Part shown: piece by piece, positions 1-64,000 of the stretch | Layout: the number at the start of each line of letters is the position of its first letter | How positions within the stretch are numbered: the stretch's first letter is position 1 | NCBI RefSeq assembly: GCF_900143215.1 | Contig: NZ_FRDM01000001.1 | Location: forward strand, 1 to 64,000 | Direction of reading: 5' to 3' | Origin: Geodermatophilus obscurus | GTDB taxonomy: Bacteria > Actinomycetota > Actinomycetes > Mycobacteriales > Geodermatophilaceae | Length of the DNA: 64,000 bases | The notes under the pieces: generated by a model | The model's database searches: none | What the model was told of the DNA's origin: nothing | The model's input: only the letters and a program-made list of their open reading frames with translations | Translations under genes and position numbers: made by a program

Positions 1-240
1 CACGAGTACCTCCAGCGTCGTGGGGCGCCAGCCCAGCGGCTCGTGCGCCAGCCGTCGCAGGACGGTGTCGCGCGGTGTGCCCTCGCAGCCGCAGCGCCGG
101 CACCACTGGTCGGGTTCCACGACACGGCACGCCAGCACCGCACGATCGGGCTCGAGCCGCTGCCCGAGCACCTCCAGGCCGAGCTCGTCCAGGCGGCAGA
201 ACGTGGTCAGGTCGGGGCGAGCGAAGGTAGCGTCAGGCAC
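1..240 (-). CDS. ISL3-family transposase, N-terminal part (runs off window)
   Basis: This is an open frame of 80 codons reading leftwards from a GTG at 238-240 to the window edge, so the C-terminal catalytic part is not visible. The protein has the zinc-knuckle segment CRRCGCEG followed by RLAHEPLGWRPTTL. That pairing is typical of the N-terminus of ISL3-type transposases, where a Cys-rich finger binds the element ends. The GTG is chosen because a stop lies upstream in frame and no other start codon occurs between. It sits beside an integrase relic and a tmRNA 3' fragment, which fits a mobile-element landing zone. Whether the copy is intact cannot be judged. Confidence 0.7.
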   Translation of the reverse strand, partial: MPDATFARPDLTTFCRLDELGLEVLGQRLEPDRAVLACRVVEPDQWCRRCGCEGTPRDTVLRRLAHEPLGWRPTTLEVLV

Positions 241-426
241 GTCGAGGTCTTCCGGATGGGCAGTGTGAGAACTTCCATCCTCGGGAGGCCTCGACGTCTA
301 TCCCAGGACCGACGCGCCAGCCCGATCTACACCCTCAACTGCGAAGAGCCGTGAATGTGCTGCTGGGGGCGTCGTTGCGAACGTCAGCGGATGTCTGCGA
401 ACGCGATCACGACGGCCTGGCAGTGT

Positions 427-460
427 GGGGGTCAGGGGTTCGAGTCCCCTCAGCTCCACC
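427..460 (+). other. 3' end of tmRNA (ssrA): attachment-site-like fragment
   Basis: The stretch contains a T-arm (AGGGG, loop TTCGAGT, CCCCT at 434-450) followed by CAGCTCC and ACC at 451-460. CAGCTCC is the 3' acceptor strand that pairs with the GGGGCUG 5' end of bacterial tmRNA. No matching 5' half, tag reading frame or pseudoknots are present upstream, so this is only the last ~34 bases. Such 3' ends are known integration sites (attL/attR) for phages and islands with tyrosine integrases, and an integrase remnant lies 90 bases away. A tRNA 3' end is the alternative reading, but the acceptor sequence fits tmRNA better. Confidence 0.6.
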
Positions 461-550
461 CCGATGACCAGGCCGTTCTCCCGCTGGGAGAGCGGCCTGA
501 GTCGTCTCTGGTGCCAGCGTGGTGGCCACCGGCGCAGAGACGGTGTCAGG

Positions 551-646
551 TCAGTCCCACAGCGCACTTCCCATGCGGTCTGCCGCATCGCGGCCCAGAG
601 CGCGCATCGCGTGGCTGTAGGTGTCCGTCGTCGTTCGCATCTGTGA
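551..646 (-). pseudogene. tyrosine integrase, C-terminal remnant
   Basis: Only the final ~30 codons survive. They read SQMRTTTDTYSHAMRALG and DAADRMGSALWD before a TGA at 551-553. The DTYSH segment carries the nucleophilic tyrosine of phage-type integrases, and the AADRM tail is the usual C-terminus of actinobacterial integrases. The catalytic Arg and HxxR boxes are not found upstream in any frame I inspected. It lies next to the tmRNA-like attachment fragment, the normal position for an island integrase, so the island has probably lost its integrase body by deletion. Confidence 0.65.
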
Positions 647-930
647 GCGGGCCGAGGCGGTGCACATGTGGTGCCGCGGCACCGGAATGCTCGAGAGGTG
701 GTCGGCCCGGTGCGGTGATCGCCCCGTGGGAGGGGCTGGTCGCGCTCGTCCCGACGCTGGCCTGCGTGGGCGGGCGTGCCCAGGCAGGACCGACTGCCAC
801 CCGGGCATGTGCAGAGCCGACCGGCGTCATGCGTCGGGACGGGCTTCGCGCGTTGGTCATGAGGCCTCTGCTCGGTGCCACGAAGGTGGCCGGACCATGG
901 CGTTCGTTCGGAGGTGCAGTTCGTCCTGCC

Positions 931-3630
931 TCACCAGCGAGCGGTACGGCGTCCGTCGACGACGTCGACGCCGGATCCAGGCTCAGCAGTGGCCGGTGCC
1001 GACCGGATGAGGTCGTCGAGTGTCCGGTCCAGGGCTTCGAGGGCCACCCACGTCCGGCCCTCGGCCGCGGCGGCCTCGTACGCCTCGTCCCCCAGTGCGC
1101 TGCGGGCCCGCGCGAGGAGATCCTCCAGCAGGGGCGTGAAGGCAGCGGACGCAGGGTGTCCCACTCCCTCTCGCACGGCGCGCGCCGCGGCCAGCGCCCG
1201 CGCCGCCACCCCGGGTCGCCCCGCGGACAGCGACATGGCTGCCAGGCCGTCCAGCGAGTAGGCCATGCCGCTGGGCTGCCCCCCGCGACGGTTGATCCGG
1301 GCTCCCTCGATCACCGATGCTCGGGCCGCGTCCGCGTTCCCGGCCATGAGCAGCGTGAGACCCCGCAGGCTCAGCGCCCGCCCGCGGATGGCGTCATCGC
1401 CGAGCTGCTCGGCCAGCCCGACCGCGGTCGCATAGTGGGCCCCGGCAGCCGCCAGGTCGCCGCGGTAGAGGGCGACGTTCCCCGCGGTCACCTCCATGTA
1501 GGCCTGCCCCAGCCGGTTACCCACCGCCGACATCCGGGCGGCCGCCTCCGCCACCACGGGCCCGGCCGTGCGGGGGTCCTCGGACACCGCGAGGAAGGCG
1601 TCCGTCACCGCCGCCAGGGCGTGGTCGAAGCGGTGATCCGGGTCGTCGGGCAGCAGCCGCCGGCCCTCACCGGTCATCGACCGGGCCAGCGCGAAGTCCC
1701 CGAAGACCGTCGCGGCCAGGGCCCGGACGGTCAGCAGCCGCCCGCGCACCGCCAGGTCGGAGGAACCGGCGCGTGACAGTGCCTGGTCCAGCCAGGCCAC
1801 GGCCTCGGCCTCGGCGTCGCGCTGGACGAGGTAGATGAAGGCGTTGCGGACGAGCAGGGACACGGTCGCCGTGTCCCCGGCGTCCAGCGTCCGCTGCACC
1901 GCGGCACGCAGATCGGGCCGGTCGCGATCCAGGCCCTCCACCGCCTGCCGGTGCTCCTGCCCGCCCCGGGTGGAGAGCAGGGCCGCGGTCGTCGTGCACA
2001 TCCACTGCGTGTGCCGGCGCTCGACGTCCACCCGGTCGGGGGCGCCGGCCAGCAGCTCTCGTGCGTAGACCCGCACCGTCTCGAGCATGGAGAAGCGCGG
2101 CTCGCGTGGTTCCTCGTCCGAGGCCACCACGAGGCTGGCGTCGACCAGGGCGGCCAGGGTGTCCAGCACCTCCGGCTCCTCCGCCCGGCCGCACACGGTC
2201 TCTGCGGCCTCCAGGCTCCAACTGCCGGCGAACACGGCCAGCCGGGCGAACAGCGCCTGCTCGTGCGGCTCGAGCAGGCCGTAGCTCCAGTCCATGGTGG
2301 CCCGGAGGGTGCGTTGTCGTTCCGGCAGGTCCACCGGTCCACCGCCGATGAGGTCCAGTCGCTCGAACAGGCGGGCCAGCAGGGTCTCGGGTGGCAACAG
2401 CCGGATCCTCGCCGCGGCCAGCTCGACCGCCAACGGCAGCCCGTCGAGGCGGCGGCAGATCTCGGCCACCACGGCCAGGTCGTCCGGGCCGAGCCCGAAG
2501 CCGGGGCGCACGGCAGTCGCCCGCTCGGTGAAGAGCCGGATGGCCGCCGGCTCGGTCAGCGGCCTGACCGGATGGTGTCGTTCCGACCGGAGCCGCAGCA
2601 GCTGACGGCTGGTCACCAGGGCCACGACCGCCTGCACCCGGTCGAGCAGGTCGGCCAGGTCGCCCGCCGCGTCGACGACCTGCTCGACGTTGTCCAGCAC
2701 CAGCAGCGTGCGCTGGTCACCGACGGCCGTCCGGACCCCGTCGACGAGGCTCACACCGGTCTCGCGCCGGACGCCGACGGCATCGGCCACGGCGCCCATC
2801 ACCAGAGCCGGGTCGACTACCGCTGACAGCGGTACGAAGACCACGCCACCGGGGAACTCGCTGACCACGGCGCCCGCCGCCTCGAGGGCCAGCCTCGTCT
2901 TCCCGATCCCACCGGGGCCGGTCAGGGTGACCAGCCGTGTGCGCTGGTCGGCCAGGAGCCGGACGAGCGCCGCGACGTCCTCCTCCCTGCCCACGATCGA
3001 GGTCGCCGGGGTCGGCAGTCGGTAACCCCGGACCAGCGTCCTCAGCGGCGGGAAGTCCGTGCGCAGTCCCGCGATGTCGAGCCGGAACAGGCGCAGGGGA
3101 TGCGGGAAGTCCTTCAGCCGGTGCTCACCCAGGTCGTGCAGCGAGACCCCGGGCACCGCGCGGTCCCTGACCAACTCCGCCGTCGTCTCCGACAGGAGCA
3201 CCTGGCCGCCATGCGCGGCGGCCGCGATACGGGCCGCCCGGTGGACGGCGAGACCGATGTATCCCGCTGTGGCCTCCATGGCCTCACCGGTGTCCAGACC
3301 CATCCGAACCAGCACCCGGCGCCCCTCCGGCCAGGGGTGAGAGGTCAACGACCGCTGTGCGTCCGCGGCGGCCGTCACCGCCTCCACCGCACCCGGGAAG
3401 ACCACGAAGAAGGAGTCCCCCTGGGTGTCGACCTCCCGGCCACCGTGGGCGGCGATGGCCGCGCGGATCAGCGAACGATGGCCCTCCAGGAGCTCGGCGT
3501 AGCCGTCTCCGGCCTCCTGCAGCAGACGGGTGGAGCCCTCGATGTCGCTGAACAGGAACGTGACCAGGCCGGTGGGAGCCAGGCCGGCCTCGATCCGGGC
3601 GGCCTCGGCGGTGCTGCGCTGCTGGGACAC
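931..3630 (-). CDS. class III nucleotide cyclase / STAND ATPase regulator
   Basis: The 899-residue protein has a class III cyclase domain at about residues 22-185. Both metal-binding aspartates are present (FSDIEGST near 28-34 and TQGDSFFVVF near 69-78). A linker follows, then an NB-ARC/STAND-type ATPase with a P-loop (GPGGIGKTR, 238-246) and Walker B (TLLVLDNVEQ), then a long helical repeat C-terminus with TPR-like character. This architecture is common in actinobacterial transcriptional or signalling ATPases. The usual transition-state Asn of the cyclase (VNxAARI) is His here (VHRAARI), so cyclase activity may be weak or altered. It stands alone, divergent from nothing obvious, and its ligand is unknown. 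Confidence 0.85.
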   Translation of the reverse strand: MSQQRSTAEAARIEAGLAPTGLVTFLFSDIEGSTRLLQEAGDGYAELLEGHRSLIRAAIAAHGGREVDTQGDSFFVVFPGAVEAVTAAADAQRSLTSHPWPEGRRVLVRMGLDTGEAMEATAGYIGLAVHRAARIAAAAHGGQVLLSETTAELVRDRAVPGVSLHDLGEHRLKDFPHPLRLFRLDIAGLRTDFPPLRTLVRGYRLPTPATSIVGREEDVAALVRLLADQRTRLVTLTGPGGIGKTRLALEAAGAVVSEFPGGVVFVPLSAVVDPALVMGAVADAVGVRRETGVSLVDGVRTAVGDQRTLLVLDNVEQVVDAAGDLADLLDRVQAVVALVTSRQLLRLRSERHHPVRPLTEPAAIRLFTERATAVRPGFGLGPDDLAVVAEICRRLDGLPLAVELAAARIRLLPPETLLARLFERLDLIGGGPVDLPERQRTLRATMDWSYGLLEPHEQALFARLAVFAGSWSLEAAETVCGRAEEPEVLDTLAALVDASLVVASDEEPREPRFSMLETVRVYARELLAGAPDRVDVERRHTQWMCTTTAALLSTRGGQEHRQAVEGLDRDRPDLRAAVQRTLDAGDTATVSLLVRNAFIYLVQRDAEAEAVAWLDQALSRAGSSDLAVRGRLLTVRALAATVFGDFALARSMTGEGRRLLPDDPDHRFDHALAAVTDAFLAVSEDPRTAGPVVAEAAARMSAVGNRLGQAYMEVTAGNVALYRGDLAAAGAHYATAVGLAEQLGDDAIRGRALSLRGLTLLMAGNADAARASVIEGARINRRGGQPSGMAYSLDGLAAMSLSAGRPGVAARALAAARAVREGVGHPASAAFTPLLEDLLARARSALGDEAYEAAAAEGRTWVALEALDRTLDDLIRSAPATAEPGSGVDVVDGRRTARW

Positions 3631-3907
3631 GACGTGCTCCCGGAGGTGGTTCTGCGGGCCCGCCGGTCAGGCGACCATGGCCCCGGAGGATAGGAACCCG
3701 GCCGGACGCTTGGCCAGAGGCGGTGTGCAGGGCGTCCCGGGGCTGGACCGAGGCGGACGTCGCGGCCTCTGACCTGCGCAGGCAGCACCACCGCGAACGA
3801 CGGCGGATGCCCCGGATGTGACGGGGAGACGTGTCGGCATCAGGTCGACCGGCTGCGGTGTCCCGGGCGGCCCATCTGGCGACGACCTCGAGGTGGGTCT
3901 GCCCGTG

Positions 3908-4687
3908 TCATCGACGGCGGGGGAAGAGCAGGTTCAGTCCGGGCGGAGGGCGGAACGGTGTCCAAGCGCCCTCGGCCATCCCCAGCCGGTCGGCCAGCAG
4001 CCACAGCACCGCGGGATTGCAGGCCAGGCCGAGGTGGCTGCCGCGTACCTCCACGTTCTCCCGCCGAGCGCGGACCTCGTACCGGCACGACGGCCAGTGC
4101 ACGATGCCGTCGGCCCGCGTGTAGACCGACGTCGCGGGCACGCGCAGCGAGCCGCGCTCGGCCCAGGGCCGGGGCAGCGCTGCCGCCCCGCGGAGCAGGC
4201 GGGCGCCGCCGTCGACGATGCCCGAGGCCGTGCGGACCCAGGGCGCCGATCGCACCACCGGCGTGCCGAGGGTGACCAGTCCGCGGACGCTGCCCGGCGC
4301 GGCTCTGGCCAGCTCCTGCGCGTAGAGACCGCCGAGACTCCAGCCGACCAGGCTGACCCGCCGCCCCGAGGTGCGGTGCAACCGCTCGAGTCGTGCGCGC
4401 AACGTGTTCACGACGCGGCCCGTCGGGCCACGGTTGGTGCCCAGGCTCCAGCCGGACACGTCGTGGCCCAGGGCGCGCAGCGCGGTCCGCAGCACCATAG
4501 TGGCGGGGTCGCCGGTCATCAGCCCCGGCAGCACCAGCACCGGGTGGCCGTCGCCGCGGCGGGCGGCCGCGAGCAACGGCCAGGCAGCCGCCAGGGCGGC
4601 GACGTCCAGGCCCGCCCGCGGCGGCTCGGTGAGCAGCAGGGCGCGTGAGGGGTGGCGCTTGACGGCAGGCACCCGGACAGCATCCAT
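3908..4687 (-). CDS. alpha/beta hydrolase (lipase-like)
   Basis: The protein has 259 residues when started at the ATG at 4685-4687. The open frame continues upstream, but that part is Arg/Pro-rich and unlike the family. VLVLPGLMTGD forms the oxyanion-loop region and VGWSLGGLYAQ is the nucleophile elbow (G-x-S-x-G). A His near the C-terminus (RGSHLGL) could complete the triad. It resembles cytosolic or envelope triacylglycerol-lipase-like hydrolases of actinobacteria. The substrate cannot be told. It is not in an obvious operon, being separated from the amidohydrolase upstream by more than 450 bases. Confidence 0.75.
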   Translation of the reverse strand: MDAVRVPAVKRHPSRALLLTEPPRAGLDVAALAAAWPLLAAARRGDGHPVLVLPGLMTGDPATMVLRTALRALGHDVSGWSLGTNRGPTGRVVNTLRARLERLHRTSGRRVSLVGWSLGGLYAQELARAAPGSVRGLVTLGTPVVRSAPWVRTASGIVDGGARLLRGAAALPRPWAERGSLRVPATSVYTRADGIVHWPSCRYEVRARRENVEVRGSHLGLACNPAVLWLLADRLGMAEGAWTPFRPPPGLNLLFPRRR

Positions 4688-5151
4688 GGCGCGGAACGTG
4701 CCAACCCCGGTAGGCCCGACACACCCTCCCCGGCATGACCGGGATCCTGGAGAGGCGAGCTGTCCATCCGGGCCCCTCGCCCTCCTGGCGGCGAGGAGTC
4801 CCGGTGTCGGCCCACGGCGACGAGGTGCAGCGCGTGCGGTCGTCAGTGAAGGCTTGGCTATGGATGACCACGACTGAGGGTTCACTTGCAGCCGGCCGGT
4901 CCGAATCGCTCATCGAGCCTTCATGGCGGCTTTGGATCGTTCGCAAGATGCTGGAGATAGCAGGAACGGCTCGGTGGGACCTACGCCGCGGAGGTAGCTC
5001 TGCCCGAGTGGGCACTCCGGTCCGATCCCATGGCCGACATCATCCGACTGTATTGCGTTCGTCGCACTGGCACGGCAGCAGCTCGTTTCGTCGACGCCTG
5101 ACCGCAGCACGGCTCACGCCCGCTGCTGATCTTCCAAGATGCCTGTCCAGC
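4688..5151. other. intergenic stretch, no gene seen
   Basis: I see no frame with recognisable protein features on either strand. Base composition drops here toward the lower-GC amidohydrolase gene, so this may be part of a transferred segment. Confidence 0.4.
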
Positions 5152-6471
5152 CTAGATGGAGTCGAGCCGTTCATCCAATTCCGCGTATCGGGTAACCGAG
5201 GGCTCGTCGATTATGTGGCCTCGCGCAATCACCATTCGCGGATTCGTGAGAGCCCGGAACCCGTCGATCGGGTTGGCGTCGAGGACGACCATGTCTGCGT
5301 CCTTTCCCGTCTCGATCGAACCCGTGATGTCGTCCAGACCGAGAATTCTCGCGTTGGTTCGAGTGGCGGCGTTCAACGCTTGGGCCGGAGTGAACCCGCC
5401 ATAACGGACGAGGAGGTCCATCTCCCGCCACGCATCATAGTGTGTCACGTAAGTGAGTGCCGAGTCGGTGCCCATGCCGACCGCGATCCCGTGCCGCCGA
5501 GCGTCCTCGATTCCCCGCACCATCTCTTCCAAGATCATTGCCGCGTTGGCTCTGACGACGTCACTGGCGCCCGTGATCGACTGGTCGAACTTCAGGAGCG
5601 GCAGACATACCAGGATTGTCGGGATGAGCGCCGAGGAACCGCTCAGTGAGCGCGGATTGTCGAGGAACAAGTCGATCACCTCTGGATCCATCGCCGCACC
5701 GTGTTCGATCGTGTCGGCTCCCGCACGGAGCGCTGCGCGAATACCGGCCGTGCTCTGCGCGTGAGCGGCTACGCGGATGCCGGCGTTGTGGGCCTCCTCA
5801 CAGATCCCCGACATCTCCTCCTCGGTCATCTCCGGGCGTCCGGCGTAACCGATGGCGCGAGCGTCCGTGACGCCCGCGGTAGCCGAGATCTTGATCGCCT
5901 TGACTCCTCGTTGCACGTGCGTACGGGCATTTCGGCGAGCTTCCCACGGAGAATCGCTGGTGAGAGCGATCTGCGGCGCTCCGTGTCCTCCGGTGATTGC
6001 GAGCAGCGGTCCCGAGCCGAGTACCCGTGGGCCGAGGTATTCGCCTCGCTCGATCTCGTCCGCGACCTCGACGACCTCGTAGGCTACGTCTCCGACGCTG
6101 CGGATCGTGGTGACTCCTGAATGGAGCTGGGTCAGCACGTTGGCCTTCGTGCGCTTCTTGAACAATCGTCGTCCGAGAGGACCGCGTCCGAGCTTCGCGA
6201 CGATTCCCGCCGTGGATTCCTTGAGGAGGATCTTCGGCAGCGGCAGGCCGTTGGAGAACAGGTGAGCGTGCGCGTTGATCAAGCCAGGGACGACGAAGCG
6301 CCCAGTCGAGTCCAGGATCTTACAGCCAACCGGGGCAACGGTATCCGCGGACGGCCCGACTTGTAGGATCTTCCCGTTCGCTCCCACGACAACGGTTCTA
6401 CCGGGCAGCACGGTGCCGGCTGGATCACCGGCCACGATCGTGACGTCGGACAAGGCAAACGGTTCCGGCAC
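5152..6471 (-). CDS. metal-dependent amidohydrolase
   Basis: The protein has 439 residues from the GTG at 6469-6471, which has AGGAG seven bases before it; an in-frame TTG ten codons upstream lacks such a site. All metal-ligand motifs of the amidohydrolase superfamily are present: HxH (INAHAHLF), a Lys able to be carbamylated (AIKISA), two later His (RVAAHAQS and DTIEHG) and the final Asp (GMGTDSA). The C-terminal beta-sandwich returns with GSIETGKDADMVVLD. It is closest in style to imidazolonepropionase/prolidase-like members, but the substrate is unknown. Its codons use more A and T than its neighbours, suggesting horizontal acquisition. Confidence 0.85.
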   Translation of the reverse strand: MPEPFALSDVTIVAGDPAGTVLPGRTVVVGANGKILQVGPSADTVAPVGCKILDSTGRFVVPGLINAHAHLFSNGLPLPKILLKESTAGIVAKLGRGPLGRRLFKKRTKANVLTQLHSGVTTIRSVGDVAYEVVEVADEIERGEYLGPRVLGSGPLLAITGGHGAPQIALTSDSPWEARRNARTHVQRGVKAIKISATAGVTDARAIGYAGRPEMTEEEMSGICEEAHNAGIRVAAHAQSTAGIRAALRAGADTIEHGAAMDPEVIDLFLDNPRSLSGSSALIPTILVCLPLLKFDQSITGASDVVRANAAMILEEMVRGIEDARRHGIAVGMGTDSALTYVTHYDAWREMDLLVRYGGFTPAQALNAATRTNARILGLDDITGSIETGKDADMVVLDANPIDGFRALTNPRMVIARGHIIDEPSVTRYAELDERLDSI

Positions 6472-6900
6472 GATCGAGCTCCTTGCCTCGGCGTCGTGCA
6501 ATAGACGGTATCGGGGAGGGCAGTCGCCGGGGAGGGATCACTCAACGGTCGATGAGCCTTCGGGCGCCAGGCGAGCGATCTCCGTCCACGGCCGGGGGTG
6601 CCACCTCCACCCGCTCTTCCGTCATCGGCCAGCTGCACTGTCCACATGTGCACTTCGGATGCCCTCCTGCTGGGTCGCCGCTGCTCGGCAACCGGTCCTG
6701 CACCTCGTCGGTGCAGACCTTGGGCGGCAACCGCCACCGGGTCCGTCATCGCTGTGAGCCCGCGGAACCACATAGGACGGAATCGACACCGGGACGAACA
6801 GCGCAGCCGCTGTCGAATCTGATCGAGCAACCGCAATTCCGCCGCCGGCGCCCTCGAGCAGCCCGGGCGGGACAGGACCCCGGTGGTGACGGCCACTACG
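6472..6900. other. intergenic stretch, no gene seen
   Basis: No supported gene on either strand. It follows a truncated GAP-family gene and may hold its decayed 3' part, but I could not recover a recognisable frame. Confidence 0.4.
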
Positions 6901-7191
6901 TCATCCGCCGTGCTGTTCCTCAGTGGGCCAGCGGCGCGCACTCCGCCTGACGGGCCGCCGCCGACCCGGGGCAGCCGCGAGGGCGGGCTCGTCGCTGAGG
7001 TCGATGACCGACGTGAGCGCGACGGAGACCCCGGACGCGCCGGCGATCCCGACGGTCCAGCCGCTCAGGACGGCGCCGGCCGACTGCCGGGGGCGGGGGG
7101 TGAACAGCAGGAGGATCGCCACGATGACGCCGGATGGGGGCAGGGCGATCGCACGTGCGTGAGGCGTGACCTCGCGGAGCACCGTGGTCAT
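6901..7191 (-). pseudogene. GAP/LysE-like membrane protein, truncated
   Basis: The first ~60 residues (LREVTPHARAIALPPSGVIV, then AILLLFTPRPR and a second hydrophobic helix) match the start of actinobacterial GAP-family (Sap-like) multispanning proteins. After LSDEPALAAAPG the frame turns Arg-rich and stops at 96 residues, whereas the family is usually above 200. It starts 10 bases after the Vps62-like gene and probably belongs to the same transcript. I read it as a gene that has lost its C-terminal half. Confidence 0.5.
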
Positions 7192-7201
7192 CGGCCGGCC
7201 C

Positions 7202-9072
7202 TCACGACGGATCCGGGCTCGCGGGAGTGGTGCGCTTCCGTCGTCCCGTGCTGCCCACCAGTTCGTGCAGGTTGAGCGCGAGCAGCACGAGCCCGGTGAC
7301 GGCGAGCAGCACGGCGAGCGCGGCCTGCCAGTTGCTCAGCAGGGCCAGGACGAGACCCGCCGCGGCCCCGATCCCCACGGCCGCCGCGGCGAGCACGATG
7401 AGGAACAGCCGGATCCTGCCCCGTGCCGCGGCCTCCACCGCGGCGACGACGGCGAGGAAGGAGGCGAACGCCGACAGCGTCGCGAGGCTCGGGTGGGTGA
7501 GCAGCACGCCGATGCCGAGGATGAGCACCGGTGTGCTCAGCGCCGCCCACCACCGCAGGAAGGTGGTGTGCTGCCGGACCGTGCCGGGCACCGAGACCGA
7601 GCGCAGGTGCGCGTCCGGCGGTCCCGGGTCCGGTGGGCGGGCGAGGATCGCGGCGTGGACGGCGCGCTCCTCGAGCAGCCGGGTCCGCTCGACCGTCATC
7701 GCGGTCAGCCCCACCTCCCTGGTGCCGAGTTCGACCACGCGTTCCTGCTGGAGGCGGCGGGTGTCGACGCTCGTGCCGAGCGAGCGGGCCTGGGCGCGCA
7801 ACCCTCGCAGCGCCGACCGTTCCGCAGCGATCGCCTCATCGAGGACGGAGAGGCGATCGGCGACCTCCTCGAGCCGGGCCCGCAGCGCCGCGTGCTCCTC
7901 GGCCGCCGTGGGGGCCACCGTGGTCAGTCCGGCCCAGCCGAGCGGGTCGGCCCAGGCGCGGCGGACCTCGCCGGAGCGCTCGTACCTGGGTCCGGCCGGC
8001 GCCCGCTCGCCGCCGAACGCGTCCCGGGTGTCCAGTCCCCAGAGGCCGCGGAACCCGGTGACCCAGGGTGTTCCGTCGTCGATCAGCTCCGGCCGCCACG
8101 TGCGGGTGTGCCCGGGCCGACGGCGACCCCGTCGCCCCGGGCGTAGTCGACGAATGGGATCGCGAACCCCTTCGACGTCGACGGTCCGCGCCGGAGCCAG
8201 CGCCGGGCTGCGTCACGGGCGCGTCGCAGCGCCGGGACCTCGACGGAGATGACGTAGTCACCGGGGACGAACGCACCCGAGTGGGATCCGGCGCCGGGGA
8301 AGACGACGGGGTGGTCGCCCTCGCGGCGCAACCCGGGGTCGTCCCAGCGCCGCCGCAGCACCGCGCCGTGGTGGTCGTGCGAGGAGGCCGCCACCCACGC
8401 CGGGGACACCTGGCCACCGGTTCCGGCCAGGTAGACGGCGACCATCTCCCAGTCGGCCTCGTGGTCGTTGACGCCGTGGAAGGTCGAGCGCCAGTCGTTG
8501 AAGGCGTAGAAGAACCAGTACTGGCAGATGGTGTAGCCGCCGTCGGTGACGACGCGGCCGTAGTAGGGGCAGCCGTCGGGCGCCGCGGACGCGGAAGTGA
8601 GCCGCTCGGCGGCGGCCACGAGCCCGCGCGGCACCCGCCCGCGGACCAGCAGCGACAGCCGCAGTACGACGTCGACGAGCCGGGCGAGCACGCCCACGGC
8701 GGCCAGCCGAGCGGTACCCCGTAGCCGGGGCCGGGCCTGCCGCCGCCACGCCCGCACCTCTGCCCGCATCAGCGGGTGCTGGACGTAGCGCAGGTACAGC
8801 GGTCGGTCGCGGAGCTGTTCGCCGAGCTCGCCGAGCCGGTCGAGGGCGAGCTCGCCGGCGGGGACGAGCGGGGCGGTGCCGCGATCCGGTCCGCCCGCCC
8901 GGAGGCTGCACTGGGCCACGTACGGAGCGACCGCCGTGGGCAGGAACAGTTCACCTTCGGTGAACCACAGCACCGGCTCGTAGGTGCGCAGCAGCGTCCG
9001 GTGGTCGACCGCGGGACTCGGGGCAGGACCGGCCGTGTGGGCCGACGGGAGCGCGGTCACCGACGTCGTCAC
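7202..9072 (-). pseudogene. Vps62-like/coiled-coil membrane protein, broken by a frameshift
   Basis: From the GTG at 9070-9072 the frame encodes a Vps62-like segment (YWFFYAFNDWRSTFHG, HEADWEMVAVYL) and ends early near 8083. In the next frame the protein continues without a break from about 8113 (HTRTWRPELIDDGTPWVTGF, FRGLWGLDTRDAFGGERAP) into a coiled coil (residues EEHAALRARLEEVADRL onward) and about four membrane helices, stopping at 7202. A lost G in the run opposite CCC at 8111-8113 would explain the break. The GTG overlaps the TGA of the upstream hydrolase (GTGA), implying translational coupling. It may be a real mutation or a sequencing error; function unknown. Confidence 0.75.
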
Positions 9073-10814
9073 CGGAGCAGGGCCCGCAGCCGCTCGGCCT
9101 TCTCGGGCGTCCAGTCCGCGGGGCGGAGCAACAGCGCCCAGGCGTCGACCGACTCGCGGGTGTAGCGGTGCCCGTGGCCTTCGGGGACGTCGGTGGAGAA
9201 CGGCATGTCCAGGGTGACCTGCCAGAACGTGACCAGGGGGATCCAGGTCATCTCGGGCAGGACGTCGCGCCCGGGGTCCTCGGCCAGCCAGTCGGGCCGG
9301 CCGAACAGCAGCGACGGGCTCCACCAGGTGACCGGGTCCGACGGGTGCTGCAGGATCAGCACGCGGGTGCCGGTCCACGGCTCGCCGGCCGGCGGGGCGC
9401 CGCCGCTGATCTCGTTGCTGAACCGCACCGTGCGCCCATCCCGGTACACCGGCTCGATCTCGCGGCTGCCGGCGTCGCGCCCGTCGCGGAACTCGGTGTG
9501 CAGGGCGTTGAAGTTCGGGGGGCCGACGAACAGCGCCCCGGTCACCCGGTTGCGCAGGTCGAATTCTCCGCTGAAGGCCGCCTCCGCGCCGAAGGAGCCC
9601 AGGCTCTCCCCGAAGACGTACAGCTCCGGGCGGTCATCGGGGGGCAACGCCGCCCACCGCTCGTACACGGCGTCGAACAGCTCCCGCCCGGCGGCCCGCG
9701 CCCGGTCCTGGTCGATGAGGTAGGACAGCCCCGAGGGGACGTAGGAGTACTGCATCGCGACGACCGCCGAGTCGCCGGCGGCGATGTACTCGAACGCCGA
9801 CAACGAGCCGGCGTCCAGCCAGCCGCGGCCGGTGGTGGTGGCGACCATCAGCCGGGCCCGGTCGAAGCCGCCGGCCTGCTCCAGGTCCTCGACGGCGGCC
9901 TGCGCCCGAGCCCCGACGTCGTCGGTGGTCGCGACGCCGCCGTAGATCCGGATCGGCTCGGGCGCCTCCGTGCCGGTGAACGCGCCGATCTCGGCAGCCG
10001 ACGGGCCGCCGGCGACGAAGGTGCGGCCCTCCCGGCCCAGGCCGTCCCAGCCGATCAGCGACCCCGGCCCGCCCGAGCGCAGCCGGCTGGTCGGGCGCTC
10101 GACACCGTCGGGGGTCTCCTGGTCCTCCAGCGCGAACGCCCGATCGGCAGCAGCGAGCAACCCGTCGACCGCCACCCCGCTGACCAGCACGATCGCGAGG
10201 ACGGCCACGGCGAGCCCGCCGAGGGCCCGGGCGGCGGACGGGCCGATCCACCGGGACAGCAGCCGGGTGATCACCCGCGCCGCGCCACGAACCAGGCGGC
10301 ACACGGCGAGGATCACGGCGAACACGACCAGGGCGACGACCGGGGCGAGCAGCGCCCGCCCCAGCGGCTCGGCCGGCATCCCCATCAGCTCGCGCAGCGT
10401 TCCCTGCCACCGCCGGCCGAGGACGAAGAACACCGTGCCGATCACCACCACGGCGACGGCGAACACCCGCCACGACCACCGGCGCGGCGGGCGGGGGCCG
10501 CGGTCGGCCAGCGCCCGCCACACCGCGGCGGCCAGCACACCCAGCCCGTAGCCCATCGCGGCGCTGATCCCGCTGACCACACCCTGGGCAACGCCACTGC
10601 GCGGCAACAGCGACGGGGTCAAGGACGCGCACACCAGCAGCAGCGCCCCCCAGCTCCCGGGCAGCGACAGGCTCCACCACCGCGGCGCCGGCCGACCGGT
10701 CCTCCCCGGCCCCCGGTCGCCCCGGGGCGGGGGCGACTCGACGGGCCGGCTGTCCGGATCAACGGCGGATGGCCCGGTCATGGCCGGCGACCCGGCCGGA
10801 TGCGCGCCGGTCAC
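9069..10814 (-). CDS. alpha/beta-hydrolase family membrane protein (COG4425 type)
   Basis: The protein has about 581 residues from the GTG at 10812-10814, which has GGAGG seven bases before it; an in-frame GTG at 10829 is possible. The N-terminal third holds four to five hydrophobic helices (for example SWGALLLVCASLTPSLLP). The C-terminal half is a cytoplasmic or periplasmic hydrolase domain with the nucleophile motif YVFGESLGSFG and a late His (EGHGHRYTRES). This arrangement matches the COG4425 predicted membrane-associated hydrolases common in actinobacteria. It forms a coupled pair with the Vps62-like gene. The substrate is unknown; membrane-lipid or wall esters are plausible. Confidence 0.85.
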   Translation of the reverse strand: MTGAHPAGSPAMTGPSAVDPDSRPVESPPPRGDRGPGRTGRPAPRWWSLSLPGSWGALLLVCASLTPSLLPRSGVAQGVVSGISAAMGYGLGVLAAAVWRALADRGPRPPRRWSWRVFAVAVVVIGTVFFVLGRRWQGTLRELMGMPAEPLGRALLAPVVALVVFAVILAVCRLVRGAARVITRLLSRWIGPSAARALGGLAVAVLAIVLVSGVAVDGLLAAADRAFALEDQETPDGVERPTSRLRSGGPGSLIGWDGLGREGRTFVAGGPSAAEIGAFTGTEAPEPIRIYGGVATTDDVGARAQAAVEDLEQAGGFDRARLMVATTTGRGWLDAGSLSAFEYIAAGDSAVVAMQYSYVPSGLSYLIDQDRARAAGRELFDAVYERWAALPPDDRPELYVFGESLGSFGAEAAFSGEFDLRNRVTGALFVGPPNFNALHTEFRDGRDAGSREIEPVYRDGRTVRFSNEISGGAPPAGEPWTGTRVLILQHPSDPVTWWSPSLLFGRPDWLAEDPGRDVLPEMTWIPLVTFWQVTLDMPFSTDVPEGHGHRYTRESVDAWALLLRPADWTPEKAERLRALLR

Positions 10815-11135
10815 GTCCTCGCCTCCCACAGCGGCCTTCCGCGCCGGGAGACGGTGGCGGCGTCGAGCGCGGTGATCAGCTGCTGCTGGGACAGCTCGCC
10901 GAGAGTGCTCACGGCGTTCTCGGCACCGTCGGGGGTGTCGATGCGCCTGGTGCCACCGTGGTGGCCAGCCAGACCAACGTCGTACCGAAAGGGCCTGAAC
11001 GTGTCGGAGCGACGAGTAGGGGATGGGAGCCGACTGGCTGCCCGATCGCCGGCCTGACGGATATCTCGCAGGCAGGCACCGCCGGCGTCACGGACAACCC
11101 GATCACCCCGGCGTCCGAGGCCTTGCTCCAGCGCG
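10815..11135. other. intergenic stretch, no gene seen
   Basis: A minus-strand open frame ends at 10811 (LGELSQQQLITALDAATVSR), which could be the tail of a lost gene. I do not recognise it and no start or upstream domain supports it. Confidence 0.3.
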
Positions 11136-11600
11136 GTGATGTGGCCATTGGGCATCGTGCTCCTCGACCTGATGCCGTCCATCCCCGACCGCCCTCGCGG
11201 CATGTTGGACCTCATGGAGCCCCGCATCATTGTGGCTCACGTTGTGCTGCGGGCGGTGCGCCAGTTGTCGTCGCCGGAAGATGTGCAGGTCGCCGTGGAC
11301 AGGATCCTGCCCAAGCTGGCACACCTGCCAGCGCAAGCCGAGTTCGGGCAGCTTCTGGGACACCAAGAGGGCGCCGGGCACGGGCTGGCGAGCGAGGAAG
11401 CGGCCAAGGCCTACGAGCAGGCACTGGCGCAGGCCGTGGAGGAAGCCCCAGCTGAGGAGTTGGCCGCAGAGAGGGATCTGCTGCGGCTCCTCCTCGCGGT
11501 TGAACGGACGACTGGCCGATCACCGCTGCGACCGGAGCAGGTGACCCCGGAGCTCACCGTGGCTGTACTGATGAGCGCAGTCGGGGAATCGAGAAGCCAG
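11136..11600 (+). pseudogene. unknown protein fragment, probably interrupted by IS remnants
   Basis: The first ~150 codons look like genuine protein (MLDLMEPRIIVAHVVLRAV, AAERDLLRLLLAVERTTG): helical, acidic and with normal codon bias. After about 11600 the frame runs into a transposase remnant and loses sense. I do not recognise the family. It has the look of the C-terminal helical part of a larger NTPase-type protein, but that is a guess. The upstream part, if any, is missing. Confidence 0.4.
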
Positions 11601-11622
11601 TCCGAGGGCAGCCGGGCTGTCG

Positions 11623-11787
11623 AACGGAGCCCACGGCTGGCACCGCTGGGTCGTCGAACGCACGATCCGCTAGCTGCTGTCCTACAACCGCCTGGCCCTG
11701 CGCTACGACCGCACCGCCACGACCATCACCGCGCTGGCCCGGCTCGCCATCACTCTCGTCTGCGCCCGCCGGCTCCAGACCAACTGA
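11623..11787 (+). pseudogene. IS5-type transposase, C-terminal fragment with internal stop
   Basis: The frame reads HRWVVERTIR, then a TAG where this family has Trp, then LLSYNRLALRYDRTATT and ARLAITLVCARRL before TGA at 11785-11787. WVVERT and the R-Y-x-R run are the hallmark of the DDE C-terminal region of IS5-family transposases. Only about 54 codons remain, so it is inactive. It abuts a second, oppositely oriented IS5-type fragment. Confidence 0.7.
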
Positions 11788-12140
11788 TGCAATGTCTTCT
11801 CAGCCTCAGAACTTGTTTCATGACGCCAGTTAGCTGTCGATAGCAGATCAGGGCGCAGGCCAGCTGAAGTAGCCCGAGGTGGATGTCGGCGCGGCGCTCG
11901 TAGTGGATGCGTGGTCGCTTGGAGGCGTGCAGCCAGGCGAAGCCTCGTTCGACGACCCAGCGCTGCCAGCCCAGGCCGGAGCCGTGGGCGACGCCGCGGC
12001 GGGCGATGCGCGGGGTGATGCCGCGAGCCCGCCAGCTGTCGGCGGTAGGTGTCGTAGCCGCGATCGGCGAACAACTTCCGCGGCCGCCGGCGGGACGGCC
12101 GCGGCTCGGTCGCGGGGATGTCCCGATGGTGGAAGCCGCC
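11750..12140 (-). pseudogene. second IS5-type transposase fragment, frameshifted
   Basis: On the minus strand SRRRPRKLFADRGYDTYRRQ leads the fragment. The frame then changes near 12020 and continues RGITPRIARRGVAHGSGLG, RWVVERGFAWLHASKRPR, HYERRADIHLGLLQLACAL and ICYRQL. ADRGYD and WVVERGFAWLH are IS5-family DDE motifs. The frame change could be the programmed shift known in some IS427-group elements. However, the N-terminal part is absent, so I call it a relic. It overlaps or abuts the plus-strand fragment at 11.79 kb. Confidence 0.7.
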
Positions 12141-12567
12141 TACCATGCTCTGATTCGCCGCGCGGATGCGGGCGACGCCTGCCACGCTTGGTTCCTCGTC
12201 AGGAGCCTGGATGTCCACTGGGAGCGCGGAGTGGGAACTCCGGTCAGCGCGTCGCGATACCGCACGACGGTGCTCGGCAGGGTCGTGAGGGCGGGGTCGG
12301 GTCCCCGCCGTCCTGCAGCGGCACCGGACCTGCCGCGGCCGGGCGCATCTCCACACCTCCAGCACCCGACGTCGCGACCGGCCGACGGTCGGACGGTCCG
12401 ACGTCACTCGTATCGCCGGCTCCGGACCGCTCATCGTCCGGGAGCCAGGGGGGCGGAGACCCCGCGCACCACAGACTTCCCCGGCGGCGGAGGGTGGCAC
12501 GGCGTTCTCGTCCGACCGTGGTCACCGCCAAGCCGGCGTCTTCACGGCAGCTCGTTCGGGAGGGGTC
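12141..12567. other. upstream region of the aromatic-acid cluster
   Basis: No supported gene. As the only intergenic space before the five-gene aromatic module it should hold the promoter and operator, but I see no clear palindrome or -10/-35 pair. GGGAGGGG directly before the first ATG is the ribosome-binding site. Confidence 0.4.
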
Positions 12568-14058
12568 ATGACAACAGGCCGCTATGAGGAGGACACCGCG
12601 CAGAACGAGCAGCTCCTGGAGACGCACCAGGAAGGGCACCCGCTGATGCCGTACAAGGCACTGTGGGCGATCCTGCTGCTCGGCTGGGTGGTCAGCTACG
12701 CGGACCGGACGCTCACCGGACCGGTGATCGCGTGGATGATCCAGAACCAGACGGGGTTCATCGGTGACGCGTCCAACCCGGCGACGGTAGGCGGTCTGGT
12801 CGGCTCCATGTTCTTCCTGGGCTACATGCTCACCCAGTACCCGGGCGGGCGGCTCGGCGACCAGTACGGCCACCGCGAGATGATCATCGTCTCGCTACTC
12901 GCGGCGGGGGTGCTGACGATCGTCTCCGGCCTGGTCACGGGGCTCGTGGCGTTCGTCGCCGCTCGCGTGCTCACCGGTCTCGGCGAGGGCGTCTTCTACT
13001 CCAACGACCGCACCCTGATCATCAATCACACGCCGGTGGCCAAGCGGACGCTCGGGCTCGGTGTGGTCATCGTCGGTCTGTCGGTCGGCCTGACCCTCGG
13101 CATCGTCCTGACGCCGCTCCTGATCAATTGGGGGGCGAACCTCGGCATGGGCGACGGGGCCTGGCGGCTGCCCTTCTTCGTCTTCGCCGGGTTCACCTTC
13201 CTGGTCGTCATCGCGGCCTTCAGCTTCTTCCGGTCGACGATGGGCGCGATGCGGTTGGGGCCGCCGTTCCTGCGGTTGGTGCTGTTCTCGCTGCCGACCT
13301 TCGTCGTCATCGTGGCGCTGTTCCTGCTGGCCGACACGCTCGAGTGGCCGGAGTGGCTGACCGCGTCGATCGCCTCGCTCATCGCGCTGGTCTACATCGC
13401 GGTGATCGTGCGCAGCGTCAAACAGTCCGGCCGTGGCGCGGCCCTACTGAACCGCAACATGTGGCTGATCTACATCGCCTACATCGCGATCCTGTGGAAC
13501 CTGTGGTTCTTCAGCTTCTGGTCGGTCCAGATCGTGCGCGAGGCGGCGTCCAGCAGCCTCATGGCGGCCGCGCTGACCGCGGCCTTCAACGCCGGTGCCG
13601 GTATTCTCGGCTTTCCTGTCGGCGGGTGGCTGGCCGACCGCGCGATCCGGAGCGGCCGCGGTCGCAAGCCGCTGGCGCTGATCTGCACCGCCGTCTACTC
13701 CGTCCTGGTGCTGGTCTTCGGCTTCAGCATCTCCGGTGGCCGGGAGCCGTCGTTGGCCCTCCTCGGCTTGCTGCTGTTCAGCTCCGGGGTCTTCTTCAAC
13801 GCCCTGCAGCCCATCGTCCAGGGCATAACCGGCGACCTCGTGCCGGCCAGCGAGCGCGGCTCGGCGTTCGGGATGCTCAACCTGGTCTCCGAGATCGGTG
13901 CGGTCCTGAGCCCGGTCGTGAGTGGGATCCTGCGGGACGCGACCGGAAGCTGGGCCGCAGGCGTGTACGTCGCCGCCGGGATCATGATCGTGTCCTTCTT
14001 CCTCTACGCGATGGTCCGGGAGGCCCCGGCCCACCACGAGGACCCGATACCCGCCTGA
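12568..14058 (+). CDS. MFS transporter, probable aromatic-acid importer
   Basis: This 496-residue major facilitator protein has about 12 membrane helices. A motif-A-like loop follows the second helix (YPGGRLGDQYGHRE) and RVLTGLGEG follows. The ATG at 12568 has GGGAGGGG immediately upstream. It is the first gene of a same-strand run with vanillate demethylase and 4-hydroxybenzoate hydroxylase, so uptake of vanillate, 4-hydroxybenzoate or a related acid by proton symport is the natural inference. Sequence alone does not fix the substrate or exclude export. Confidence 0.85.
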   Translation: MTTGRYEEDTAQNEQLLETHQEGHPLMPYKALWAILLLGWVVSYADRTLTGPVIAWMIQNQTGFIGDASNPATVGGLVGSMFFLGYMLTQYPGGRLGDQYGHREMIIVSLLAAGVLTIVSGLVTGLVAFVAARVLTGLGEGVFYSNDRTLIINHTPVAKRTLGLGVVIVGLSVGLTLGIVLTPLLINWGANLGMGDGAWRLPFFVFAGFTFLVVIAAFSFFRSTMGAMRLGPPFLRLVLFSLPTFVVIVALFLLADTLEWPEWLTASIASLIALVYIAVIVRSVKQSGRGAALLNRNMWLIYIAYIAILWNLWFFSFWSVQIVREAASSSLMAAALTAAFNAGAGILGFPVGGWLADRAIRSGRGRKPLALICTAVYSVLVLVFGFSISGGREPSLALLGLLLFSSGVFFNALQPIVQGITGDLVPASERGSAFGMLNLVSEIGAVLSPVVSGILRDATGSWAAGVYVAAGIMIVSFFLYAMVREAPAHHEDPIPA

Positions 14059-14167
14059 TCCGGCGCGTTCCGGCAGCCGACGCGCGGCTGCCCGCACCGT
14101 CGCCTGTCCTGTCCGCAACCGCACATCCGGCGTCCCACTCCGGTGGCACCGCCCTGAGGAGAAGAAG

Positions 14168-15442
14168 ATGTCAGCACCGATCCAGGCCCCCGGCACGCCG
14201 TCGGGCCACGCCGCCTTCCGCCACTTCCCGCTCAACGCCTGGTACGCCGCCGCGTGGGACCACGAGGTGGGGCGCAATCTGCTGCCGAAGACGATCGCGG
14301 GCAAGCCGATCGTCTTCTACCGCACCACCAAAGGCCGCGCGGTGGCGCTGGCCGACGCCTGCTGGCACCGGCTCGCACCGCTTTCGATGGGCAAGCTGCG
14401 CGGTGAGGACGAGATCATGTGCGGATACCACGGCATCTGTTACGACGCCGACGGCCGGGCCACCTACATGCCGGCGCAGGAGACGATCAACCCGAGCGCG
14501 ACGGTGCACTCCTATCCGGTGGTGGAGCGGCACCGCTACGTCTGGGTGTGGACCGGCGACCCGGCCCTGGCCGACCCGGACATGATCCCCGACCTGTACA
14601 TGAACGACGACCCGAACTGGGCCGGCGACGGCAAGACCATTCACGTCAACTGCAGCTACCAGCTGATCGTCGACAACCTGATGGACCTCACGCACGAGCA
14701 GTTCGTGCATGGGTCGAGCATCGGGCACGACGCACTGTCGGAGTCGGACTTCGAGGTCACCCACGCCGGCAACACCGTCACGGTGACCAAGTGGATGCTG
14801 GGCATCGACCCGCCGCCGTTCTGGAAGCGCAACCTGCAGGACCGCTACCCCGACTACGAGGGGCCCGTGGATCGGTGGCAGATCATCCGGTACACGGCAC
14901 CGTCGACCGTGGCGATCGACGTCGGCGTCGCCAAGGCAGGCACCGGGGCGCCCGAGGGCGACCGCAGCCAGGGCGTCACCGGCACGGTGATCAACACGAT
15001 GACGCCGGAGACCGACAACACCTGTTTCTATCTCTGGGCCTTCGCGCGCGACTGGTGCCTGGACAAGCAGGTGATCACCACCCGGCTGCGTGAGGGCGTC
15101 TCGAACGTCTTCTTCGAGGACGAGGTGATGCTCGAAGCACAGCAGCGTGGTATCGAGGCCAACCCGGGCTACGACTTCTACAACCTCAACATCGATGCCG
15201 GCAGCATGTGGACCCGGCGCATCGTGCAGCGGCTGATCGACCGGGAGCTGGGCACCGAGGTCGAGGAGACCGGTGAGGCGGCGGGCAACGCCGCCAGGGA
15301 AATGAGCACCCTGACCGGCGCGGCCAACGCCGAGGAGCAGCAGAACGCCAACGGTGGCACCGGCCAGGGCGCCGAGGCAGCCGAGGCCGTTGCCCGCCAC
15401 CGCGAACAGCCGACCGCCGGCCTCATGGGCCGCGGCTTCTGA
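14168..15442 (+). CDS. vanA: vanillate O-demethylase oxygenase subunit (Rieske)
   Basis: The 424-residue protein has a Rieske [2Fe-2S] centre near residues 63-85 (CWHRLAPLSMGK and CGYHG: C-x-H, C-x2-H) and the mononuclear-iron ligands in NLMDLTHEQFVHGSS. This is the oxygenase of the Rieske demethylases that release formaldehyde from vanillate to give protocatechuate, using electrons from VanB. VanB follows 13 bases later. Family members are usually near 350 residues. Here ~60 extra C-terminal residues rich in Ala, Glu and Gln (EETGEAAGNAAREMS onward) follow the conserved part. A demethylase for syringate or another methoxy-aromatic is possible. Confidence 0.85.
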   Translation: MSAPIQAPGTPSGHAAFRHFPLNAWYAAAWDHEVGRNLLPKTIAGKPIVFYRTTKGRAVALADACWHRLAPLSMGKLRGEDEIMCGYHGICYDADGRATYMPAQETINPSATVHSYPVVERHRYVWVWTGDPALADPDMIPDLYMNDDPNWAGDGKTIHVNCSYQLIVDNLMDLTHEQFVHGSSIGHDALSESDFEVTHAGNTVTVTKWMLGIDPPPFWKRNLQDRYPDYEGPVDRWQIIRYTAPSTVAIDVGVAKAGTGAPEGDRSQGVTGTVINTMTPETDNTCFYLWAFARDWCLDKQVITTRLREGVSNVFFEDEVMLEAQQRGIEANPGYDFYNLNIDAGSMWTRRIVQRLIDRELGTEVEETGEAAGNAAREMSTLTGAANAEEQQNANGGTGQGAEAAEAVARHREQPTAGLMGRGF

Positions 15443-15455
15443 CGCGGGGCCGACG

Positions 15456-16466
15456 ATGGGAGCCACGACCCACAAGCGGTGGGGCAAAGCCCGGGTGCTC
15501 GACGTCTGCGAGGTCGCCCAGCACGTGCGGCAGGTGGTGCTCGAGCCCGAGCGGCTCGAGGCGCCCGCACCGCCGGGAAGCCACATCGACATCGGGGTGT
15601 ACGTCAACGGCCGAGCCGACGTCCGGTCCTACTCCGTCGTCGGCATGGGCGCCTACGGGTCCGAGCTCATCCTCGGCGTACAGCTGGCCCGGCAGAGCCG
15701 GGGCGGGTCGGCGTACATGCACGCGCTGCGCCGCGGGCAGGTCGTGCAGATCACCCAGCCGCTGCAGAACTTCCCGCTCAACTACGGCAAGCCCGGGTAC
15801 GTGCTGGCCGCCGGCGGGATCGGCATCACCGCACTGGTCGCGATGGGCAAGGCGCTCAAGGCCCGCGGTGCGAACTACCGCTTCGTCTACGGCGCCCGCT
15901 CGCGGAGCCTGATGGCGTTCGTCGACGAGCTGGCCGCCGAGCACGGGAACCGCATGGACCTGAGGATCGACGACGAGGGCGCCTCGCTCGACGTCGCGGA
16001 ACTGGTCGACAGCGTCCCCGAGGGGGGCGAGCTGTACGTCTGCGGCCCCACCCCGATGCTCGACGCGATCAAGGCGGCCTGGGCGAAAGCCGGCCGCCGG
16101 CCGGCCGACCTGCGGTTCGAGACCTTCGGCAGCAGTGGCCGCTTCGCCCCCGAGGCCTTCGCGGTGCGCATCCCCCGGCTCGGGCTGGAGACGCTCGTGC
16201 CGCACGACGTGTCGATGCTCGAAGCGCTCGAGGCCTGCGGTGCGGACATGATGTACGACTGCCGTCGCGGGGAGTGCGGCCTCTGTCAGGTCAAGGTGCT
16301 CGGCCTCGAGGGCGTGATCGACCACCGCGACGTCTTCCTCAGCGACGCCCAGCACGAGGCCGGCGACCGCCTGCAGTCCTGCGTCTCCCGGGTGGTGAGC
16401 CCCCGCACCGGCGGGCTGGCCGGCGCGGACGGGCAGCAGGCCGCGATCACCATCGACGTTCCCTGA
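15456..16466 (+). CDS. vanB: vanillate O-demethylase reductase subunit (PDR family)
   Basis: The protein has 336 residues from the ATG at 15456-15458, placed just after vanA. It carries an FMN/FAD-binding barrel (DVRSYSVVG), an NAD-binding domain (LAAGGIGITALVAMGKAL, YVCGPTPMLDAI) and a C-terminal plant-type [2Fe-2S] ferredoxin domain (YDCRRGECGLCQVKV plus a later SCVSR). This order is that of phthalate-dioxygenase-reductase-type proteins such as VanB. They move electrons from NAD(P)H to the Rieske oxygenase. Its position between vanA and the cupin supports the assignment. Confidence 0.88.
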   Translation: MGATTHKRWGKARVLDVCEVAQHVRQVVLEPERLEAPAPPGSHIDIGVYVNGRADVRSYSVVGMGAYGSELILGVQLARQSRGGSAYMHALRRGQVVQITQPLQNFPLNYGKPGYVLAAGGIGITALVAMGKALKARGANYRFVYGARSRSLMAFVDELAAEHGNRMDLRIDDEGASLDVAELVDSVPEGGELYVCGPTPMLDAIKAAWAKAGRRPADLRFETFGSSGRFAPEAFAVRIPRLGLETLVPHDVSMLEALEACGADMMYDCRRGECGLCQVKVLGLEGVIDHRDVFLSDAQHEAGDRLQSCVSRVVSPRTGGLAGADGQQAAITIDVP

Positions 16467-16478
16467 TCAGGAGGCGAC

Positions 16479-16805
16479 ATGAGCAGCTACCAGGCGTTCG
16501 AACTCGACGAGCTGCAGGCGGACCGGTCACGGTCCTACGCGGAGTTCCTGCGCCGGCCCGGGATCTCGATGGGCATCTACCACCTCCCGGTCGGCGGGCA
16601 GGACCCGCAGCACCCGCACTCCGCCGACGAGGTCTACGTCGTGCTGGCCGGACGCGGCACGCTGGAGGTGGAGGGCGAGCGGATCGACGTGCAGCGGGGG
16701 AGCGTCGTCTCGGTTGACGTCGGCGCCGACCACCGCTTCGTCGACGTCACCGAGGATCTCTCCGTCCTCGTCGTCTTCGCCCCGCCGGACACCCCGGAGG
16801 GCTGA
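16479..16805 (+). CDS. small cupin-domain protein
   Basis: This single-domain cupin has 108 residues. Motif 1 is intact (HPHSADEVYVVLAGRG, giving two His and a Glu as metal ligands) and motif 2 contains DHRFVDV. Its ATG has AGGAGG nearby (CAGGAGGCGAC). It sits 12 bases after vanB and before pobA, so it is likely co-transcribed. Its role is unknown: a metal-dependent isomerase or dioxygenase, or a binding protein for an aromatic intermediate, are possibilities. Confidence 0.8.
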   Translation: MSSYQAFELDELQADRSRSYAEFLRRPGISMGIYHLPVGGQDPQHPHSADEVYVVLAGRGTLEVEGERIDVQRGSVVSVDVGADHRFVDVTEDLSVLVVFAPPDTPEG

Positions 16806-16884
16806 GCGTTCGCCCGGCGGGCGACCCACCGAGCAACGGCCGGGACGCGGTCGGACCAGCGACCCACTGCAGAGGGAGCCAGCC

Positions 16885-18060
16885 ATGCGTACGCAGGTCG
16901 GGATCGTCGGGGCCGGTCCGGCGGGGTTGTTGCTGTCGCATCTGCTGCACCTGCGGGGGGTCGAGTCGGTGGTGATCGACCTCCAGACCCGTGAGTCGAT
17001 CGAGCAGACGATCAAGGCGGGGATCCTGGAGCAGGGCACGGTCGACCTGCTGCGCCAGACCGGGGTAGGGGACCGGATGATGCGCGACGGATTCGTCCAC
17101 CACGGGATCAACCTGGCCTTCTCCGGCGGTATCCACCGGATCAACATGTACGAGCTGACCGGCGGGCGGGCGGTGATGGTCTACGCCCAGCACGAGGTGC
17201 TCATCGACCTGATCGCCAAGCGACTCGCCGACGGCGCGGACCTCCGGTTCGGGGTCAGTGACACCGAGGTCGAGGGCCTGGCCACGGAGCAGCCGACCAT
17301 CCGCTTCACCCACGGGAATGCCCGGCAGACGCTGGAATGCGACTTCGTCATCGGCGCGGACGGCTCCCGCACCTCCACCCGGTTCCTCATCCCAGAGGGC
17401 AAGGTCCGCACCGACTTCTTCCGCCAGTACCCCTTCGCCTGGTTCGGGATCCTGGCCGAGGCGCCGCCTTCGTCGGATGAGCTGATCTACGCCCACTCCG
17501 AGCGCGGGTTCGTGCTCATCTCGACACGCTCGCCCAAAGTGCAGCGGATGTACTTCCAATGCGACCCGGCCACCAACGTCGACGACTGGTCGGACGACCG
17601 GATCTGGGAGGAGTTCCAGGCTCGTCTCGCCCCCTCCGGGGCGACCGTGCAGACCGGCCCGATCTTCCGGAAGGACGTGCTGCAGTTCCGCAGCTTCGTC
17701 TGCGAGCCGATGCAGTACGGGCGACTGTTCTTGGCCGGCGATGCGGCGCACACCGTGCCGCCGACGGGAGCGAAGGGCATGAACCTGGCTGTCGCGGACG
17801 TGCACGTGCTCGATCGGGCGCTCGGGGCCTACTACGACAGCAACGACATCGGCCTGCTGGAGTCCTACAGCCGGACGGCGCTGCAACGGGTGTGGCGCGG
17901 CCAGTGGTTCTCCTTCTGGATGACCTCCATGTTGCACCGCTTCTCCGACGCCACCGACTTCGATCTACGCCGCCAATTGGCCGAGCTCGAGCTGGTCACC
18001 AGCTCCCCCACGGCGGCAAAGAACCTCGCGGAGAGCTACGTCGGACTGCCCCTCACCTAG
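16885..18060 (+). CDS. pobA: 4-hydroxybenzoate 3-monooxygenase
   Basis: The protein has 391 residues, close to the ~394 usual for PobA. The ATG at 16885 follows AGAGGGAGCC. It carries the FAD dinucleotide fold GIVGAGPAGLLLSHLL, the GADGSRTSTR segment (DG motif) and the second FAD motif GRLFLAGDAAHTVPPTGAKG. The enzyme hydroxylates 4-hydroxybenzoate to protocatechuate with NAD(P)H and O2. With VanA/VanB it makes a funnel into protocatechuate. No ring-cleavage genes are in this window, so they must be elsewhere. Confidence 0.9.
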   Translation: MRTQVGIVGAGPAGLLLSHLLHLRGVESVVIDLQTRESIEQTIKAGILEQGTVDLLRQTGVGDRMMRDGFVHHGINLAFSGGIHRINMYELTGGRAVMVYAQHEVLIDLIAKRLADGADLRFGVSDTEVEGLATEQPTIRFTHGNARQTLECDFVIGADGSRTSTRFLIPEGKVRTDFFRQYPFAWFGILAEAPPSSDELIYAHSERGFVLISTRSPKVQRMYFQCDPATNVDDWSDDRIWEEFQARLAPSGATVQTGPIFRKDVLQFRSFVCEPMQYGRLFLAGDAAHTVPPTGAKGMNLAVADVHVLDRALGAYYDSNDIGLLESYSRTALQRVWRGQWFSFWMTSMLHRFSDATDFDLRRQLAELELVTSSPTAAKNLAESYVGLPLT

Positions 18061-18157
18061 CGGGTGGAGTCCGAAGCAGTGGAGCGGCTGCGCCGACCTG
18101 ACGACCTCGTGCCTGGTCGGCGACCCCGGTCGTTGACCCGGTCAGGGCGGGTTGCGA

Positions 18158-18400
18158 TCACCCGGCGAGCACGTCAGGGGTGACCCCGTGGCGCAGTTGC
18201 ACCAGGGTCACCAGCACCGGTCGACGAACACCAACCGGTCCCGGAGCCCGGCGCCGACCGCCCGCTGGCGTGGTCGACCGGCCAGCCGCGCATCCAGGTG
18301 CGCCCGCCAGTGCGGCCCCGGCTCGTCCGACGAGCTCAGCCAGGACCTCCTGGGACAGTCCGGTCACCCGGCGATCGGCGACAGCGGCGGCACGGGCCGG
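18158..18400 (-). pseudogene. transposase N-terminal fragment
   Basis: The readable part is RRVTGLSQEVLAELVGRAG and LVTLVQLRHGVTPDVLAG followed by TGA. VTGLS...LAELV and a LATLV-LRHG-THDVLA core is the N-terminal region of a DDE transposase group common in actinobacteria. The stop falls where the native protein would continue into its helix-turn-helix (CWFGVDRSTI). Only ~75 codons remain. It marks the right flank of the aromatic cluster. Confidence 0.55.
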
Positions 18401-18587
18401 CGTCCTGACACACCCGACCGCGCTGCGTTCCCCGCGAGCAAGCCTTGCCGCTGACCATGCACGAAGTCGCTGAAGAGGCACGACGGGCTCACACCAGGTG
18501 GGGCAGGCCGACTGGCACGCTCAGCCGCTTCGTGCCACCACCTGGCATCAGCCGACGGTCCTCTCGATCGGCTGCCAGCGGGGGGAT

Positions 18588-18821
18588 CTACCGCTCTACG
18601 ACGAAGGCGATCTTGCAGTGCACCTTGTACAGGGAGAGGTTGCCGTTCTCGTCGACGTCGGCGTTGCTGCCGATCACCTCGACGCCGCGGATCCCGCGCA
18701 CCGTCTGCGCCGCTGCCTGTACGGCATTGCGTACGGCGTCGCTGAAAGAATTCGGCGAACTGCCCACGATCTCGCTGATGCGGACGACAGCTCCCGGGAC
18801 GTGGTCCTGCTTCTCTGACAT
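18588..18821 (-). CDS. dodecin-family protein
   Basis: The protein has 77 residues from the ATG at 18819-18821, with GGAGGAG just upstream. The sequence VVRISEIVGSSPNSFSDAVR followed by a helix and three strands is the dodecin fold, a 12-subunit shell that binds flavins. The Trp that normally stacks on the isoalloxazine ring (WFEV) is replaced (GIRGVEVIG), and the SWE of the helix start is SFS. It may therefore bind a different ligand or act only as a structural shell. It sits between transposase relics, so it may have travelled with them. Confidence 0.8.
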   Translation of the reverse strand: MSEKQDHVPGAVVRISEIVGSSPNSFSDAVRNAVQAAAQTVRGIRGVEVIGSNADVDENGNLSLYKVHCKIAFVVER

Positions 18822-18894
18822 GTCTCCTCCTGAAGCCACCGGCGCTACTCCGCACCGTGGACAAGGTCGAAGCTGTTCCCGCACTGGACCATCT

Positions 18895-19609
18895 CAGACT
18901 CCCTCGTCGAGCGCCATGCCACGAAGCCGAGACGGTCGATGATCGCGACGGTGTCGTTGGCCGGGGGCAGCACGTAGGGCACCCCGGCCTGCCCGCATCA
19001 CACGCGCAGCCGCTTGGCGCACCCCTGGACCGCATCGGCGGCTCGCCACCTGGCCGGCACGCCAGCAGTAAGCGCCCGGGTCGGCATGCGGCGGACCAAC
19101 GTGGGTCTGGTGGCGAGAGCCGACCACAGCGCCATGCCGGCGGCGCGGTCGCGGTCGTCGGTCCAGGCCCGCGGCAGGTAGAGCTCTCGGTCCATCAGCG
19201 CCCGAGCGGCGCCAGCGCAGGCAAGGAGGAAGACGCCGATCTGGCATTTGTCGGTCTCGCTGGTGCTGCCGGTGTGCTGCCGGGCCTCTCCAGCCCAGCC
19301 GGCGCTCTTCTTGATGCACTCGGTCTCATCCACGATGCGCACTGCGCTCGGGTGGAGCCGCCCGAGCACATGACCGCGCAACTGGTCACGGACCGCATCG
19401 GCGTTCCAGTCCGCGGTGCGCAGCAGCCGCTGCACCACGTCCGGGGACACCGTGCAGGCCGCCTCGGCCAGTGACCAGCCGTTTCGGCGCTTCAGCTGGC
19501 CAGCTCCTGCGCCGACGACCGCGACGGCGCTGAGAAGACCGGGGCTGCGGAGCCACGGGGCCGCGCCGGCGCCACAAGCCGCTGCAGCAGGACTGGCCAG
19601 AGGCATCAT
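18895..19609 (-). pseudogene. IS701-family transposase relic
   Basis: One frame gives RRNGWSLAEAACTVSPDVVQ, RLLRTADWNADAVRDQLRG, VRIVDETECIKKSAGWAG, CQIGVFLLACAGAARALM, DRELYLPRAWTDDRDR. NGW-LAEAAG, QRLLRTADWDAD and VDETGFLKKG are the fixed motifs of IS701 transposases, here with several substitutions. After about 19000 the frame shifts and continues as VLPPANDTVAIIDRLGFVAW. Both the N-terminus and the end are missing. It is clearly inactive. Confidence 0.7.
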
Positions 19610-20206
19610 GCCGGGTATCGACGAGGCAGCTGCGGCACGGCAGCCCTGAACGTGTCCGGCCAGTCACATCGACCTGTCGAAGACGCCCCAGGCCTCGGCT
19701 GAAGTGGCTGCCGATGGCGCGTCAGCAAGCGCCTGCCGGTGATCCAGCGACTCCGGCGGCCGGAGCAGGACGGTTGCGTCGTCGTCCGTTGCGCCGTGGG
19801 ACCCGGACGACCGGGTGACGAGCGCCACGAGCACTGCGGCGATGCCGGTGACTGCGACCCTGGCGACCGGAGCGAGCCGGCCCGACTTCCGGTCGGCGCG
19901 GCCGGGACACGCCGGAGTCGTCTTGACGGCTCGATGTGGCCCACACCACTGTCGTACGGGGAGGCGGAGCCGACGCGAGCGGCACCCAGAGCCGGGTGGA
20001 CCGACCGACGCAGTGAGACGAACGGGTACCGGCCCGCCGCCGCACGGCTCGGGAGAAGCCACCGCACCTCAGCCCGGACCCGGATGGTGGCCACGGCGGT
20101 CGTGGATCCGCGGACCACAGACGTCTCCTCCCGCTGTGCGGGAACCACCCAGGACGCACGGGCCGGCCTGCACCGCTCCCAGCGTCGATCAGGAGGGGGT
20201 CTTGCA
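19610..20206. other. intergenic stretch upstream of the acetate-type transporter
   Basis: I see no supported gene. Minus-strand open frames contain one hydrophobic segment (VARVAVTGIAAVLVALVTR) that might be a remnant of a secreted protein, but nothing else supports it. The promoter of the downstream transporter should lie here. AGGAGGGGG at 20191-20199 is its ribosome-binding site. Confidence 0.4.
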
Positions 20207-20908
20207 GTGGCAGTCAACGCAACGACCAGCACCGGTACGCAGACCGCGGGAGGGGACAGCGAGTTCCTCGCCGATCTGAGCGACCCGACCGCCGGCCGGG
20301 TGGCCATGGCCAGGGAGCTCGCCTCGGAGAACGTACGGATGATCGCCGACCCCGCGCCGCTCGGTCTCGGCTGCTTCGCGCTGACGACGTTCCTGTTGAG
20401 CCTGTTCAACGCAGGTCTGTTGCCGGCCGCCGGTGAGCCGATCGTCTTCGGCGTCGCGCTCGCCTACGGGGGCGCGATCCAGGTGCTGGCCGGCATGTGG
20501 GAGTTCCGCAAGGGCAACGTCTTCGGCGCGACCGCCTTCAGCTCCTACGGCGCCTTCTGGCTGTCGTTCTGGGCGTTCGTCACCTTCTACGCGGCCGACA
20601 TCCCTGATGCCGGTGACCGGGCGACCGTGGTCGGCTGGTACCTCATCGGCTGGGGCATCTTCACGGTGATCATGTGGGTCGCCTCCTTGCGCACCACCGC
20701 GGTGCTGGCCCTGCTCTTCACGCTCCTCGCTGCGACGTTCTTCCTGCTCGGAGTCGGGGATGTGGCGCAGAACGACGCCGTGGTCACGGCGGGCGGCTAT
20801 CTGGGCCTCGTGACCGCTGCCGTCGCCTGGTACGCGTGCCTGGCGGGAGTCAGTGCGTCGACCTTCGGACGCACGGTCCTGCCCAACCCGCCGCTGTACA
20901 AGCTGTGA
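20207..20908 (+). CDS. satP: GPR1/FUN34/YaaH (SatP) family acetate/succinate transporter
   Basis: The protein has 233 residues from the GTG at 20207, which has AGGAGGGGG eight bases before it; the longer upstream frame has no membrane-protein features. It has six predicted helices and the family signature near the first helix (DPAPLGLGCFALTTFLLSLF), where the usual leading Asn is Asp. It ends in LPNPPLYKL. The family moves acetate, succinate or ammonium with protons. It stands alone and divergent from DUF7455, so it may be controlled separately from both neighbours. Confidence 0.85.
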   Translation: MAVNATTSTGTQTAGGDSEFLADLSDPTAGRVAMARELASENVRMIADPAPLGLGCFALTTFLLSLFNAGLLPAAGEPIVFGVALAYGGAIQVLAGMWEFRKGNVFGATAFSSYGAFWLSFWAFVTFYAADIPDAGDRATVVGWYLIGWGIFTVIMWVASLRTTAVLALLFTLLAATFFLLGVGDVAQNDAVVTAGGYLGLVTAAVAWYACLAGVSASTFGRTVLPNPPLYKL

Positions 20909-20991
20909 CTGCTCCGGCGGACCCCTGACAGACGGCCCGCCGGTGGTTGCAGTCCGGCCGCGCCAGCGTCGCGGTGCACCGACCTGGCCGG

Positions 20992-21273
20992 TCAGGACAC
21001 CTCGACGCTGAGCTCGCTGCTCTGGTCGCGGATGATCGCACCGGCAGCGGCGAGCGCCGCCTCCTGCTCCCGGCCGTGGTGGGCACAGAAGACCAGGTCG
21101 TTGCCGCTGGGCAGCGCGGCGCGCACGAAGCCCTGCGCGCCGCAGGCGCCACGGCCGGTCCGGCCGTTCGGGCCGCCCACGACAGCGGGTGCGTCGCAGC
21201 GGTCGGTGAGCGTCAGGGGGGCGGCCGTGGGCGCCGCGTACGCGATGCTCCTGTCCAGGGTGGCAGTGGACAC
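20992..21273 (-). CDS. DUF7455-type small protein
   Basis: The protein has 93 residues from the GTG at 21271-21273, with GGAGG eight bases upstream. The core ALTLTDRC...CGAQ and LPSGNDLVFCAHHGREQ has Cys and His pairs able to bind zinc. It is found next to sigma-factor or stress genes in actinobacteria. Normally the two Cys are two residues apart (DRCDRCGAQ). Here ~16 residues (APAVVGGPNGRTGRGA) lie between them. Function unknown. Confidence 0.7.
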   Translation of the reverse strand: MSTATLDRSIAYAAPTAAPLTLTDRCDAPAVVGGPNGRTGRGACGAQGFVRAALPSGNDLVFCAHHGREQEAALAAAGAIIRDQSSELSVEVS

Positions 21274-21424
21274 CTGGTTCCTCCAGTGGGGTCTCGATGC
21301 GTTCAGGTCACCGGTGGCTCGTGACGTGCGGACCACGTCGTCGGGGACGAACGATGACCGTCGACCGGCAATCAGGGCTCCTGCGGTCACGCCGCCGATG
21401 AGCCGCTGACTCGCGGCGCGTGTC

Positions 21425-21622
21425 TCAATCGGATTCCTTTTCGACCACCCTGACGTGGGCCGGTGCTCCACCCTTCGCTCCACTGTCGAACGAGTGCAGA
21501 GCGGCGCGCAGGACCGAGAGTCCGAGCGTGGAGTGCACGGCGGACAGCCGGGTGTCTTCCAGCTCCCGTTTCAGTCGCATGAGATCGTGCGTCAGCAATT
21601 TCTTCACCTTTCCTCGTGTCAC
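21425..21622 (-). CDS. small helical protein, uncertain
   Basis: This frame of 65 codons starts at the GTG at 21620-21622; a later GTG behind GAGGAAAG at about 21607 is equally possible. It gives a charged helical peptide (LLTHDLMRLKRELEDTRLSA, then LRAALHSFDSG). It has lower GC and fewer third-position G/C than its neighbours, which weakens the case for a gene. I do not recognise a family. Confidence 0.3.
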   Translation of the reverse strand: MTRGKVKKLLTHDLMRLKRELEDTRLSAVHSTLGLSVLRAALHSFDSGAKGGAPAHVRVVEKESD

Positions 21623-22413
21623 GTGCTGTGGTTCCTGTCGAGGTCCTTCACCAGGTCGGCGGCGGATCACTGGCAGGAAAGGACTGCATTCCCCACTCGT
21701 CGACGTCGTCGATGGGCGTTCTCGTCGCTCTCGCCTTCCTGAGCGGCCCGGGGAGGAGGTCGCCGACATCCGGTCGGGCACGGGTGAGGATCTCGGCAGG
21801 AGATGTCCGCAGTTCTGCCGGCGCGACCTGGCGCAGATCAGCCTCTGGCGTGCGGGACAGGGTGAGGGGCATGCTGTTCTCTCCATCTACTCGGGTTCCC
21901 ATTCAGCATGCGCCCGGGGTGCCTCGTTCTCCACGGCGTCGTCCGGTCGATCGGGTGCGGGTCTGGTTGCCGACGACCGGCAACGTGGGATGGACGTGGG
22001 TCCGGGAGAGCCGCCTTCGACGAGGGTGTCCGCCCCATCGGCACCGTGACTGATGTCGCGCAGGGCTCCTGTGGTTCGGCCGTTCGCTGCGGCTTCGTGA
22101 GCACCACCGCGGCGCGGTGCCGCCTGTCGTCGTGCGCCAGCCGGGTCGGCCTCGCGGTGGACGGCGCGGTCGAAGCCGCATTGCCGACAGCCGGAGATCT
22201 CCAGCGCGAGGTGATCGGCGCGGTCGCCCCGGTCGCCCCGGTCGCAGAAGTCGCCGACCGGTGCCCGCATCGCGGTCACCGCAGCCCGTCCGGGAGCGTT
22301 CAGCGTGCCGGGTCAGCCGTGCCGGTGAGGCACCTCACGCGTCATCGAGCCCGGTCCGCCGGCCGCTCGGCAGCACCCCGGCCCGGACCGACCGAGCGAC
22401 GGCCCGGTCGCCA
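21623..22413. other. long intergenic stretch, no gene recognised
   Basis: Several open frames cross this region on both strands but none shows protein-like composition, a ribosome-binding site or a known motif. It may contain a decayed gene. Confidence 0.35.
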
Positions 22414-23082
22414 CTACCCGTGGGCGGGCTGTGACGGGCCCCCGCCCGGCGTCTGGGCGTCCCCGATCGGCCGGACGTGCACCCCCACCACCCCGCCGAC
22501 CGTCCGGCCGAGCGCCGCGAGCGCCCGCTGCTCGACCTCGGCCGTCGGCTCGGGGACGCCACGGGTGCGCCGGATCGTGGCCATGCCGTCGGTGACCGTG
22601 ACCTCCCACGAGTCGAGCGCGCCGGTGTAGCCCTCCACCAGGTGCAGCAGGTCGCGCTGGATCTCCTCGTCCGGGCGGACCAGCGCCCGCAGCACGTCAC
22701 GACGGCTGACGATGCCCACCAGCCGGCCGCGGTCGAGCACGGGCACGCTGCGCAGGCGCTCGTCGACGAAGACCCGCGCGATGTCGGCGACGTCGGCCGT
22801 GGCCTCGACCGATCGGACCTCGCGCGTCATCACCCCGTGCACCGACAGGGACGGAGGCGGTGCCGGCGGCTGCCCGTCCCGGCGCAGGTGCAGCCGGGGG
22901 TCCGGCGGCATCCGGTCCCGGAGGACGTCGGCCTCGGCGACGATGCCGACGAGCCGGTCGTCCTCGTCGACGACCGGCAGTGCGGCGAAGCCGCGCTCGG
23001 CCATGATCTCCGCTGCGTACTTCGCGGAGGTGTCCGGTCCGACGGTGACGACCTCGCGGGTCATGACGTCCCTGGCCTGCAC
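22414..23082 (-). CDS. CBS-CBS-BON domain protein
   Basis: The protein has 222 residues from the GTG at 23080-23082, behind GGAGGAGTC. Two CBS repeats are clear: DVMTREVVTVGPDTSAKYAA to DDRLVGIVAEADVLRD, and GVMTREVRSVEATADVADIA to RGRLVGIVSRRDVLRAL. A BON-like C-terminus follows (SWEVTVTDGMATIRR). CBS pairs sense adenine nucleotides; BON domains bind membranes or other proteins. Such proteins are often in actinobacterial stress or dormancy regulons. A tandem 15-bp repeat lies upstream. Confidence 0.85.
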   Translation of the reverse strand: MQARDVMTREVVTVGPDTSAKYAAEIMAERGFAALPVVDEDDRLVGIVAEADVLRDRMPPDPRLHLRRDGQPPAPPPSLSVHGVMTREVRSVEATADVADIARVFVDERLRSVPVLDRGRLVGIVSRRDVLRALVRPDEEIQRDLLHLVEGYTGALDSWEVTVTDGMATIRRTRGVPEPTAEVEQRALAALGRTVGGVVGVHVRPIGDAQTPGGGPSQPAHG

Positions 23083-23213
23083 GACTCCTCCTCCACGGCG
23101 GTCCCGAGCCGGACGCCGGACGGCGGGCCGGCGGTCCCTCGTGGTCGGTCGGCGCACCCGGAGGGGACCTCCGTCCATCCTGCCCGGTCAGGGGACGAGA
23201 GTGCCTGCGGGGC

Positions 23214-23243
23214 GGGACGTCGCGAGGTGGGACGTCGCGAGGT
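23214..23243. repeat. tandem duplicate of a 15-bp unit
   Basis: GGGACGTCGCGAGGT occurs twice head to tail (23214-23228, 23229-23243), between the start of the CBS gene and the end of the phosphatase gene. Each unit contains the palindrome GACGTC. It may be an operator or a simple duplication. Confidence 0.7.
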
Positions 23244-23290
23244 GGACGGCCGGCCCGGTTCCCCGACGACCGGTCGACGGGTGTCCCCGG

Positions 23291-24511
23291 TCAGTCCGAT
23301 CCGGGCAGCGTGCGGCGTTCCCCGCCGGTGAGCCACTCGAGGACCACGATGCTGGCGTCGTCCTGCAACTGGTCGGCCTGGTGGGTGAGGACGTGCCGCA
23401 TCAGGCGCCGGACCATCTCCGGCGCCGGTTCGCCGGCGGAGACGGCGGCGCTGATGAAGTCGGCCAGCCGCTGCTCACCGAAGAACTCCCCGGCGGGAGA
23501 GCGGGCCTCGGTGATGCCGTCGGTGTACAGCAGCAGGCGGTCGCCGGGCTCCAGGCGGGTCTCGCAGCACTCCGGCTTGCCGTCCTGCAGGCCCAGCGGG
23601 CGGGCCGGGGGACAGTGCGGTGGCTGCACCAGGGACGAACCGCGCAGGATGAGCGGCGCGGGGTGGCCGGCGTTGATCCACCGCAGCCGGCCGGTGTCGA
23701 TGTCGAGGCGGGCGAGCACGGCGGTGGCGAATCGGCTGCCGCCGAGCTGGCCGGCGATGGCCGCGTCGACCTCGGCGGCGGTGTCGGGAAGGTCGAGCCG
23801 GTTGCGGCGGGCGTGCCGGTAGGCGCTGATCGCCACGCTTGCCAGCACGGCGGCCGGGAGGCCGTGGCCGACGGAGTCGATGACCATCAGGTCGGCGGTG
23901 CTGCCGTTGACCGCGTAGTCGAAGGAGTCCCCACCGATGTCGTAGGCCGGCTCGAGCCCACCGGTGATGACCACCCGGTCGGTGCCGAAGGTCAGCGGCG
24001 GCAGCAGCTGCCACTGCATCTCCGCGGCCAGCGACAGGGTTTTCCGACGGCGCAGCCGGGCGAACACGTCGGTGTAGGCGTCCCGCACCACGACCAGCTC
24101 GGCCACGAGGGTGGCGAACACCAGCAGGGCGTCGAGCTCCTCCGCGGTGGGCTCCGCGGGCAGGAGCAGCTCCGCGAGACCCAGGCGCTCCACGCCGTCG
24201 AGCAGCGGCACCCACAGCCGGTGGCCGTGCTGGACGGCGCTGCCGACCACCTCGACCCGGCGGAAGGCCCGCCCGGCGAGGGTGCCCTCGATGGACAGCT
24301 CCTGACGCTCCGGCACGCCGGTGCCGGGCACCGGCACCAGGGTGACCTGCTCGTAGTCGGCCAGGTAGAGCACCGTCTCCCGGACGCCGATCCGCGCGGC
24401 GCAGTCGGCCACGACCACGGGCAGGTCGTCGGGCGCCAGCAGGTGGCACGCGTGCAGCAGCGACCTCAGCGCATCGGCCAGGGGGTCCGTCTCCGCTGCT
24501 CGGCTCGGCAT
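23291..24511 (-). CDS. SpoIIE-type PP2C serine phosphatase with N-terminal sensor domain
   Basis: The protein has 406 residues from the ATG at 24509-24511; the longer frame upstream is Pro/Arg-rich. Residues ~10-150 look like a GAF-type sensor. The phosphatase domain begins near RKTLSLAAEMQWQLLPP and has the metal-binding Asp residues in AYDIGGDSFDYA, MVIDSVGHGLPAA and RLLLYTDGITEAR. These proteins usually dephosphorylate anti-anti-sigma factors (RsbU-like) in partner-switching stress responses. No anti-sigma partner is next to it. Confidence 0.88.
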   Translation of the reverse strand: MPSRAAETDPLADALRSLLHACHLLAPDDLPVVVADCAARIGVRETVLYLADYEQVTLVPVPGTGVPERQELSIEGTLAGRAFRRVEVVGSAVQHGHRLWVPLLDGVERLGLAELLLPAEPTAEELDALLVFATLVAELVVVRDAYTDVFARLRRRKTLSLAAEMQWQLLPPLTFGTDRVVITGGLEPAYDIGGDSFDYAVNGSTADLMVIDSVGHGLPAAVLASVAISAYRHARRNRLDLPDTAAEVDAAIAGQLGGSRFATAVLARLDIDTGRLRWINAGHPAPLILRGSSLVQPPHCPPARPLGLQDGKPECCETRLEPGDRLLLYTDGITEARSPAGEFFGEQRLADFISAAVSAGEPAPEMVRRLMRHVLTHQADQLQDDASIVVLEWLTGGERRTLPGSD

Positions 24512-24629
24512 CCCGCGGGACGCTATCCCACCGGGGTCCGGCGCGTCTGCGCGCTGGTTCGGCGTCGGCCGGGGGTGGCCGTCAGGCGGGCCGGACCGGA
24601 CCCGCATGCGCGACCCCGGGCCGTGCGGG

Positions 24630-25010
24630 TCAGGAGGCGTCGAACCAGGTGACCCGGTCCGGGTCCGCGTGGAACGGGTTGGCCCACTCCGACGGCGTGC
24701 CGGTGATCGGCTGGGCGTCGGTCACGACGACGAACGGTCTGCCCGGGTAGACGGCGAGCACCCGCGTCGACGACGTCAGCGTCTCGGTGCGCTCGATGAG
24801 TTCGCCGCGGCGCAGCTGCTGCGTCGTCCGCTGCCCGCGCAGCTCCTCCCGGACCTCGGCGACCCACTGAGCGCCGTCCTGGGGGAAGGCGATCGCCCGG
24901 ACGCGCTGCCCGCGGGGAGCGGGCTCGCACCCGGCGAACTCCGCGAGGGCCTCGTAGAGCCGCTCTGCCTGCTCGTCGTCGCTCGCCCGCGGGAGGAAGA
25001 AGGCCACCAT
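24630..25010 (-). CDS. conserved hypothetical protein
   Basis: The protein has 126 residues from the ATG at 25008-25010. It is mixed alpha/beta and soluble, without signal or membrane helices (MVAFFLPRASDDEQAERLYE, AIAFPQDGAQWVAEVREE, ending PDRVTWFDAS). The composition is normal for a coding gene. I do not recognise a domain. It lies alone between the phosphatase and another small hypothetical gene. Confidence 0.6.
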   Translation of the reverse strand: MVAFFLPRASDDEQAERLYEALAEFAGCEPAPRGQRVRAIAFPQDGAQWVAEVREELRGQRTTQQLRRGELIERTETLTSSTRVLAVYPGRPFVVVTDAQPITGTPSEWANPFHADPDRVTWFDAS

Positions 25011-25136
25011 GCCCGCATCCTCGCCGCCGGCACCGACGACTCCTGGGTGGTGGTGGCCACACCGGTGGCGGCAGTGCGAACGTGCCTGCCGGTCGACGCC
25101 GGGGGCCTGTTCACCTCGATCGTGCAGATCGTCCTC

Positions 25137-25184
25137 GTGCCGGTGCCGGTGCCGGTGCCGGTGCCGGTGCTGGTGCTGGTGCGG
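25137..25184. repeat. hexanucleotide microsatellite (GTGCCG)n
   Basis: Five exact GTGCCG units are followed by two GTGCTG units and one GTGCGG. It lies in the 200 bases between two minus-strand genes. Slipped-strand changes could alter spacing upstream of the hypothetical gene at 24630-25010. Confidence 0.85.
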
Positions 25185-25211
25185 GAGCGCTGACGCCGGC
25201 GCCCGGATCGG

Positions 25212-25601
25212 TCAGCTCGCGTGCGACGACCGCTGCTCGGTGCGGTGCGTCCGGTTGTGGACCCACAGCACGAGGCAGCGCAGGGCGGCGTAGCCCTCGG
25301 CGGAGGCGTAGCCCTGCTCGAAGCGCGCGGCCTCGATCAGTTCGTCGCTGTCGACGCTCCCTCCGGTGGCGAACCGGTCCAGCACCTCCCCGGACAGCGA
25401 CGGGCTGCGGAACAGCCGCGCGATGCCGAGCGCCACCGAGTCGGACACGGTGAGGCTGAACGGCGGGTGCTTCAGCGCCGCCCGGCGGTCGAGCAGCCGG
25501 GCGACCTCGCTGTAGACCTGTACGTCCGTGGCGGGCATCCCGCGGGCGGCGAGCTTCAACGACGTCTCCTCGCTGGTCCGGTGTCCTTCGGGGAAGTGCA
25601 T
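25212..25601 (-). CDS. conserved hypothetical protein
   Basis: The protein has 129 residues from the ATG at 25599-25601. It is helical and soluble (VYSEVARLLDRRAALK, FSLTVSDSVALGIARLF, FEQGYASAEGYAALRCLVLW). No motif I recognise. Codon usage is normal, so it is probably real. No operon partner is evident. Confidence 0.6.
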   Translation of the reverse strand: MHFPEGHRTSEETSLKLAARGMPATDVQVYSEVARLLDRRAALKHPPFSLTVSDSVALGIARLFRSPSLSGEVLDRFATGGSVDSDELIEAARFEQGYASAEGYAALRCLVLWVHNRTHRTEQRSSHAS

Positions 25602-25673
25602 CGGCCGCTGCCGGCCGGTGTTGACCCGGGACGGGTGCGCCCCTCTCTTCGGGGGAGACGACGGCCGGTGCCG

Positions 25674-25967
25674 TCAGGGCAGCCGGATGGGCACCACGGG
25701 CGCCGGCGCGTGCGCCCGCGGCGGGGTGCCGGAGCCGCCGAGGCCCTGCGGATCGGGGTCCTCACCGCGGTCGAGCACGTAGCAGGCCGCGATCACGCCG
25801 GCGCGGTCCTCGACGATCCGCCCGATGACCTGGTCGACCGTCTCGCGGACGCAGTAGGAGCTGCCGTCGGTGGTGACGACGACGGTGTCGTGCCCGCCCT
25901 CGAGCCGTTCGATGTGGTCGGGGTCCAGGCGGCAGCGCTCGCCGGTGCGACGGGTCAGACCGATCAT
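25674..25967 (-). CDS. FlbD-like protein
   Basis: The protein has 97 residues from the ATG at 25965-25967 with AGGAGGACC before it. The first ~60 residues (MIGLTRRTGERCRLDPDHIE, TTDGSSYCVRETVDQVI) follow the FlbD pattern of two beta-strands around an R/L-x-DPD-xIE core. FlbD is normally in flagellar operons. No flagellar genes are near. The remaining ~35 residues are Gly/Pro-rich. It may serve another role here. Confidence 0.7.
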   Translation of the reverse strand: MIGLTRRTGERCRLDPDHIERLEGGHDTVVVTTDGSSYCVRETVDQVIGRIVEDRAGVIAACYVLDRGEDPDPQGLGGSGTPPRAHAPAPVVPIRLP

Positions 25968-26102
25968 GGCGGTCCTCCTGCTGGGCGGGGCAGCGGGCCC
26001 CGGGGGCTCCCTCGGGGCTGAGGTGCTGGTTGCGTCGGCGCCGGCCCGGCGGGGGTTGAGCCCAGGCCGGTCGACCCGCCCCGTCGGGGTGAGGGCCCTA
26101 CC

Positions 26103-26642
26103 GTGGGCGCCGTGGCTGCCTCGGCGCGACTCACCTGGGCCGCCGGTGTGGTGGCACCGCGGCCCGGCGAGCGGGTGCTGGAGGTGGGCTGCGGCCACGG
26201 CGTCCTCGTGGCCCTGCTCGCCGAGCGTGCGGGCGCGGTCGTCGGCGTCGACCGCTCGCCGACCATGGTCACCGCGGCCGGCCGCCGCAACCGCGCGGCG
26301 GTCGAGGCCGGCCGGGTCCGGGTGCAGGCGGCGGCCCTGCACGAGGCCGATCTCGGCCCGCACCCCTTCGACGCCGTCGTGTCGTTCAACGTGCGGGCCC
26401 TCTCCGACCCCGGCCAGGAGGAGACCTGGGACGTCGTCTCCCGGGTCCTCGCGCCCGCGGGCCGCGTGGTCGTGGCCTTCTCGGTGATGACGCCGGGAGT
26501 CGAGGACGACGTCGTCGCGACCGTCGCCCGGCTGGGCGGCGCCCGCGGGCTCGCCGTCGCCGCGGTGCACCGGGGGGAGACGGCGCCGTTCCCGTCCGCT
26601 GCGGTCGAGCTGCGCCGTCCCGCCGCCGCGGACCGCGGCTGA
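26103..26642 (+). CDS. SAM-dependent methyltransferase
   Basis: The protein has 179 residues with GTG starts at 26103 or a few codons later. Motif I is VLEVGCGHGVLVALL, the acidic end of strand beta-2 is VVGVDRSPTMV, and FDAVVSFNVRAL matches motif II/post-I. This is a compact class I methyltransferase. It diverges from the FlbD-like gene. No substrate-binding cap can be recognised. Confidence 0.75.
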   Translation: MGAVAASARLTWAAGVVAPRPGERVLEVGCGHGVLVALLAERAGAVVGVDRSPTMVTAAGRRNRAAVEAGRVRVQAAALHEADLGPHPFDAVVSFNVRALSDPGQEETWDVVSRVLAPAGRVVVAFSVMTPGVEDDVVATVARLGGARGLAVAAVHRGETAPFPSAAVELRRPAAADRG

Positions 26643-26772
26643 CCTGCTCCTCCGTCCGGGTGAGGCCGGCACACCGCGCTCAAGACGGCTCGGGCCACCG
26701 CCGATGCCCCGGTCAGGTGACGCGCGGCCGCTGCGGTCGGCGTCGGTTCCACACGCAGGAGGAGGAGACGTC

Positions 26773-27471
26773 GTGCCCGAGCAGTCCGTGCTCGTCGTCG
26801 AGGACACCGAGGAGATCAGGGAGCTGGTCTGCACGGTCCTGCGCCGGGCGGGGATGGACGTCCGCGCGGTCGCCTCCGGCTCCGAGGCGCTGGCCGAGGT
26901 CCGTCGAGCCGCGCCCGACGTCGTCGTCCTCGACCTGGGCCTCCCGGACGCCGACGGCACCGAGGTGTGCCGGCAGATCCGCGTCGAGAGCGAGTGCTAC
27001 GTCCTCATGCTCACCGCGCGCGCCGAGGAGGTCGACCTGCTCATCGGGCTGGCCGTCGGCGCCGACGGGTACATGGCCAAGCCGTTCTCGCCGCGCGAGC
27101 TGGTCGCCCGGGTGCAGGCCCTGCTGCGCCGCCCGCGCACCCCCGCCCCGGGCCCCGCGCCGGTCGAGGAGTCGGTGCTGCGCCTCGCCGAGCTGGAGGT
27201 GGACGAGGACAGCCGCGAGGTGCGGGTGGACGGCGCCGTCGTCGACCTCACCCGCACCGAGTTCGACCTGCTCGCCGCGCTGGCCTCCCGCCCCGGCCGG
27301 GTGCTGCAGCGGGAGACGCTGCTGCGCGAGGTCTGGCGGACCGACTGGGAGGGCAGCCTCCGCCTGGTCGAGGCGCACATGTCCAACCTGCGCCGCAAAC
27401 TGCAGGCCGCGGGGCTCTCGTCGCCGTCGATCCGCACCGTGCGGGGCGTCGGTTACCGCCTGGTGGCCTGA
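26773..27471 (+). CDS. OmpR-family response regulator
   Basis: The protein has 232 residues from the GTG at 26773, behind GGAGGAGGAG. The receiver has the acidic pair (VVEDTEE), phospho-Asp (VVVLDLGLPDADG), Thr (MLTARAEE) and Lys (MAKPFSPRELV). A winged-helix output domain follows (ELEVDEDSREVRVDGAVVDL, RTVRGVGYRLVA). All catalytic residues are intact, in contrast to the neighbouring degenerate receivers. The likely partner is the histidine kinase at 28623-29849, on the other strand. Confidence 0.9.
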   Translation: MPEQSVLVVEDTEEIRELVCTVLRRAGMDVRAVASGSEALAEVRRAAPDVVVLDLGLPDADGTEVCRQIRVESECYVLMLTARAEEVDLLIGLAVGADGYMAKPFSPRELVARVQALLRRPRTPAPGPAPVEESVLRLAELEVDEDSREVRVDGAVVDLTRTEFDLLAALASRPGRVLQRETLLREVWRTDWEGSLRLVEAHMSNLRRKLQAAGLSSPSIRTVRGVGYRLVA

Positions 27472-27474
27472 CCA

Positions 27475-27672
27475 GGGACCCGTCCTCCCCACCCCTCGGA
27501 GGCGGACCCCGTCCTCCCCAGCCCACGGTGAGAAGGACCCCGTCCCCCTCACCGTGGAAGGACCTCGTCCTCACCCTTCGCGGGCTCAGGGTGGGACCCG
27601 GGACGAGGCCTGCGGCGAGCCTCTGGACGGGGCCGCCCTGGGCGGGGCCGGTGGGACCCCTGCAGGGGGCCG
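27475..27672. repeat. dispersed palindromic repeat, composite array
   Basis: Several partial copies of the GGACCCCGTCCTCCCC repeat lie in a row, starting four bases after the stop of the response regulator, and end in CCCTGCAGGGGGCC. They fill the whole gap between two convergent genes and can form several GC-rich hairpins, so they could act as a bidirectional terminator. Confidence 0.8.
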
Positions 27673-27682
27673 CGGTGGTTCG

Positions 27683-28345
27683 TCAGCAGCCGGCGACGGT
27701 GCGCAGCTCGACCACCAGCTCGTGCGCGAGGACCCCGCGCCGGGCGTCCCGCGCGATGGCCCGGCAGACCGCGGCGACCTCCGGGTGGCCGAGCTGGGCG
27801 CTGGTGCCGGCCAGCGTGGCCGAGGCCCGGGCGAGGGCCACGGCGTCCCCGCTGCGGGCGCCGTCGGCGATGGCGGTGAGCCGGTCGGGCAGCGCGGCGG
27901 CGTAGCGCCGCTGCAGGCGGTCCGTGAGCTCGGCGTCGACGTCGTCGACCGGCCGGTGCCCGGCGTCAGGTGCCTGCCGACCGGGCGCCCGGCGGTCCAG
28001 CAGGTCCACCAGCAGGGTGACGCCGACGGACCTGGGCAGGCAGGCCAGGGCGCCGGCTTCGAGCACGGCGGCCCGGGCCTGCGGGTCGGTGTCGTCCGTC
28101 ACGGCGAGCAGGTGGGCGCGGCAGCCGACCAGCCGCAGGCGGCGCAGCAGGGCGGGCGCCTCGCCCACCGGACCGGCCAGGTCGGCGACCACCAGGTCCA
28201 GGTCCAGACGATGGGCCAGGCCGAGGGCGTCGCGGCTTCCGGCGGCTTCCCGCACGTCCCACCCGGTGACCCGCAGCAGGCCGGCGAGCGGCGCGCCGCC
28301 GGCTGCGTCGGCGCCGACGACGAGGGCCTTCGGGAGGGCGCTCAC
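27683..28345 (-). CDS. degenerate receiver-HPt protein
   Basis: The protein has 220 residues from the GTG at 28343-28345 (GGAGGACCAG upstream). Residues 1-~120 have the receiver fold (ALVVGADAAGG, LDLVVADLAGPVGE, CLPRSVGVTLLV). The phospho-acceptor Asp is kept, but the acidic pair is reduced and the conserved Lys is replaced. Residues ~150-215 resemble an HPt bundle (ARASATLAGTSAQLGHPEVA). In the signature AHTLKGSS the phospho-His is Ala. It is probably a non-phosphorylated adaptor or decoy in the pathway of the adjacent kinase. Confidence 0.65.
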   Translation of the reverse strand: MSALPKALVVGADAAGGAPLAGLLRVTGWDVREAAGSRDALGLAHRLDLDLVVADLAGPVGEAPALLRRLRLVGCRAHLLAVTDDTDPQARAAVLEAGALACLPRSVGVTLLVDLLDRRAPGRQAPDAGHRPVDDVDAELTDRLQRRYAAALPDRLTAIADGARSGDAVALARASATLAGTSAQLGHPEVAAVCRAIARDARRGVLAHELVVELRTVAGC

Positions 28346-28464
28346 GACTGGTCCTCCTCATCGGCCGGCCGCCGGGTGGAGAGCAGCTCTGACCCGCGAC
28401 GGCAACGACCCTGACCGCCCGGCCGCAGCCTCCCCGCCCGCCGACCGCAAGAAGTGCGCAAGAC

Positions 28465-28620
28465 GAAGGACCCCCTTACCCCCCGCCGTGGAAGGACCCC
28501 GTCCTCCTCACCCCTCGGAGAAGGACCCCGTCCTCCCCACCCCTCGCAAGCTCGGGGCGGGACCCGAGACGGGGTCGGAGCCTCGGGACGGGGCCTGCGG
28601 CGGGACCCGGCAAGGGGGCC
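28465..28620. repeat. dispersed palindromic repeat, three partial copies
   Basis: GAAGGACCCC occurs at the start of successive units; the last unit is complete (to GGGACCCGAGACGGGG) and is followed by a GGGACCCGGCAAGGGGGCC tail. The array lies between two co-directional genes, just after the stop of the histidine kinase on the minus strand. Confidence 0.8.
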
Positions 28621-28622
28621 GG

Positions 28623-29849
28623 TCAGCGGGGCAGGGTGAGGGTGAACGTGGTGCCCTGACCCTCGATGCTGCTGACCTCGAGGGTGCCGTCGTGCGCGGC
28701 CGCGATGGCCCGGGTGATGGCCAGGCCCAGCCCGACGCCGGGCACCGCGTGCCGCCGGGCGGTCGAGGCGCGGAAGAAGCGGGCGAACAGCTGCGCCTGC
28801 TCGCCGGCGGGGATCCCGATGCCGGTGTCGCCGACCGCGAGCCGGGCCACGGGCACCGCGCCGTCCTGCGGGGCGTCGACGACCGCGCCGTCCGGCCGGC
28901 GCCAGGCCGCCCGCAGCGCCAGGGTGACCCGGCCGCCGGCCGGCGTGAACTTGACCGCATTGGAGACCAGGTTGTCGCAGGCCTGCCCGAGCCGGACGGC
29001 GTCACCGTGCACCACGAGGCCGCCGTCGGGCACGTCGACCGAGACCTCGACGCCGGACGAGCCCGCGGTCACCCGCACCGTCTCCTCGGCGGCGCGGACG
29101 ACGGCGGCCAGGTCGACGTCCCCGGGTTGCAGGCTGAACCGGCCGGCGTCCACCTGCGCGGTGAACAGCAGGTCCCCGACCAGGCGCAGCAGCCGCTGGG
29201 CGTTGCGCTCGACGGTGCCCAGGTACCGGCGGAGCTCCTCGCCCAGCTCAGGGTCGTCGAGGACGAGCTCCAGGTAGCCCAGGATCGAGGTCAGCGGGGT
29301 CCGCAGCTCGTGGCTGATCAGGCTCACGAACTGGTCCTTCGCGCGCTCGGTCGCCCGTGCCTCGGTCACGTCGGTGCCCACGAAGTTCCAGCCGGCGTGC
29401 ACGCCGCGGTCGTCGGTGCGCGGGGTCACCGTCACCGACACGGTGAGCTCGGTGCCGTCCGCGGCGACGCAGGTCCAGTCCCGGACGTCGCTGCCCTGCT
29501 CCTGCGCGGTGCCGACCAGCGCGGCGAGCCCGCCGCCGGCCTCCTCGAGCTCCTCGGGCAGGTGGAAGTCGGTGATCGACCGGCGGCGGACGACGTCGGC
29601 GCGGGGCAGGCCCAGCATCCGTTCGGCGCCGGGGTTCCACACGCGGACGACGCCGTCGACGTCGGTGCCGATGATCGACTGCTCGGTGACCGCGTCGATG
29701 ACGCTGGTCATCGTCCGCGCCCGCGCCTGCAGCATCCGGGTGGCGACCTCCAGCTCGCCGTCCCGGTGCTGCATCCGGGCGCGCAGCGCGGCGTTCTCCG
29801 CGCGCAGCCGGGTCAGTTCCTCGGCCGGCGCGGGTTCGAGGACGGTCAC
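28623..29849 (-). CDS. PAS-domain histidine kinase
   Basis: The protein has 408 residues from the GTG at 29847-29849, which overlaps the TGA of the preceding mini-receiver gene (GTGA). A short coiled coil (residues 10-45) leads to a PAS domain (IIGTDVDGVVRVWNPGAERM). HisKA follows with the phospho-His in SLISHELRTPLTSILGYLEL, then HATPase_c with N box (DNLVSNAVKFTP), G1 (VGDTGIGIP) and G2 (GVGLGLAI). There are no membrane helices, so it is a cytoplasmic sensor. It is a likely partner of the OmpR-type regulator on the opposite strand. Confidence 0.9.
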   Translation of the reverse strand: MTVLEPAPAEELTRLRAENAALRARMQHRDGELEVATRMLQARARTMTSVIDAVTEQSIIGTDVDGVVRVWNPGAERMLGLPRADVVRRRSITDFHLPEELEEAGGGLAALVGTAQEQGSDVRDWTCVAADGTELTVSVTVTPRTDDRGVHAGWNFVGTDVTEARATERAKDQFVSLISHELRTPLTSILGYLELVLDDPELGEELRRYLGTVERNAQRLLRLVGDLLFTAQVDAGRFSLQPGDVDLAAVVRAAEETVRVTAGSSGVEVSVDVPDGGLVVHGDAVRLGQACDNLVSNAVKFTPAGGRVTLALRAAWRRPDGAVVDAPQDGAVPVARLAVGDTGIGIPAGEQAQLFARFFRASTARRHAVPGVGLGLAITRAIAAAHDGTLEVSSIEGQGTTFTLTLPR

Positions 29850-30013
29850 GGGGTCGCTCCGGCGAAGAGCTCGTGCACCCGGGCGACCAGCCCGGCGACG
29901 GAGCAGGGCTCGGCCGGGTGGGCGTCCGCGCCGGCCCCGCGGACGGCCGGACCCGCCAGTGCCCGGATGTCGTCCTCGGCGGCGACCAGGACGCGCGGCG
30001 CTGCGGTCGGCAC
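29846..30013 (-). CDS. mini receiver-like protein
   Basis: The protein has 55 residues from the GTG at 30011-30013. It reads VLVAAEDDIRALAGPAVRG then SVAGLVARVHELFAG, which resembles the first and last parts of a receiver domain fused without the central phospho-Asp strand and the Lys strand. It is coupled by a 4-base overlap to the histidine kinase. It may be a degraded receiver or a short partner protein of the kinase. Small size leaves some doubt that it is translated. Confidence 0.5.
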   Translation of the reverse strand: MPTAAPRVLVAAEDDIRALAGPAVRGAGADAHPAEPCSVAGLVARVHELFAGATP

Positions 30014-30231
30014 GAGTCGGCTCCCTCGCTCGGGCGGTGTCGTCCTGGTGGACGTCGGCGCCCTCCTGCCCGCGCTGCAGCCGGCCCGGCGCGGCCTCAC
30101 CCCAACAGGGGACCGGACGCACGCGCGCCCCGCCGGGAGGACCCGGCGGGGCGCGGTGACCGACTGGAACGGCCGCCCTCCAGGGGCCCGCGCCGATCCT
30201 GCGAGGCGGGGGGAGGAGGGTGGTCCTTGCG

Positions 30232-30900
30232 TCAGCTGCCCGACTGGCTCTGCACCGTCTGACGGGACTGCTGGGCCTGGCCCTGGACGTCCTGCGCGGC
30301 GGACTGGCCCTCCTGCTTGACGGTCTGGGCGGCGTCCTGCGCGGTGGACTTGACCTCCTCGACGGCCTGCTGGGCGGCCGGCCGCAGCTGCTCGCCGACC
30401 TCCTGCGCGGCCTGCTTGGCCGGGGCGAGGAGCTCGTCCTTGTGCTCGCGAACCGTGGACTCGGCCTGCTGGGCCAGCTGGCGCTCCCGCTCCGAGGCCG
30501 GCAGCAGGCTGGAGACCAGCCAGCCGACGCCGAAGGCGATGAGGCCCGCGGCCAGCGGGTTGCCCTGGGCCTGCCGGACGATGGTGTCCGGGGCCTGTTG
30601 CACGGCGTGCGCGGCCTGCTGCGCGGCGCCCTGCACGGACTCGGCGGCGCCCTGCGCCCGGTCCTGGACGGTGCCCGCGACGTCCTGCGTCCGGTACTGG
30701 GCCGAGGCCCGGGTGTCCTGGGCGCTGCCCATGACCCGGTCCTTGACCCGGGAGACGCGGCCCTTGGCCGCGCTGACCCGGCGGTCCATGACGCGAGAGG
30801 GGTTCACCTTCTCGTTGAGGGCATCGACGTCGTAGCTCAGCTCGCGCTGGGTCTGCTCGATCTGCCGGCGGATGGCCTCGGGGTCGTTGCTCGTGGTCAT
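30232..30900 (-). CDS. DUF3618-family membrane-associated protein
   Basis: The protein has 222 residues. The N-terminus IRRQIEQTQRELSYDVDAL is the DUF3618 signature. Long Ala/Gln-rich helices follow. One hydrophobic segment (LAAGLIAFGVGWLVSSLLP, ~115-135) is followed by a second helical domain with regular AQ repeats, similar to LEA/apolipoprotein-like proteins. It is the last gene of a three-gene minus-strand group with a holin-X-like protein and another helical protein. A role in envelope or stress protection is inferred, not shown. Confidence 0.8.
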   Translation of the reverse strand: MTTSNDPEAIRRQIEQTQRELSYDVDALNEKVNPSRVMDRRVSAAKGRVSRVKDRVMGSAQDTRASAQYRTQDVAGTVQDRAQGAAESVQGAAQQAAHAVQQAPDTIVRQAQGNPLAAGLIAFGVGWLVSSLLPASERERQLAQQAESTVREHKDELLAPAKQAAQEVGEQLRPAAQQAVEEVKSTAQDAAQTVKQEGQSAAQDVQGQAQQSRQTVQSQSGS

Positions 30901-30940
30901 GTTCTGTACTCCGATGTCTGAGAGGGCCGCAGGGCCGTGG

Positions 30941-31468
30941 TCAGTTGGGCTTCAGAGCGCTGGGGACGTCTGAGAGCGTGTCCACGGTGCGCTCGGGCTT
31001 GGGGTTCACCTGCTGCAGCTTCTTCTTGCCCATGGAGAAGGCGACGGCGCCGACGATGGCCCACAGGGCGGCCACGATGAGCGCGGCCAGGCCGGCGTCC
31101 ATCACGTTCTCCAGCGCCCACCACAGGGCGTTGGAGAGGAAGAGCACCGTCAGGAACCCGGCGACCGCGGCCGCGGCCATCATGCCGGCGCCCTTGCCCG
31201 CCTTCTTGGCCTCGGCCTGGACCTCGGCCTTGGCGAGGGCGACCTCCTGGCGCATCAGCGTGGAGAGGTCCTTGGCCAGCTCGCCGAACAGCTGCCCGAC
31301 CGAGGTGCCCTCGACGTCGGGACGGCCCTCCGTCGTGGACGGCGTGCCCAGGTTCCCGCTGTGCTCGCCGTAGGCCTCGTCCGGGCCGACGGCGTAGTTG
31401 CCCTGGCCGTACGGGTCCTGGCCCTGCGGTGAACCGACCGGCGTGGCGCCGGAGTAGGGAGAGCTCAT
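30941..31468 (-). CDS. phage holin-like (holin-X/DUF1469) protein
   Basis: The protein has 175 residues. A disordered Gly/Tyr/Pro-rich start (~50 residues) leads to the helix ELAKDLSTLMRQEVALAKAE. Two adjacent membrane segments follow (MMAAAAVAGFLTVLFLSNAL and GLAALIVAALWAIVGAVAF). This is the layout of actinobacterial putative holin-superfamily-III/X proteins, which are chromosomal envelope proteins rather than phage lysis genes. It starts 4 bases downstream of the preceding gene and is likely co-transcribed with it. Confidence 0.8.
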   Translation of the reverse strand: MSSPYSGATPVGSPQGQDPYGQGNYAVGPDEAYGEHSGNLGTPSTTEGRPDVEGTSVGQLFGELAKDLSTLMRQEVALAKAEVQAEAKKAGKGAGMMAAAAVAGFLTVLFLSNALWWALENVMDAGLAALIVAALWAIVGAVAFSMGKKKLQQVNPKPERTVDTLSDVPSALKPN

Positions 31469-31472
31469 CGGG

Positions 31473-32309
31473 TCAGACCCCCTGACCGGGACGGCGGGTC
31501 GGGTCGTCCCAGCCGGCCGGGGTGGTCGGCGGAACGGCGGCGCCCGCGGGCGGGACGGTGCCGTACGGCGGCGGCGGGACGGGCGTGCCCGTGGTCGCCG
31601 CGCCGGTGGTCTCGTAGGACGTCGTCTCGGCGTAGCCGGAGTAGGCCGGCGCCGGGTCGACGTAGTTGGTCTGCGTGTAGTCGGTCCGGTACTGCTGCTG
31701 CGAGCCCGTGGACGACGAGTTGTCGCTGTGCGCGGCCTTCACGCCGCTGGTGAGCCGGCCGGCGAGGACACCGGCGAGCGCGGCGCCGAGCAGGAAGGTG
31801 CCGGGCTTGCGGCGGGCGAAGGCGCGGACGTCGTCGAGCAGGTCGGCCGGCTCACGGCTCTGCAGCCGGTCGGCGAACTGCTCGACGTAGCTCGACGCCT
31901 GCTGGAGCAGGTCACGCGCCGGGCCGGGTGCGCCCTGGCTGCTGCCGTCGGCCAGGCCGCGCAGCTCCTGGGCCAGCGAGGACAGCCCGGTGGCGGCCTT
32001 CTGCTGCTGGGCCACGGTCTGCTGGCGCAGCTGCTGGCGCCCCTGGTGCAGCAGGTCCTGGGCCTGCCGCTGGGTCTCGTGGGCGACCTCCTTGGCCTGG
32101 TCGGCGGCGGTCGAGGCGACCTGGCTGCCGGCCTGGGCGGCGGTCTGGCCCACGTTGCGGGCCTCGTCCTTCGCCACGTCACTCGTGGACGGAGAGCCCG
32201 TCGACGTGGTGGTCGTGGTGGTCGTCGCGGTGGTCCCGCTGGTTGCGCTGGTCGCGCCCGTGCCGGTGGAGGGCGGCGGCGGGAACGGAGCGTCGATGGA
32301 GTGAGTCAT
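31473..32309 (-). CDS. helical low-complexity membrane protein
   Basis: The protein has 278 residues. A Thr/Ser-rich start is followed by an amphipathic Ala/Gln-rich region (QVASTAADQAKEVAHETQRQ). A conserved segment with one hydrophobic helix follows (RKPGTFLLGAALAGVLAGRL, ~175-195), then a Tyr/Pro/Gly-rich tail. It is first in the three-gene group with the holin-like and DUF3618 proteins. All three combine long helices with one or two membrane spans, so a shared envelope structure is plausible. No enzymatic motif. Confidence 0.7.
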   Translation of the reverse strand: MTHSIDAPFPPPPSTGTGATSATSGTTATTTTTTTSTGSPSTSDVAKDEARNVGQTAAQAGSQVASTAADQAKEVAHETQRQAQDLLHQGRQQLRQQTVAQQQKAATGLSSLAQELRGLADGSSQGAPGPARDLLQQASSYVEQFADRLQSREPADLLDDVRAFARRKPGTFLLGAALAGVLAGRLTSGVKAAHSDNSSSTGSQQQYRTDYTQTNYVDPAPAYSGYAETTSYETTGAATTGTPVPPPPYGTVPPAGAAVPPTTPAGWDDPTRRPGQGV

Positions 32310-32565
32310 CGTTCCTCCTCGGCAGATGTCATGGTCGGCGAGGCGATACCCGGCAAACGATCACCCACACATGGCGTGTCCGACGGCACTGACATCGGTG
32401 TGCGGACACGGCAGGGCCCCGGGGCGGCGTGCGGCCCGGCTGCGGAGGTCCGTGCTCGCACCGTCGCCGGGGCGGCGGGCGGCCGGCGGAGCCCTCCCGG
32501 CACCCCCGACCGGCGACGGTGCACCCCGGCTCCCTGCGGCGGTCCGCACTCCCGGGAGCGCGGAC

Positions 32566-32584
32566 TAAGGTGAGGCTTGCCTAT
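32566..32584 (+). promoter_or_regulatory. IdeR/DtxR-like iron box
   Basis: TAAGGTGAGGCTTGCCTAT matches the IdeR consensus TTAGGTTAGGCTAACCTAA at 14 of 19 positions. It lies 27 bases before the siderophore-interacting protein, where an iron-loaded repressor would block transcription. Confidence 0.75.
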
Positions 32585-32611
32585 CAGTGCCTGACCCGAG
32601 GGAGCCCCGCC

Positions 32612-33475
32612 ATGGCCGACAAGGCCCCGCGCCGCCCGCGCACGCCCCGGCTGGCCACCGTGCTGCGGACGTCGCGCCCGACCCCGCACCTGGTCCGGGT
32701 GGTGCTCGGCGGGGACGGTCTGGCCGGCTTCGCCCCCACGTTCGCCGACGCCTACGTCAAGCTGGTCCTCCCGCCGGCCGGCGCCCCGTACACCGCCCCG
32801 TTCGACATGGACGCCGTGCAGACCGAGCACCCGCGCGAGTGGTGGCCGTGCCTGCGCAGCTACACGGTGCGCGGCTGGGACCCCGTCGCCGGTGAGCTCG
32901 TCCTCGACGTCGTCGTCCACGGGGACGAGGGGCTGGCCGGGCCCTGGGCCCAGGCCGCCCGGCCCGGCGACCTGGTGCAGCTGCTCGGTCCGGGGGGCGC
33001 CTACGCGCCCAGCGGGGACGTCGACTGGCACCTGCTGGCCGGCGACGAGACCGCCCTGCCGGCGATCGCCGCCTCGCTCGAGCGGCTGCCCGCGCGAGCG
33101 GCGGCTCGGGTGTTCGTCGAGGTCGCCGACGCCGCCGAGGAGCAGCCGCTGCCGCTGGTGCCGGGTGTGGAGCTGACCTGGGTGCACCGCGCCGGGCTGC
33201 CGGGGAAGGCCCTCGTCGCCGCCGTCCGCGGCGCCGCACTGCCCGCCGGCTCGGTGCACGCCTTCGTGCACGGCGAGGCCGCGTTCGTGCGCGAGCTGCG
33301 CCGCTTCCTGCGGGTGGAGCGCTCGGTGCCCCGCGAGCAGCTCTCGGCGTCCGGCTACTGGCGGCTGGGCCGCACCGACGAGGGCTGGCGCGCCGAGAAG
33401 GCGGAGTGGAACGCCGCGGTCGAGGCCGACGAGCAGGCCGTCGACGTCGGAGCCCGAGCGTCCGCCACCCGGTGA
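32612..33475 (+). CDS. siderophore-interacting protein (ferric-siderophore reductase)
   Basis: The protein has 287 residues from the ATG at 32612, behind CCGAGGGAGC. The FAD-binding domain holds LRSYTVRGW (R-x-Y-[ST] motif). LLAGDETALPAIAASLERLP begins the NAD(P)-binding domain of the SIP (ViuB/YqjH-like) family. HAFVHGEAAFVRELRRFLR and SASGYWRLGRTDEGWRAEK are family C-terminal signatures. It reduces Fe(III)-siderophore in the cytoplasm with NAD(P)H to release iron. An iron box precedes it, and a second box precedes a siderophore-binding lipoprotein gene at 37.2 kb. Confidence 0.9.
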   Translation: MADKAPRRPRTPRLATVLRTSRPTPHLVRVVLGGDGLAGFAPTFADAYVKLVLPPAGAPYTAPFDMDAVQTEHPREWWPCLRSYTVRGWDPVAGELVLDVVVHGDEGLAGPWAQAARPGDLVQLLGPGGAYAPSGDVDWHLLAGDETALPAIAASLERLPARAAARVFVEVADAAEEQPLPLVPGVELTWVHRAGLPGKALVAAVRGAALPAGSVHAFVHGEAAFVRELRRFLRVERSVPREQLSASGYWRLGRTDEGWRAEKAEWNAAVEADEQAVDVGARASATR

Positions 33476-33558
33476 TCAGGTGAGCTGATCGAGCCGGCTC
33501 CTGGCTCACCACCGGTGCCGAGCCAGGCGGCGCGACGGTGATCCCAGCTGATCACCGC
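33470..33558. terminator. large inverted repeat after the siderophore-interacting gene
   Basis: CGGTGATCAG near 33470 is mirrored by CTGATCACCG near 33546-33556, with an inner CTGGCTC/GAGCCAG hairpin between. It begins at the stop of the gene and may terminate transcription. Confidence 0.5.
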
Positions 33559-33649
33559 GAGCGGGCGGCGGCCTCCCCAGCCCCGTCAGGGGAAGCGCGG
33601 AGGACGGCGGTCGGCGAAGGCTCGCGCGTGGGGGCGGAGGGATTCCTGC

Positions 33650-33805
33650 TCACCCCAGGTCGTCGGTGGCGAACGTGTCGCACTGCGCGGGGTCACGGGT
33701 CTCGTGGCCTGTGCGGAACCACCGCTGGCGCTGCTCGGACGTGCCGTGGCTGAAGGCTGCACGCCCGACGGATCGAGGTCTGCTCGCTCGCTGCACCTCA
33801 TCGGT
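33650..33805 (-). pseudogene. YpfJ-type neutral zinc metallopeptidase, C-terminal remnant
   Basis: The minus strand reads AFSHGTSEQRQRWFRTGHE then TRDPAQCDTFATDDLG and stops at 33650-33652. FTHGSSxQRxRWFxxGxxxGDPxxCDTF is the fixed C-terminus of this metallopeptidase family. The HExxH active site and the membrane anchor are absent. The upstream residues (EVQRASRPRSVG) no longer match. About 50 codons remain. Confidence 0.6.
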
Positions 33806-33880
33806 GGGCACCCTCCCGGTTCCGTGGCACGACGGGACGGTGCCGTCCGCAGCAGCGGCGGTGCCCCTGCGCGGCTCAGG

Positions 33881-34738
33881 TCATGCGCGCTCGGCGGCCT
33901 CCCCGCCGGTCGGCGTCCGGCTGGGCTGCTCGGCCGGCTCGTCGCGCAGGAACAGGTACCAGTAGGAGGTCGCGACGAAGACGACCGCGCCGACGAGGTT
34001 GCCCGCGCCGGCGAGCAGCCAGTTGAGCAGCACGTCGCCCCAGCCGATCCCGGGGACGCCGGCCCAGATCGCCGCCGGCAGGAAGAACATGTTGGCCACG
34101 ACGTGGTCGAAGCCCATGGCCACGAAGGCCATGATCGGGAAGAAGATCGCGAGGACCTTGCCGGACACCGATTGGGCGGCCAGCGACATCCACACCGCCA
34201 GGCAGACCAGCCAGTTGCAGCCCACCCCGCGGAGGAAGATCTGCCACGGCGACTCGTGCAGCCCCTTGGCCTCGGCGATCGAGGCCAGCCGGTCGTGGGT
34301 CAGCGCGGCGCTGCCGGAGGCCCCCGGCGCACCGATGACCCCGGTCTGCACGGCGAGGAAGTAGGCCACGAACAGGGCGCCGATCAGGTTGCCCACCAGG
34401 ACGAGGGTGAGGTTCTTGGCCACGTCGCCCATGCTGATCCGGCCCTGCATCGCACCGAGCGGCACCAGCATCATGTTGCCGGTCGCCAGGTCGGACCCGG
34501 CGATGAGCACCAGGACCAGGCCCAGGGTGAAGGCGGCGCCCATGAAGAGCGTCGGCAGCGTCCCCCAGGTGGCGGGGTCCAGGCCGGAGGAGACGGTGAT
34601 CGCGACGAGCGCACCGAAGGAGATGTAGGCCCCGGCGAGGAAGGCGCTGACCAGCACGCGGTCCCAGGTCCGGTGGGCCTTCTTGGCCCCGGTCTCACTG
34701 GCGACCTGGGCCATCTCGGGGGGTTGGCGGTCGGACAT
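33881..34738 (-). CDS. formate/nitrite transporter (FNT) family channel
   Basis: The protein has 285 residues with six membrane helices. The family signatures are AYISFGALVAITVSSGLD near the start and GFDHVVANMFFLPAAIW, which holds the central pore His. FNT proteins are pentameric channels for formate, nitrite or hydrosulfide. No formate dehydrogenase, nitrite reductase or pyruvate-formate lyase is adjacent, so the substrate is open. It faces a metallopeptidase relic. Confidence 0.88.
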   Translation of the reverse strand: MSDRQPPEMAQVASETGAKKAHRTWDRVLVSAFLAGAYISFGALVAITVSSGLDPATWGTLPTLFMGAAFTLGLVLVLIAGSDLATGNMMLVPLGAMQGRISMGDVAKNLTLVLVGNLIGALFVAYFLAVQTGVIGAPGASGSAALTHDRLASIAEAKGLHESPWQIFLRGVGCNWLVCLAVWMSLAAQSVSGKVLAIFFPIMAFVAMGFDHVVANMFFLPAAIWAGVPGIGWGDVLLNWLLAGAGNLVGAVVFVATSYWYLFLRDEPAEQPSRTPTGGEAAERA

Positions 34739-34879
34739 CAGCGCCTCCGCGCGGGAACGGACCTCAGAGGCCGAACCGTACGGCTCCGGCCCGGATCCGG
34801 CACCCGGGTGCGGTGGTATCCACCGTCGGACCGCAGCGATCTAGGGTCGGTGGACACCCCTGCGACACCGGGAGAGCAC

Positions 34880-35290
34880 ATGGCGGTCTCCAACCGCGTC
34901 CGCAGCGCCCTGACGACGACGGTGCTGGCGACCGCGGCCACCGGGTTCCTCGCCGCCTGCGGAACGGACGAGGAGGAGCAGGAGCAGGTCGCCTACTGCA
35001 CCAACGAGGACGGCGAGATCGTCGACGACGACTACTGCGACGACGGCTACCGCGGCCCCGGCGCGGGGCTGTTCTTCCTGTACCTCGGCGGCTTCCGCCC
35101 CGGCCTCCCGGTCGGCACCGTCCTCCCCGGCGGGGGCACCCGCATCAACCCCACCGACACGGCTGCCCGCCAGCGTGCCGGCCTGCCGTCGACCGGCAAG
35201 GTCACCGGGGGCACGCGGGTCACCGGCGGCATCGGCTCCGGCGTGGGCGGCCGCACCGGCACCGGCTCCGGCGTCGGCGCGGGCAGCTGA
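34880..35290 (+). CDS. secreted lipoprotein, Gly-rich
   Basis: The protein has 136 residues. A signal peptide ends in the lipobox GFLAACGTD (Cys at about 28). An acidic segment follows (CTNEDGEIVDDDYCDDGYRG), with two further Cys that could pair. The last ~40 residues are repeats of Gly, Thr and Val (KVTGGTRVTGGIGSGVGG), probably disordered. A repeat element begins right after its stop. Function unknown. It is the type of lipoprotein sometimes found next to glutathionylspermidine-synthase-like genes, as here. Confidence 0.75.
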   Translation: MAVSNRVRSALTTTVLATAATGFLAACGTDEEEQEQVAYCTNEDGEIVDDDYCDDGYRGPGAGLFFLYLGGFRPGLPVGTVLPGGGTRINPTDTAARQRAGLPSTGKVTGGTRVTGGIGSGVGGRTGTGSGVGAGS

Positions 35291-35348
35291 AGAAGGACCC
35301 CGTCCTCCCCACCCTTCGCAGGCTCAGGGCGGGACCCGGGACGGGGCC
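35291..35348. repeat. dispersed palindromic repeat, complete copy
   Basis: The copy starts with GAAGGACCCCGTCCTCCCC, has a TCGCAGGCTCA centre and ends GGGCGGGACCCGGGACGGGG. It begins immediately after the lipoprotein stop codon. Confidence 0.85.
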
Positions 35349-35378
35349 GCTGGATCCGGGCGAGGAGAGGACTGGAGA

Positions 35379-36623
35379 GTGAGGCGCGTCGAGGCGGGGG
35401 TGGTCCGCCCGGGCTGGGAGGCCGAGATCGAGGCCCAGGGCCTGGTCTACAACCGCACGGAACTGCCCGGCGGCGAGATGCGCAGCTACTGGCGCGAGGG
35501 GCCGTTCTACGACTTCACGATGGCCGAGGTGCAGCGGCTGGAGGGCTGGGTCGCGCAGCTGTTCCAGATGTGCGTGGCCGCCGGTGACCACGTCGTCGAG
35601 CACGACCTGTTCGACCGGATGGGCATCCCGCCGATCGCCCGCCCGGAGATCCGCCGCACCTGGGAGACCGAGCCGCCGAGCGTCTACGGCCGCTTCGACC
35701 TGCGCTACGACGGCCAGGGCCCGCCGAAGCTGCTGGAGTTCAACGCCGACACCCCGACCGGTCTGGTCGAGTCCGCCGTCACCCAGTGGAACTGGCACCT
35801 GTTCACCGGTCAGGGCGCCGACCAGTGGAACGCCCTGCACGACAGGCTCGTCGCCGCCTGGCAGCGCAACCTCCTGCGCTGGGAGCGGCGCACGGGCGTC
35901 CGCCCGCGGGTGCACCTGGCCTGGACGGCGGAGGAGCGCTCGGGCGAGGACCGGATGACCGTGGCGTACCTGATGGACACCGTCGTGCAGGCCGGCTACG
36001 AGGCCATCGAGCTGGTCGTGGAGGACATCGCGCTCGACGACGGGGACGGCCGTTTCTACGACCAGCAGGGCCGCCACCTCGACGTCGTCTTCAAGCTCTA
36101 CCCGTGGGAGTGGCTGATCGAGGACGAGTTCGGCGCCGCCGTCCTCGCCGACGCCGCCCGTCCGGGCGGGACCACCTGGGTGGAGCCGGCCTACAAGATG
36201 CTGTGGAGCACCAAGGCGCTGCTGCCGGTGCTGTGGCAGCTCTTCGGCAGCGACCCGGCGCTCTCCCCGCTGCTGCTGCCGGCCTACTTCACCGACGAGA
36301 TGCCCTCGTCCTGGCAGACGTTCGTGCGCAAGCCGCTGTGGGGCCGGGAGGGCGCCAACGTGCAGATCGTCCGCGACGGGCAGGTCGCGGTGGAGATGCC
36401 CGGCCGGTACGGCACCGAGGGCTGGATCGTGCAGGAGTTCGCGCCCCTGCCGGACTTCGCCGGCGTCGACGGCCCGCACCACCCGGTGCTCGGGGCCTGG
36501 GTGGTCGACGGCGAGCCGGCCGGCCTGGGCATCCGGGAGAGCGACGGGCTGGTCACCGACAACCTGAGCTTCTTCGTGCCGCACACCGTCGACTTCACGG
36601 CTCCGCAGGCCGGCCGCCGGTAG
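35379..36623 (+). CDS. glutathionylspermidine-synthase-family ATP-grasp protein
   Basis: The protein has 414 residues from the GTG at 35379, with GAGGAGAGG upstream. Conserved parts of the GspS synthetase domain are KLLEFNADTPTGLVESAV, FKLYPWEWLIEDEFGAAV, EPAYKMLWSTKALLPVLWQL and FVRKPLWGREGANVQI. These form an ATP-grasp ligase that joins a peptide carboxylate to an amine. Only the synthetase part is present, not the amidase. In actinobacteria the substrate of these proteins is not established. It is downstream of a lipoprotein and a repeat element. Confidence 0.88.
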   Translation: MRRVEAGVVRPGWEAEIEAQGLVYNRTELPGGEMRSYWREGPFYDFTMAEVQRLEGWVAQLFQMCVAAGDHVVEHDLFDRMGIPPIARPEIRRTWETEPPSVYGRFDLRYDGQGPPKLLEFNADTPTGLVESAVTQWNWHLFTGQGADQWNALHDRLVAAWQRNLLRWERRTGVRPRVHLAWTAEERSGEDRMTVAYLMDTVVQAGYEAIELVVEDIALDDGDGRFYDQQGRHLDVVFKLYPWEWLIEDEFGAAVLADAARPGGTTWVEPAYKMLWSTKALLPVLWQLFGSDPALSPLLLPAYFTDEMPSSWQTFVRKPLWGREGANVQIVRDGQVAVEMPGRYGTEGWIVQEFAPLPDFAGVDGPHHPVLGAWVVDGEPAGLGIRESDGLVTDNLSFFVPHTVDFTAPQAGRR

Positions 36624-36642
36624 CCGACCTACGGTCAGCGGC

Positions 36643-37127
36643 ATGCCGTTGGAGGGTGAGTACGAGCCGAGTCCCGAGGCCAGGGTGCGCGAGCAGTAGA
36701 AGGACCCCCTGCCCCCCGCGACTCGCGAGCTCGCCGCGGGACCCTGCAGGGGGCCGACACGCTGCGCGACACCGGGATCCCGATCGCGGTCTTCTGGACC
36801 CGCGGTGCGCGGACCGGGAAGGTGCGCAAGAACGGCTTGATGCGGGTCGAGCACGAGGGCGCCTACGCGATGGTCGGCTCGCAGGGCGGCGCTCCCAAGG
36901 ACCCGGCGTGGGTGGCCAACCTCCGTCGGCACCCCGACCAGGTGACCGTGCAGGACGGGTCCGAGCCGTGGGACGGCGTGGCCCGCGAGGTGACCGGCGA
37001 GGAGAGGCGGCAGTGGTGGGAGCGGGCCGTCGAGGTCTGTCCCGAGTACGAGCGGTACCAGCAGCGCACCGACCGGGAGATCCCGGTGTTCGTCGTCGAG
37101 CGGGCCGACCCGGTCAGCCCGGCATAG
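36643..37127 (+). pseudogene. deazaflavin-dependent oxidoreductase (DDN-like), disrupted by repeat element
   Basis: The start ATG at 36643 gives MPLEGEYEPSPEARVREQ and then TAG at the left edge of a palindromic repeat. After the repeat, in a different frame, the protein resumes: TLRDTGIPIAVFWTRGARTG, then GLMRVEHEGAYAMVGSQGGA and TDREIPVFVVERADP. These are the conserved parts of F420H2-dependent nitroreductase/quinone reductase proteins. The segment normally between them (VELYE...GTEG) is missing and replaced by the ~59-base repeat. The C-terminal part alone (from about 36822) could still be translated. Confidence 0.75.
36697..36755. repeat. dispersed palindromic repeat, copy inside a gene
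   Basis: It starts TAGAAGGACCCCCTGCCCCC, has an ACTCGCGAGCTCG centre and ends GGGACCCTGCAGGGGGCC. This is the CTGC subtype. It replaces part of a deazaflavin-oxidoreductase gene and supplies the stop codon. Confidence 0.85.
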
Positions 37128-37142
37128 GCAAGGCTGCCCTAA
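37124..37142 (+). promoter_or_regulatory. IdeR/DtxR-like iron box
   Basis: ATAGGCAAGGCTGCCCTAA matches the IdeR consensus at 14 of 19 positions. It ends 44 bases before the siderophore-binding lipoprotein gene. Confidence 0.75.
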
Positions 37143-37186
37143 GTTCCTCTCGGAGTCGGAGATGCCGGCTCCGGGAGGAGGCGGCG

Positions 37187-38146
37187 GTGCGGACGACGTG
37201 CGGAACGCTGGCGGTGGCGTCAGCGCTGCTGCTGACCGGCTGCGGGGCGGCGGACGGGGGGACGACGGCGTCGACGGGGACGTCCGCCGCAGACGAGGTG
37301 CGCACGGTCGAGCACGCCGCGGGCAGCACGGAGATCACCGGCAGCCCGGAGCGGGTCGTCGTCCTCGACACCGGTGAGCTCGACGCGGTGCTCGCGCTGG
37401 GCGTCACCCCGGTCGGCGCCGTGCGCACCGGGGTCAGCGACGAGCTGCCGGCCTACATCGAGGACGCCGGGGTCGACCCGGCCGAGATCGCGAACGTCGG
37501 CACGATCGCCGAGCCGGCCCTCGAACAGATCGCCGCGCTGGAGCCCGACCTCATCCTGTCCAACGCCGTCCGGCACGCCGAGATCTACGACGAGCTCTCG
37601 GCGATCGCACCGACCGTCTACGCCGAGGCGATCGGGGAGACGTGGGAGGACAACCTGCGGCTGGCCGGTGAGGCGCTCGGCCGGTCGAGCGAGGCCGAGG
37701 AGCTGCTCGCCGGGTACCAGGAGCGCGCCGCCGAGGTGGGCGCCCGCTACGGCGACCCGGCGGCGACCGAGGTCAGCGTGGTGCGCTTCCTCGACGGCTC
37801 GGCGGTCCGGCTCTACGGGGAGGGCTCCTTCATCGGCGACGTCCTGGCTGACGTCGGCTTCGCCCGGCCCGAGCTGCAGCGCACGGCCGAGACCTTCGTC
37901 GAGGTGAGCCCGGAGCAGATCGGCCGGGCCGACGGCGACCTCGTCTTCTCCGCCTCCTACGGCGAGGAGGGAGCGACCGCCGCGGGCGAGATCACCGCCG
38001 GCGGGCTGTGGCAGGGGCTCTCCGCGGTCCAGCAGGGCCGCGCGTTCGAGGTGAGCGACGACCGCTGGTTCCTGGCGATCGGCCCGCTCGGCGCCGGGCT
38101 GGTGCTCGACGACCTGGAGCGGTTCGCGCAGCAGCTGGAGAGCTGA
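37187..38146 (+). CDS. iron-siderophore ABC transporter substrate-binding lipoprotein
   Basis: The protein has 319 residues from the GTG at 37187, with GGGAGGAGG before it. A signal peptide ends in LLLTGC (lipobox). The mature part is a periplasmic-binding-protein type III fold: SPERVVVLDTGELDAVLALG, GTIAEPALEQIAALEPDLIL, then a long linker helix and FLAIGPLGAGLVLDDLERF. This is the FepB/FhuD class, which binds ferric siderophores outside the membrane. No permease or ATPase gene follows here, so it works with a transporter encoded elsewhere. Iron control by the upstream box is expected. Confidence 0.9.
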   Translation: MRTTCGTLAVASALLLTGCGAADGGTTASTGTSAADEVRTVEHAAGSTEITGSPERVVVLDTGELDAVLALGVTPVGAVRTGVSDELPAYIEDAGVDPAEIANVGTIAEPALEQIAALEPDLILSNAVRHAEIYDELSAIAPTVYAEAIGETWEDNLRLAGEALGRSSEAEELLAGYQERAAEVGARYGDPAATEVSVVRFLDGSAVRLYGEGSFIGDVLADVGFARPELQRTAETFVEVSPEQIGRADGDLVFSASYGEEGATAAGEITAGGLWQGLSAVQQGRAFEVSDDRWFLAIGPLGAGLVLDDLERFAQQLES

Positions 38147-38226
38147 GCCGGGGTCCGCCGGGGAGCCGCCGCGCGACGAGCAGCGAGCGACCGTGCGCCA
38201 GCGGACACGACCCCCCGTCCTCTCCG

Positions 38227-38288
38227 CTGTCGGGGGCGCGGCGCCGCGGGCCTGGACCTGTTGGGGGCGCGGCGCCGCGGGCCTGGAC
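38227..38288. repeat. 31-bp tandem repeat, two units
   Basis: Two units (38227-38257, 38258-38288) differ at one base, C/T in CTGTCGGGGG versus CTGTTGGGGG. Each contains the palindrome GGCGCC followed by GCGGGCCTGGAC. The pair sits between the binding-protein gene and the DUF2127 gene and may act as a hairpin or terminator. Confidence 0.85.
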
Positions 38289-38308
38289 GCTGTGGATCCC
38301 CGAGGACG

Positions 38309-38825
38309 ATGCCGGGCACGACCACCACCGACCGGCTGTTGCGCGCCGCCCTGCTCCTCAAGGGACTCGACGGCGCGGTCGAGCTGCTGGCGGGCGTCGC
38401 TCTCGCGCTGGTGGGCCCACGGAACCTCGGGGAGCTGACCCGTCGGGTGGTCGCGCACCACCTGCTGGGCAGCCCGCACGGCATCCTGGCCGAGCGGTTC
38501 ACGGCCGGGGAGGCCGCGCTGGGCGGTGGCGACCGCACGTTTCGCCGTCGTCTACCTGACCCTCCACGGCCTGGTGAAGCTGGGGCTGATCGTGGCACTG
38601 CTGCGTGAGCTGCGACCCGCGTACCCGGTGGCGATCGGCGTCCTCGCGGTCTTCATCGGCTACGAGGCGTACCGGGCGGCACGGACCGGGTCGTCGCTGC
38701 TCTGGGCGGCCGCGGCGCTCGACCTCGCGATCACCGTGCTCGTGGTGCGGGAGTACCGCCGCCTCACGGCAGCGCGGCCGCCGCGGCCGGGATCGCGGCG
38801 GCGACCGCGTCGGGGAACGTGGTGA
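38309..38825 (+). pseudogene. DUF2127 membrane protein with a frameshift
   Basis: From the ATG at 38309 (TTTTDRLLRAALLLKGLDG, ALVGPRNLGEL) the frame is disrupted near 38540. The DUF2127 sequence continues in another frame (FAVVYLTLHGLVKLGLIVAL, IGVLAVFIGYEAYRAARTG, LAITVLVVREYRRL). Removing one T from TTT at 38540-38542 restores one protein of about 170 residues with four membrane helices, as in the family. It may be a recent mutation or a sequencing error. The 3' end overlaps the convergent winged-helix gene. Confidence 0.7.
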
Positions 38826-39825
38826 ACGGCGTCGCGGTGACCGAGCGCTTCGCGCCGCGGCCCTGCCACGCCCAGGTGCCCAGCACCCGCCCGCGGTGGA
38901 CGACGGTCGGCCGGAAGACGCCGTTGCCGCCGGGCACGATCTGGTCGGCGAACTCGGGCGGGACGGCGCAGCTGCGGTCGGCGTAGCCGAGGACGAACTC
39001 GTCGAACCCGGGCAGCAGGAACAGCCCGGCCGCCTCGGCGCGGTGCTCGGCCAGCAGGTCGGGGGTCTCCGGCGCCAGCAGGTGCTCCCGGCCGTCGACC
39101 TCGACGGCGGCCAGGTGGTCGCGGACGGCGGCCACCCCGGCCCGCACCTGCGTCACCGGCAGCCCGGCCCAACGTGCGAGGTCGGCGACGGTGGCCGGCC
39201 CGTGCCCCCGGAAGTAGCGCAGCGCCAGCTCGGCCAGGCCGGCGTCCCGGTCCAGCCGCCGCGGCACGGTCACCCACTCGCCGAGCAGCACGAACGCCTG
39301 CTCACCGTCGGCCATCGGCCCCATGCAGAGGGTGCCTGTCTGCGCCAGGTACCAGAGCAGGTGGTAGCCGCGCTGCCCGGTGACGGCGACGCCGCCCGCG
39401 GCAACCGCGGTGAGCAACTCCCTGCGTCCGCAGCGCCGGCCGCCGGTGAGCGCCGCGACGACCAGCTCGCGCGCCCGCTCGGTGTCGGCCTCGGTGAGAC
39501 CGAGCGCGGCTCGCCGCTGAGCGGCGCCGGCCAGCACCCGCGGGCCCAGCAGCTCCAGCATCCAGGGCAGGTCCTCGGCGGGCAGCAGGTGCAGCGTGCC
39601 CCGCATCGGCCACGAGCGGACGACCTCCCCGGCGTCCAGCGCCGCCTCCACCCCGGCCCGCGTGCGCTGCGCCGTCCGCAACGCGACCGAGGTGAGCGCC
39701 CCGGGCAGGTCCTGGCCCTGCACGCACGTGAGCAGCCGGACCGCCTCGGTCGCGGTGGCCGGCGGCGGGCCGGCGACCCGCTGGGCCACCAGCCGCAGCA
39801 GCGCGAGGTCGTGTGCCGTCGTCAT
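38764..39825 (-). CDS. winged-helix DNA-binding protein (HTH_42/DUF1006, AlkZ-like)
   Basis: The protein has 353 residues. Family signatures are LLTCVQGQDLPGALTSVALR (the Q-x-Q/D-like catalytic loop position), VVRSWPMRGTLHLLPAEDLP and LLPGFDEFVLGYADR. Related proteins are YcaQ/AlkZ-type DNA glycosylases that unhook interstrand crosslinks. It is therefore either such a glycosylase or a DNA-binding relative. It overlaps the DUF2127 gene on the other strand by 62 bases. Confidence 0.8.
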   Translation of the reverse strand: MTTAHDLALLRLVAQRVAGPPPATATEAVRLLTCVQGQDLPGALTSVALRTAQRTRAGVEAALDAGEVVRSWPMRGTLHLLPAEDLPWMLELLGPRVLAGAAQRRAALGLTEADTERARELVVAALTGGRRCGRRELLTAVAAGGVAVTGQRGYHLLWYLAQTGTLCMGPMADGEQAFVLLGEWVTVPRRLDRDAGLAELALRYFRGHGPATVADLARWAGLPVTQVRAGVAAVRDHLAAVEVDGREHLLAPETPDLLAEHRAEAAGLFLLPGFDEFVLGYADRSCAVPPEFADQIVPGGNGVFRPTVVHRGRVLGTWAWQGRGAKRSVTATPFTTFPDAVAAAIPAAAAALP

Positions 39826-39893
39826 GGCCGGAGCCTGCCAGCGGGGTGCGACGGTGACCCGCGCCCGCGCGCCGGCACTGCCAGACTGCCCGC

Positions 39894-40535
39894 GTGCGGG
39901 CAGCGGACTGGGATGCGCGCTACGCCGCGCAGCAGCAGTGGTCGGCCGAGCCCAACGCGCTGGTCGCCGAGCTGCTCGCCGATCTGCCGCCGGGCACCGC
40001 GGTCGACCTGGCGGCGGGGGAGGGGCGGCACGCGCTGTGGCTCGCCGGACGCGGCTGGGAGGTCACCGCGGTCGACTTCTCCGCCGCCGGGCTGGCCCGG
40101 GGGCGCGAGCGGCCCGGTGCCGACCGCGTCACCTGGGTGACCGCCGACGTCCTCGCCTGGAACGCCCCGCCGGGCTCGCTGGACCTCGTGCTGGTCGCCT
40201 ACCTGCACCTGCCGGAGGCCGAGACGACGGCGCTGCTGCGCCGCACGGTCGGCTGGCTGCGGCCCGGCGGGCGGCTGCTCGTCCTCGGCCACGACGCCGA
40301 CAACGTCGCCCACGGGGTCGGCGGCCCGCAGGACCCCGCCATCCTGCACAGCGTCCCCCGGCTGGCCCCGGTGGCCGAGCTGCTCGACGTCGACCGGCTG
40401 GAGCAGGTGCGCCGGCAGACCCCGGCCGGCACCGCGCTGGACACCCTGCTGTGGGGGCGGCGCAGCGGCGGGTGGAGGACCCCCTGCCCCCCGCTCGCGG
40501 GCTCGCGGCGGGACCCTGCAGGAGGCCGGCGGTAG
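39894..40535 (+). CDS. SAM-dependent methyltransferase with repeat-derived C-terminus
   Basis: The protein has 213 residues from the GTG at 39894. It starts WDARYAAQQQWSAEPNALVA, has motif I VDLAAGEGRHALWLAGRGW and the TAVDFSAAGLARG end of beta-2, followed by LDLVLVAYLHLP. This pattern is that of tellurite-resistance (TehB)-like or ubiE-like small methyltransferases. The natural end is probably DTLLWGRRSGG. The last ~20 residues (WRTPCPPLAGSRRDPAGGRR) are encoded by a palindromic repeat copy. Confidence 0.8.
   Translation: MRAADWDARYAAQQQWSAEPNALVAELLADLPPGTAVDLAAGEGRHALWLAGRGWEVTAVDFSAAGLARGRERPGADRVTWVTADVLAWNAPPGSLDLVLVAYLHLPEAETTALLRRTVGWLRPGGRLLVLGHDADNVAHGVGGPQDPAILHSVPRLAPVAELLDVDRLEQVRRQTPAGTALDTLLWGRRSGGWRTPCPPLAGSRRDPAGGRR
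40474..40528. repeat. dispersed palindromic repeat, copy overlapping a gene end
   Basis: GGAGGACCCCCTGCCCCCCG to GCGGGACCCTGCAGGAGGCC, the CTGC subtype also seen at 36.7 kb. It lies within the reading frame of the methyltransferase and delays its stop codon to 40533-40535. Confidence 0.85.
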
Positions 40536-40548
40536 CGTGCGGGACGTG

Positions 40549-40671
40549 ATGGGGATGGGCGGGGCCGGCGGACCCGATGCGGAACGCCGCCGGCGCCTGG
40601 TCGCCACGGTCGTGGTGCTGGCGCTGCTGCTGACCGCGGCGGCGACGGTGCTGTCGATCGTGCTCGGCTGA
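40549..40671 (+). CDS. 40-residue single-span membrane protein
   Basis: The ATG at 40549 (or the GTG just before it) opens a frame with a short Gly-rich start, a basic cluster (ERRRRLV) and one membrane helix (ATVVVLALLLTAAATVLSIV), ending at TGA 40669-40671. The positive-inside pattern and normal codon use suggest that it is translated. It fits between the methyltransferase and the DUF1801 gene with 11 bases to the next start. Function unknown. Confidence 0.5.
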   Translation: MGMGGAGGPDAERRRRLVATVVVLALLLTAAATVLSIVLG

Positions 40672-40682
40672 GGCGGCGGACC

Positions 40683-41108
40683 GTGGACGCCGGGATCGAG
40701 GAGTGGTTCTCCGCTGCCGGCCCGCGCGAGGCCGAGCTGCGGGCCGCCGATGCGCTCGTCACGGCCGCCGCGCCGGGCATCGACCGGCAGCTGGTGCCGG
40801 TCGGCTCCGGCCTGGTGCTCGGCTACGGGCTGATGCCCTACCGACCGCGGTCGGCCCGGGAGACGACGACGTGGCCGCTGATCGCCCTGGCGGCGCAGAA
40901 GCGCCACCTGTCGCTCTACGTCTGCGCGGTCGTCGACGGCGCCTACCTGGCCGAGTCCCGCGCCGACCGGCTGGGCCGGGTGTCCTGCGGGAAGAGCTGC
41001 ATCCGGTTCTCCTCGCTGGACCGCGTCGACCGGGCCGAGCTCACTGCGCTGCTGCAGGACGCCGTGGCCGCGACAGGGGCCGGCGCGAACGCCTACTCCT
41101 CGGGCTGA
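40683..41108 (+). CDS. DUF1801-like protein
   Basis: The protein has 141 residues from the GTG at 40683. QLVPVGSGLVLGYGLMPYRP, AAQKRHLSLYVCAV and RVSCGKSCIRFSSLDRVD follow the DUF1801 (YdhG-like) pattern, an alpha/beta fold of unknown function with similarity to iron-sulfur or frataxin-like proteins. Its last residues overlap the end of the convergent fusion gene by 16 bases. Confidence 0.7.
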   Translation: MDAGIEEWFSAAGPREAELRAADALVTAAAPGIDRQLVPVGSGLVLGYGLMPYRPRSARETTTWPLIALAAQKRHLSLYVCAVVDGAYLAESRADRLGRVSCGKSCIRFSSLDRVDRAELTALLQDAVAATGAGANAYSSG

Positions 41109-42433
41109 TCGGCCCGCCGCCGGGCCGGCTGCTCCGCGGGAGCCGCCGGGACGAGGTGGGTGGCGAACCAGTCGCGGGCCAGCTCGGCGGCGGCACGGAG
41201 CGTCCCCGGCTCCTCGAACAGGTGCGAGGCCCCCGGGACGACGGCCAGCCGGTTCGCGCACCGCATCCGGGCCTGCGCCTCCCGGTTCAGCTCGAGCACC
41301 TGCTGGTCGTGGCCGCCCACGACGAGCAGCGTCGGCGCCCGCACCTCGGCCAGCGCCGGGCCGGCCAGGTCGGGGCGGCCGCCGCGGGAGACCACCGCCC
41401 GCACGGTGTCGTCCCGGGCCGCTGCGACCAGGGCCGCCGCGGCGCCGGTGCTCGCGCCGAAGTACCCCAGCGGCAGGCCGGCGCAGGACGGCTCGGCCGT
41501 CGCCCAGCGGGCCACCGCGGCCAGCCGCCCGGCCAGCAGCTCGACGTCGAAGACCGGGCCGCGGGCGGTCTCCTCGGCCGGGGTGAGCAGGTCGACCAGC
41601 AGGGTGGCCATCCCCGCGCAGCGCAGCACCTCAGCGACGGCGCGGTTGCGGGGGCTGTGCCGGCTGCTGCCGGTGCCGTGGGCGAAGACGACCAGCCCGC
41701 CGGCGTGCTCGGGGACGGTCAGGTGCCCGGGCAGTCCGTCGGGACCGGCGTCGGCGACCACGTCCTCGTCCCGCGGGGTGGGGACTCCCGGCCCGGGTGC
41801 CGGGGCCGGACGGCGCAGCAGCGCGAGGACCTCCTCCTCGTCGGTCGCCCGGAAGTCGGCGTATGCCTGCCCGACCGCGGTGAAGTGCTGGGGGCTCTCC
41901 AGGCACACCACCTCGTCCACGGTCGGTGCGATCTCGGCCAGGGCGCGCGGCGAGCCGACCGGGACGGCCAGCACCACGCGCGCCGCGCCGTGCGCCCGGA
42001 CCACCGCGCAGGCGGCCCGGGCGGTGGCGCCGGTCGCGATGCCGTCGTCCACCACCACCGCCGTCCGTCCCTCCAGCGGGAGCCGTGCCCGGTCGCCGCG
42101 CAGCTGCCGGGCCCGCCGTTCGAGCTCGGCCCGCTCGCGCCGCTCGACGTCGGCGAGGGTCGCCTCGTCGACCCGGGCGGCGTCCAGCACGTCCTCGTTG
42201 AGGACGACCACGCCGTCCTCACCGACGGCGCCCATCGCCAGCTCCGGGCGCCGTGGCAGGCCGAGCTTGCGGACCAGGACGACATCCAGCGGGGCGCCCA
42301 GTGCGCGCGCGACCTCCGCGGCCACCGGCACCCCGCCGCGGGGCAGGCCGAGCACCACGACGCCCCGGCCGGCGAACGGCGCCATCCGGCGCCCCAGCTG
42401 CCGGCCGGCGTCCCTGCGGTCTTGGAACGGCAC
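41093..42433 (-). CDS. phosphoribosyltransferase / dienelactone-hydrolase-like fusion
   Basis: The protein has 446 residues from the GTG at 42431-42433, behind GAGGAGGCG. Residues 1-~210 are a phosphoribosyltransferase domain with the PRPP loop VVVDDGIATGATARAA. Residues ~230-440 are an alpha/beta hydrolase (LVVFAHGTGSSRHSPRNRAV, nucleophile elbow YFGASTGAAAALVA, Asp in LLVVGGHDQQV, His in GASHLFEEPG). Similar fusions occur in actinobacteria, and Rv0571c-like phosphoribosyltransferases belong to the DosR hypoxia regulon. A DosR-like box lies 77 bases upstream. Confidence 0.85.
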   Translation of the reverse strand: MPFQDRRDAGRQLGRRMAPFAGRGVVVLGLPRGGVPVAAEVARALGAPLDVVLVRKLGLPRRPELAMGAVGEDGVVVLNEDVLDAARVDEATLADVERRERAELERRARQLRGDRARLPLEGRTAVVVDDGIATGATARAACAVVRAHGAARVVLAVPVGSPRALAEIAPTVDEVVCLESPQHFTAVGQAYADFRATDEEEVLALLRRPAPAPGPGVPTPRDEDVVADAGPDGLPGHLTVPEHAGGLVVFAHGTGSSRHSPRNRAVAEVLRCAGMATLLVDLLTPAEETARGPVFDVELLAGRLAAVARWATAEPSCAGLPLGYFGASTGAAAALVAAARDDTVRAVVSRGGRPDLAGPALAEVRAPTLLVVGGHDQQVLELNREAQARMRCANRLAVVPGASHLFEEPGTLRAAAELARDWFATHLVPAAPAEQPARRRADQPEE

Positions 42434-42509
42434 CCGCGCCTCCTCGGGTCGGACCACCCATGCTCACCCTGGTCCCGTCCGGACGGGATACGCAACCACG
42501 GGTTGCCTG

Positions 42510-42523
42510 GTGACCTAGGTCCC
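42510..42523. promoter_or_regulatory. DosR-like box in divergent promoter
   Basis: GTGACCTAGGTCCC is one base away from a perfect palindrome GGGACCTAGGTCCC and matches the core of the mycobacterial DosR motif (GGGAC TWWA GTCCC) at 11 of 14. It lies between two divergent genes, and the fusion gene on the left is a DosR-regulon type. The match is suggestive only. Confidence 0.45.
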
Positions 42524-42616
42524 TGGTGTCTGCGCTCGCCAGCGGTCACCGTTGGTCGCCGGCGCCGAGAGCGCCCGACTGGTCCACCCACCCCGCGCGC
42601 ACGGAGGCGCCCCCGC

Positions 42617-42811
42617 ATGACGCTGACCGAAGACCCCGCCGTCGAGCAGGCCGTGGTCCGACTCGCCGACGAGTTCCGGGCGCGGCTGCGCCCCCAGGTC
42701 ATCGGCACCGTGGTCCGCACCTGCCGGCAGGACCTCAGCGGGGTACCGGCGACGGCGCTGCCCGAGCTGGTCGAGCGGTTGGCCCGGGAGCGCCTGCTGT
42801 CGGTCGGCTGA
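42617..42811 (+). CDS. three-helix-bundle dimerization-domain protein
   Basis: The protein has 64 residues from the ATG at 42617. It is wholly helical: AVVRLADEFRARLRPQVIGT, VVRTCRQDLSGVP, PELVERLARERLL. This matches the small three-helix-bundle proteins common in actinobacterial stress regulons. It diverges from the phosphoribosyltransferase fusion with a DosR-like box between them, so both may respond to low oxygen. No catalytic motif. Confidence 0.7.
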   Translation: MTLTEDPAVEQAVVRLADEFRARLRPQVIGTVVRTCRQDLSGVPATALPELVERLARERLLSVG

Positions 42812-42934
42812 CCGCGGCGGGAGCCTCGCCGCGAGACCCGGCGAGCGAGGAGCCGACCGAGGGCGCCGTCGGCCGGGACGGCGACACCGGCCGGACACCC
42901 GTCGGGGCGCCCGGCCGGCGTGGCCGCGCCGGGG

Positions 42935-43771
42935 TCACTGGACGGCGTAGAAGACCCGCTCGTCGTCGAAGCTCATCGTCGGCTCGACGGAGAGCTGACC
43001 GCCGGGGATGGCGGACGGCGGGACGTCCATGCAGAACTGGAACGTGTCGGTGCCGCCCGGGTTGAGGGTGGGCGCGTCCATCGCGTCGTCCGCGAGCACG
43101 GCCATGCAGTCCGCATCGCTGTACTGGCGGGCATCGGTGCCGTGGAAGACCGCGGACAGATCCCAGCCGGGCATGCCCTCCTCGGCCCCCGTGTAGGTGA
43201 CGGTCAGCTGGGTGATCAAGTACTGCCCGGTCGGGGCCTCGTTGAACTCGTTGGCGGCGGCCACGGCGGCGTCGCCGTCGAGCTGCACCGCGTCCACGGT
43301 GACCTGGTAGTCGCCCACCTGCGCCGGGACCCCGAGGGCGACGACGTCCGCGGCGGGAGCCGCCTCGTCGCCGATGGCGGGCTCGGTGAGCCCGGGAGCC
43401 ACGGCGTCCGCCGGTGCGCTGCTCAGCTCCTCGTCGATGCTGCGCTCCACCTCGTCGATAACCGCGGAGTAGAACAACTGGGTCACGACGACCAGGACAA
43501 GAGCCACGACCGAGGTGACGAGCCCGGTGATCGCCAGGCCCGTTCCCCCGGCGGTGCCCCGGCGAGCGCGCAGCAGGGCCGGGATGCCCAGCCCCAGGCC
43601 GACCAGGGCGAGCACGGCGGCGAGGTTGTTGACGATGGGGATCCAGCTGGTCAGCAGCGCGATGATCCCGAGGACCATCGAGGCGATGGCGAGCCCGGCA
43701 CCCCTCCTCGGCGGGGCGGGAGGCTGGAACGGCGGGTACTGCTGGTACGGCGCCTGGGCAGGGTGGGACAC
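42935..43771 (-). CDS. DUF4190/DUF4352-type membrane protein
   Basis: The protein has 278 residues from the GTG at 43769-43771. A short Pro/Gln-rich start (APYQQYPPFQPP) precedes the DUF4190 segment, two membrane helices (LAIASMVLGIIALLTSW, AVLALVGLGLGIPAL), and a third helix. The extracellular part from ~residue 140 is a beta-sandwich like DUF4352 (QVGDYQVTVDAVQLDG to GQLSVEPTMSFDDERVFY). It may sense or bind something outside the cell. It diverges from the ABC-F gene. Confidence 0.75.
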   Translation of the reverse strand: MSHPAQAPYQQYPPFQPPAPPRRGAGLAIASMVLGIIALLTSWIPIVNNLAAVLALVGLGLGIPALLRARRGTAGGTGLAITGLVTSVVALVLVVVTQLFYSAVIDEVERSIDEELSSAPADAVAPGLTEPAIGDEAAPAADVVALGVPAQVGDYQVTVDAVQLDGDAAVAAANEFNEAPTGQYLITQLTVTYTGAEEGMPGWDLSAVFHGTDARQYSDADCMAVLADDAMDAPTLNPGGTDTFQFCMDVPPSAIPGGQLSVEPTMSFDDERVFYAVQ

Positions 43772-43968
43772 GGGAGGGCTCCTTCAGGGCTGGCGAGTCG
43801 GAGCGGGACCGTATGTGGATCCCGTCCCGGCGCGCGGATCCGGAGCCCGACCCGCCGCGTCGTCCCCCAACCGCCCCAGCAGCCTCGGGGGTGCTCGTCG
43901 CGGCTCGCCGGAGCCGGCCGGCGCCGGATCCGCCGCACACCGGTTGCCGCGACCCGGACGATGTCGGG

Positions 43969-45588
43969 GTGGGCTCCATCGACGTGACCGGGGTGCGGCA
44001 CACCCTCCCCGACGGCCGGGTGCTGCTCGACGGGGTCTCCTTCCGGGTCGGTGAGGGCGCCCGCGCCGCGCTGGTGGGCGAGAACGGTGCCGGGAAGACG
44101 ACGCTGCTGCGGATCGTCGCCGGTGACCTGGTGCCCGAGGGTGGCGCCGTGGCCCGCAGCGGCGGGCTGGGGGTGATGCGTCAGTTCATCGGCTCGGCGC
44201 GGGACGACACGACCGTCCAGCGCTTCCTCGTCGACCTCGCGCCGCCGGTCGTGCGGGCCGCGTGGGAGGCGGTCGAGGCCGCCGAGCTGACCCTCATGGA
44301 GACCGACGACGACACCGCGCAACTGGCCTACGCCGACGCGCTCGCGCAGTGGGGCGATGCCGGCGGCTACGAGGCCGAGGTCACCTGGGACGCGGTGACG
44401 GTGGCGGCGCTCGGCGTCCCCTACGACCGCTGCAAGTACCGCGAGCTGTCCTCCCTCTCCGGCGGGGAGCAGAAGCGGCTGGCGCTGGAGGCCCTGCTGC
44501 GCGGCCCGGACCAGGTGCTGCTGCTCGACGAGCCGGACAACTACCTCGACGTCCCCGGCAAGCGCTGGCTGGAGGAGCGGCTGCTGGCGACCCGCAAGAC
44601 GGTGCTGTTCGTCAGCCACGACCGGGAGCTGCTGGCCCGCGTCGCCGACCGGGTGGTCACCGTCGAGGGTGGGACGGCGTGGGTGCACGGCGGTGGGTTC
44701 GGCGGCTACGCGCAGGCGCGGACGGCGCGGCACGAGCGGATGGCGGAGCTGCGCCGGCGCTGGGACGAGGAGCACGCGCGACTGGTCGAGCTGGTGCGCA
44801 CGCTGCAGCAGCAGGCGGCCAACTCGCCGGACATGGCCTCGAGGTACCGGGCCGCGCAGACCCGGCTGGCGAGGTTCGAGGCCGAGGGGCCGCCGCCGGA
44901 CCGGCCGCCCGAGCAGCGGGTCACCATGCGGCTGCGGGGCGGGCGCACCGGTGTGCGCGCGGTCATGGCCGAGCAGCTGGAGCTCACCGGCCTGGTGCGG
45001 CCGTTCGACCTGGAGGTCTGGTACGGCGACCGGGTGGCCGTCCTCGGGGCCAACGGTGCGGGCAAGTCGCACTTCCTGCGGCTGCTGGCCGGCCAGGGCG
45101 TCGCGCACACCGGCTCGTGGCGGCTCGGTGCCCGCGTCGTCCCCGGCTTCTTCGCGCAGACCCATGCGCACCCGGAGTGGCTCGACCGCACCCTGGTCGA
45201 CCTGCTCTGGCACGGGGAACCCGGCCGGCCGGGTGTCGACCGCGGCCGCGCCATGGCGGCGCTGCGCCGGTACGGCCTCGCCGAGGCCGGCGACCAGTCG
45301 TTCGGCACGCTCTCGGGTGGGCAGCAGGCGCGCCTCCAGGTGCTGCTGCTGGAGCTGTCCGGCGCCACGCTGCTGCTGCTCGACGAGCCGACCGACAACC
45401 TCGACGTGCTGTCGGCGGAGTCCCTGGAGGAGGCGCTCGCCGCCTTCGACGGCACGGTGCTCGCCGTCACCCACGACCGCTGGTTCGCCCGCTCGTTCGA
45501 CCGGTTCCTGGTCTTCGGCACCGACGGACGGGTGTACGAGTCGGCCGAGCCGGTCTTCGACGAGACCCGGGCGCAGCGGGTGCGCTGA
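43969..45588 (+). CDS. ABC-F family ATPase
   Basis: The protein has 539 residues from the GTG at 43969. Two ABC domains are joined by a helical linker (residues ~235-300). The first has Walker A GENGAGKTT, signature LSGGEQKRLALEAL and Walker B VLLLDEPDNYLD. The second has GANGAGKSH, LSGGQQARLQVL and LLLLDEPTDNLD. No membrane helices are present, as in ABC-F proteins, which act on the ribosome as translation or antibiotic-protection factors. Which antibiotic, if any, cannot be told. Confidence 0.9.
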   Translation: MGSIDVTGVRHTLPDGRVLLDGVSFRVGEGARAALVGENGAGKTTLLRIVAGDLVPEGGAVARSGGLGVMRQFIGSARDDTTVQRFLVDLAPPVVRAAWEAVEAAELTLMETDDDTAQLAYADALAQWGDAGGYEAEVTWDAVTVAALGVPYDRCKYRELSSLSGGEQKRLALEALLRGPDQVLLLDEPDNYLDVPGKRWLEERLLATRKTVLFVSHDRELLARVADRVVTVEGGTAWVHGGGFGGYAQARTARHERMAELRRRWDEEHARLVELVRTLQQQAANSPDMASRYRAAQTRLARFEAEGPPPDRPPEQRVTMRLRGGRTGVRAVMAEQLELTGLVRPFDLEVWYGDRVAVLGANGAGKSHFLRLLAGQGVAHTGSWRLGARVVPGFFAQTHAHPEWLDRTLVDLLWHGEPGRPGVDRGRAMAALRRYGLAEAGDQSFGTLSGGQQARLQVLLLELSGATLLLLDEPTDNLDVLSAESLEEALAAFDGTVLAVTHDRWFARSFDRFLVFGTDGRVYESAEPVFDETRAQRVR

Positions 45589-45638
45589 GGGATGTCAGGG
45601 CGGCTTGACAGTCAGGATGACCTGACGGATGCTGGGGC

Positions 45639-46037
45639 ATGGCCGACATCGACGCCCTGGACCGCGAGCACACCCTCTCGACCGCCGTCCGGCGGTACGA
45701 GGAGCTGCGGACCCGCGACTCCCTGGCCGCCCCCGATGATCCGGAGGGTCCCCGTCCCCTGGACCGGGCCGAGGCGCTGGAGCTGCTGGCCCTCGGCGAG
45801 GTGGTCGCCCGCAAGGCCGGCCAGGGGCGACAGCTGACGGTCCGGACGGCGCGGGGTGCCGGAGCCTCGTGGGCCGACATCGGGCAGGCCCTCGGCACCA
45901 CCCGCCAGTCGGCCTGGGAGGCGCACCGCCGGTGGATCGACGGGCAGGCCGCCCAGCGCGGCGCCGTCGGTCAGATCGGCTTCGACGAGGACGACGCCGC
46001 GGCCGCCCGTGCGCTGGCCGGCGACAGCGCCCACTGA
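45639..46037 (+). CDS. helix-turn-helix protein
   Basis: The protein has 132 residues. ALELLALGEVVARKAGQGRQ is followed by a helix-turn-helix (GASWADIGQALGTTRQSAWE, then AHRRWID). The sequence resembles small actinobacterial DNA-binding proteins that carry a C-terminal HTH of the sigma-70-region-4 kind. It follows the ABC-F gene by 50 bases and ends at a 74-bp palindromic element. Target unknown. Confidence 0.7.
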   Translation: MADIDALDREHTLSTAVRRYEELRTRDSLAAPDDPEGPRPLDRAEALELLALGEVVARKAGQGRQLTVRTARGAGASWADIGQALGTTRQSAWEAHRRWIDGQAAQRGAVGQIGFDEDDAAAARALAGDSAH

Positions 46038-46070
46038 GCAGTCCGTCCCGGCCCGATCCGCCAGGAGCCG

Positions 46071-46144
46071 CCGTTGATCATGGGGCTGTTGTCGACGCCG
46101 CCGACGTGTCCGACCGAGTCGCCTGCGACAACGCCATGATCAAC
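46071..46144 (-). repeat. 74-bp palindromic repeat, copy 1
   Basis: On the minus strand it starts GTTGATCATGGCGTTGTCGC and ends CAGCCCCATGATCAACGG, so the two ends can pair. A second copy at 52278-52351 is 61/74 identical, including the inner part. It sits between convergent genes (HTH and MFS). Confidence 0.85.
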
Positions 46145-46164
46145 CTGGACAGGTGGTCGGCCGG

Positions 46165-47367
46165 TCAGGCTGCGGTGCGGTACTCCGCGGGGACGGCGTC
46201 CGGTTCCGCGGCGGACCGGACCTGCTCGCGCCGGTCGGCCGCCCGCACGACGACGGCGATCCCGGCGCCGACGAGCGCGAGCACCGCGCCCACCCAGATC
46301 GGCGCGGTGTAGCCCAAGCCCTCCGACAGCACTGCCGCGCCGAGGGCGGCCCCGAGGGCGTTGGCCACGTTGAAGGCGCCCTGGTTGGCGGCCGAGACGA
46401 GGCTGCCGCCGGGCACCCGCGCGGCCTCGATGACGCCGTTCTGCACCACCGGACCCAGAGCGAAGGCCAGCGTGCCGAACAGCACCAGCAGCACCACCGC
46501 GGCGACCGGGGTGCGGGCCACGAGGGCGAACGCGGCCAGCACGAGGGCGGTGGCCAGCAGGCCGACCGCGACGAAGGAGAAGCCGTAGCGGTCGCCCAGC
46601 CTGCCGCCGACGAGGGTGCCCACGGTGGTGCCGGCGCCGAAGAGCGCCAGCACCGGCGTCACCCACTCCACCGGGATGCCGCCGAGCTCGGTGAGGATCG
46701 GGCTGACGTAGCTGTAGACGGCGAACAGCGCGGAGAAGCCGACCATCGTCAGGCCGAGCACCAGCCACACCTGGCCGCGGCGGAAGGCGGCCAGCTCGGT
46801 GCGCAGGTCGGCGGGCTCGCCCAGTTCGCCCGGCAGCCAGGCCATCAGCCCGGCGATCGTGACCAGGCCGATGACGGCGATCGCGGCGAGCACCAGCCGC
46901 CAGCTGGTCTGCTGGGCGACGAACGTGCCCAGGGGGACGCCGACCACGTTGGCCACGGTCAGCCCGGTGATCATCAGCGAGATCGCGCTGGTGGACCGCT
47001 CGGGCGCGACCAGCCGGCGGGCGGCCACCGCGCCGACGCCGAAGAAGGAGCCGTGCGCCAGCGCGGTGAGCACCCGGGCGGCGGCGAGCGTCTCGTAGGT
47101 GGGCGCCACCGCCGACAGCGCGTTGCCGACGACGAACAGCACCATGAGCCCGACCAGGGTGCGCCGCGGCGGGAACCGCACGCCGAGCGCGGTGAGGGTG
47201 GGTGCTCCCACGACCACGCCGACGGCGTAGGCGGAGATCAGCAGGCCGACGGAGGGCACCGAGACGCCGAGACCGTCGGCGATCTCGGGCAGCATGCCCA
47301 TGACGACGAACTCGGTGGTGCCGATGCCGAAGGCCCCGATGGCGAGGGCGAGCAGGGCGCGGGGCAC
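46165..47367 (-). CDS. MFS exporter (AraJ/DHA1-like)
   Basis: The protein has 400 residues from the GTG at 47365-47367 with 12 membrane helices. The start FGIGTTEFVVMGMLPEIADG is the signature of the AraJ/YdhP (DHA1, sugar-efflux/drug) group. RVLTALAHGSFFGVGAVAAR and GGRLGDRYG are motif-C and motif-A-like segments. It probably exports small molecules with proton antiport. It ends 21 bases from a 74-bp palindrome and diverges from nothing on the same strand. Confidence 0.88.
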   Translation of the reverse strand: MPRALLALAIGAFGIGTTEFVVMGMLPEIADGLGVSVPSVGLLISAYAVGVVVGAPTLTALGVRFPPRRTLVGLMVLFVVGNALSAVAPTYETLAAARVLTALAHGSFFGVGAVAARRLVAPERSTSAISLMITGLTVANVVGVPLGTFVAQQTSWRLVLAAIAVIGLVTIAGLMAWLPGELGEPADLRTELAAFRRGQVWLVLGLTMVGFSALFAVYSYVSPILTELGGIPVEWVTPVLALFGAGTTVGTLVGGRLGDRYGFSFVAVGLLATALVLAAFALVARTPVAAVVLLVLFGTLAFALGPVVQNGVIEAARVPGGSLVSAANQGAFNVANALGAALGAAVLSEGLGYTAPIWVGAVLALVGAGIAVVVRAADRREQVRSAAEPDAVPAEYRTAA

Positions 47368-47461
47368 GGGGCGGCTCCAGGGACGGCGGCGCGGACGAGG
47401 TGGGGCGGACTGCGTCGTCCGGCTGGGTCCTCCGGGGAGACCCTCTCCGAGAGAGCAAGGC

Positions 47462-47491
47462 GGCGTCCCGGGCCGGCATGCCCGGGACGCC
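47462..47491 (-). terminator. perfect 12-bp hairpin after the dehydrogenase gene
   Basis: GGCGTCCCGGGC and GCCCGGGACGCC are exact reverse complements separated by CGGCAT. It lies 26 bases past the stop of the minus-strand alcohol dehydrogenase. No U-tract follows, as is common in actinobacteria. Confidence 0.75.
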
Positions 47492-47517
47492 GCGTGGGTC
47501 TGCTCACACGGAGCGGG

Positions 47518-48699
47518 TCAGGGCGTGAGCAGCACCTTGACCGCGCCGTCCTTCTTCTCGCGGAAGTCCGCGTAGGCCTGCGGCGCCTGCTCGAGCGGCA
47601 TGTGGTGGGTGGCGAAGTCGTCGACGCCCAGCGGGTCGCCCTCGGTGAGGATCGGCAGGATGTCGGGCACCCAGCGCCACACGTTGGCCTGACCCATCCG
47701 CAGCTGGATCTGCTTGTCGAACATCCGCATGAGCGGCACCGGGTCGGTCGCGCCGCCGTAGACGCCGGACAGCGAGATGGTCCCACCGCGCCGGACCGCG
47801 TCGATGGCGGTGTTGAAGGCGGCCAGCCGGTCGACGCCGACCACCTGCATGACCTTCTCCATGACCGCGTCGGGGACCACCGCGGTGGCCTTCTGGGCGA
47901 TGCTCGCCAGCGGGGAGCCGTGCGCCTCCATGCCCACCGCGTCGATGACCGCGTCGGCGCCGCGGCCGGCGGTCGCGTCCTGGATTTGCTGCACGACCTC
48001 GTCCTTGTCCGTCGAGCGGATGACGTGCGTGCCGCGCGCGGTGGCCCGGGCCAGCCGCTCCGGGACGACGTCGGACGCGTACACGCTCTCGATGCCCAGG
48101 TGGTGGGCGATGCGGGTGCACATGTCGCCGATCGGGCCGAGGCCCAGCACCAGCAGCGTGCCGCCGGGCGGCGTCGCCGCGTACTGGACGGCCTGCCACG
48201 CGGTGGGCAGCACGTCGGAGAGGTAGACGAACCGGTCGTCGGGCAGCCCCTCGGGGACCGTGATCGGCAGCGTGTTGCCGAAGGGCACCCGCAGGTACTC
48301 CGCCTGACCGCCGGGCACCTGGCCGTAGAGCTTGGTGTAGCCGAACAGCGAGGCGCCGAAGCCCTGCTCGCGGTTCTGCGTCGTCTCGCACTGGGACTGC
48401 AGGCCCTGGGAGCACATCCAGCAGGTGCCGCAGGAGATGTTGAAGGGGACGACGACCCGGTCGCCGGGCTTCACCGCGGTGACCTGCGCGCCGACCTCGC
48501 GGACGACGCCCATCGGCTCGTGGCCCATCACGTCGCCGACCGTCATGAACGGCGCCATGACCTCGATGAGGTGGAGGTCGGACCCGCAGATGCCGCTCGA
48601 GGTGACCTCGACGACGACGTCGGTGGGGTCCTGGATCGTGGGGTCCGGGACGGTGTCCACCCGGACGTCGGCTCGGCCGTGCCAGGTCACTGCGCGCAT
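47518..48699 (-). CDS. zinc-dependent alcohol dehydrogenase (glutathione-independent formaldehyde-dehydrogenase-like)
   Basis: The protein has 393 residues from the ATG at 48697-48699; a longer frame upstream is not supported. Zinc ligands are in GICGSDLHLIE and MGHEPMGVVREVG, and the structural-zinc Cys are in NISCGTCWMCSQGLQSQCE. The NAD-binding fold is LLVLGLGPIGDMCTRIAHH. The MDR subgroup with long QNREQGFGASLFGYTKLYG loop resembles glutathione-independent formaldehyde dehydrogenases. Formaldehyde from vanillate demethylation would be one substrate, but that link is a guess. Confidence 0.85.
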   Translation of the reverse strand: MRAVTWHGRADVRVDTVPDPTIQDPTDVVVEVTSSGICGSDLHLIEVMAPFMTVGDVMGHEPMGVVREVGAQVTAVKPGDRVVVPFNISCGTCWMCSQGLQSQCETTQNREQGFGASLFGYTKLYGQVPGGQAEYLRVPFGNTLPITVPEGLPDDRFVYLSDVLPTAWQAVQYAATPPGGTLLVLGLGPIGDMCTRIAHHLGIESVYASDVVPERLARATARGTHVIRSTDKDEVVQQIQDATAGRGADAVIDAVGMEAHGSPLASIAQKATAVVPDAVMEKVMQVVGVDRLAAFNTAIDAVRRGGTISLSGVYGGATDPVPLMRMFDKQIQLRMGQANVWRWVPDILPILTEGDPLGVDDFATHHMPLEQAPQAYADFREKKDGAVKVLLTP

Positions 48700-48901
48700 G
48701 GGGGATGGGCTCCTCGAGGGGCTGTCTACCGGGTTCGGACAAGGGTCTTGTGCCCTGACGTGACGTCCATCGCGCCTCCGTGCGCCGTACCTCGGCGTGT
48801 TGGTCACGGTCGGTCAGGCAGGGTCGACGTGGCGTCGACGGTCAACCGCGCATCCCCGTGATCCCGCTCACCGGACCGGACCCTTATTCCCCCGAGCAAA
48901 G

Positions 48902-48917
48902 GTCACGAAATGGTCAC
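48902..48917 (+). promoter_or_regulatory. direct GTCAC pair upstream of the M23 peptidase (MtrA-like)
   Basis: GTCAC occurs at 48902 and 48913, 11 bases apart (GGTCACGAAATGGTCACGG). Direct repeats of this kind resemble sites of the actinobacterial cell-wall regulator MtrA. It lies about 75 bases before the peptidase start codon. The match is weak evidence. Confidence 0.35.
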
Positions 48918-48992
48918 GGCATGTTTGTATGGCTTGCGTCCGCTTCCCCCGGACAGCGCACGACGACCCCATCCCCTCCGGAAGCCAGGTGC

Positions 48993-49961
48993 ATGAGCCA
49001 GCTCCACCACGACCGTCCCGTCCACGAGAACGAGGCGGCCCCGCACACCGTCCCGACGCAGCGCACGGGGGATGCGCGACCGTCGGGCACCACTACCGAG
49101 GAGCCGCGGCTCACCGAGGTCGCCGACCTCGCCGACCTCACCCAGCAGGCCGAGGCCACCGCCCGCGCCGGCATCGAGGACGTCCGCCCGGCCTCCGCGG
49201 TGCCGGTCCTGACCGGTGGACGACGGAGCCGCCACCGCACCCGCCGGATCCCGGCGCCGGCCCGCCGTCCGGCCGTCTACCTGGCCGCGGCGCTCGTCGG
49301 GGCCAGCGGTCTGGGCCTGTTCGCCGTCGGCGACCGCGCTGTCGCCGAGGAGACCGACGTGGCCGAGCGCTCCTCGGTCAGCGTCGCCGAGGAGCTCGGC
49401 CTGGACGGGGGACCGCAGGCCGCGGTCCCCGAGACCGACGCCGCCGCCCGGCTCGGTGAGCTGACCGCCAGCCGCACCGCGCGGGAGGCCGAGCAGGCCG
49501 CCGCCGCGCAGGCGCAGGCCGAGGCCGACCGGCTCGCCGCCGAGGCGATCGCGGAGGCCGCCCGCCCCGAGGCGGTGCTGCCCGTCGACGGCGGCCGGCT
49601 GACCAGTGGCTTCGGGTCCCGGTGGGGCACCGTGCACGCCGGCATCGACCTCGCGGCGCCCATGCGCACGCCGGAGAAGGCCGCGATGGACGGCGTCGTG
49701 CTCGAGGCCGGCCCGGCCAGCGGCTACGGCCTGGCGGTCTTCGTCCAGCACGGCAACGGCGACGTCACCGTCTACGGCCACATGGACGAGATCCTGGTGT
49801 CGGCCGGCCAGGTCGTCCGCGCGGGCGACACCATCGCGCTGCTCGGCAACCGCGGCCAGTCCACCGGCCCGCACCTGCACTTCGAGGTGCGCCTGGGCGG
49901 CCTGGGTGGTCAGAAGGTCGACCCGGTGCCCTACCTGCAGGAGCGCGGCGTCCAGATCTGA
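48993..49961 (+). CDS. M23-family peptidoglycan endopeptidase, membrane-anchored
   Basis: The protein has 322 residues from the ATG at 48993. Residues 1-~90 are cytoplasmic and disordered, followed by one membrane helix (AVYLAAALVGASGLGLFAVG) and an Ala/Glu-rich coiled coil (TAREAEQAAAAQAQAEADRL). The LytM domain has GSRWGTVHAGIDLAAP (zinc ligands H, D) and GHMDEILVSAGQVVRAGD, with TGPHLHFEVRLGG holding the last His pair. It is predicted to cut peptide cross-links outside the membrane during growth. It is monocistronic, with a repeat element right after the stop codon. Confidence 0.88.
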   Translation: MSQLHHDRPVHENEAAPHTVPTQRTGDARPSGTTTEEPRLTEVADLADLTQQAEATARAGIEDVRPASAVPVLTGGRRSRHRTRRIPAPARRPAVYLAAALVGASGLGLFAVGDRAVAEETDVAERSSVSVAEELGLDGGPQAAVPETDAAARLGELTASRTAREAEQAAAAQAQAEADRLAAEAIAEAARPEAVLPVDGGRLTSGFGSRWGTVHAGIDLAAPMRTPEKAAMDGVVLEAGPASGYGLAVFVQHGNGDVTVYGHMDEILVSAGQVVRAGDTIALLGNRGQSTGPHLHFEVRLGGLGGQKVDPVPYLQERGVQI

Positions 49962-50119
49962 CAGAGGACCCCGTCCTCCCCACCCTTCGCTGGCTCAGGG
50001 CGGGACCCGGGACGGGCCGCCCCTGCCCCCGCCACCCGCAGCAGAAGGACCCCGTCCTCCCCAGCCTCGCAAGCTCGGGCCGGGACCCGGAACGGGGCCA
50101 GGGTCCCTGCAGGGGGCCG
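49962..50119. repeat. dispersed palindromic repeat, two copies and a tail
   Basis: Copy one (49962-50016) begins right after the peptidase stop. Copy two (50044-50099) begins GAAGGACCCCGTCCTCCCC. A CCCTGCAGGGGGCC tail follows, leading into GTTCCAGCACGTCACC, a string seen again at 58.59 kb. Confidence 0.85.
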
Positions 50120-50188
50120 TTCCAGCACGTCACCAGGCCCGCTGCGGGACACTCGGAGCGTGCGGGACGCGACGGCGGGGGAGTGGTG

Positions 50189-51112
50189 ATGGGGCACGGG
50201 CACGACCACGGCGTCCCCGCGGGAACCGCCTCGGCCGCGTACCGCCGCCGGCTGGCCGTCGTCCTCGGGCTCACCGTCGCGGTGGCCGTCGCGGAGATCG
50301 CCGGCGCGGTGGTCTCCGGGTCGCTGGCGCTGCTCGCCGACGCCGGGCACATGGCCACCGACGCCGTGGGCATCGGTCTGGCGCTCGGGGCGGTGTCCCT
50401 GGCCCAGCGGCCCGCCCGCGGACGGCGCACCTTCGGCTGGCAGCGCGCGGAGATCCTCGCAGCCGTCGCCAACGGCCTGCTGCTGGTCGCCGTCGCCGGC
50501 TACGTCGTCGTGGAGGCCGTCCGCCGGATCGGGGACCCGCCGCAGATCGACGCGGGCGTGGTGCTCGCCGTCGCCGCGGTCGGCCTGGTGGTCAACCTCG
50601 CCGGCCTGGCGCTGCTGCATGCCGGCCGGTCCCGTTCCCTCGCCGTCCGGGGCGCCCACCTCGAGGTGCTCGGCGACGCGCTGGGATCGGTCGCCGTCCT
50701 CGTCGCCGCCGTCGTCGTCGCCACCACCGGCTGGACGCCGGCCGACACCGTCGCCTCGCTGCTCATCGCCGCGCTGGTGCTGCCGCGGGCGTGGTCGCTG
50801 CTGCGCGAGGCGGTCGACGTGCTCCTGGAGGCCGCGCCGCGCGGGGTGGACCTGGACCAGGTGCGGGCGCACGTCCTCGGGGTGGACGGCGTCGTCGGCG
50901 TCCACGACCTGCACGCCTGGACGATCACCTCCGGACTGCCGGTGCTCTCCGCACACGTCGTCGTCAGCGACGAGGCGCTGGCCGACGGCCACGGCGGACG
51001 GGTGCTCGACGCGCTGTGCGCCTGCCTGGGGGACCACTTCGACGTCGAGCACTGCACCTTCCAGCTGGAGGCCGAGACGCACGCCGGCCACGAGGCGCCG
51101 GTCCACGAGTGA
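50189..51112 (+). CDS. cation diffusion facilitator (CzcD-like metal exporter)
   Basis: The protein has 307 residues from the ATG at 50189; a GTG one codon before is possible. A His-rich start (GHGHDHG) leads to six membrane helices. The metal-binding motif of helix II is LADAGHMATDAVG and that of helix V is HLEVLGDALGSVAVLVAAVV. FGWQRAEILAAVANG is the CzcD subgroup signature. The cytoplasmic C-terminal domain ends in a His-containing stretch (HAGHEAPVHE). It exports Zn2+, Cd2+ or Co2+ in exchange for protons. It is alone, bracketed by repeats. Confidence 0.92.
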   Translation: MGHGHDHGVPAGTASAAYRRRLAVVLGLTVAVAVAEIAGAVVSGSLALLADAGHMATDAVGIGLALGAVSLAQRPARGRRTFGWQRAEILAAVANGLLLVAVAGYVVVEAVRRIGDPPQIDAGVVLAVAAVGLVVNLAGLALLHAGRSRSLAVRGAHLEVLGDALGSVAVLVAAVVVATTGWTPADTVASLLIAALVLPRAWSLLREAVDVLLEAAPRGVDLDQVRAHVLGVDGVVGVHDLHAWTITSGLPVLSAHVVVSDEALADGHGGRVLDALCACLGDHFDVEHCTFQLEAETHAGHEAPVHE

Positions 51113-51115
51113 CGT

Positions 51116-51205
51116 TGAAGGGCCACCCTTCCCCCCGCGCCTCGTAGAAGGACCCCGTCCTCCCCACCCTTCGCAGGCTCAGGGCGGTGCCCTGGACGGG
51201 GCCAC
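51116..51205. repeat. dispersed palindromic repeat, complete copy plus partial
   Basis: A short GAAGGGCCACCCTTCCCCC hairpin at 51118 is followed by a complete copy from GAAGGACCCCGTCCTCCCC (51147) to CCTGGACGGGGCCAC. It begins four bases after the CDF stop codon. Confidence 0.85.
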
Positions 51206-51267
51206 CCGGTCGGGTTCCGTGGTGGGACAGTGGAGTCACCAGGCGCACGGCACGGCAGGAGGCAGCG

Positions 51268-52227
51268 GTGGACCACGGTCATCACTCGGGCATGTGGGTG
51301 CCCGCGGAGCCGCCGACCTGGGGCCGGTTGTTCCTGCCCCACCTCGACGGCTGGTCGTGGCTGGCGGTCCTGAGCCTGGTCGGCATCGTCGGCTACCTCG
51401 CAGCGGTCGGGGTGCTGCGCCGCACGGGCGTGGCCTGGCCGTGGTGGCGGACGACGTCCTGGGTCGCGGGCTGTCTCTCGCTGTTCGCGGTGACCGGCAC
51501 CTGGCTCAACGGCTACAGCATGGTGCTGTTCAGCCTCCACATGGCCCAGCACATGGTGCTGTCGATGCTGGTGCCGATCCTGCTGCTGCTGGGCGCCCCG
51601 GTCACCCTGGCGCTGCGGACGCTGCCGCGCGGCAAGCGGCTGGCCGGCGTCCCGCGGGCGCTGCTGCTCGACGCGCTGCACAGCCGGGCCGCCCGAGTGC
51701 TGTCGCACCCAGCGTTCACGCTGCCGCTGTTCCTGGCCAGCCTCTACGCCGTCTACTTCACGCCCGTCTTCGACGCGCTGATGGGCAACCCGTTCGGGCA
51801 CCAGTTCATGCTGGCCCACTTCACGGTGACCGGACTGCTGTTCTTCGGCCCGATCCTGGCCCAGGACCCGTGGCCCCGGACGACCGGCCACGGCGGCCGG
51901 ATGATCGAGCTGATGCTGCCGATGCCGTTCCACGCCTTCTTCGGCGTCGCGATCCTGATGGCCGGCTCGCTGGTCGTGGAGACGTTCGCCAGCCCCCCGG
52001 CCGGCTGGGGCGTCGACCCGCTGGCCGACCAGAAGACCGCCGGGAGCATCGCCTGGTCCTTCGGCGAGATCCCGACGGTCTTCGTCATGGCGCTGGTGCT
52101 GTTCGCCTGGATGGGCTCCGAGCAGCGCAAGGCCCGCCGGCTCGACCGGGTCGCCGACCGCACCGAGGACGCCGAGCTGACCGCCTACAACGAGCGCCTC
52201 AGGGCCCTCGCCGCGCGCGGCCGCTGA
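51268..52227 (+). CDS. ctaG: CtaG-type cytochrome c oxidase assembly protein
   Basis: The protein has 319 residues from the GTG at 51268, behind AGGAGG. A His-rich start (DHGHHSG) is followed by seven to eight membrane helices. The CtaG/caa3_CtaG signature includes FSLHMAQHMVLSMLVPILLL, where the His could bind copper or heme, and MLAHFTVTGLLFFGPILAQD. It is thought to help copper delivery to the oxidase. The oxidase subunit gene ctaD is 5 kb downstream. Confidence 0.85.
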   Translation: MDHGHHSGMWVPAEPPTWGRLFLPHLDGWSWLAVLSLVGIVGYLAAVGVLRRTGVAWPWWRTTSWVAGCLSLFAVTGTWLNGYSMVLFSLHMAQHMVLSMLVPILLLLGAPVTLALRTLPRGKRLAGVPRALLLDALHSRAARVLSHPAFTLPLFLASLYAVYFTPVFDALMGNPFGHQFMLAHFTVTGLLFFGPILAQDPWPRTTGHGGRMIELMLPMPFHAFFGVAILMAGSLVVETFASPPAGWGVDPLADQKTAGSIAWSFGEIPTVFVMALVLFAWMGSEQRKARRLDRVADRTEDAELTAYNERLRALAARGR

Positions 52228-52277
52228 CGTCGTCCTGCCCCCTGCGCCGCGCTCCCTCCGAGCCGACGGAACCCTGC

Positions 52278-52351
52278 GTCGATCATGGGGTTGTTGCAGG
52301 CGACACGGCTGGGCACGCCGACGCCATCGGCAACAACCCCATGATCAACGG
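52278..52351 (+). repeat. 74-bp palindromic repeat, copy 2
   Basis: GATCATGGGGTTGTTGC and GCAACAACCCCATGATC are exact reverse complements about 33 bases apart. 61 of 74 bases match the copy at 46071-46144. It again lies between two convergent genes (ctaG and an MFS exporter). Confidence 0.9.
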
Positions 52352-52368
52352 GGGAGCAGGGGAGTCGC

Positions 52369-53910
52369 TCAGCCCACGTGCACCGGCGTCCCCTCGGGCA
52401 GGTCCTCCCTGGTGGCGCGGATCAGCACCGCGGAGACCAGGGCGCCCAGCACCAGCAGGCCGGCGGCCCAGGTGAAGGCCGTGGTGTAGCCCTCGACCTG
52501 CGCCTGGAGCCCGACCGCCGGGTCCTGCGGGTTGCCGCCGGAGACGGCCACACCGGTGAGGAACTCGGTGATCGCACCCACCGACAGCGTCGCCAGCAGC
52601 GCGGTGCCGATCGAGGCGCCGACCTGCTGCGTCGCGTTGAGCATCGCGCTGGCCGCACCGGCGTCGTGCTCGCCGGCGCCGACGAGGGCCAGGTTGGACA
52701 GCGGCACGAAGGTGAAGCCCAGGCCCAGGCCCAGCAGCAGCTGGCCGGGGAAGGCGAGCGCCCAGAAGCCGCTGTCGACGTCGAGGAAGGACAGCGTGAA
52801 CAGCCCGCCCGCGGCGAGCAGCCCGCCGAGCACCATCAGCGGCCGGGGGCCGATCCGCGGCGCGGCGGCGCTGGCGGCGCCGGCGGAGAGGAGCACGCCC
52901 AGCGTGGTCGGCAGCGAGGCCAGGCCCGCGTGCACCGGCTGGTAGCCCAGCACCTGCTGGAAGTACAGGCTCAGGAAGAAGAACGCGCCGATCAGCCCGG
53001 CGCCGACCAGCGTCGAGGTCAGGTAGGCGCCGCCGCGGTTGCGGTCCAGGACGATCCGCATCGGCAGCAGCGGGTTGCGCGAGCGCAGCTCCACGACGAC
53101 GAAGGCCGCCACCAGCAGGACGCCGAGGCCGATGAACAGCAGCGCGGTCGGGTCGGTCCAGCCGTTCTCCGGGATGCCGCTGGCGGCGTTCTCCTGCGAG
53201 GTCTCCGCGACCAGGGTGAAGCCGTAGACGACGGCGGCGACGCCGGCGGTGATCAGCACCGCGCCGGGGATGTCGTACCGGGTGTCCCCGGGGGCTCGGC
53301 TCTCCGGCACGATCGGGATGGCGGCCACGACGGCCACGATCGCCACCGGCAGGTTCACCCAGAAGCACCAGCGCCAGTCGGCGTACTCGGTGAGCACACC
53401 TCCGAGCAGCAGGCCGACGGCGGAGCCGCCGCCGGCGATCGCGCCGTAGACGGCGAAGGCCCTGGCCCGCTCCCGCGGGTCGGTGAACAGCACGGTCAGC
53501 AGCGCGAGCGACGCGGGGGCCAGCAGCGCGCCGAAGGCGCCCTGCAGCGCGCGGGCGCCGAACAGCATCGCCTCGTTCTGGGCGACGCCGCCCAGCGCCG
53601 AGGCGAGGGCGAAGCCGCCCGCGCCGACGAGGTAGGTGCGCTTGCGGCCCCAGAAGTCGGCGATGCGGCCGCCCAGGAGCAGGAAGCCGCCGAAGGTCAG
53701 CGTGTAGGCGGTGACGATCCACTGCTGGGACGCCGCGCTGATCTGCAGGTCGGCGGAGACCGCGGGCAGCGCGATGTTGACGATCGTCGCGTCGAGGATG
53801 ACCAGCAGCACGGTGACGGCGATGACGGCGAGCGCCAGCCAGCGCCGCGGATGGGGCTCGTCGCCCAGGGTGCCGGCGTCGGACGCGCGGGCGGGCATGG
53901 GGTCTCTCAT
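52369..53910 (-). CDS. DHA2-family (EmrB/QacA-like) MFS exporter
   Basis: The protein has 513 residues from the ATG at 53908-53910 with 14 predicted helices. LDATIVNIALPAVSADL is the DHA2 helix-1 motif (D1), followed by motif A (GGRIADFWGRKRTYLVG) and motif C (GAIAGGGSAVGLLLGGVLTE). The late loop ATREDLPEG closes the protein. It exports drugs or metabolites with proton antiport. No regulator of the TetR type is adjacent. It ends 18 bases from a 74-bp palindrome, as does the other MFS exporter. Confidence 0.9.
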   Translation of the reverse strand: MRDPMPARASDAGTLGDEPHPRRWLALAVIAVTVLLVILDATIVNIALPAVSADLQISAASQQWIVTAYTLTFGGFLLLGGRIADFWGRKRTYLVGAGGFALASALGGVAQNEAMLFGARALQGAFGALLAPASLALLTVLFTDPRERARAFAVYGAIAGGGSAVGLLLGGVLTEYADWRWCFWVNLPVAIVAVVAAIPIVPESRAPGDTRYDIPGAVLITAGVAAVVYGFTLVAETSQENAASGIPENGWTDPTALLFIGLGVLLVAAFVVVELRSRNPLLPMRIVLDRNRGGAYLTSTLVGAGLIGAFFFLSLYFQQVLGYQPVHAGLASLPTTLGVLLSAGAASAAAPRIGPRPLMVLGGLLAAGGLFTLSFLDVDSGFWALAFPGQLLLGLGLGFTFVPLSNLALVGAGEHDAGAASAMLNATQQVGASIGTALLATLSVGAITEFLTGVAVSGGNPQDPAVGLQAQVEGYTTAFTWAAGLLVLGALVSAVLIRATREDLPEGTPVHVG

Positions 53911-53999
53911 GGGGTCCTCGGGGGTGGTGCGGAAGGGGGAGCCGGCGGGACGGGCCACAGCCGGGCCACGGGAAGGTAGCCGTTTGCAACCATGACCAC

Positions 54000-54518
54000 G
54001 TGCCGGTATCCCTCGTGTTCACCGCGGACACGCACGTCCCGAAGCGGGCACGTGACCTTCCTCATGTGCTGTGGGCCGCGATCGACGCCGCGGACGTCGT
54101 CGTGCACGCCGGCGACTGGGTGGACGTCTCGCTGCTCGACCGATTGGAGGAGCGCGCCCGCCGGCTGGTCGCCGTCCACGGAAACAACGACCACGGACCG
54201 CTGCGCGAGCGGCTGCCGGAGGTCGCGCGCGCCGAGGTCGAGGGCATCCGGCTGGCCGTCGTCCACGAGACCGGGGACAGCCGAGGCCGCGAGGCCCGCT
54301 GCGCCGCCCGCTTCCCCGACACCGACCTGCTGGTGTTCGGCCACAGCCACATCCCCTGGGACACGGTGGCAACGAGCGCGGGCGCGCCATCCGGCCTGCG
54401 GCTGGTCAACCCCGGCTCGCCCACCGACCGGCGCCGGCAGCCGCACGGCACCTTCGTCACCGCGGTGGCCGACGACGGCGTGCTGCGCGACGTGACCTTC
54501 CACCCGGTCGAGAGGTGA
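54000..54518 (+). CDS. YfcE/MJ0936-family phosphodiesterase
   Basis: The protein has 172 residues from the GTG at 54000. The metallophosphoesterase motifs are in order: D-x-H (TADTHVP), GD (HAGDWVD), GNND (VHGNNDHG), H (VVHETG) and GHSH (FGHSHIPWD), ending in LVNPGSPTDRRRQ. This small class hydrolyses phosphodiesters with Mn2+. The natural substrate is unknown. It is coupled to the downstream MFS gene by GTGA overlap and forms an operon with RlmA-like methyltransferase. Confidence 0.88.
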   Translation: MPVSLVFTADTHVPKRARDLPHVLWAAIDAADVVVHAGDWVDVSLLDRLEERARRLVAVHGNNDHGPLRERLPEVARAEVEGIRLAVVHETGDSRGREARCAARFPDTDLLVFGHSHIPWDTVATSAGAPSGLRLVNPGSPTDRRRQPHGTFVTAVADDGVLRDVTFHPVER

Positions 54519-55756
54519 CGGCGGCGGCCGCCGGGACGCGGGCCGACGCCCGCTGGCGCCACCTGGGGGTCAGCGTGGTCGGGCTGGTCGCCGCGTGCGC
54601 GATCCAGAACGGGCTGCCCTTCCTCACCGTCGCCCTCCGCGCCGAGGGGCTCTCGCTGGCGGCGATCGGGCTGCTGGTGAGCGCACCCACGGCCGGCCTG
54701 GTGCTCAGCCTGCTGGCCTGGGGCGCCGCGGCCGACCGCTACGGCGAGCGTCTCGTGCTCAGCGCCGGGCTCGGCACCGCCGCGACCGCCACGACCGGCG
54801 CCGCGCTGGCCGGGACCCCGGTGGCCACGGGGCTGTGGCTGCTGCTGGCCGGGGCGGGCAGCGCGTCGGTGCACGCGGCCAGCGGCCGGCTGGTGCTCGG
54901 CTGGTTCCCCGCCTCCCAGCGGGGGCTGGCCATGGGGATCCGCCAGGCGGGTCAGCCGATCGGCGTCGGGCTGGCGGCCCTCACCCTGCCGCGGCTGGCC
55001 GCGGACGGCCCCGGGACGGCGTTCGCGGCGCTCGCCGCCGGCTGCGCGGGCACCGCCGTCCTCATCGCGGTGCTGGTGCGCGACCCGCCGCGGCCGGCGA
55101 GGTCCCCGGGCGCGCCGCGGCCGGCCTCGCCCTACCGCTCGCCGCTGCTGTGGCGGGTGCACGCGGCCAGCACGCTGCTCGTCGTCCCGCAGTTCGTGGT
55201 CGCCGCCTTCAGCTTCGACTTCCTGGTGCGCGCGGCCGGCTGGTCCGCCGGCACGGCCGGCACGCTGCTGGCCGCCACCCAGCTCGGCGGAGCGGCCGCT
55301 CGGCTGGGGGCGGGCGCGTGGTCGGACCGCGCGGGCAGCCGGGTGGGGCCGATGCGGCTGGTCGCCGTCGCGGTGGCCGTGGTCGTCGGCGCCCTGGCCG
55401 TCGTGGCGGTCCTGACCCCGGACGTCCTCGCCCCGGCCGCCGTCGCCGCGGCCGTCGTCCTCGCGGCGATCGTCACGGTGAGCCCGAACGGCATCGCGTT
55501 CACCTCGGTCGCCGAGCAGGCCGGCAGCGCCTGGGCCGGCCGGGCGCTGGGCGCCCACAACACCGCGCAGAACCTCGCCGCCACCGTGACGGTGCCGCTG
55601 GCCGCACTGCTCGTGGAGAGCGGGCCCGGCTACCCGGCGGCGTTCGCCGTCGGCGGGCTCGGGGCGGCCCTGGCCGTCGGCGTCGTCCCCGGGCGGGCGG
55701 TCGAGGCGTCGTCCCGCGGGGCACTGCGGGCGGCGGACCCCGCGCCGAGCCGGTGA
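54515..55756 (+). CDS. MFS transporter
   Basis: The protein has 413 residues from the GTG at 54515, overlapping the preceding stop (GTGA). It has 12 helices with a motif-A-like loop (AWGAAADRYGERLVLSAG) and GMGIRQAGQPIGVGLAALTLP-type helix V (RQAGQPIGVGLAALTLP). It resembles the CynX/NimT or sugar-phosphate-type permeases. The substrate is not clear. It is the middle gene of a coupled three-gene unit. Confidence 0.85.
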   Translation: MTAAAAGTRADARWRHLGVSVVGLVAACAIQNGLPFLTVALRAEGLSLAAIGLLVSAPTAGLVLSLLAWGAAADRYGERLVLSAGLGTAATATTGAALAGTPVATGLWLLLAGAGSASVHAASGRLVLGWFPASQRGLAMGIRQAGQPIGVGLAALTLPRLAADGPGTAFAALAAGCAGTAVLIAVLVRDPPRPARSPGAPRPASPYRSPLLWRVHAASTLLVVPQFVVAAFSFDFLVRAAGWSAGTAGTLLAATQLGGAAARLGAGAWSDRAGSRVGPMRLVAVAVAVVVGALAVVAVLTPDVLAPAAVAAAVVLAAIVTVSPNGIAFTSVAEQAGSAWAGRALGAHNTAQNLAATVTVPLAALLVESGPGYPAAFAVGGLGAALAVGVVPGRAVEASSRGALRAADPAPSR

Positions 55757-56619
55757 GCCACCGCCGTCCCTGGCCCGCCCGGGCGATCCGGCTGCTGGCC
55801 TGTCCCGTGTGCGGGGCGCCCCTGACCGCCCGCCCGGACGACACCGGGCTGCGCTGCCCGGCCGGGCACTCCTTCGACCGCGCGCGGCAGGGGCACGTCA
55901 CGCTGCTGCCGCCCGGGCACGTCCCGCCGTCCGGGGACTCCGCGGCGATGGTGGCCGACCGGGTCGCCTTCCTCGCCGCCGGCCACTACGCCGGCGTGAC
56001 CGGGGCACTGACGGCCGCCGTCACCACCGGGGGCGACGGTCCGCCCGGCGCGCTGCTCGACCTCGGCGGCGGCACCGGACAGCACCTGGCCGGTGTCCTC
56101 GACCGGCTGCCCGGCGCCGTCGGGGTGGTCCTCGACTCCTCCCGGTACGCCGCCCGCCGCGCAGCCGGCGCGCACCCGCGGGCCCTGGCCGTGGTCGGCG
56201 ACGCCTGGGCCCGGCTGCCGGTGCGCGACGCCGCCGTCGACCGCGTGCTCGTCGTCTTCGCCCCCCGCAACGGCCCGGAGATCGCGCGCGTGCTCCGTCC
56301 GGAGGGGCGGCTGGTGGTCGTCACCCCGGCCGCCGACCACCTCGCCGAGCTGATCGGTCCGCTGGGACTGCTGCGGGTCGACCCGGACAAGGCCCGCCGG
56401 CTCGCCGCGACGCTCGAATCGCACCTGCGCCCGCACGCGGCGGCGGGCCACCGCGAGCGGCTGGAGCTGGACCGGGCGGCGGTCACGACGCTGGTCGGCA
56501 TGGGCCCGCACGCCCGCCACCTGAGCCCGGCGGGCCTGGCCGCGGCGGTGGCCGGGCTGCCCGAGCGCACGCCGGTGACCGTGTCGGTCGACGTCACGAC
56601 CTGGACCCGGGCCGGCTGA
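55753..56619 (+). CDS. RlmA-like rRNA guanine methyltransferase
   Basis: The protein has 288 residues from the GTG at 55753, overlapping the MFS stop (GTGA). It has an N-terminal zinc finger (CPVCGAPL and CPAGHSFDRARQGHVTLL), the family mark of 23S rRNA (guanine-N1)-methyltransferases. The methyltransferase motif I is LLDLGGGTGQHLAGVL, and the VLVVFAPRN segment (V-F-x-P) is typical. Members methylate G745 or G748; the tylosin-resistance TlrB enzyme is related. Target base is not decided by sequence. Confidence 0.85.
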   Translation: MSHRRPWPARAIRLLACPVCGAPLTARPDDTGLRCPAGHSFDRARQGHVTLLPPGHVPPSGDSAAMVADRVAFLAAGHYAGVTGALTAAVTTGGDGPPGALLDLGGGTGQHLAGVLDRLPGAVGVVLDSSRYAARRAAGAHPRALAVVGDAWARLPVRDAAVDRVLVVFAPRNGPEIARVLRPEGRLVVVTPAADHLAELIGPLGLLRVDPDKARRLAATLESHLRPHAAAGHRERLELDRAAVTTLVGMGPHARHLSPAGLAAAVAGLPERTPVTVSVDVTTWTRAG

Positions 56620-56735
56620 CCGGGGGCCCGCAGGTCACGGTTCGGCAACGGTCCCGGGGCGGCTGAGCCGCGGCGACCGGCGTGCCCCCGGCGTCGGCAG
56701 GAGGACCGTCGCAGCAACCGTCTAAGCTGCGGGCC

Positions 56736-58487
56736 GTGACGATCGCACCGGCGCCGATCGTGAGCCGGCCGAGCCCGGTTCACCAGGCGGAGAAGGGCTC
56801 GCGGCTCTCGAACCTGCTGCGGACCACCGACCACAAGACCATCGGCCTGATGTACACGGCCACCTCCTTCGCCTGGTTCGTCATCGGCGGCCTGATGGCG
56901 ATGCTCATGCGCGGGGAGCTGGCCCGGCCGGGGCTGCAGTTCCTGTCGCCGGAGCAGTACAACCAGCTGGTCACCATGCACGGCACGGTGATGCTGCTGT
57001 TCTTCGCGACGCCGCTGTTCTTCGCCTTCGGCAACCTGATCATGCCGCTGCAGATCGGTGCACCCGACGTCGCCTTCCCGCGGCTGAACGCTTTTTCCTA
57101 CTGGCTGTTCCTCTTCGGCTCCACCCTCGCGGTGTCCGGTTTCTTCACCCCCGGCGGGGCCGCCGACTTCGGCTGGTACGCCTACACCCCGCTGTCCCTG
57201 GGGACCCACAGCCCCGGCGCCGGCGCCGACCTGTGGATCGCCGGCCTGGCGGTCAGCGGTCTGGGCACGATCCTCGGCGCGGTCAACTTCATCACCACGA
57301 TCGCCTGCCTGCGGGCGCCGGGCATGACGCTGTTCCGGATGCCGATCTTCACCTGGAACACGCTGGTCACCAGCCTGCTGGTGCTCTTCGCCTTCCCGAT
57401 CCTCACCGCCGCCCTGTTCGGCCTCCTGGCCGACCGGCAGCTGGGATCCCTCATCTACTCGGAGGAGAACGGGGGGCCGATGCTGTGGCAGCACCTGTTC
57501 TGGTTCTTCGGGCACCCCGAGGTCTACATCATCGCGCTGCCGTTCTTCGGCATCGTCACCGAGATCATCCCGGTGTTCAGCCGCAAGCCGCTGTTCGGCT
57601 ACAAGGGCATGGTGTTCGCGACCCTCGCGATCGGTGGCCTGTCGCTGACGGTGTGGGCGCACCACATGTACGCCACCGGTGCGGTGCTGCTGCCGTTCTT
57701 CGCCTTCCTGACCTACCTGATCGCCGTGCCCACCGGCATCAAGTTCTTCAACTGGATCGGCACCATGTGGCGCGGCCAGCTGACCTTCGAGACGCCGATG
57801 CTGTTCTCGATCGGCTTCATGGTCACCTTCCTCCTCGGTGGGCTGACCGGCGTGCTGCTGGCCAGCCCGCCGCTGGACTGGCACGTCAACGACAGCTACT
57901 TCGTCGTGGCGCACTTCCACTACGTGGTGTTCGGGACGGTCGTCTTCGCCGCCTACGCCGGGATGTACTTCTGGTTCCCGAAGATGTGCGGCCGGATGAT
58001 GGACGAGCGCCTGGGCAAGCTGCAGTTCTGGATGACGTTCATCGGCTTCCACGGCACGTTCCTGGTGCAGCACTGGCTCGGCGGCGAGGGCATGCCGCGC
58101 CGGTACGCCAACTACCTGGCCAGCGACGGGTTCACCACGCTGAACACGGTGTCGACGATCTTCTCGTTCATCCTCGGCGCCTCGATCATCCCGTTCATCT
58201 ACAACGTGGCGAAGTCGTGGCGGTACGGCCGCCTGGCGCTGCGCGACGACCCCTGGGGCCACGGCAACTCGCTGGAGTGGGCCACCTCGTCCCCGCCGCC
58301 GCGGCACAACTTCACCGAGATCCCGAAGATCCGCTCCGAGCGGCCGGCGTTCGAGGCGCACTACCCGCACCTCATCGAGCGCCTGCAGAACGAGGCGCAC
58401 GCGGGCAAGCGGCACGAGCCGTACGCCGGCGAGCTCGGTGGCACCGGCGGCCGACGGCAGGGGCCGAACGACCCCGACCCGACCTGA
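56736..58487 (+). CDS. ctaD: cytochrome c oxidase subunit I
   Basis: The protein has 583 residues from the GTG at 56736. It has 12 helices. Heme a ligand His is in [10 protein letters not shown]. The Cu(B) set and cross-linked Tyr are in FFGHPEVYI and [20 protein letters not shown] carries the heme a3 and second heme a ligands. It is the catalytic subunit of the aa3 oxidase. Other subunits are not here. ctaD next to serB matches the arrangement in Mycobacterium tuberculosis (Rv3043c-Rv3042c). A repeat begins right after the stop. Confidence 0.95.
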
Positions 58488-58605
58488 TCAAGGACCCCTC
58501 GCCCCCCACGCCGCGCCGGCCCCCTGCAGGGTCCCGGCGCGAGCTTGCGAGTGTCGGGGGGCAAGGGGTCCTTCTGCTGTGAAGGGGCCGTTCCAGCACG
58601 TCACC
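58488..58605. repeat. dispersed palindromic repeat, partial forward and complete reversed copy
   Basis: A partial forward copy (AAGGACCCCTCGCCCCCC) is followed by a complete copy in reverse, GGCCCCCTGCAGGGTCCC to GGGGTCCTTCT (58529-58573). GTTCCAGCACGTCACC follows as at 50.12 kb. The block starts at the ctaD stop. Confidence 0.85.
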
Positions 58606-58702
58606 TGACGTCCCGCCGGTCTCGACCGGCGGGGCGTCGCCGCGTCCGGGGCCGGTCCGGCGCCCGGGCCGGTGGCAGGACGCCGGAGCGCGGTGCGGGA
58701 GG

Positions 58703-59971
58703 ATGGCTGTCGTGCCGCTCGACCCCGCTCCCCGGACGTCCCCGCCCGCCGTGTCCACCCCACGGGCGCTGCTGACCGTGTCCGGGGGCGATCGGCCGGG
58801 GGTCACCGCGCGACTGTTCGCAGCCCTCGCTGCGCCCGGGGGAGGGCTCCCGCCGGTCGAGGTGGTAGACGTCGAGCAGGTCGTCGTCCACGGTCAGCTG
58901 GTGCTCGGCGTGGTCGTCGGGTCACTGCCGGCGGAGGGTGGCCCGGTGGCGGAGGAGCTCTTCCTCGCCGCGCTGGAACGACTGGCCGCAGACGTCGCGG
59001 AGGCGACCGGGGTGCGGGTGCAGGTGGAATCGGCCGCCGACGCCGGCCTGGACGCCGCCCCCGACGGCCGGCCGCACCACGTCATCCTGCTCGGCCGTCC
59101 GGTGCCACCCGAGGCCGTCGCCGGAGCCGCCTCGGCCATCGCGGGCATCGGCGGCAACATCGACGCCATCCGCCGGCTCTCGGACTACCCGGTGACCAGC
59201 TTCGAGCTGACCGTCTCCGGCGCCGAGGCAACCGAGCTGCGCACCGCGCTGGCCACGATCGCCTCGAGGAGCAGCGCCGACATCGCCGTCGAGCAGGTCG
59301 GCCTGGCCCGCCGCAGCAAGCGGCTCATCGTGCTCGACGTCGACTCCACCCTCGTCCGCGGCGAGGTCATCGACGAGCTCGCCGCCCGCGCCGGGCGGGC
59401 CGCCGAGGTCGCCCGGATCACCGCCGCCGCGATGAACGGGGAGCTGGACTTCACCCAGTCGCTGCGGGCCCGTGTCGCCGCGCTGGAGGGGCTGCCGGTC
59501 GATGTGCTCGAGGAGGTCCGCGAGGCCCTCGTGCTGACCCCCGGCGCGCGCACCCTCATCCGCACCCTGAAGCGACTCGGGTTCCGCTGCGGCATCGTCA
59601 GCGGCGGCTTCACCCAGATCACCGACCCGCTGGCCGAGCAGCTCGGCCTGGACTTCGCCGCCGCCAACACCCTCGAGGTCGCCGACGGGCGGCTGACCGG
59701 GGGCCTGGTGGGGGAGATCGTCGACCGCGCCGGCAAGGCCCGCGCGCTCGCCCGCTTCGCCGACCGGTACGGCATCCCGCTGGACCAGACCGTGGCCGTG
59801 GGCGACGGCGCCAACGACCTGGACATGCTCAACGCCGCCGGGCTGGGCATCGCCTTCAACGCCAAGCCCTACGTGCGGGAGCAGGCGCACACGGCGCTCA
59901 ACCAGCCCTACCTCGACGCGGTGCTGCAGGTGCTCGGCTTCACCCGCGACGAGGTCCTGGACGCCGTGTGA
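58703..59971 (+). CDS. serB: phosphoserine phosphatase
   Basis: The protein has 422 residues. Two ACT-like regulatory domains (residues ~20-100 and ~105-180) precede the HAD phosphatase. The catalytic motif is VLDVDSTLVRGEVIDELAAR (Asp nucleophile, Asp acid), followed by FRCGIVSGGFTQI (motif II, S), AGKARALARFADR (K) and AVGDGANDLDML (motif IV). It makes serine from phosphoserine. The length with two ACT domains is like SerB2 of mycobacteria. It is probably feedback-regulated by serine through the ACT domains. Confidence 0.93.
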   Translation: MAVVPLDPAPRTSPPAVSTPRALLTVSGGDRPGVTARLFAALAAPGGGLPPVEVVDVEQVVVHGQLVLGVVVGSLPAEGGPVAEELFLAALERLAADVAEATGVRVQVESAADAGLDAAPDGRPHHVILLGRPVPPEAVAGAASAIAGIGGNIDAIRRLSDYPVTSFELTVSGAEATELRTALATIASRSSADIAVEQVGLARRSKRLIVLDVDSTLVRGEVIDELAARAGRAAEVARITAAAMNGELDFTQSLRARVAALEGLPVDVLEEVREALVLTPGARTLIRTLKRLGFRCGIVSGGFTQITDPLAEQLGLDFAAANTLEVADGRLTGGLVGEIVDRAGKARALARFADRYGIPLDQTVAVGDGANDLDMLNAAGLGIAFNAKPYVREQAHTALNQPYLDAVLQVLGFTRDEVLDAV

Positions 59972-60080
59972 TCCGTCGGCCCACCGGCCGACACCGTGGC
60001 CACGTGCCACCAACTGCCGGGAACCCGGGCGCTGCCGAGGCGTGGGAACGCCGGCTTGACCGCAGTCGGCGCGCCGCGCC

Positions 60081-60656
60081 TCAGCCCGCGCGGTGGACGG
60101 TGCCCTCCAGCTGGACGCCGGCGGTGCGCAGCTGGTCGAGAGCGGCGTCGGTGGTGGCCTCGCTGACGCCGGCGGTGAGCGGCAGCAGCACCCGCGTCGC
60201 GAACCCCTCGGCGACGGCGTCGAGCGCGGTCGCCCGCACGCAGTGGTCGGTGGCGATGCCGACGACGTCCACGGCGTCCACGGCGTGCGTGCGCAGCCAG
60301 TCGGTCAGGGGGACGCCGTCCGAGCGCCCCTCGAAGCCGGAGTAGGCCGCGGCGTACTCGCCCTTGTCGAACACCGCCTCGATGGGCTCGCGCTCCAGCC
60401 GAGGGTGCAGCTCGACGCCGTCCGTACCGACGACGCAGTGCGCCGGCCAGGTCTCCAGGTAGTCCGGCTCCTCGGCGAAGTGGCCGCCGGGGTCGACGTG
60501 GTGGTCGCGGGTCGCCACCACGTGCGCGTAGTCGGCGGCGTGCGCGCGGACGTGCGCGCTGATCGCGGCGGCGACGTCCGCTCCTCCGGCGACGGCGAGA
60601 CTGCCGCCCTCGCAGAAGTCGTTCTGCACGTCCACGACCAGCAGGGCGCGGCTCAT
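60081..60656 (-). CDS. pncA: nicotinamidase
   Basis: The protein has 191 residues from the ATG at 60654-60656. The isochorismatase-fold residues are Asp (VVDVQNDFCEGG), the metal site D-x-H (TRDHHVDPGGHF) and the catalytic Cys in VGIATDHCVRATALDA, with Lys in AVFDKGEY. It hydrolyses nicotinamide to nicotinate and also activates pyrazinamide. pncB starts upstream on the same strand and ends 11 bases before it. The pair forms an NAD-salvage operon. Confidence 0.92.
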   Translation of the reverse strand: MSRALLVVDVQNDFCEGGSLAVAGGADVAAAISAHVRAHAADYAHVVATRDHHVDPGGHFAEEPDYLETWPAHCVVGTDGVELHPRLEREPIEAVFDKGEYAAAYSGFEGRSDGVPLTDWLRTHAVDAVDVVGIATDHCVRATALDAVAEGFATRVLLPLTAGVSEATTDAALDQLRTAGVQLEGTVHRAG

Positions 60657-60667
60657 CGATGTCCTCC

Positions 60668-61951
60668 TCAGGCCGTCAGCGTCTCGATGGCGCAGTCCCC
60701 GCGGGACAGCGCGAACGCCTCGGCGGGCATCGCCCCCCGCGCCCGCTCGTGGTGTGCCCGCGCGGCGGCCAGCGCCTCGCGCGGCGTGGCCGGCGCGCAC
60801 ACCTCGCCGCCGCGGACCAGCTCGACGAGCAGCGGCCGGTCGCCGTCCCGGGGCAGGACCGCCTCGTTGCTCACCACCTCGGCGGTCGCCGTTCCGGAGG
60901 CGTCGTGCCGGCGGACGGCGGACTTGCGTCCGCCCACCGACGGCTTGCCCAGGGACCGCTTGGCCACCGGGACGCCGTCGCGCTCCACCAGCTTGTAGAC
61001 CATGCCCATCGTCGGTGCGCCGGAGCCGGTGACCAGGGCCGTCCCGACGCCGTAGCCGTCGACCGGCGCGGCCATCAGCCCGGCGATCGCGTACTCGTCG
61101 AGGTCGCTGGTGACGATGATCCGCGTGCGGGTGGCGCCGAGCTCGTCGAGCAACTCGCGGGCGTGAGCGGCGAGGGTGGGCAGGTCACCGGAGTCCAGCC
61201 GGATCGCGCCGAGCTCCGGGCCGGCGACCTCCACCGCCGTGCGGATGCCCTGGTCGACCTCGAAGGTGTCCACCAGCAGTGTCGTGCCGACGCCGAGCGC
61301 GGCGACCTGGGCGCGGAAGGCCGATTCCTCGTCGTCGTGCAGCAGGGTGAAGGCGTGCGCGCTGGTGCCGGTCGTGGGCACCCCGTACCGGCGGCCGGCC
61401 TCCAGGTTCGAGGTCGAGGCGAAGCCGACCAGGTACGCGGCGCGGGCGGCGGCGACCGCGGCCTCCTCGTGGGTGCGCCGCGAACCCATCTCGATGCACG
61501 GCCGCTCGCAGGCGGCGGTGACCATCCGCGCCGCGGCGGAGGCGATCGCGCTGTCGTGGTTGAGCACCGAGAGCACCAGCGTCTCCAGCAGCACCCCCTC
61601 GGCGAACGGCGCCCGGACGGTGAGGACGGGGGAGCCGGGGAAGAACAGCTCGCCCTCGGCGTAGCCGTCGACGTCCCCGCTGAAGCGGAACCCGGCCAGC
61701 CAGTCCAGCAACCGGGGGTCGGTGAGCCCCTGCTCGCGCAGCGCGGCGAGGTCCTCGTCGGTGAACCGGAAGTCGGGGAGCGCCTCCAGCAGCCGGCCGG
61801 TGCCGGCGAGCACGCCGTAGCGGCGGCCGTGCGGCAGCCGCCGGGCGAAGACCTCGAACACGCAGTCGCGGTCGGCGGTGCCGTCGGCCAGGGCCGCGGC
61901 GACCATGGTCAGCTCGTACCGGTCGGTGAGCAGGGCGGGACCCGTCGGCAT
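60668..61951 (-). CDS. pncB: nicotinate phosphoribosyltransferase
   Basis: The protein has 427 residues from the ATG at 61949-61951. The start LLTDRYELTMVAAALADG is conserved, as are EMGSRRTHEEAAVAAARAAY, GTSAHAFTLLHDDEESAF and RLDSGDLPTLAAHARELLDE. It joins nicotinate and PRPP to nicotinate mononucleotide with ATP. It is the upstream partner of pncA. It diverges from clpS, as pncB1 does from clpS in M. tuberculosis. Confidence 0.93.
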   Translation of the reverse strand: MPTGPALLTDRYELTMVAAALADGTADRDCVFEVFARRLPHGRRYGVLAGTGRLLEALPDFRFTDEDLAALREQGLTDPRLLDWLAGFRFSGDVDGYAEGELFFPGSPVLTVRAPFAEGVLLETLVLSVLNHDSAIASAAARMVTAACERPCIEMGSRRTHEEAAVAAARAAYLVGFASTSNLEAGRRYGVPTTGTSAHAFTLLHDDEESAFRAQVAALGVGTTLLVDTFEVDQGIRTAVEVAGPELGAIRLDSGDLPTLAAHARELLDELGATRTRIIVTSDLDEYAIAGLMAAPVDGYGVGTALVTGSGAPTMGMVYKLVERDGVPVAKRSLGKPSVGGRKSAVRRHDASGTATAEVVSNEAVLPRDGDRPLLVELVRGGEVCAPATPREALAAARAHHERARGAMPAEAFALSRGDCAIETLTA

Positions 61952-62015
61952 GGTCCCGGAGCCTAGGCGGGGCCGCCGGGGGCCACCGCTCGGACGGTTC
62001 TCCTAGAGTGGAGCC

Positions 62016-62312
62016 GTGGCCGGACCACTCGCGCCGACACGGACGCCGGAGGAGACCGTCGAGGAGCACGGCGACCTCGACCGACCCTGGGTCACCATCG
62101 TCTGGAACGACCCGGTCAACCTCATGACCTACGTGACCTACGTGCTGCAGGAGCTGTTCGGCTACGACGAGCCGACGGCGACCACGCTGATGCTGCAGGT
62201 GCACGAGGAGGGGAAGGCCATCGTGAGCTCCGGGCCGCGGGAGCGCATGGAGCACGACACCAGCCGGCTGCACGCCTACGGGCTGTGGGCCAGCTACCAG
62301 CGCGACGCATGA
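62016..62312 (+). CDS. clpS: ATP-dependent Clp protease adaptor ClpS
   Basis: The protein has 98 residues from the GTG at 62016. The core is [20 protein letters not shown] and [20 protein letters not shown]; the N-D-x-x-N/M-T box binds N-degron substrates. It hands substrates with N-terminal bulky residues to ClpAP/ClpCP. The next gene overlaps by 4 bases (ATGA). Confidence 0.93.
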
Positions 62313-62806
62313 GGCCGTTCCGCCGCAAGGGCAGCGAGCTGGTGGCCCGGCTGGAGCCGGCCGAGGCCCGCATCCTCGCGCTGCTGCTCGACCAGCTCGA
62401 GCAGCTGCTCACCGCCGACGCCGAGGACGTCGCCGGCGACCCGGTGGTCGACCGGCTGCTGCCCGCCGGCCACCGCAGCGATCCGGAGCTGGCCGCCGAC
62501 TACCGCGAGCTGACCGAGGCATCTCTGCGTGCGGGGAAGGCCGACGACCTGGCCACCGTCCGCGCCGCCCTGCCGCCGGACGGCGGGACCGTCCGGCTGG
62601 ACCCCGAGCAGGCGACCGCCTGGCTGCGCACCAGCAACGACCTGCGCCTGGCGCTGGGCACGCGGCTCGACATCCAGGAGGACACCGAGCCGCCGGAGGA
62701 CCTCGCCAGCGAGGAGGGGCAGCAGCTGGCCGTCTACTACTGGCTCACCGGTCTGCAGGGATCGCTCGTCGACGCACTGGCCGCCGGGCGCGCCGGCCGA
62801 AGGTGA
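62309..62806 (+). CDS. DUF2017 protein
   Basis: The protein has 165 residues from the ATG at 62309, overlapping the clpS stop. [20 protein letters not shown] and [20 protein letters not shown] lead to [20 protein letters not shown] and [16 protein letters not shown]. It is always next to clpS in actinobacteria (Rv1332 in M. tuberculosis). Its biochemical role is unknown. Its 3' end overlaps the end of a convergent gene. Confidence 0.85.
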
Positions 62807-63101
62807 GCACGATCGACGCCGCGAGCAGCAGGTCGAGCACGAAGAAGACCGACACCAGGCCGGGCATCTCCAGGTCCTGCACGACCGCTCCGACGGCGCT
62901 GACGAGGACGACCAGCGAGAGCGCCCCGACCAGCAGCAGCGTCAGCAGGCGGCCGGTCACCAGCAGCACCAGCGAGATCCGGTCGGCGGTGACGTCGCTG
63001 CTGTAGTGGCCGCTGCGGAGGCGCAGCCCCCGGACGCCGCCCACCAGCGCGGGCACCGCCACGGCCAGCACCCCGGCGGTCATCAGCAGCTCCAGGACCA
63101 T
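62745..63101 (-). CDS. small multi-span membrane protein
   Basis: The protein has 118 residues from the ATG at 63099-63101. It has about three membrane helices ([58 protein letters not shown]) and a basic tail. No domain recognised. It overlaps the end of the DUF2017 gene by 62 bases and interrupts an otherwise co-directional clpS-mec-cysO run. Promoter region contains a reversed repeat copy. Confidence 0.65.
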   Translation of the reverse strand: MVLELLMTAGVLAVAVPALVGGVRGLRLRSGHYSSDVTADRISLVLLVTGRLLTLLLVGALSLVVLVSAVGAVVQDLEMPGLVSVFFVLDLLLAASIVLTFGRRARRPVRRRAIPADR

Positions 63102-63120
63102 GAACGGGCACCGTATCGCC

Positions 63121-63174
63121 GGCCCCGTCCAGGGTCCCGCCCCGAGCCCGCGAGGGGTGGGGAGGACGGGGCCT
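63121..63174. repeat. dispersed palindromic repeat, reversed copy
   Basis: GGCCCCGTCCAGGGTCCCGC to GGGGAGGACGGGGCC, the reverse of the forward copies. It lies in the divergent space between the small membrane protein and mec, within about 20 bases of each start. Confidence 0.85.
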
Positions 63175-63189
63175 CCTAGACTGGTCGAC

Positions 63190-63663
63190 GTGCTGCGCAT
63201 CGACCGCGCGACCTACGACGCCATCGTGGCCCACGCCCGGGAGGACCACCCGGACGAGGCCTGCGGCGTCGTCGCCGGCCCCGAGGGCAGCGACCGCCCC
63301 GAGCGCTTCATCCCGATGCTGAACGCCGCGCGGTCGCCCACGTTCTACGAGTTCGACTCCGCCGACCTGTTGCGGCTGTACCGGGAGATGGACGACCGGG
63401 GTGAGGAGCCGGTGGTCATCTACCACTCCCACACCGCGACCGAGGCCCATCCCTCGCGCACCGACATCGGTCTCGCCTCCGAGCCCGACGCGCACTACGT
63501 CCTGGTGTCGACCCGCGTCCACGGGAACCAGACCGGCCTGGCCGGCGACGAGGTCGAGTTCCGCAGCTTCCGGATCGTCGACGGCGCCGTCACCGAGGAG
63601 GACGTCGAGGTCGTCGAGTCCTACCTGTTCGGCCACTCGCCGACCACCGTCGTCTACGACTGA
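63190..63663 (+). CDS. mec: Mec: JAMM/MPN peptidase (CysO-cysteine)
   Basis: The protein has 157 residues from the GTG at 63190. The JAMM zinc site is E (EDHPDEACGVVAG), H-x-H (VIYHSHTATEAHPSRTDI) with S/T and D following. DAHYVLVSTR is conserved too. In M. tuberculosis Mec (Rv1334) releases cysteine from CysO-cysteine in sulfur assimilation under oxidative conditions. CysO follows directly, confirming the assignment. Confidence 0.93.
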   Translation: MLRIDRATYDAIVAHAREDHPDEACGVVAGPEGSDRPERFIPMLNAARSPTFYEFDSADLLRLYREMDDRGEEPVVIYHSHTATEAHPSRTDIGLASEPDAHYVLVSTRVHGNQTGLAGDEVEFRSFRIVDGAVTEEDVEVVESYLFGHSPTTVVYD

Positions 63664-63722
63664 GGAAGGACCCCGTCCTCCCCACCCCTCGCCAGCTCGG
63701 GGCGGTGTCCTGGACGGGGCCG
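63664..63722. repeat. dispersed palindromic repeat, complete copy
   Basis: GAAGGACCCCGTCCTCCCC to CCTGGACGGGGCCG, beginning directly after the mec stop. The copy separates mec from cysO, which are adjacent without such a gap in mycobacteria. Confidence 0.85.
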
Positions 63723-63828
63723 ACCTCCGGAATGCCCCACGGCGAGCGGGCGTTCCCCGTCCAGACGCACGTCCGCTGCGCGGCAGCGCAGCGCGCGAAC
63801 CCCTGAGTCCAGAGGAGAACAGCACGCC

Positions 63829-64000
63829 ATGGCCATCGAGGTCCGGATCCCGACCATCCTGCGCACCCACACCGGCGGCAACAAGACCGTCGAGGGCAGC
63901 GGGGACACCCTGGCCGCGCTCGTTGACGACCTCGACGCCAAGCACCCGGGCCTGAAGAACCGCTTGGTCACCGAGGAGGGCAAGCTGCACCGGTTCGTCA
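63829..64000 (+). CDS. cysO: CysO sulfur-carrier protein (partial, runs off window)
   Basis: The ATG at 63829 with GAGGAG before it starts EVRIPTILRTHTGGNKTVEG and TLAALVDDLDAKHPGLKNRL, the beta-grasp fold of the ThiS/MoaD-like carrier CysO. The C-terminal Gly-Gly is beyond the window. CysO is thiocarboxylated and transfers sulfur to O-phosphoserine with CysM. cysM should follow. Confidence 0.9.
   Translation, partial: MAIEVRIPTILRTHTGGNKTVEGSGDTLAALVDDLDAKHPGLKNRLVTEEGKLHRFV

What the first reader, a model, noticed from the sequence alone, without database searches (positions are those of the whole stretch)
27475..63722. A dispersed family of ~55-60 bp GC-rich palindromes beginning at stop codons
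Ten loci (27.5, 28.5, 35.3, 36.7, 40.5, 50.0, 51.1, 58.5, 63.1, 63.7 kb) share GAAGGACCCC, a TCGC-AGCTCG centre and GCGGGACCC...GGGGCC. Two subtypes exist (GTCCTCCCC/GGGACGGGG and CTGCCCCC/CCCTGCAGGGGGCC). At least six begin within four bases of a gene's stop codon; others are reversed between divergent genes or in tandem arrays. They look like REP/MITE-like elements that can double as terminators.
Basis: partly seen in the sequence, partly recalled or inferred. Interest (0 to 1): 0.75.

Follow-up and report, generated by a model that had tools for sequence, protein, structure and literature searches.

The report
Nested hairpin repeats abutting stop codons
This soil bacterium and its relatives carry hundreds of copies of a 57-letter DNA hairpin, many of them set to the base right behind the stop signals of genes or inside one another; they resemble known bacterial hairpin repeats, but the enzyme that usually moves such repeats was not found.

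Summary
The window (a Geodermatophilus-like genome) has 12 copies of a ~57-bp hairpin; the genome has 191 to 294 by pattern, against 0 and 2 for reversed patterns. The genus ranges from 8 to 372, and 107 of 112 family genomes match. Core blocks are constant while stems vary with compensation (270 two-sided cells vs 73 shuffled; 25 stems in 73 copies). Placement is striking: 59 of 195 distinct copies start exactly 1 nt after a same-strand stop, 88 within 4 nt. Occupied are 71 of 837 YTGA stops, 2 of 518 RTGA stops, and 0 of 390 non-stop YTGA within 150 nt behind a stop. Other copies sit inside older ones. One orthologous site shows gain at a pre-existing stop with ~66 bp of target lost. Y1 (RAYT) transposase was found in 0 of 112 genomes, the IS1182-type domain in 1 of 10 high-copy genomes. 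Stems do not prefer G-U (37) over A-C (73), 0 of 173 copies have a T-tract, so a terminator role is unproven. Verdict: a new REP-like variant.

The parts
27474..27634 (+). nested array: left arms at about 27474, 27503 and 27532, inner element 27557-27610, right arm to about 27634; begins 2 nt after the TGA of the response-regulator gene
   Evidence: Pfam
28465..28620 (+). three nested elements: left arms 28465-28490 and 28491-28519, inner element 28520-28576, right arms 28577-28595 and 28596-28620 (arm limits read by eye)
35292..35348 (+). element 1 nt after the TGA of gene 34880-35290; same site occupied in G340, G412, G348 and L053
36699..36755 (+). element that stands in place of about 36 bp of a reading frame (start near 36643) and supplies an in-frame TAG (36697-36699); L051 has a like element at the same left junction
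40474..40527 (+). type 2 element at the 3' end of ORF 39894-40535; not seen at this place in the 15 relative sequences aligned
49963..50018 (+). element 1 nt after the TGA of the M23 peptidase gene
   Evidence: Pfam
50044..50099 (+). second element 82 nt after the same stop
51117..51146 (+). left arm of an older element (GAAGGGCCACCC type), 4 nt after the TGA at 51110-51112; its right arm is not recognisable by eye
51147..51203 (+). complete element in the former loop of that older element
58489..58577 (.). plus-strand outer arm after the TGA at 58485-58487 combined with an inverted (minus) element 58518-58574; folds into one long hairpin
63121..63176 (-). reversed element about 14 bp upstream of the called start of gene 63190-63663
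63665..63721 (+). element 1 nt after the TGA of the JAB-domain gene; three relatives (G340, G412, G348) have another stem type at the same stop

Best explanation
These are non-autonomous, REP-like mobile hairpin DNAs of the Geodermatophilaceae. Shown: a 57-bp unit with constant end, loop and junction blocks and a variable but self-complementary stem; hundreds of dispersed copies; many copies directly behind functional stop codons, mostly C-TGA-N-element, or with the element's own first bases completing the stop (T+GA, TA+G); copies nested in the loops of older copies; gain at an orthologous stop that already existed, with loss of about 66 bp of target. Inferred: copies move or are copied as DNA that folds into a hairpin; an enzyme not yet found recognises the palindrome and joins it to a short pyrimidine-TGA target; hairpin tips of existing copies are a second target, which gives the nesting; insertions that break open reading frames are mostly lost. 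Why real stop codons are used and the same letters further downstream are not is unexplained by this alone; either placement is coupled to translation or copies elsewhere do not persist.
For: Copies and reversed-pattern controls. Family-centred spread: 80 of 397 order genomes, 75 of the 80 in the same family. Stop anchoring. Pyrimidine before TGA: C in 93% of 87 occupied vs 58% of 1302 other TGA stops. The stop existed before: C-terminus unchanged in 32 of 34 discordant ortholog pairs. Gain: G340 (complete) and G152 (left half) carry an element at a stop where 20 other placed genomes have none; 4 of 26 could not be placed. Coding DNA replaced at 36699. Nesting: 38 of 194 vs shuffled mean 14.5, maximum 26. 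Pairing kept without G-U preference.
Against: No mobilising gene was found; only two transposase families were tested. No general target-site duplication. A sequence-specific transposase alone should also hit non-stop YTGA, yet 0 of 390 behind stops are occupied. Nine of 31 own/G340 sites are shared, so part of the set is old and vertically inherited. There is one clear gain site; at a second precise loss between short repeats is as possible as gain. The nesting control is loose because common stems match each other, and a few of the 38 (for instance own 63665, L051 16770) look spurious by eye.
Confidence: 0.6

Rival explanations
1. A functional 3'-end RNA element: the hairpin behind the stop codon slows ribosomes, terminates transcription or protects the mRNA, and selection keeps copies only at that exact place.
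For: Placement depends on a functional stop. Occupied stops are rare in tight gene pairs (0 of 237 overlapping co-directional pairs, 2 of 134 with gaps of 0-30 nt, 22 of 157 with 80-150 nt). One site is occupied in five species. In E. coli, REPs fewer than 16 nt from a stop lower translation (an earlier study, as reported in section 8 of PMC12306157).
Against: G-U cells (37) are not favoured over A-C cells (73) in the stems, although cells are not independent. No T-tract in 173 copies. Gene-specific strong hairpins remain downstream of 12 of 43 elements. Between own and G340, 22 sites differ and 9 are shared. Selection would have to tell +1 from +10 nt.
Confidence: 0.25
2. MITEs of an IS1272/IS1182-type element that replaces target stem-loops.
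For: Replacement of target DNA, lodging in hairpin tips, and no target-site duplication resemble the inverted-repeat-replacing mode described for IS1272 (passages of PMC5678879). One high-copy genome, G213, does carry the transposase domain over the cut-off.
Against: The domain PF13751 is found in 3 of 26 genus genomes (G213, G413, G414; over the cut-off only in G213) and in 1 of the 10 genomes with 200 or more copies; the window's genome, G340, G176, G416 and G410 have none. The replaced 36 bp at 36699 are not an obvious terminal inverted repeat.
Confidence: 0.06
3. Classical GTAG REPs moved by a RAYT (Y1 transposase).
For: Palindromic form, dispersal, 3'-end location and occasional GTAG at the left junction (GTA before the first G in at least 14 of 107 copies not at stops).
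Against: Y1_Tnp in 0 of 112 family genomes, while the control rings in 5 of 14 genomes; GTAG is not constant.
Confidence: 0.05
4. Generic GC-rich hairpins that look alike by chance.
For: Genome of 73% G+C in the window; one type 1 copy folds only 1.2 sd better than shuffles.
Against: Reversed-pattern controls of 0 vs 191 and 2 vs 294, covariation and exact spacing.
Confidence: 0.01

Closest known systems
REP sequences (GTAG and CGTC families), REPtrons/RAYTs
   Same: Short, dispersed extragenic palindromes, mostly 3' of genes; GTAG termini often supply a TAG stop and CGTC REPs lack a dedicated transposase (PMC3733652: abstract, passages, section 16)
   Different: 57 bp instead of 20-40; no constant GTAG or CGTC tag; no Y1 transposase detected in the family; variable stem inside constant blocks; exact 1-nt abutment to TGA; nesting in loops
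IS1272 / IS1182-type stem-loop-replacing transposition
   Same: Target DNA is lost on insertion; hairpins serve as targets; no target-site duplication (PMC5678879, passages)
   Different: Transposase domain in only 1 of 10 high-copy genomes; targets here are stop codons and loops, not whole inverted repeats
E. coli REPs within 15 nt of a stop codon (translation control)
   Same: Hairpin just behind the stop (PMC12306157, section 8)
   Different: Here the commonest spacing is exactly 1 nt after YTGA, and no effect on translation has been shown

Membership tests
REP (GTAG/CGTC) | High-copy dispersed extragenic palindrome | tested here: met
   longer than the 20-40 bp given in PMC3733652
REP (GTAG/CGTC) | Conserved unpaired GTAG or CGTC tag at one end | tested here: not met
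   junctions vary (TGAN, CGTG, CGTA, CGGA and others); the constant end is GAAGGACC
REP/RAYT system (GTAG) | RAYT (Y1_Tnp) gene in the genome | tested here: not met
   0 of 112 family genomes; own genome
MITE | Target-site duplication | tested here: not met
   58 copies; 148 stops; one site has 4-7 bp repeats ending in TGA
MITE | Parent IS with the same ends | not tested
   no systematic search for larger elements with these ends
IS1272-type target replacement | IS1182-family transposase (PF13751) in genomes rich in the element | tested here: not met
   3 of 26 genus genomes; 1 of 10 high-copy genomes (G213); none in the window's genome
Intrinsic terminator | Hairpin followed by a U-tract | tested here: not met
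   0 of 173 copies have four or more T in the 8 nt after GGCC, (195 distinct copies, 22 dropped for an unclear right end or short flank)
Intrinsic terminator | RNA 3' ends at the element | not testable with these tools
   no RNA data
Rfam family | Match above gathering score | tested here: not met
   0 matches in the window

The most novel reading that the evidence does not exclude
Placement of these elements is coupled to translation termination: they enter, or survive, at stop codons that ribosomes actually use, preferring a pyrimidine before UGA, by a route independent of known REP transposases. YTGA stops are occupied at least 20 times more often than the same four letters elsewhere in intergenic DNA (71 of 837 vs 5 of 1866 in all).
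Probability: 0.3. Interest if true: 0.85.

Novelty: new variant of a known kind. Interest (0 to 1): 0.6.

Why it matters
REP-like repeats are usually explained by a RAYT. Here is a large, apparently mobile, self-nesting family in an actinobacterial family with no detectable RAYT, and with base-exact placement at functional stop codons. It gives a tractable case for asking what moves RAYT-less palindromes and whether 3'-end hairpins are placed by insertion specificity or by selection on translation.

Tried and rejected
RAYT mobilisation: not supported for present genomes. Direct target-site duplication: no signal over shuffled pairings in 58 copies or in 148 occupied stops. TGA as a plain DNA target: rejected, non-stop TGA (9 of 3666 and 4 of 629 at +3) behaves like TGC (14 of 7860, 8 of 1278) and TGG (13 of 6536, 2 of 979) controls; refined to YTGA plus a functional stop. 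My first reading that TGA, TAG and TAA stops are used alike (89 of 1289, 10 of 159, 1 of 16 within 0-5 nt) needed correction: at exactly +3 TGA stops count 73 of 1355 and TAG stops 0 of 175, and TAG stops use offsets 1 and 4. The element supplying the stop: seen at 36699 but not in general. Presence in phage or plasmid collections: no match with one 65-base query. Rfam: none in the window. No structure prediction was made, since no protein is involved. Papers: outline with abstract, passages and section 16 of PMC3733652; passages of PMC5678879; outline with abstract, and section 8, of PMC12306157; all other papers only as search listings. No description of this family turned up in the listings of seven searches of open-licence PMC papers; subscription journals are not covered.
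Full report
WHAT IS THERE. The window is contig C48:1-64000 of a 5.24-Mb genome in 112 contigs; most of the nearest named relatives are Geodermatophilus species. In the genome there are 191 matches to a 23-mer with up to 3 mismatches and none to its reversal, 74 vs 3 for type 2, 152 to the model (the tool scored only 150 candidates, so this is a floor), and 294 vs 2 for a stem-independent pattern.

SPREAD. In 397 genomes of the order the model matches 80; 75 of the 80 are in the window's family and the other 5 have one to three matches each (over 40 genomes the tool uses stricter filters). With the 23-mer 96 of 112 family genomes match, with 5 to 251 copies in the genus. With the stem-independent pattern 107 of 112 match and the genus ranges from 8 to 372; matches of one or two in the most distant genera are no more than their reversed controls and should not be counted as real.

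STRUCTURE. On 150 of 164 matches (144 distinct rows) 93.7% of cells pair against 80.6% in shuffles; 270 cells changed on both sides against 73; with partners slid by 1 to 3 columns at most 16. That alignment was fitted to the model and cells are not independent events. A looser test by stem-independent pattern in 1.6 Mb gives 105 copies: 73 (69.5%) have a left arm matched at 8 or 9 of 9 bases by their own right part, against 18% with the right parts of other copies; these 73 have 25 different left stems. So blocks at the ends, the loop and the inner junction are constant while the stem varies with its partner. One-sided G-U cells (37) are fewer than A-C cells (73). A hairpin kept for its RNA on this strand would show the opposite, so the pairing constraint looks like one on DNA, or on the way copies are made. 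Folding energies of four single copies are modest to clear: z -1.2 and -2.6 for two of type 1, -3.7 and -3.5 for two of type 2; the inverted nest at 58.5 kb has -6.1, but the triple nest at 28.5 kb only -0.4.

POSITION. Genes were called with a simple codon-usage caller of my own; its stops are exact for real genes, its starts are not. In 864 kb there are 63 full copies: 46 of the 62 outside genes lie behind a gene on the same strand, 16 do not. In 2.57 Mb from several genomes there are 195 distinct full copies: 88 start within 4 nt of a same-strand stop and 59 exactly 1 nt after it; a second cluster at about 20-34 nt corresponds to one outer arm of a nested copy. AGGRCC begins 3 nt after the stop in 72 of 1464 stops, against 1.8 per offset further away. 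At exactly this offset TGA stops count 73 of 1355 and TAG stops 0 of 175; TAG stops use offsets 1 and 4 (8 and 5 of 190), where the element's first G completes the stop or extra bases intervene. Some matches at other offsets are chance AGGRCC and not elements. The base before an occupied TGA is C in 93% of 87, against 58% of 1302. YTGA stops are occupied in 71 of 837, RTGA stops in 2 of 518. Non-stop YTGA: 0 of 390 within 150 nt behind a stop (0 of 269 with at least 60 nt free, 0 of 121 without) and 5 of 1476 elsewhere in intergenic DNA, of which about three look like elements. Non-stop RTGA: 4 of 463 and 4 of 1868, mostly other palindromes. Left out of these counts were non-stop sites inside called genes or inside element hits, and sites within 300 nt of a stretch end. 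Both the letters and the function of the stop matter.

TURNOVER. Between own genome and G340 (90% DNA identity over one 4.2-kb stretch) 9 stops are occupied in both and 22 in one, of 243 ortholog pairs. In 32 of 34 discordant pairs over three relatives the C-terminus is the same, so the stop was there first. At one site (gene C48:65966-66922) 26 loci were read: four could not be placed (L244, L245, L247, L250), G340 has a complete element and G152 a left half directly behind the stop, and 20 have none; in G340 about 66 bp of intergenic sequence, of which its relatives share parts, are missing. This is gain, with loss of target. At another (gene C48:144276-145289) G348 has an element between two copies of CTGA, G152 a nine-base stump between GAGCTGA repeats, G308 a short remnant, G412 a degenerate hairpin, and own, G340, G410 and G418 the plain site; here gain and precise loss cannot be told apart. 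No target duplication shows up in general. At 36699 the element stands in place of about 36 bp of a reading frame that is uninterrupted there in G340, G412, G348 and several others, and creates a TAG; L051 has a like element at the same left junction, its right junction was not aligned.

NESTING. 38 of 194 copies have matching arms of another element around them, against a mean of 14.5 (maximum 26 in 200 shuffles) when flanks are exchanged; the control is high because common stems match each other, and a few of the 38 look spurious. The clear cases lose the loop of the outer copy (for instance L051 gene 7 against the window's copy at 30171). Inverted nesting also occurs (58489-58577).

WHAT MOVES IT. 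Y1_Tnp (RAYT) is found in 0 of 112 family genomes. PF13751 (IS1182-type) is found in 3 of 26 genus genomes, over its cut-off only in G213, which is one of the ten genomes with 200 or more copies; the other nine, the window's genome among them, have none. No match in the phage or plasmid collections. Other transposase families were not tested, so the mobiliser is simply unknown.

FUNCTION. Another strong hairpin follows 12 of 43 elements within about 120 nt, against 92 of 671 element-free stops. The 12 hairpins are gene-specific sequences, not elements; but stops with element-like motifs had been left out of the 671 only, and 5 of the 12 flanks hold such a motif, so the two rates are not strictly comparable. 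Insertion thus sometimes lies between the stop and a native terminator-like hairpin (gene 30232-30900 is the clearest case). None of 173 copies is followed by a T-tract. Occupied stops are rare where genes overlap or nearly touch. An effect on translation is possible by analogy with E. coli REPs close to stops but untested.

JUDGEMENT. It works like a REP/MITE family and is best described as a RAYT-less, REP-like variant; it is not filed as a GTAG or CGTC REP, as a RAYT-dependent REP, or as an IS1182 MITE, because defining features were tested and not met. The base-exact tie to functional stops is the part that the models considered here do not explain.

Noticed in passing
L051, L054, L055, L057 behind the ortholog of gene 34880-35290: A second hairpin class (CGAGATC...GATCTCG with a covarying middle) sits behind the same stop where the window has its element; a hybrid with AGGACC ends was seen in the own-genome sample.
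   Followed up: no
G412 and G348 stretches listed: Further palindromes (GGTGAGCCAGGACC type and GATCAGCT type) recur in intergenic DNA.
   Followed up: no
C36 about 25.8-31.9 kb and 61.4-62.2 kb; window 50.1 and 58.6 kb: A subset of elements is followed by GTTCCAGCACGTCACC (12 of 173 start with GTTCC), and this piece with the right half of the element forms short tandem arrays.
   Followed up: partly
window 36643-37127: A gene uninterrupted at this place in most relatives aligned is interrupted by the element at 36699; its remainder is called as a separate ORF.
   Followed up: partly
window 1-27400: No copy of the element in the first 27 kb at E <= 0.001 although 12 lie in the rest.
   Followed up: no
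L207 (G213), directly behind the stop of the ortholog of C48:144276-145289: What looks like a CRISPR array (repeats resembling GGCTCACCCCCGNGGGCGCGGGGAGCAC, by eye) begins a few bases after the stop codon.
   Followed up: no
window gene 30232-30900 and its orthologs: A strong hairpin GCGCCCCGCCGGG...CCCGGCGGGGCGC behind this gene recurs across the genera read.
   Followed up: no
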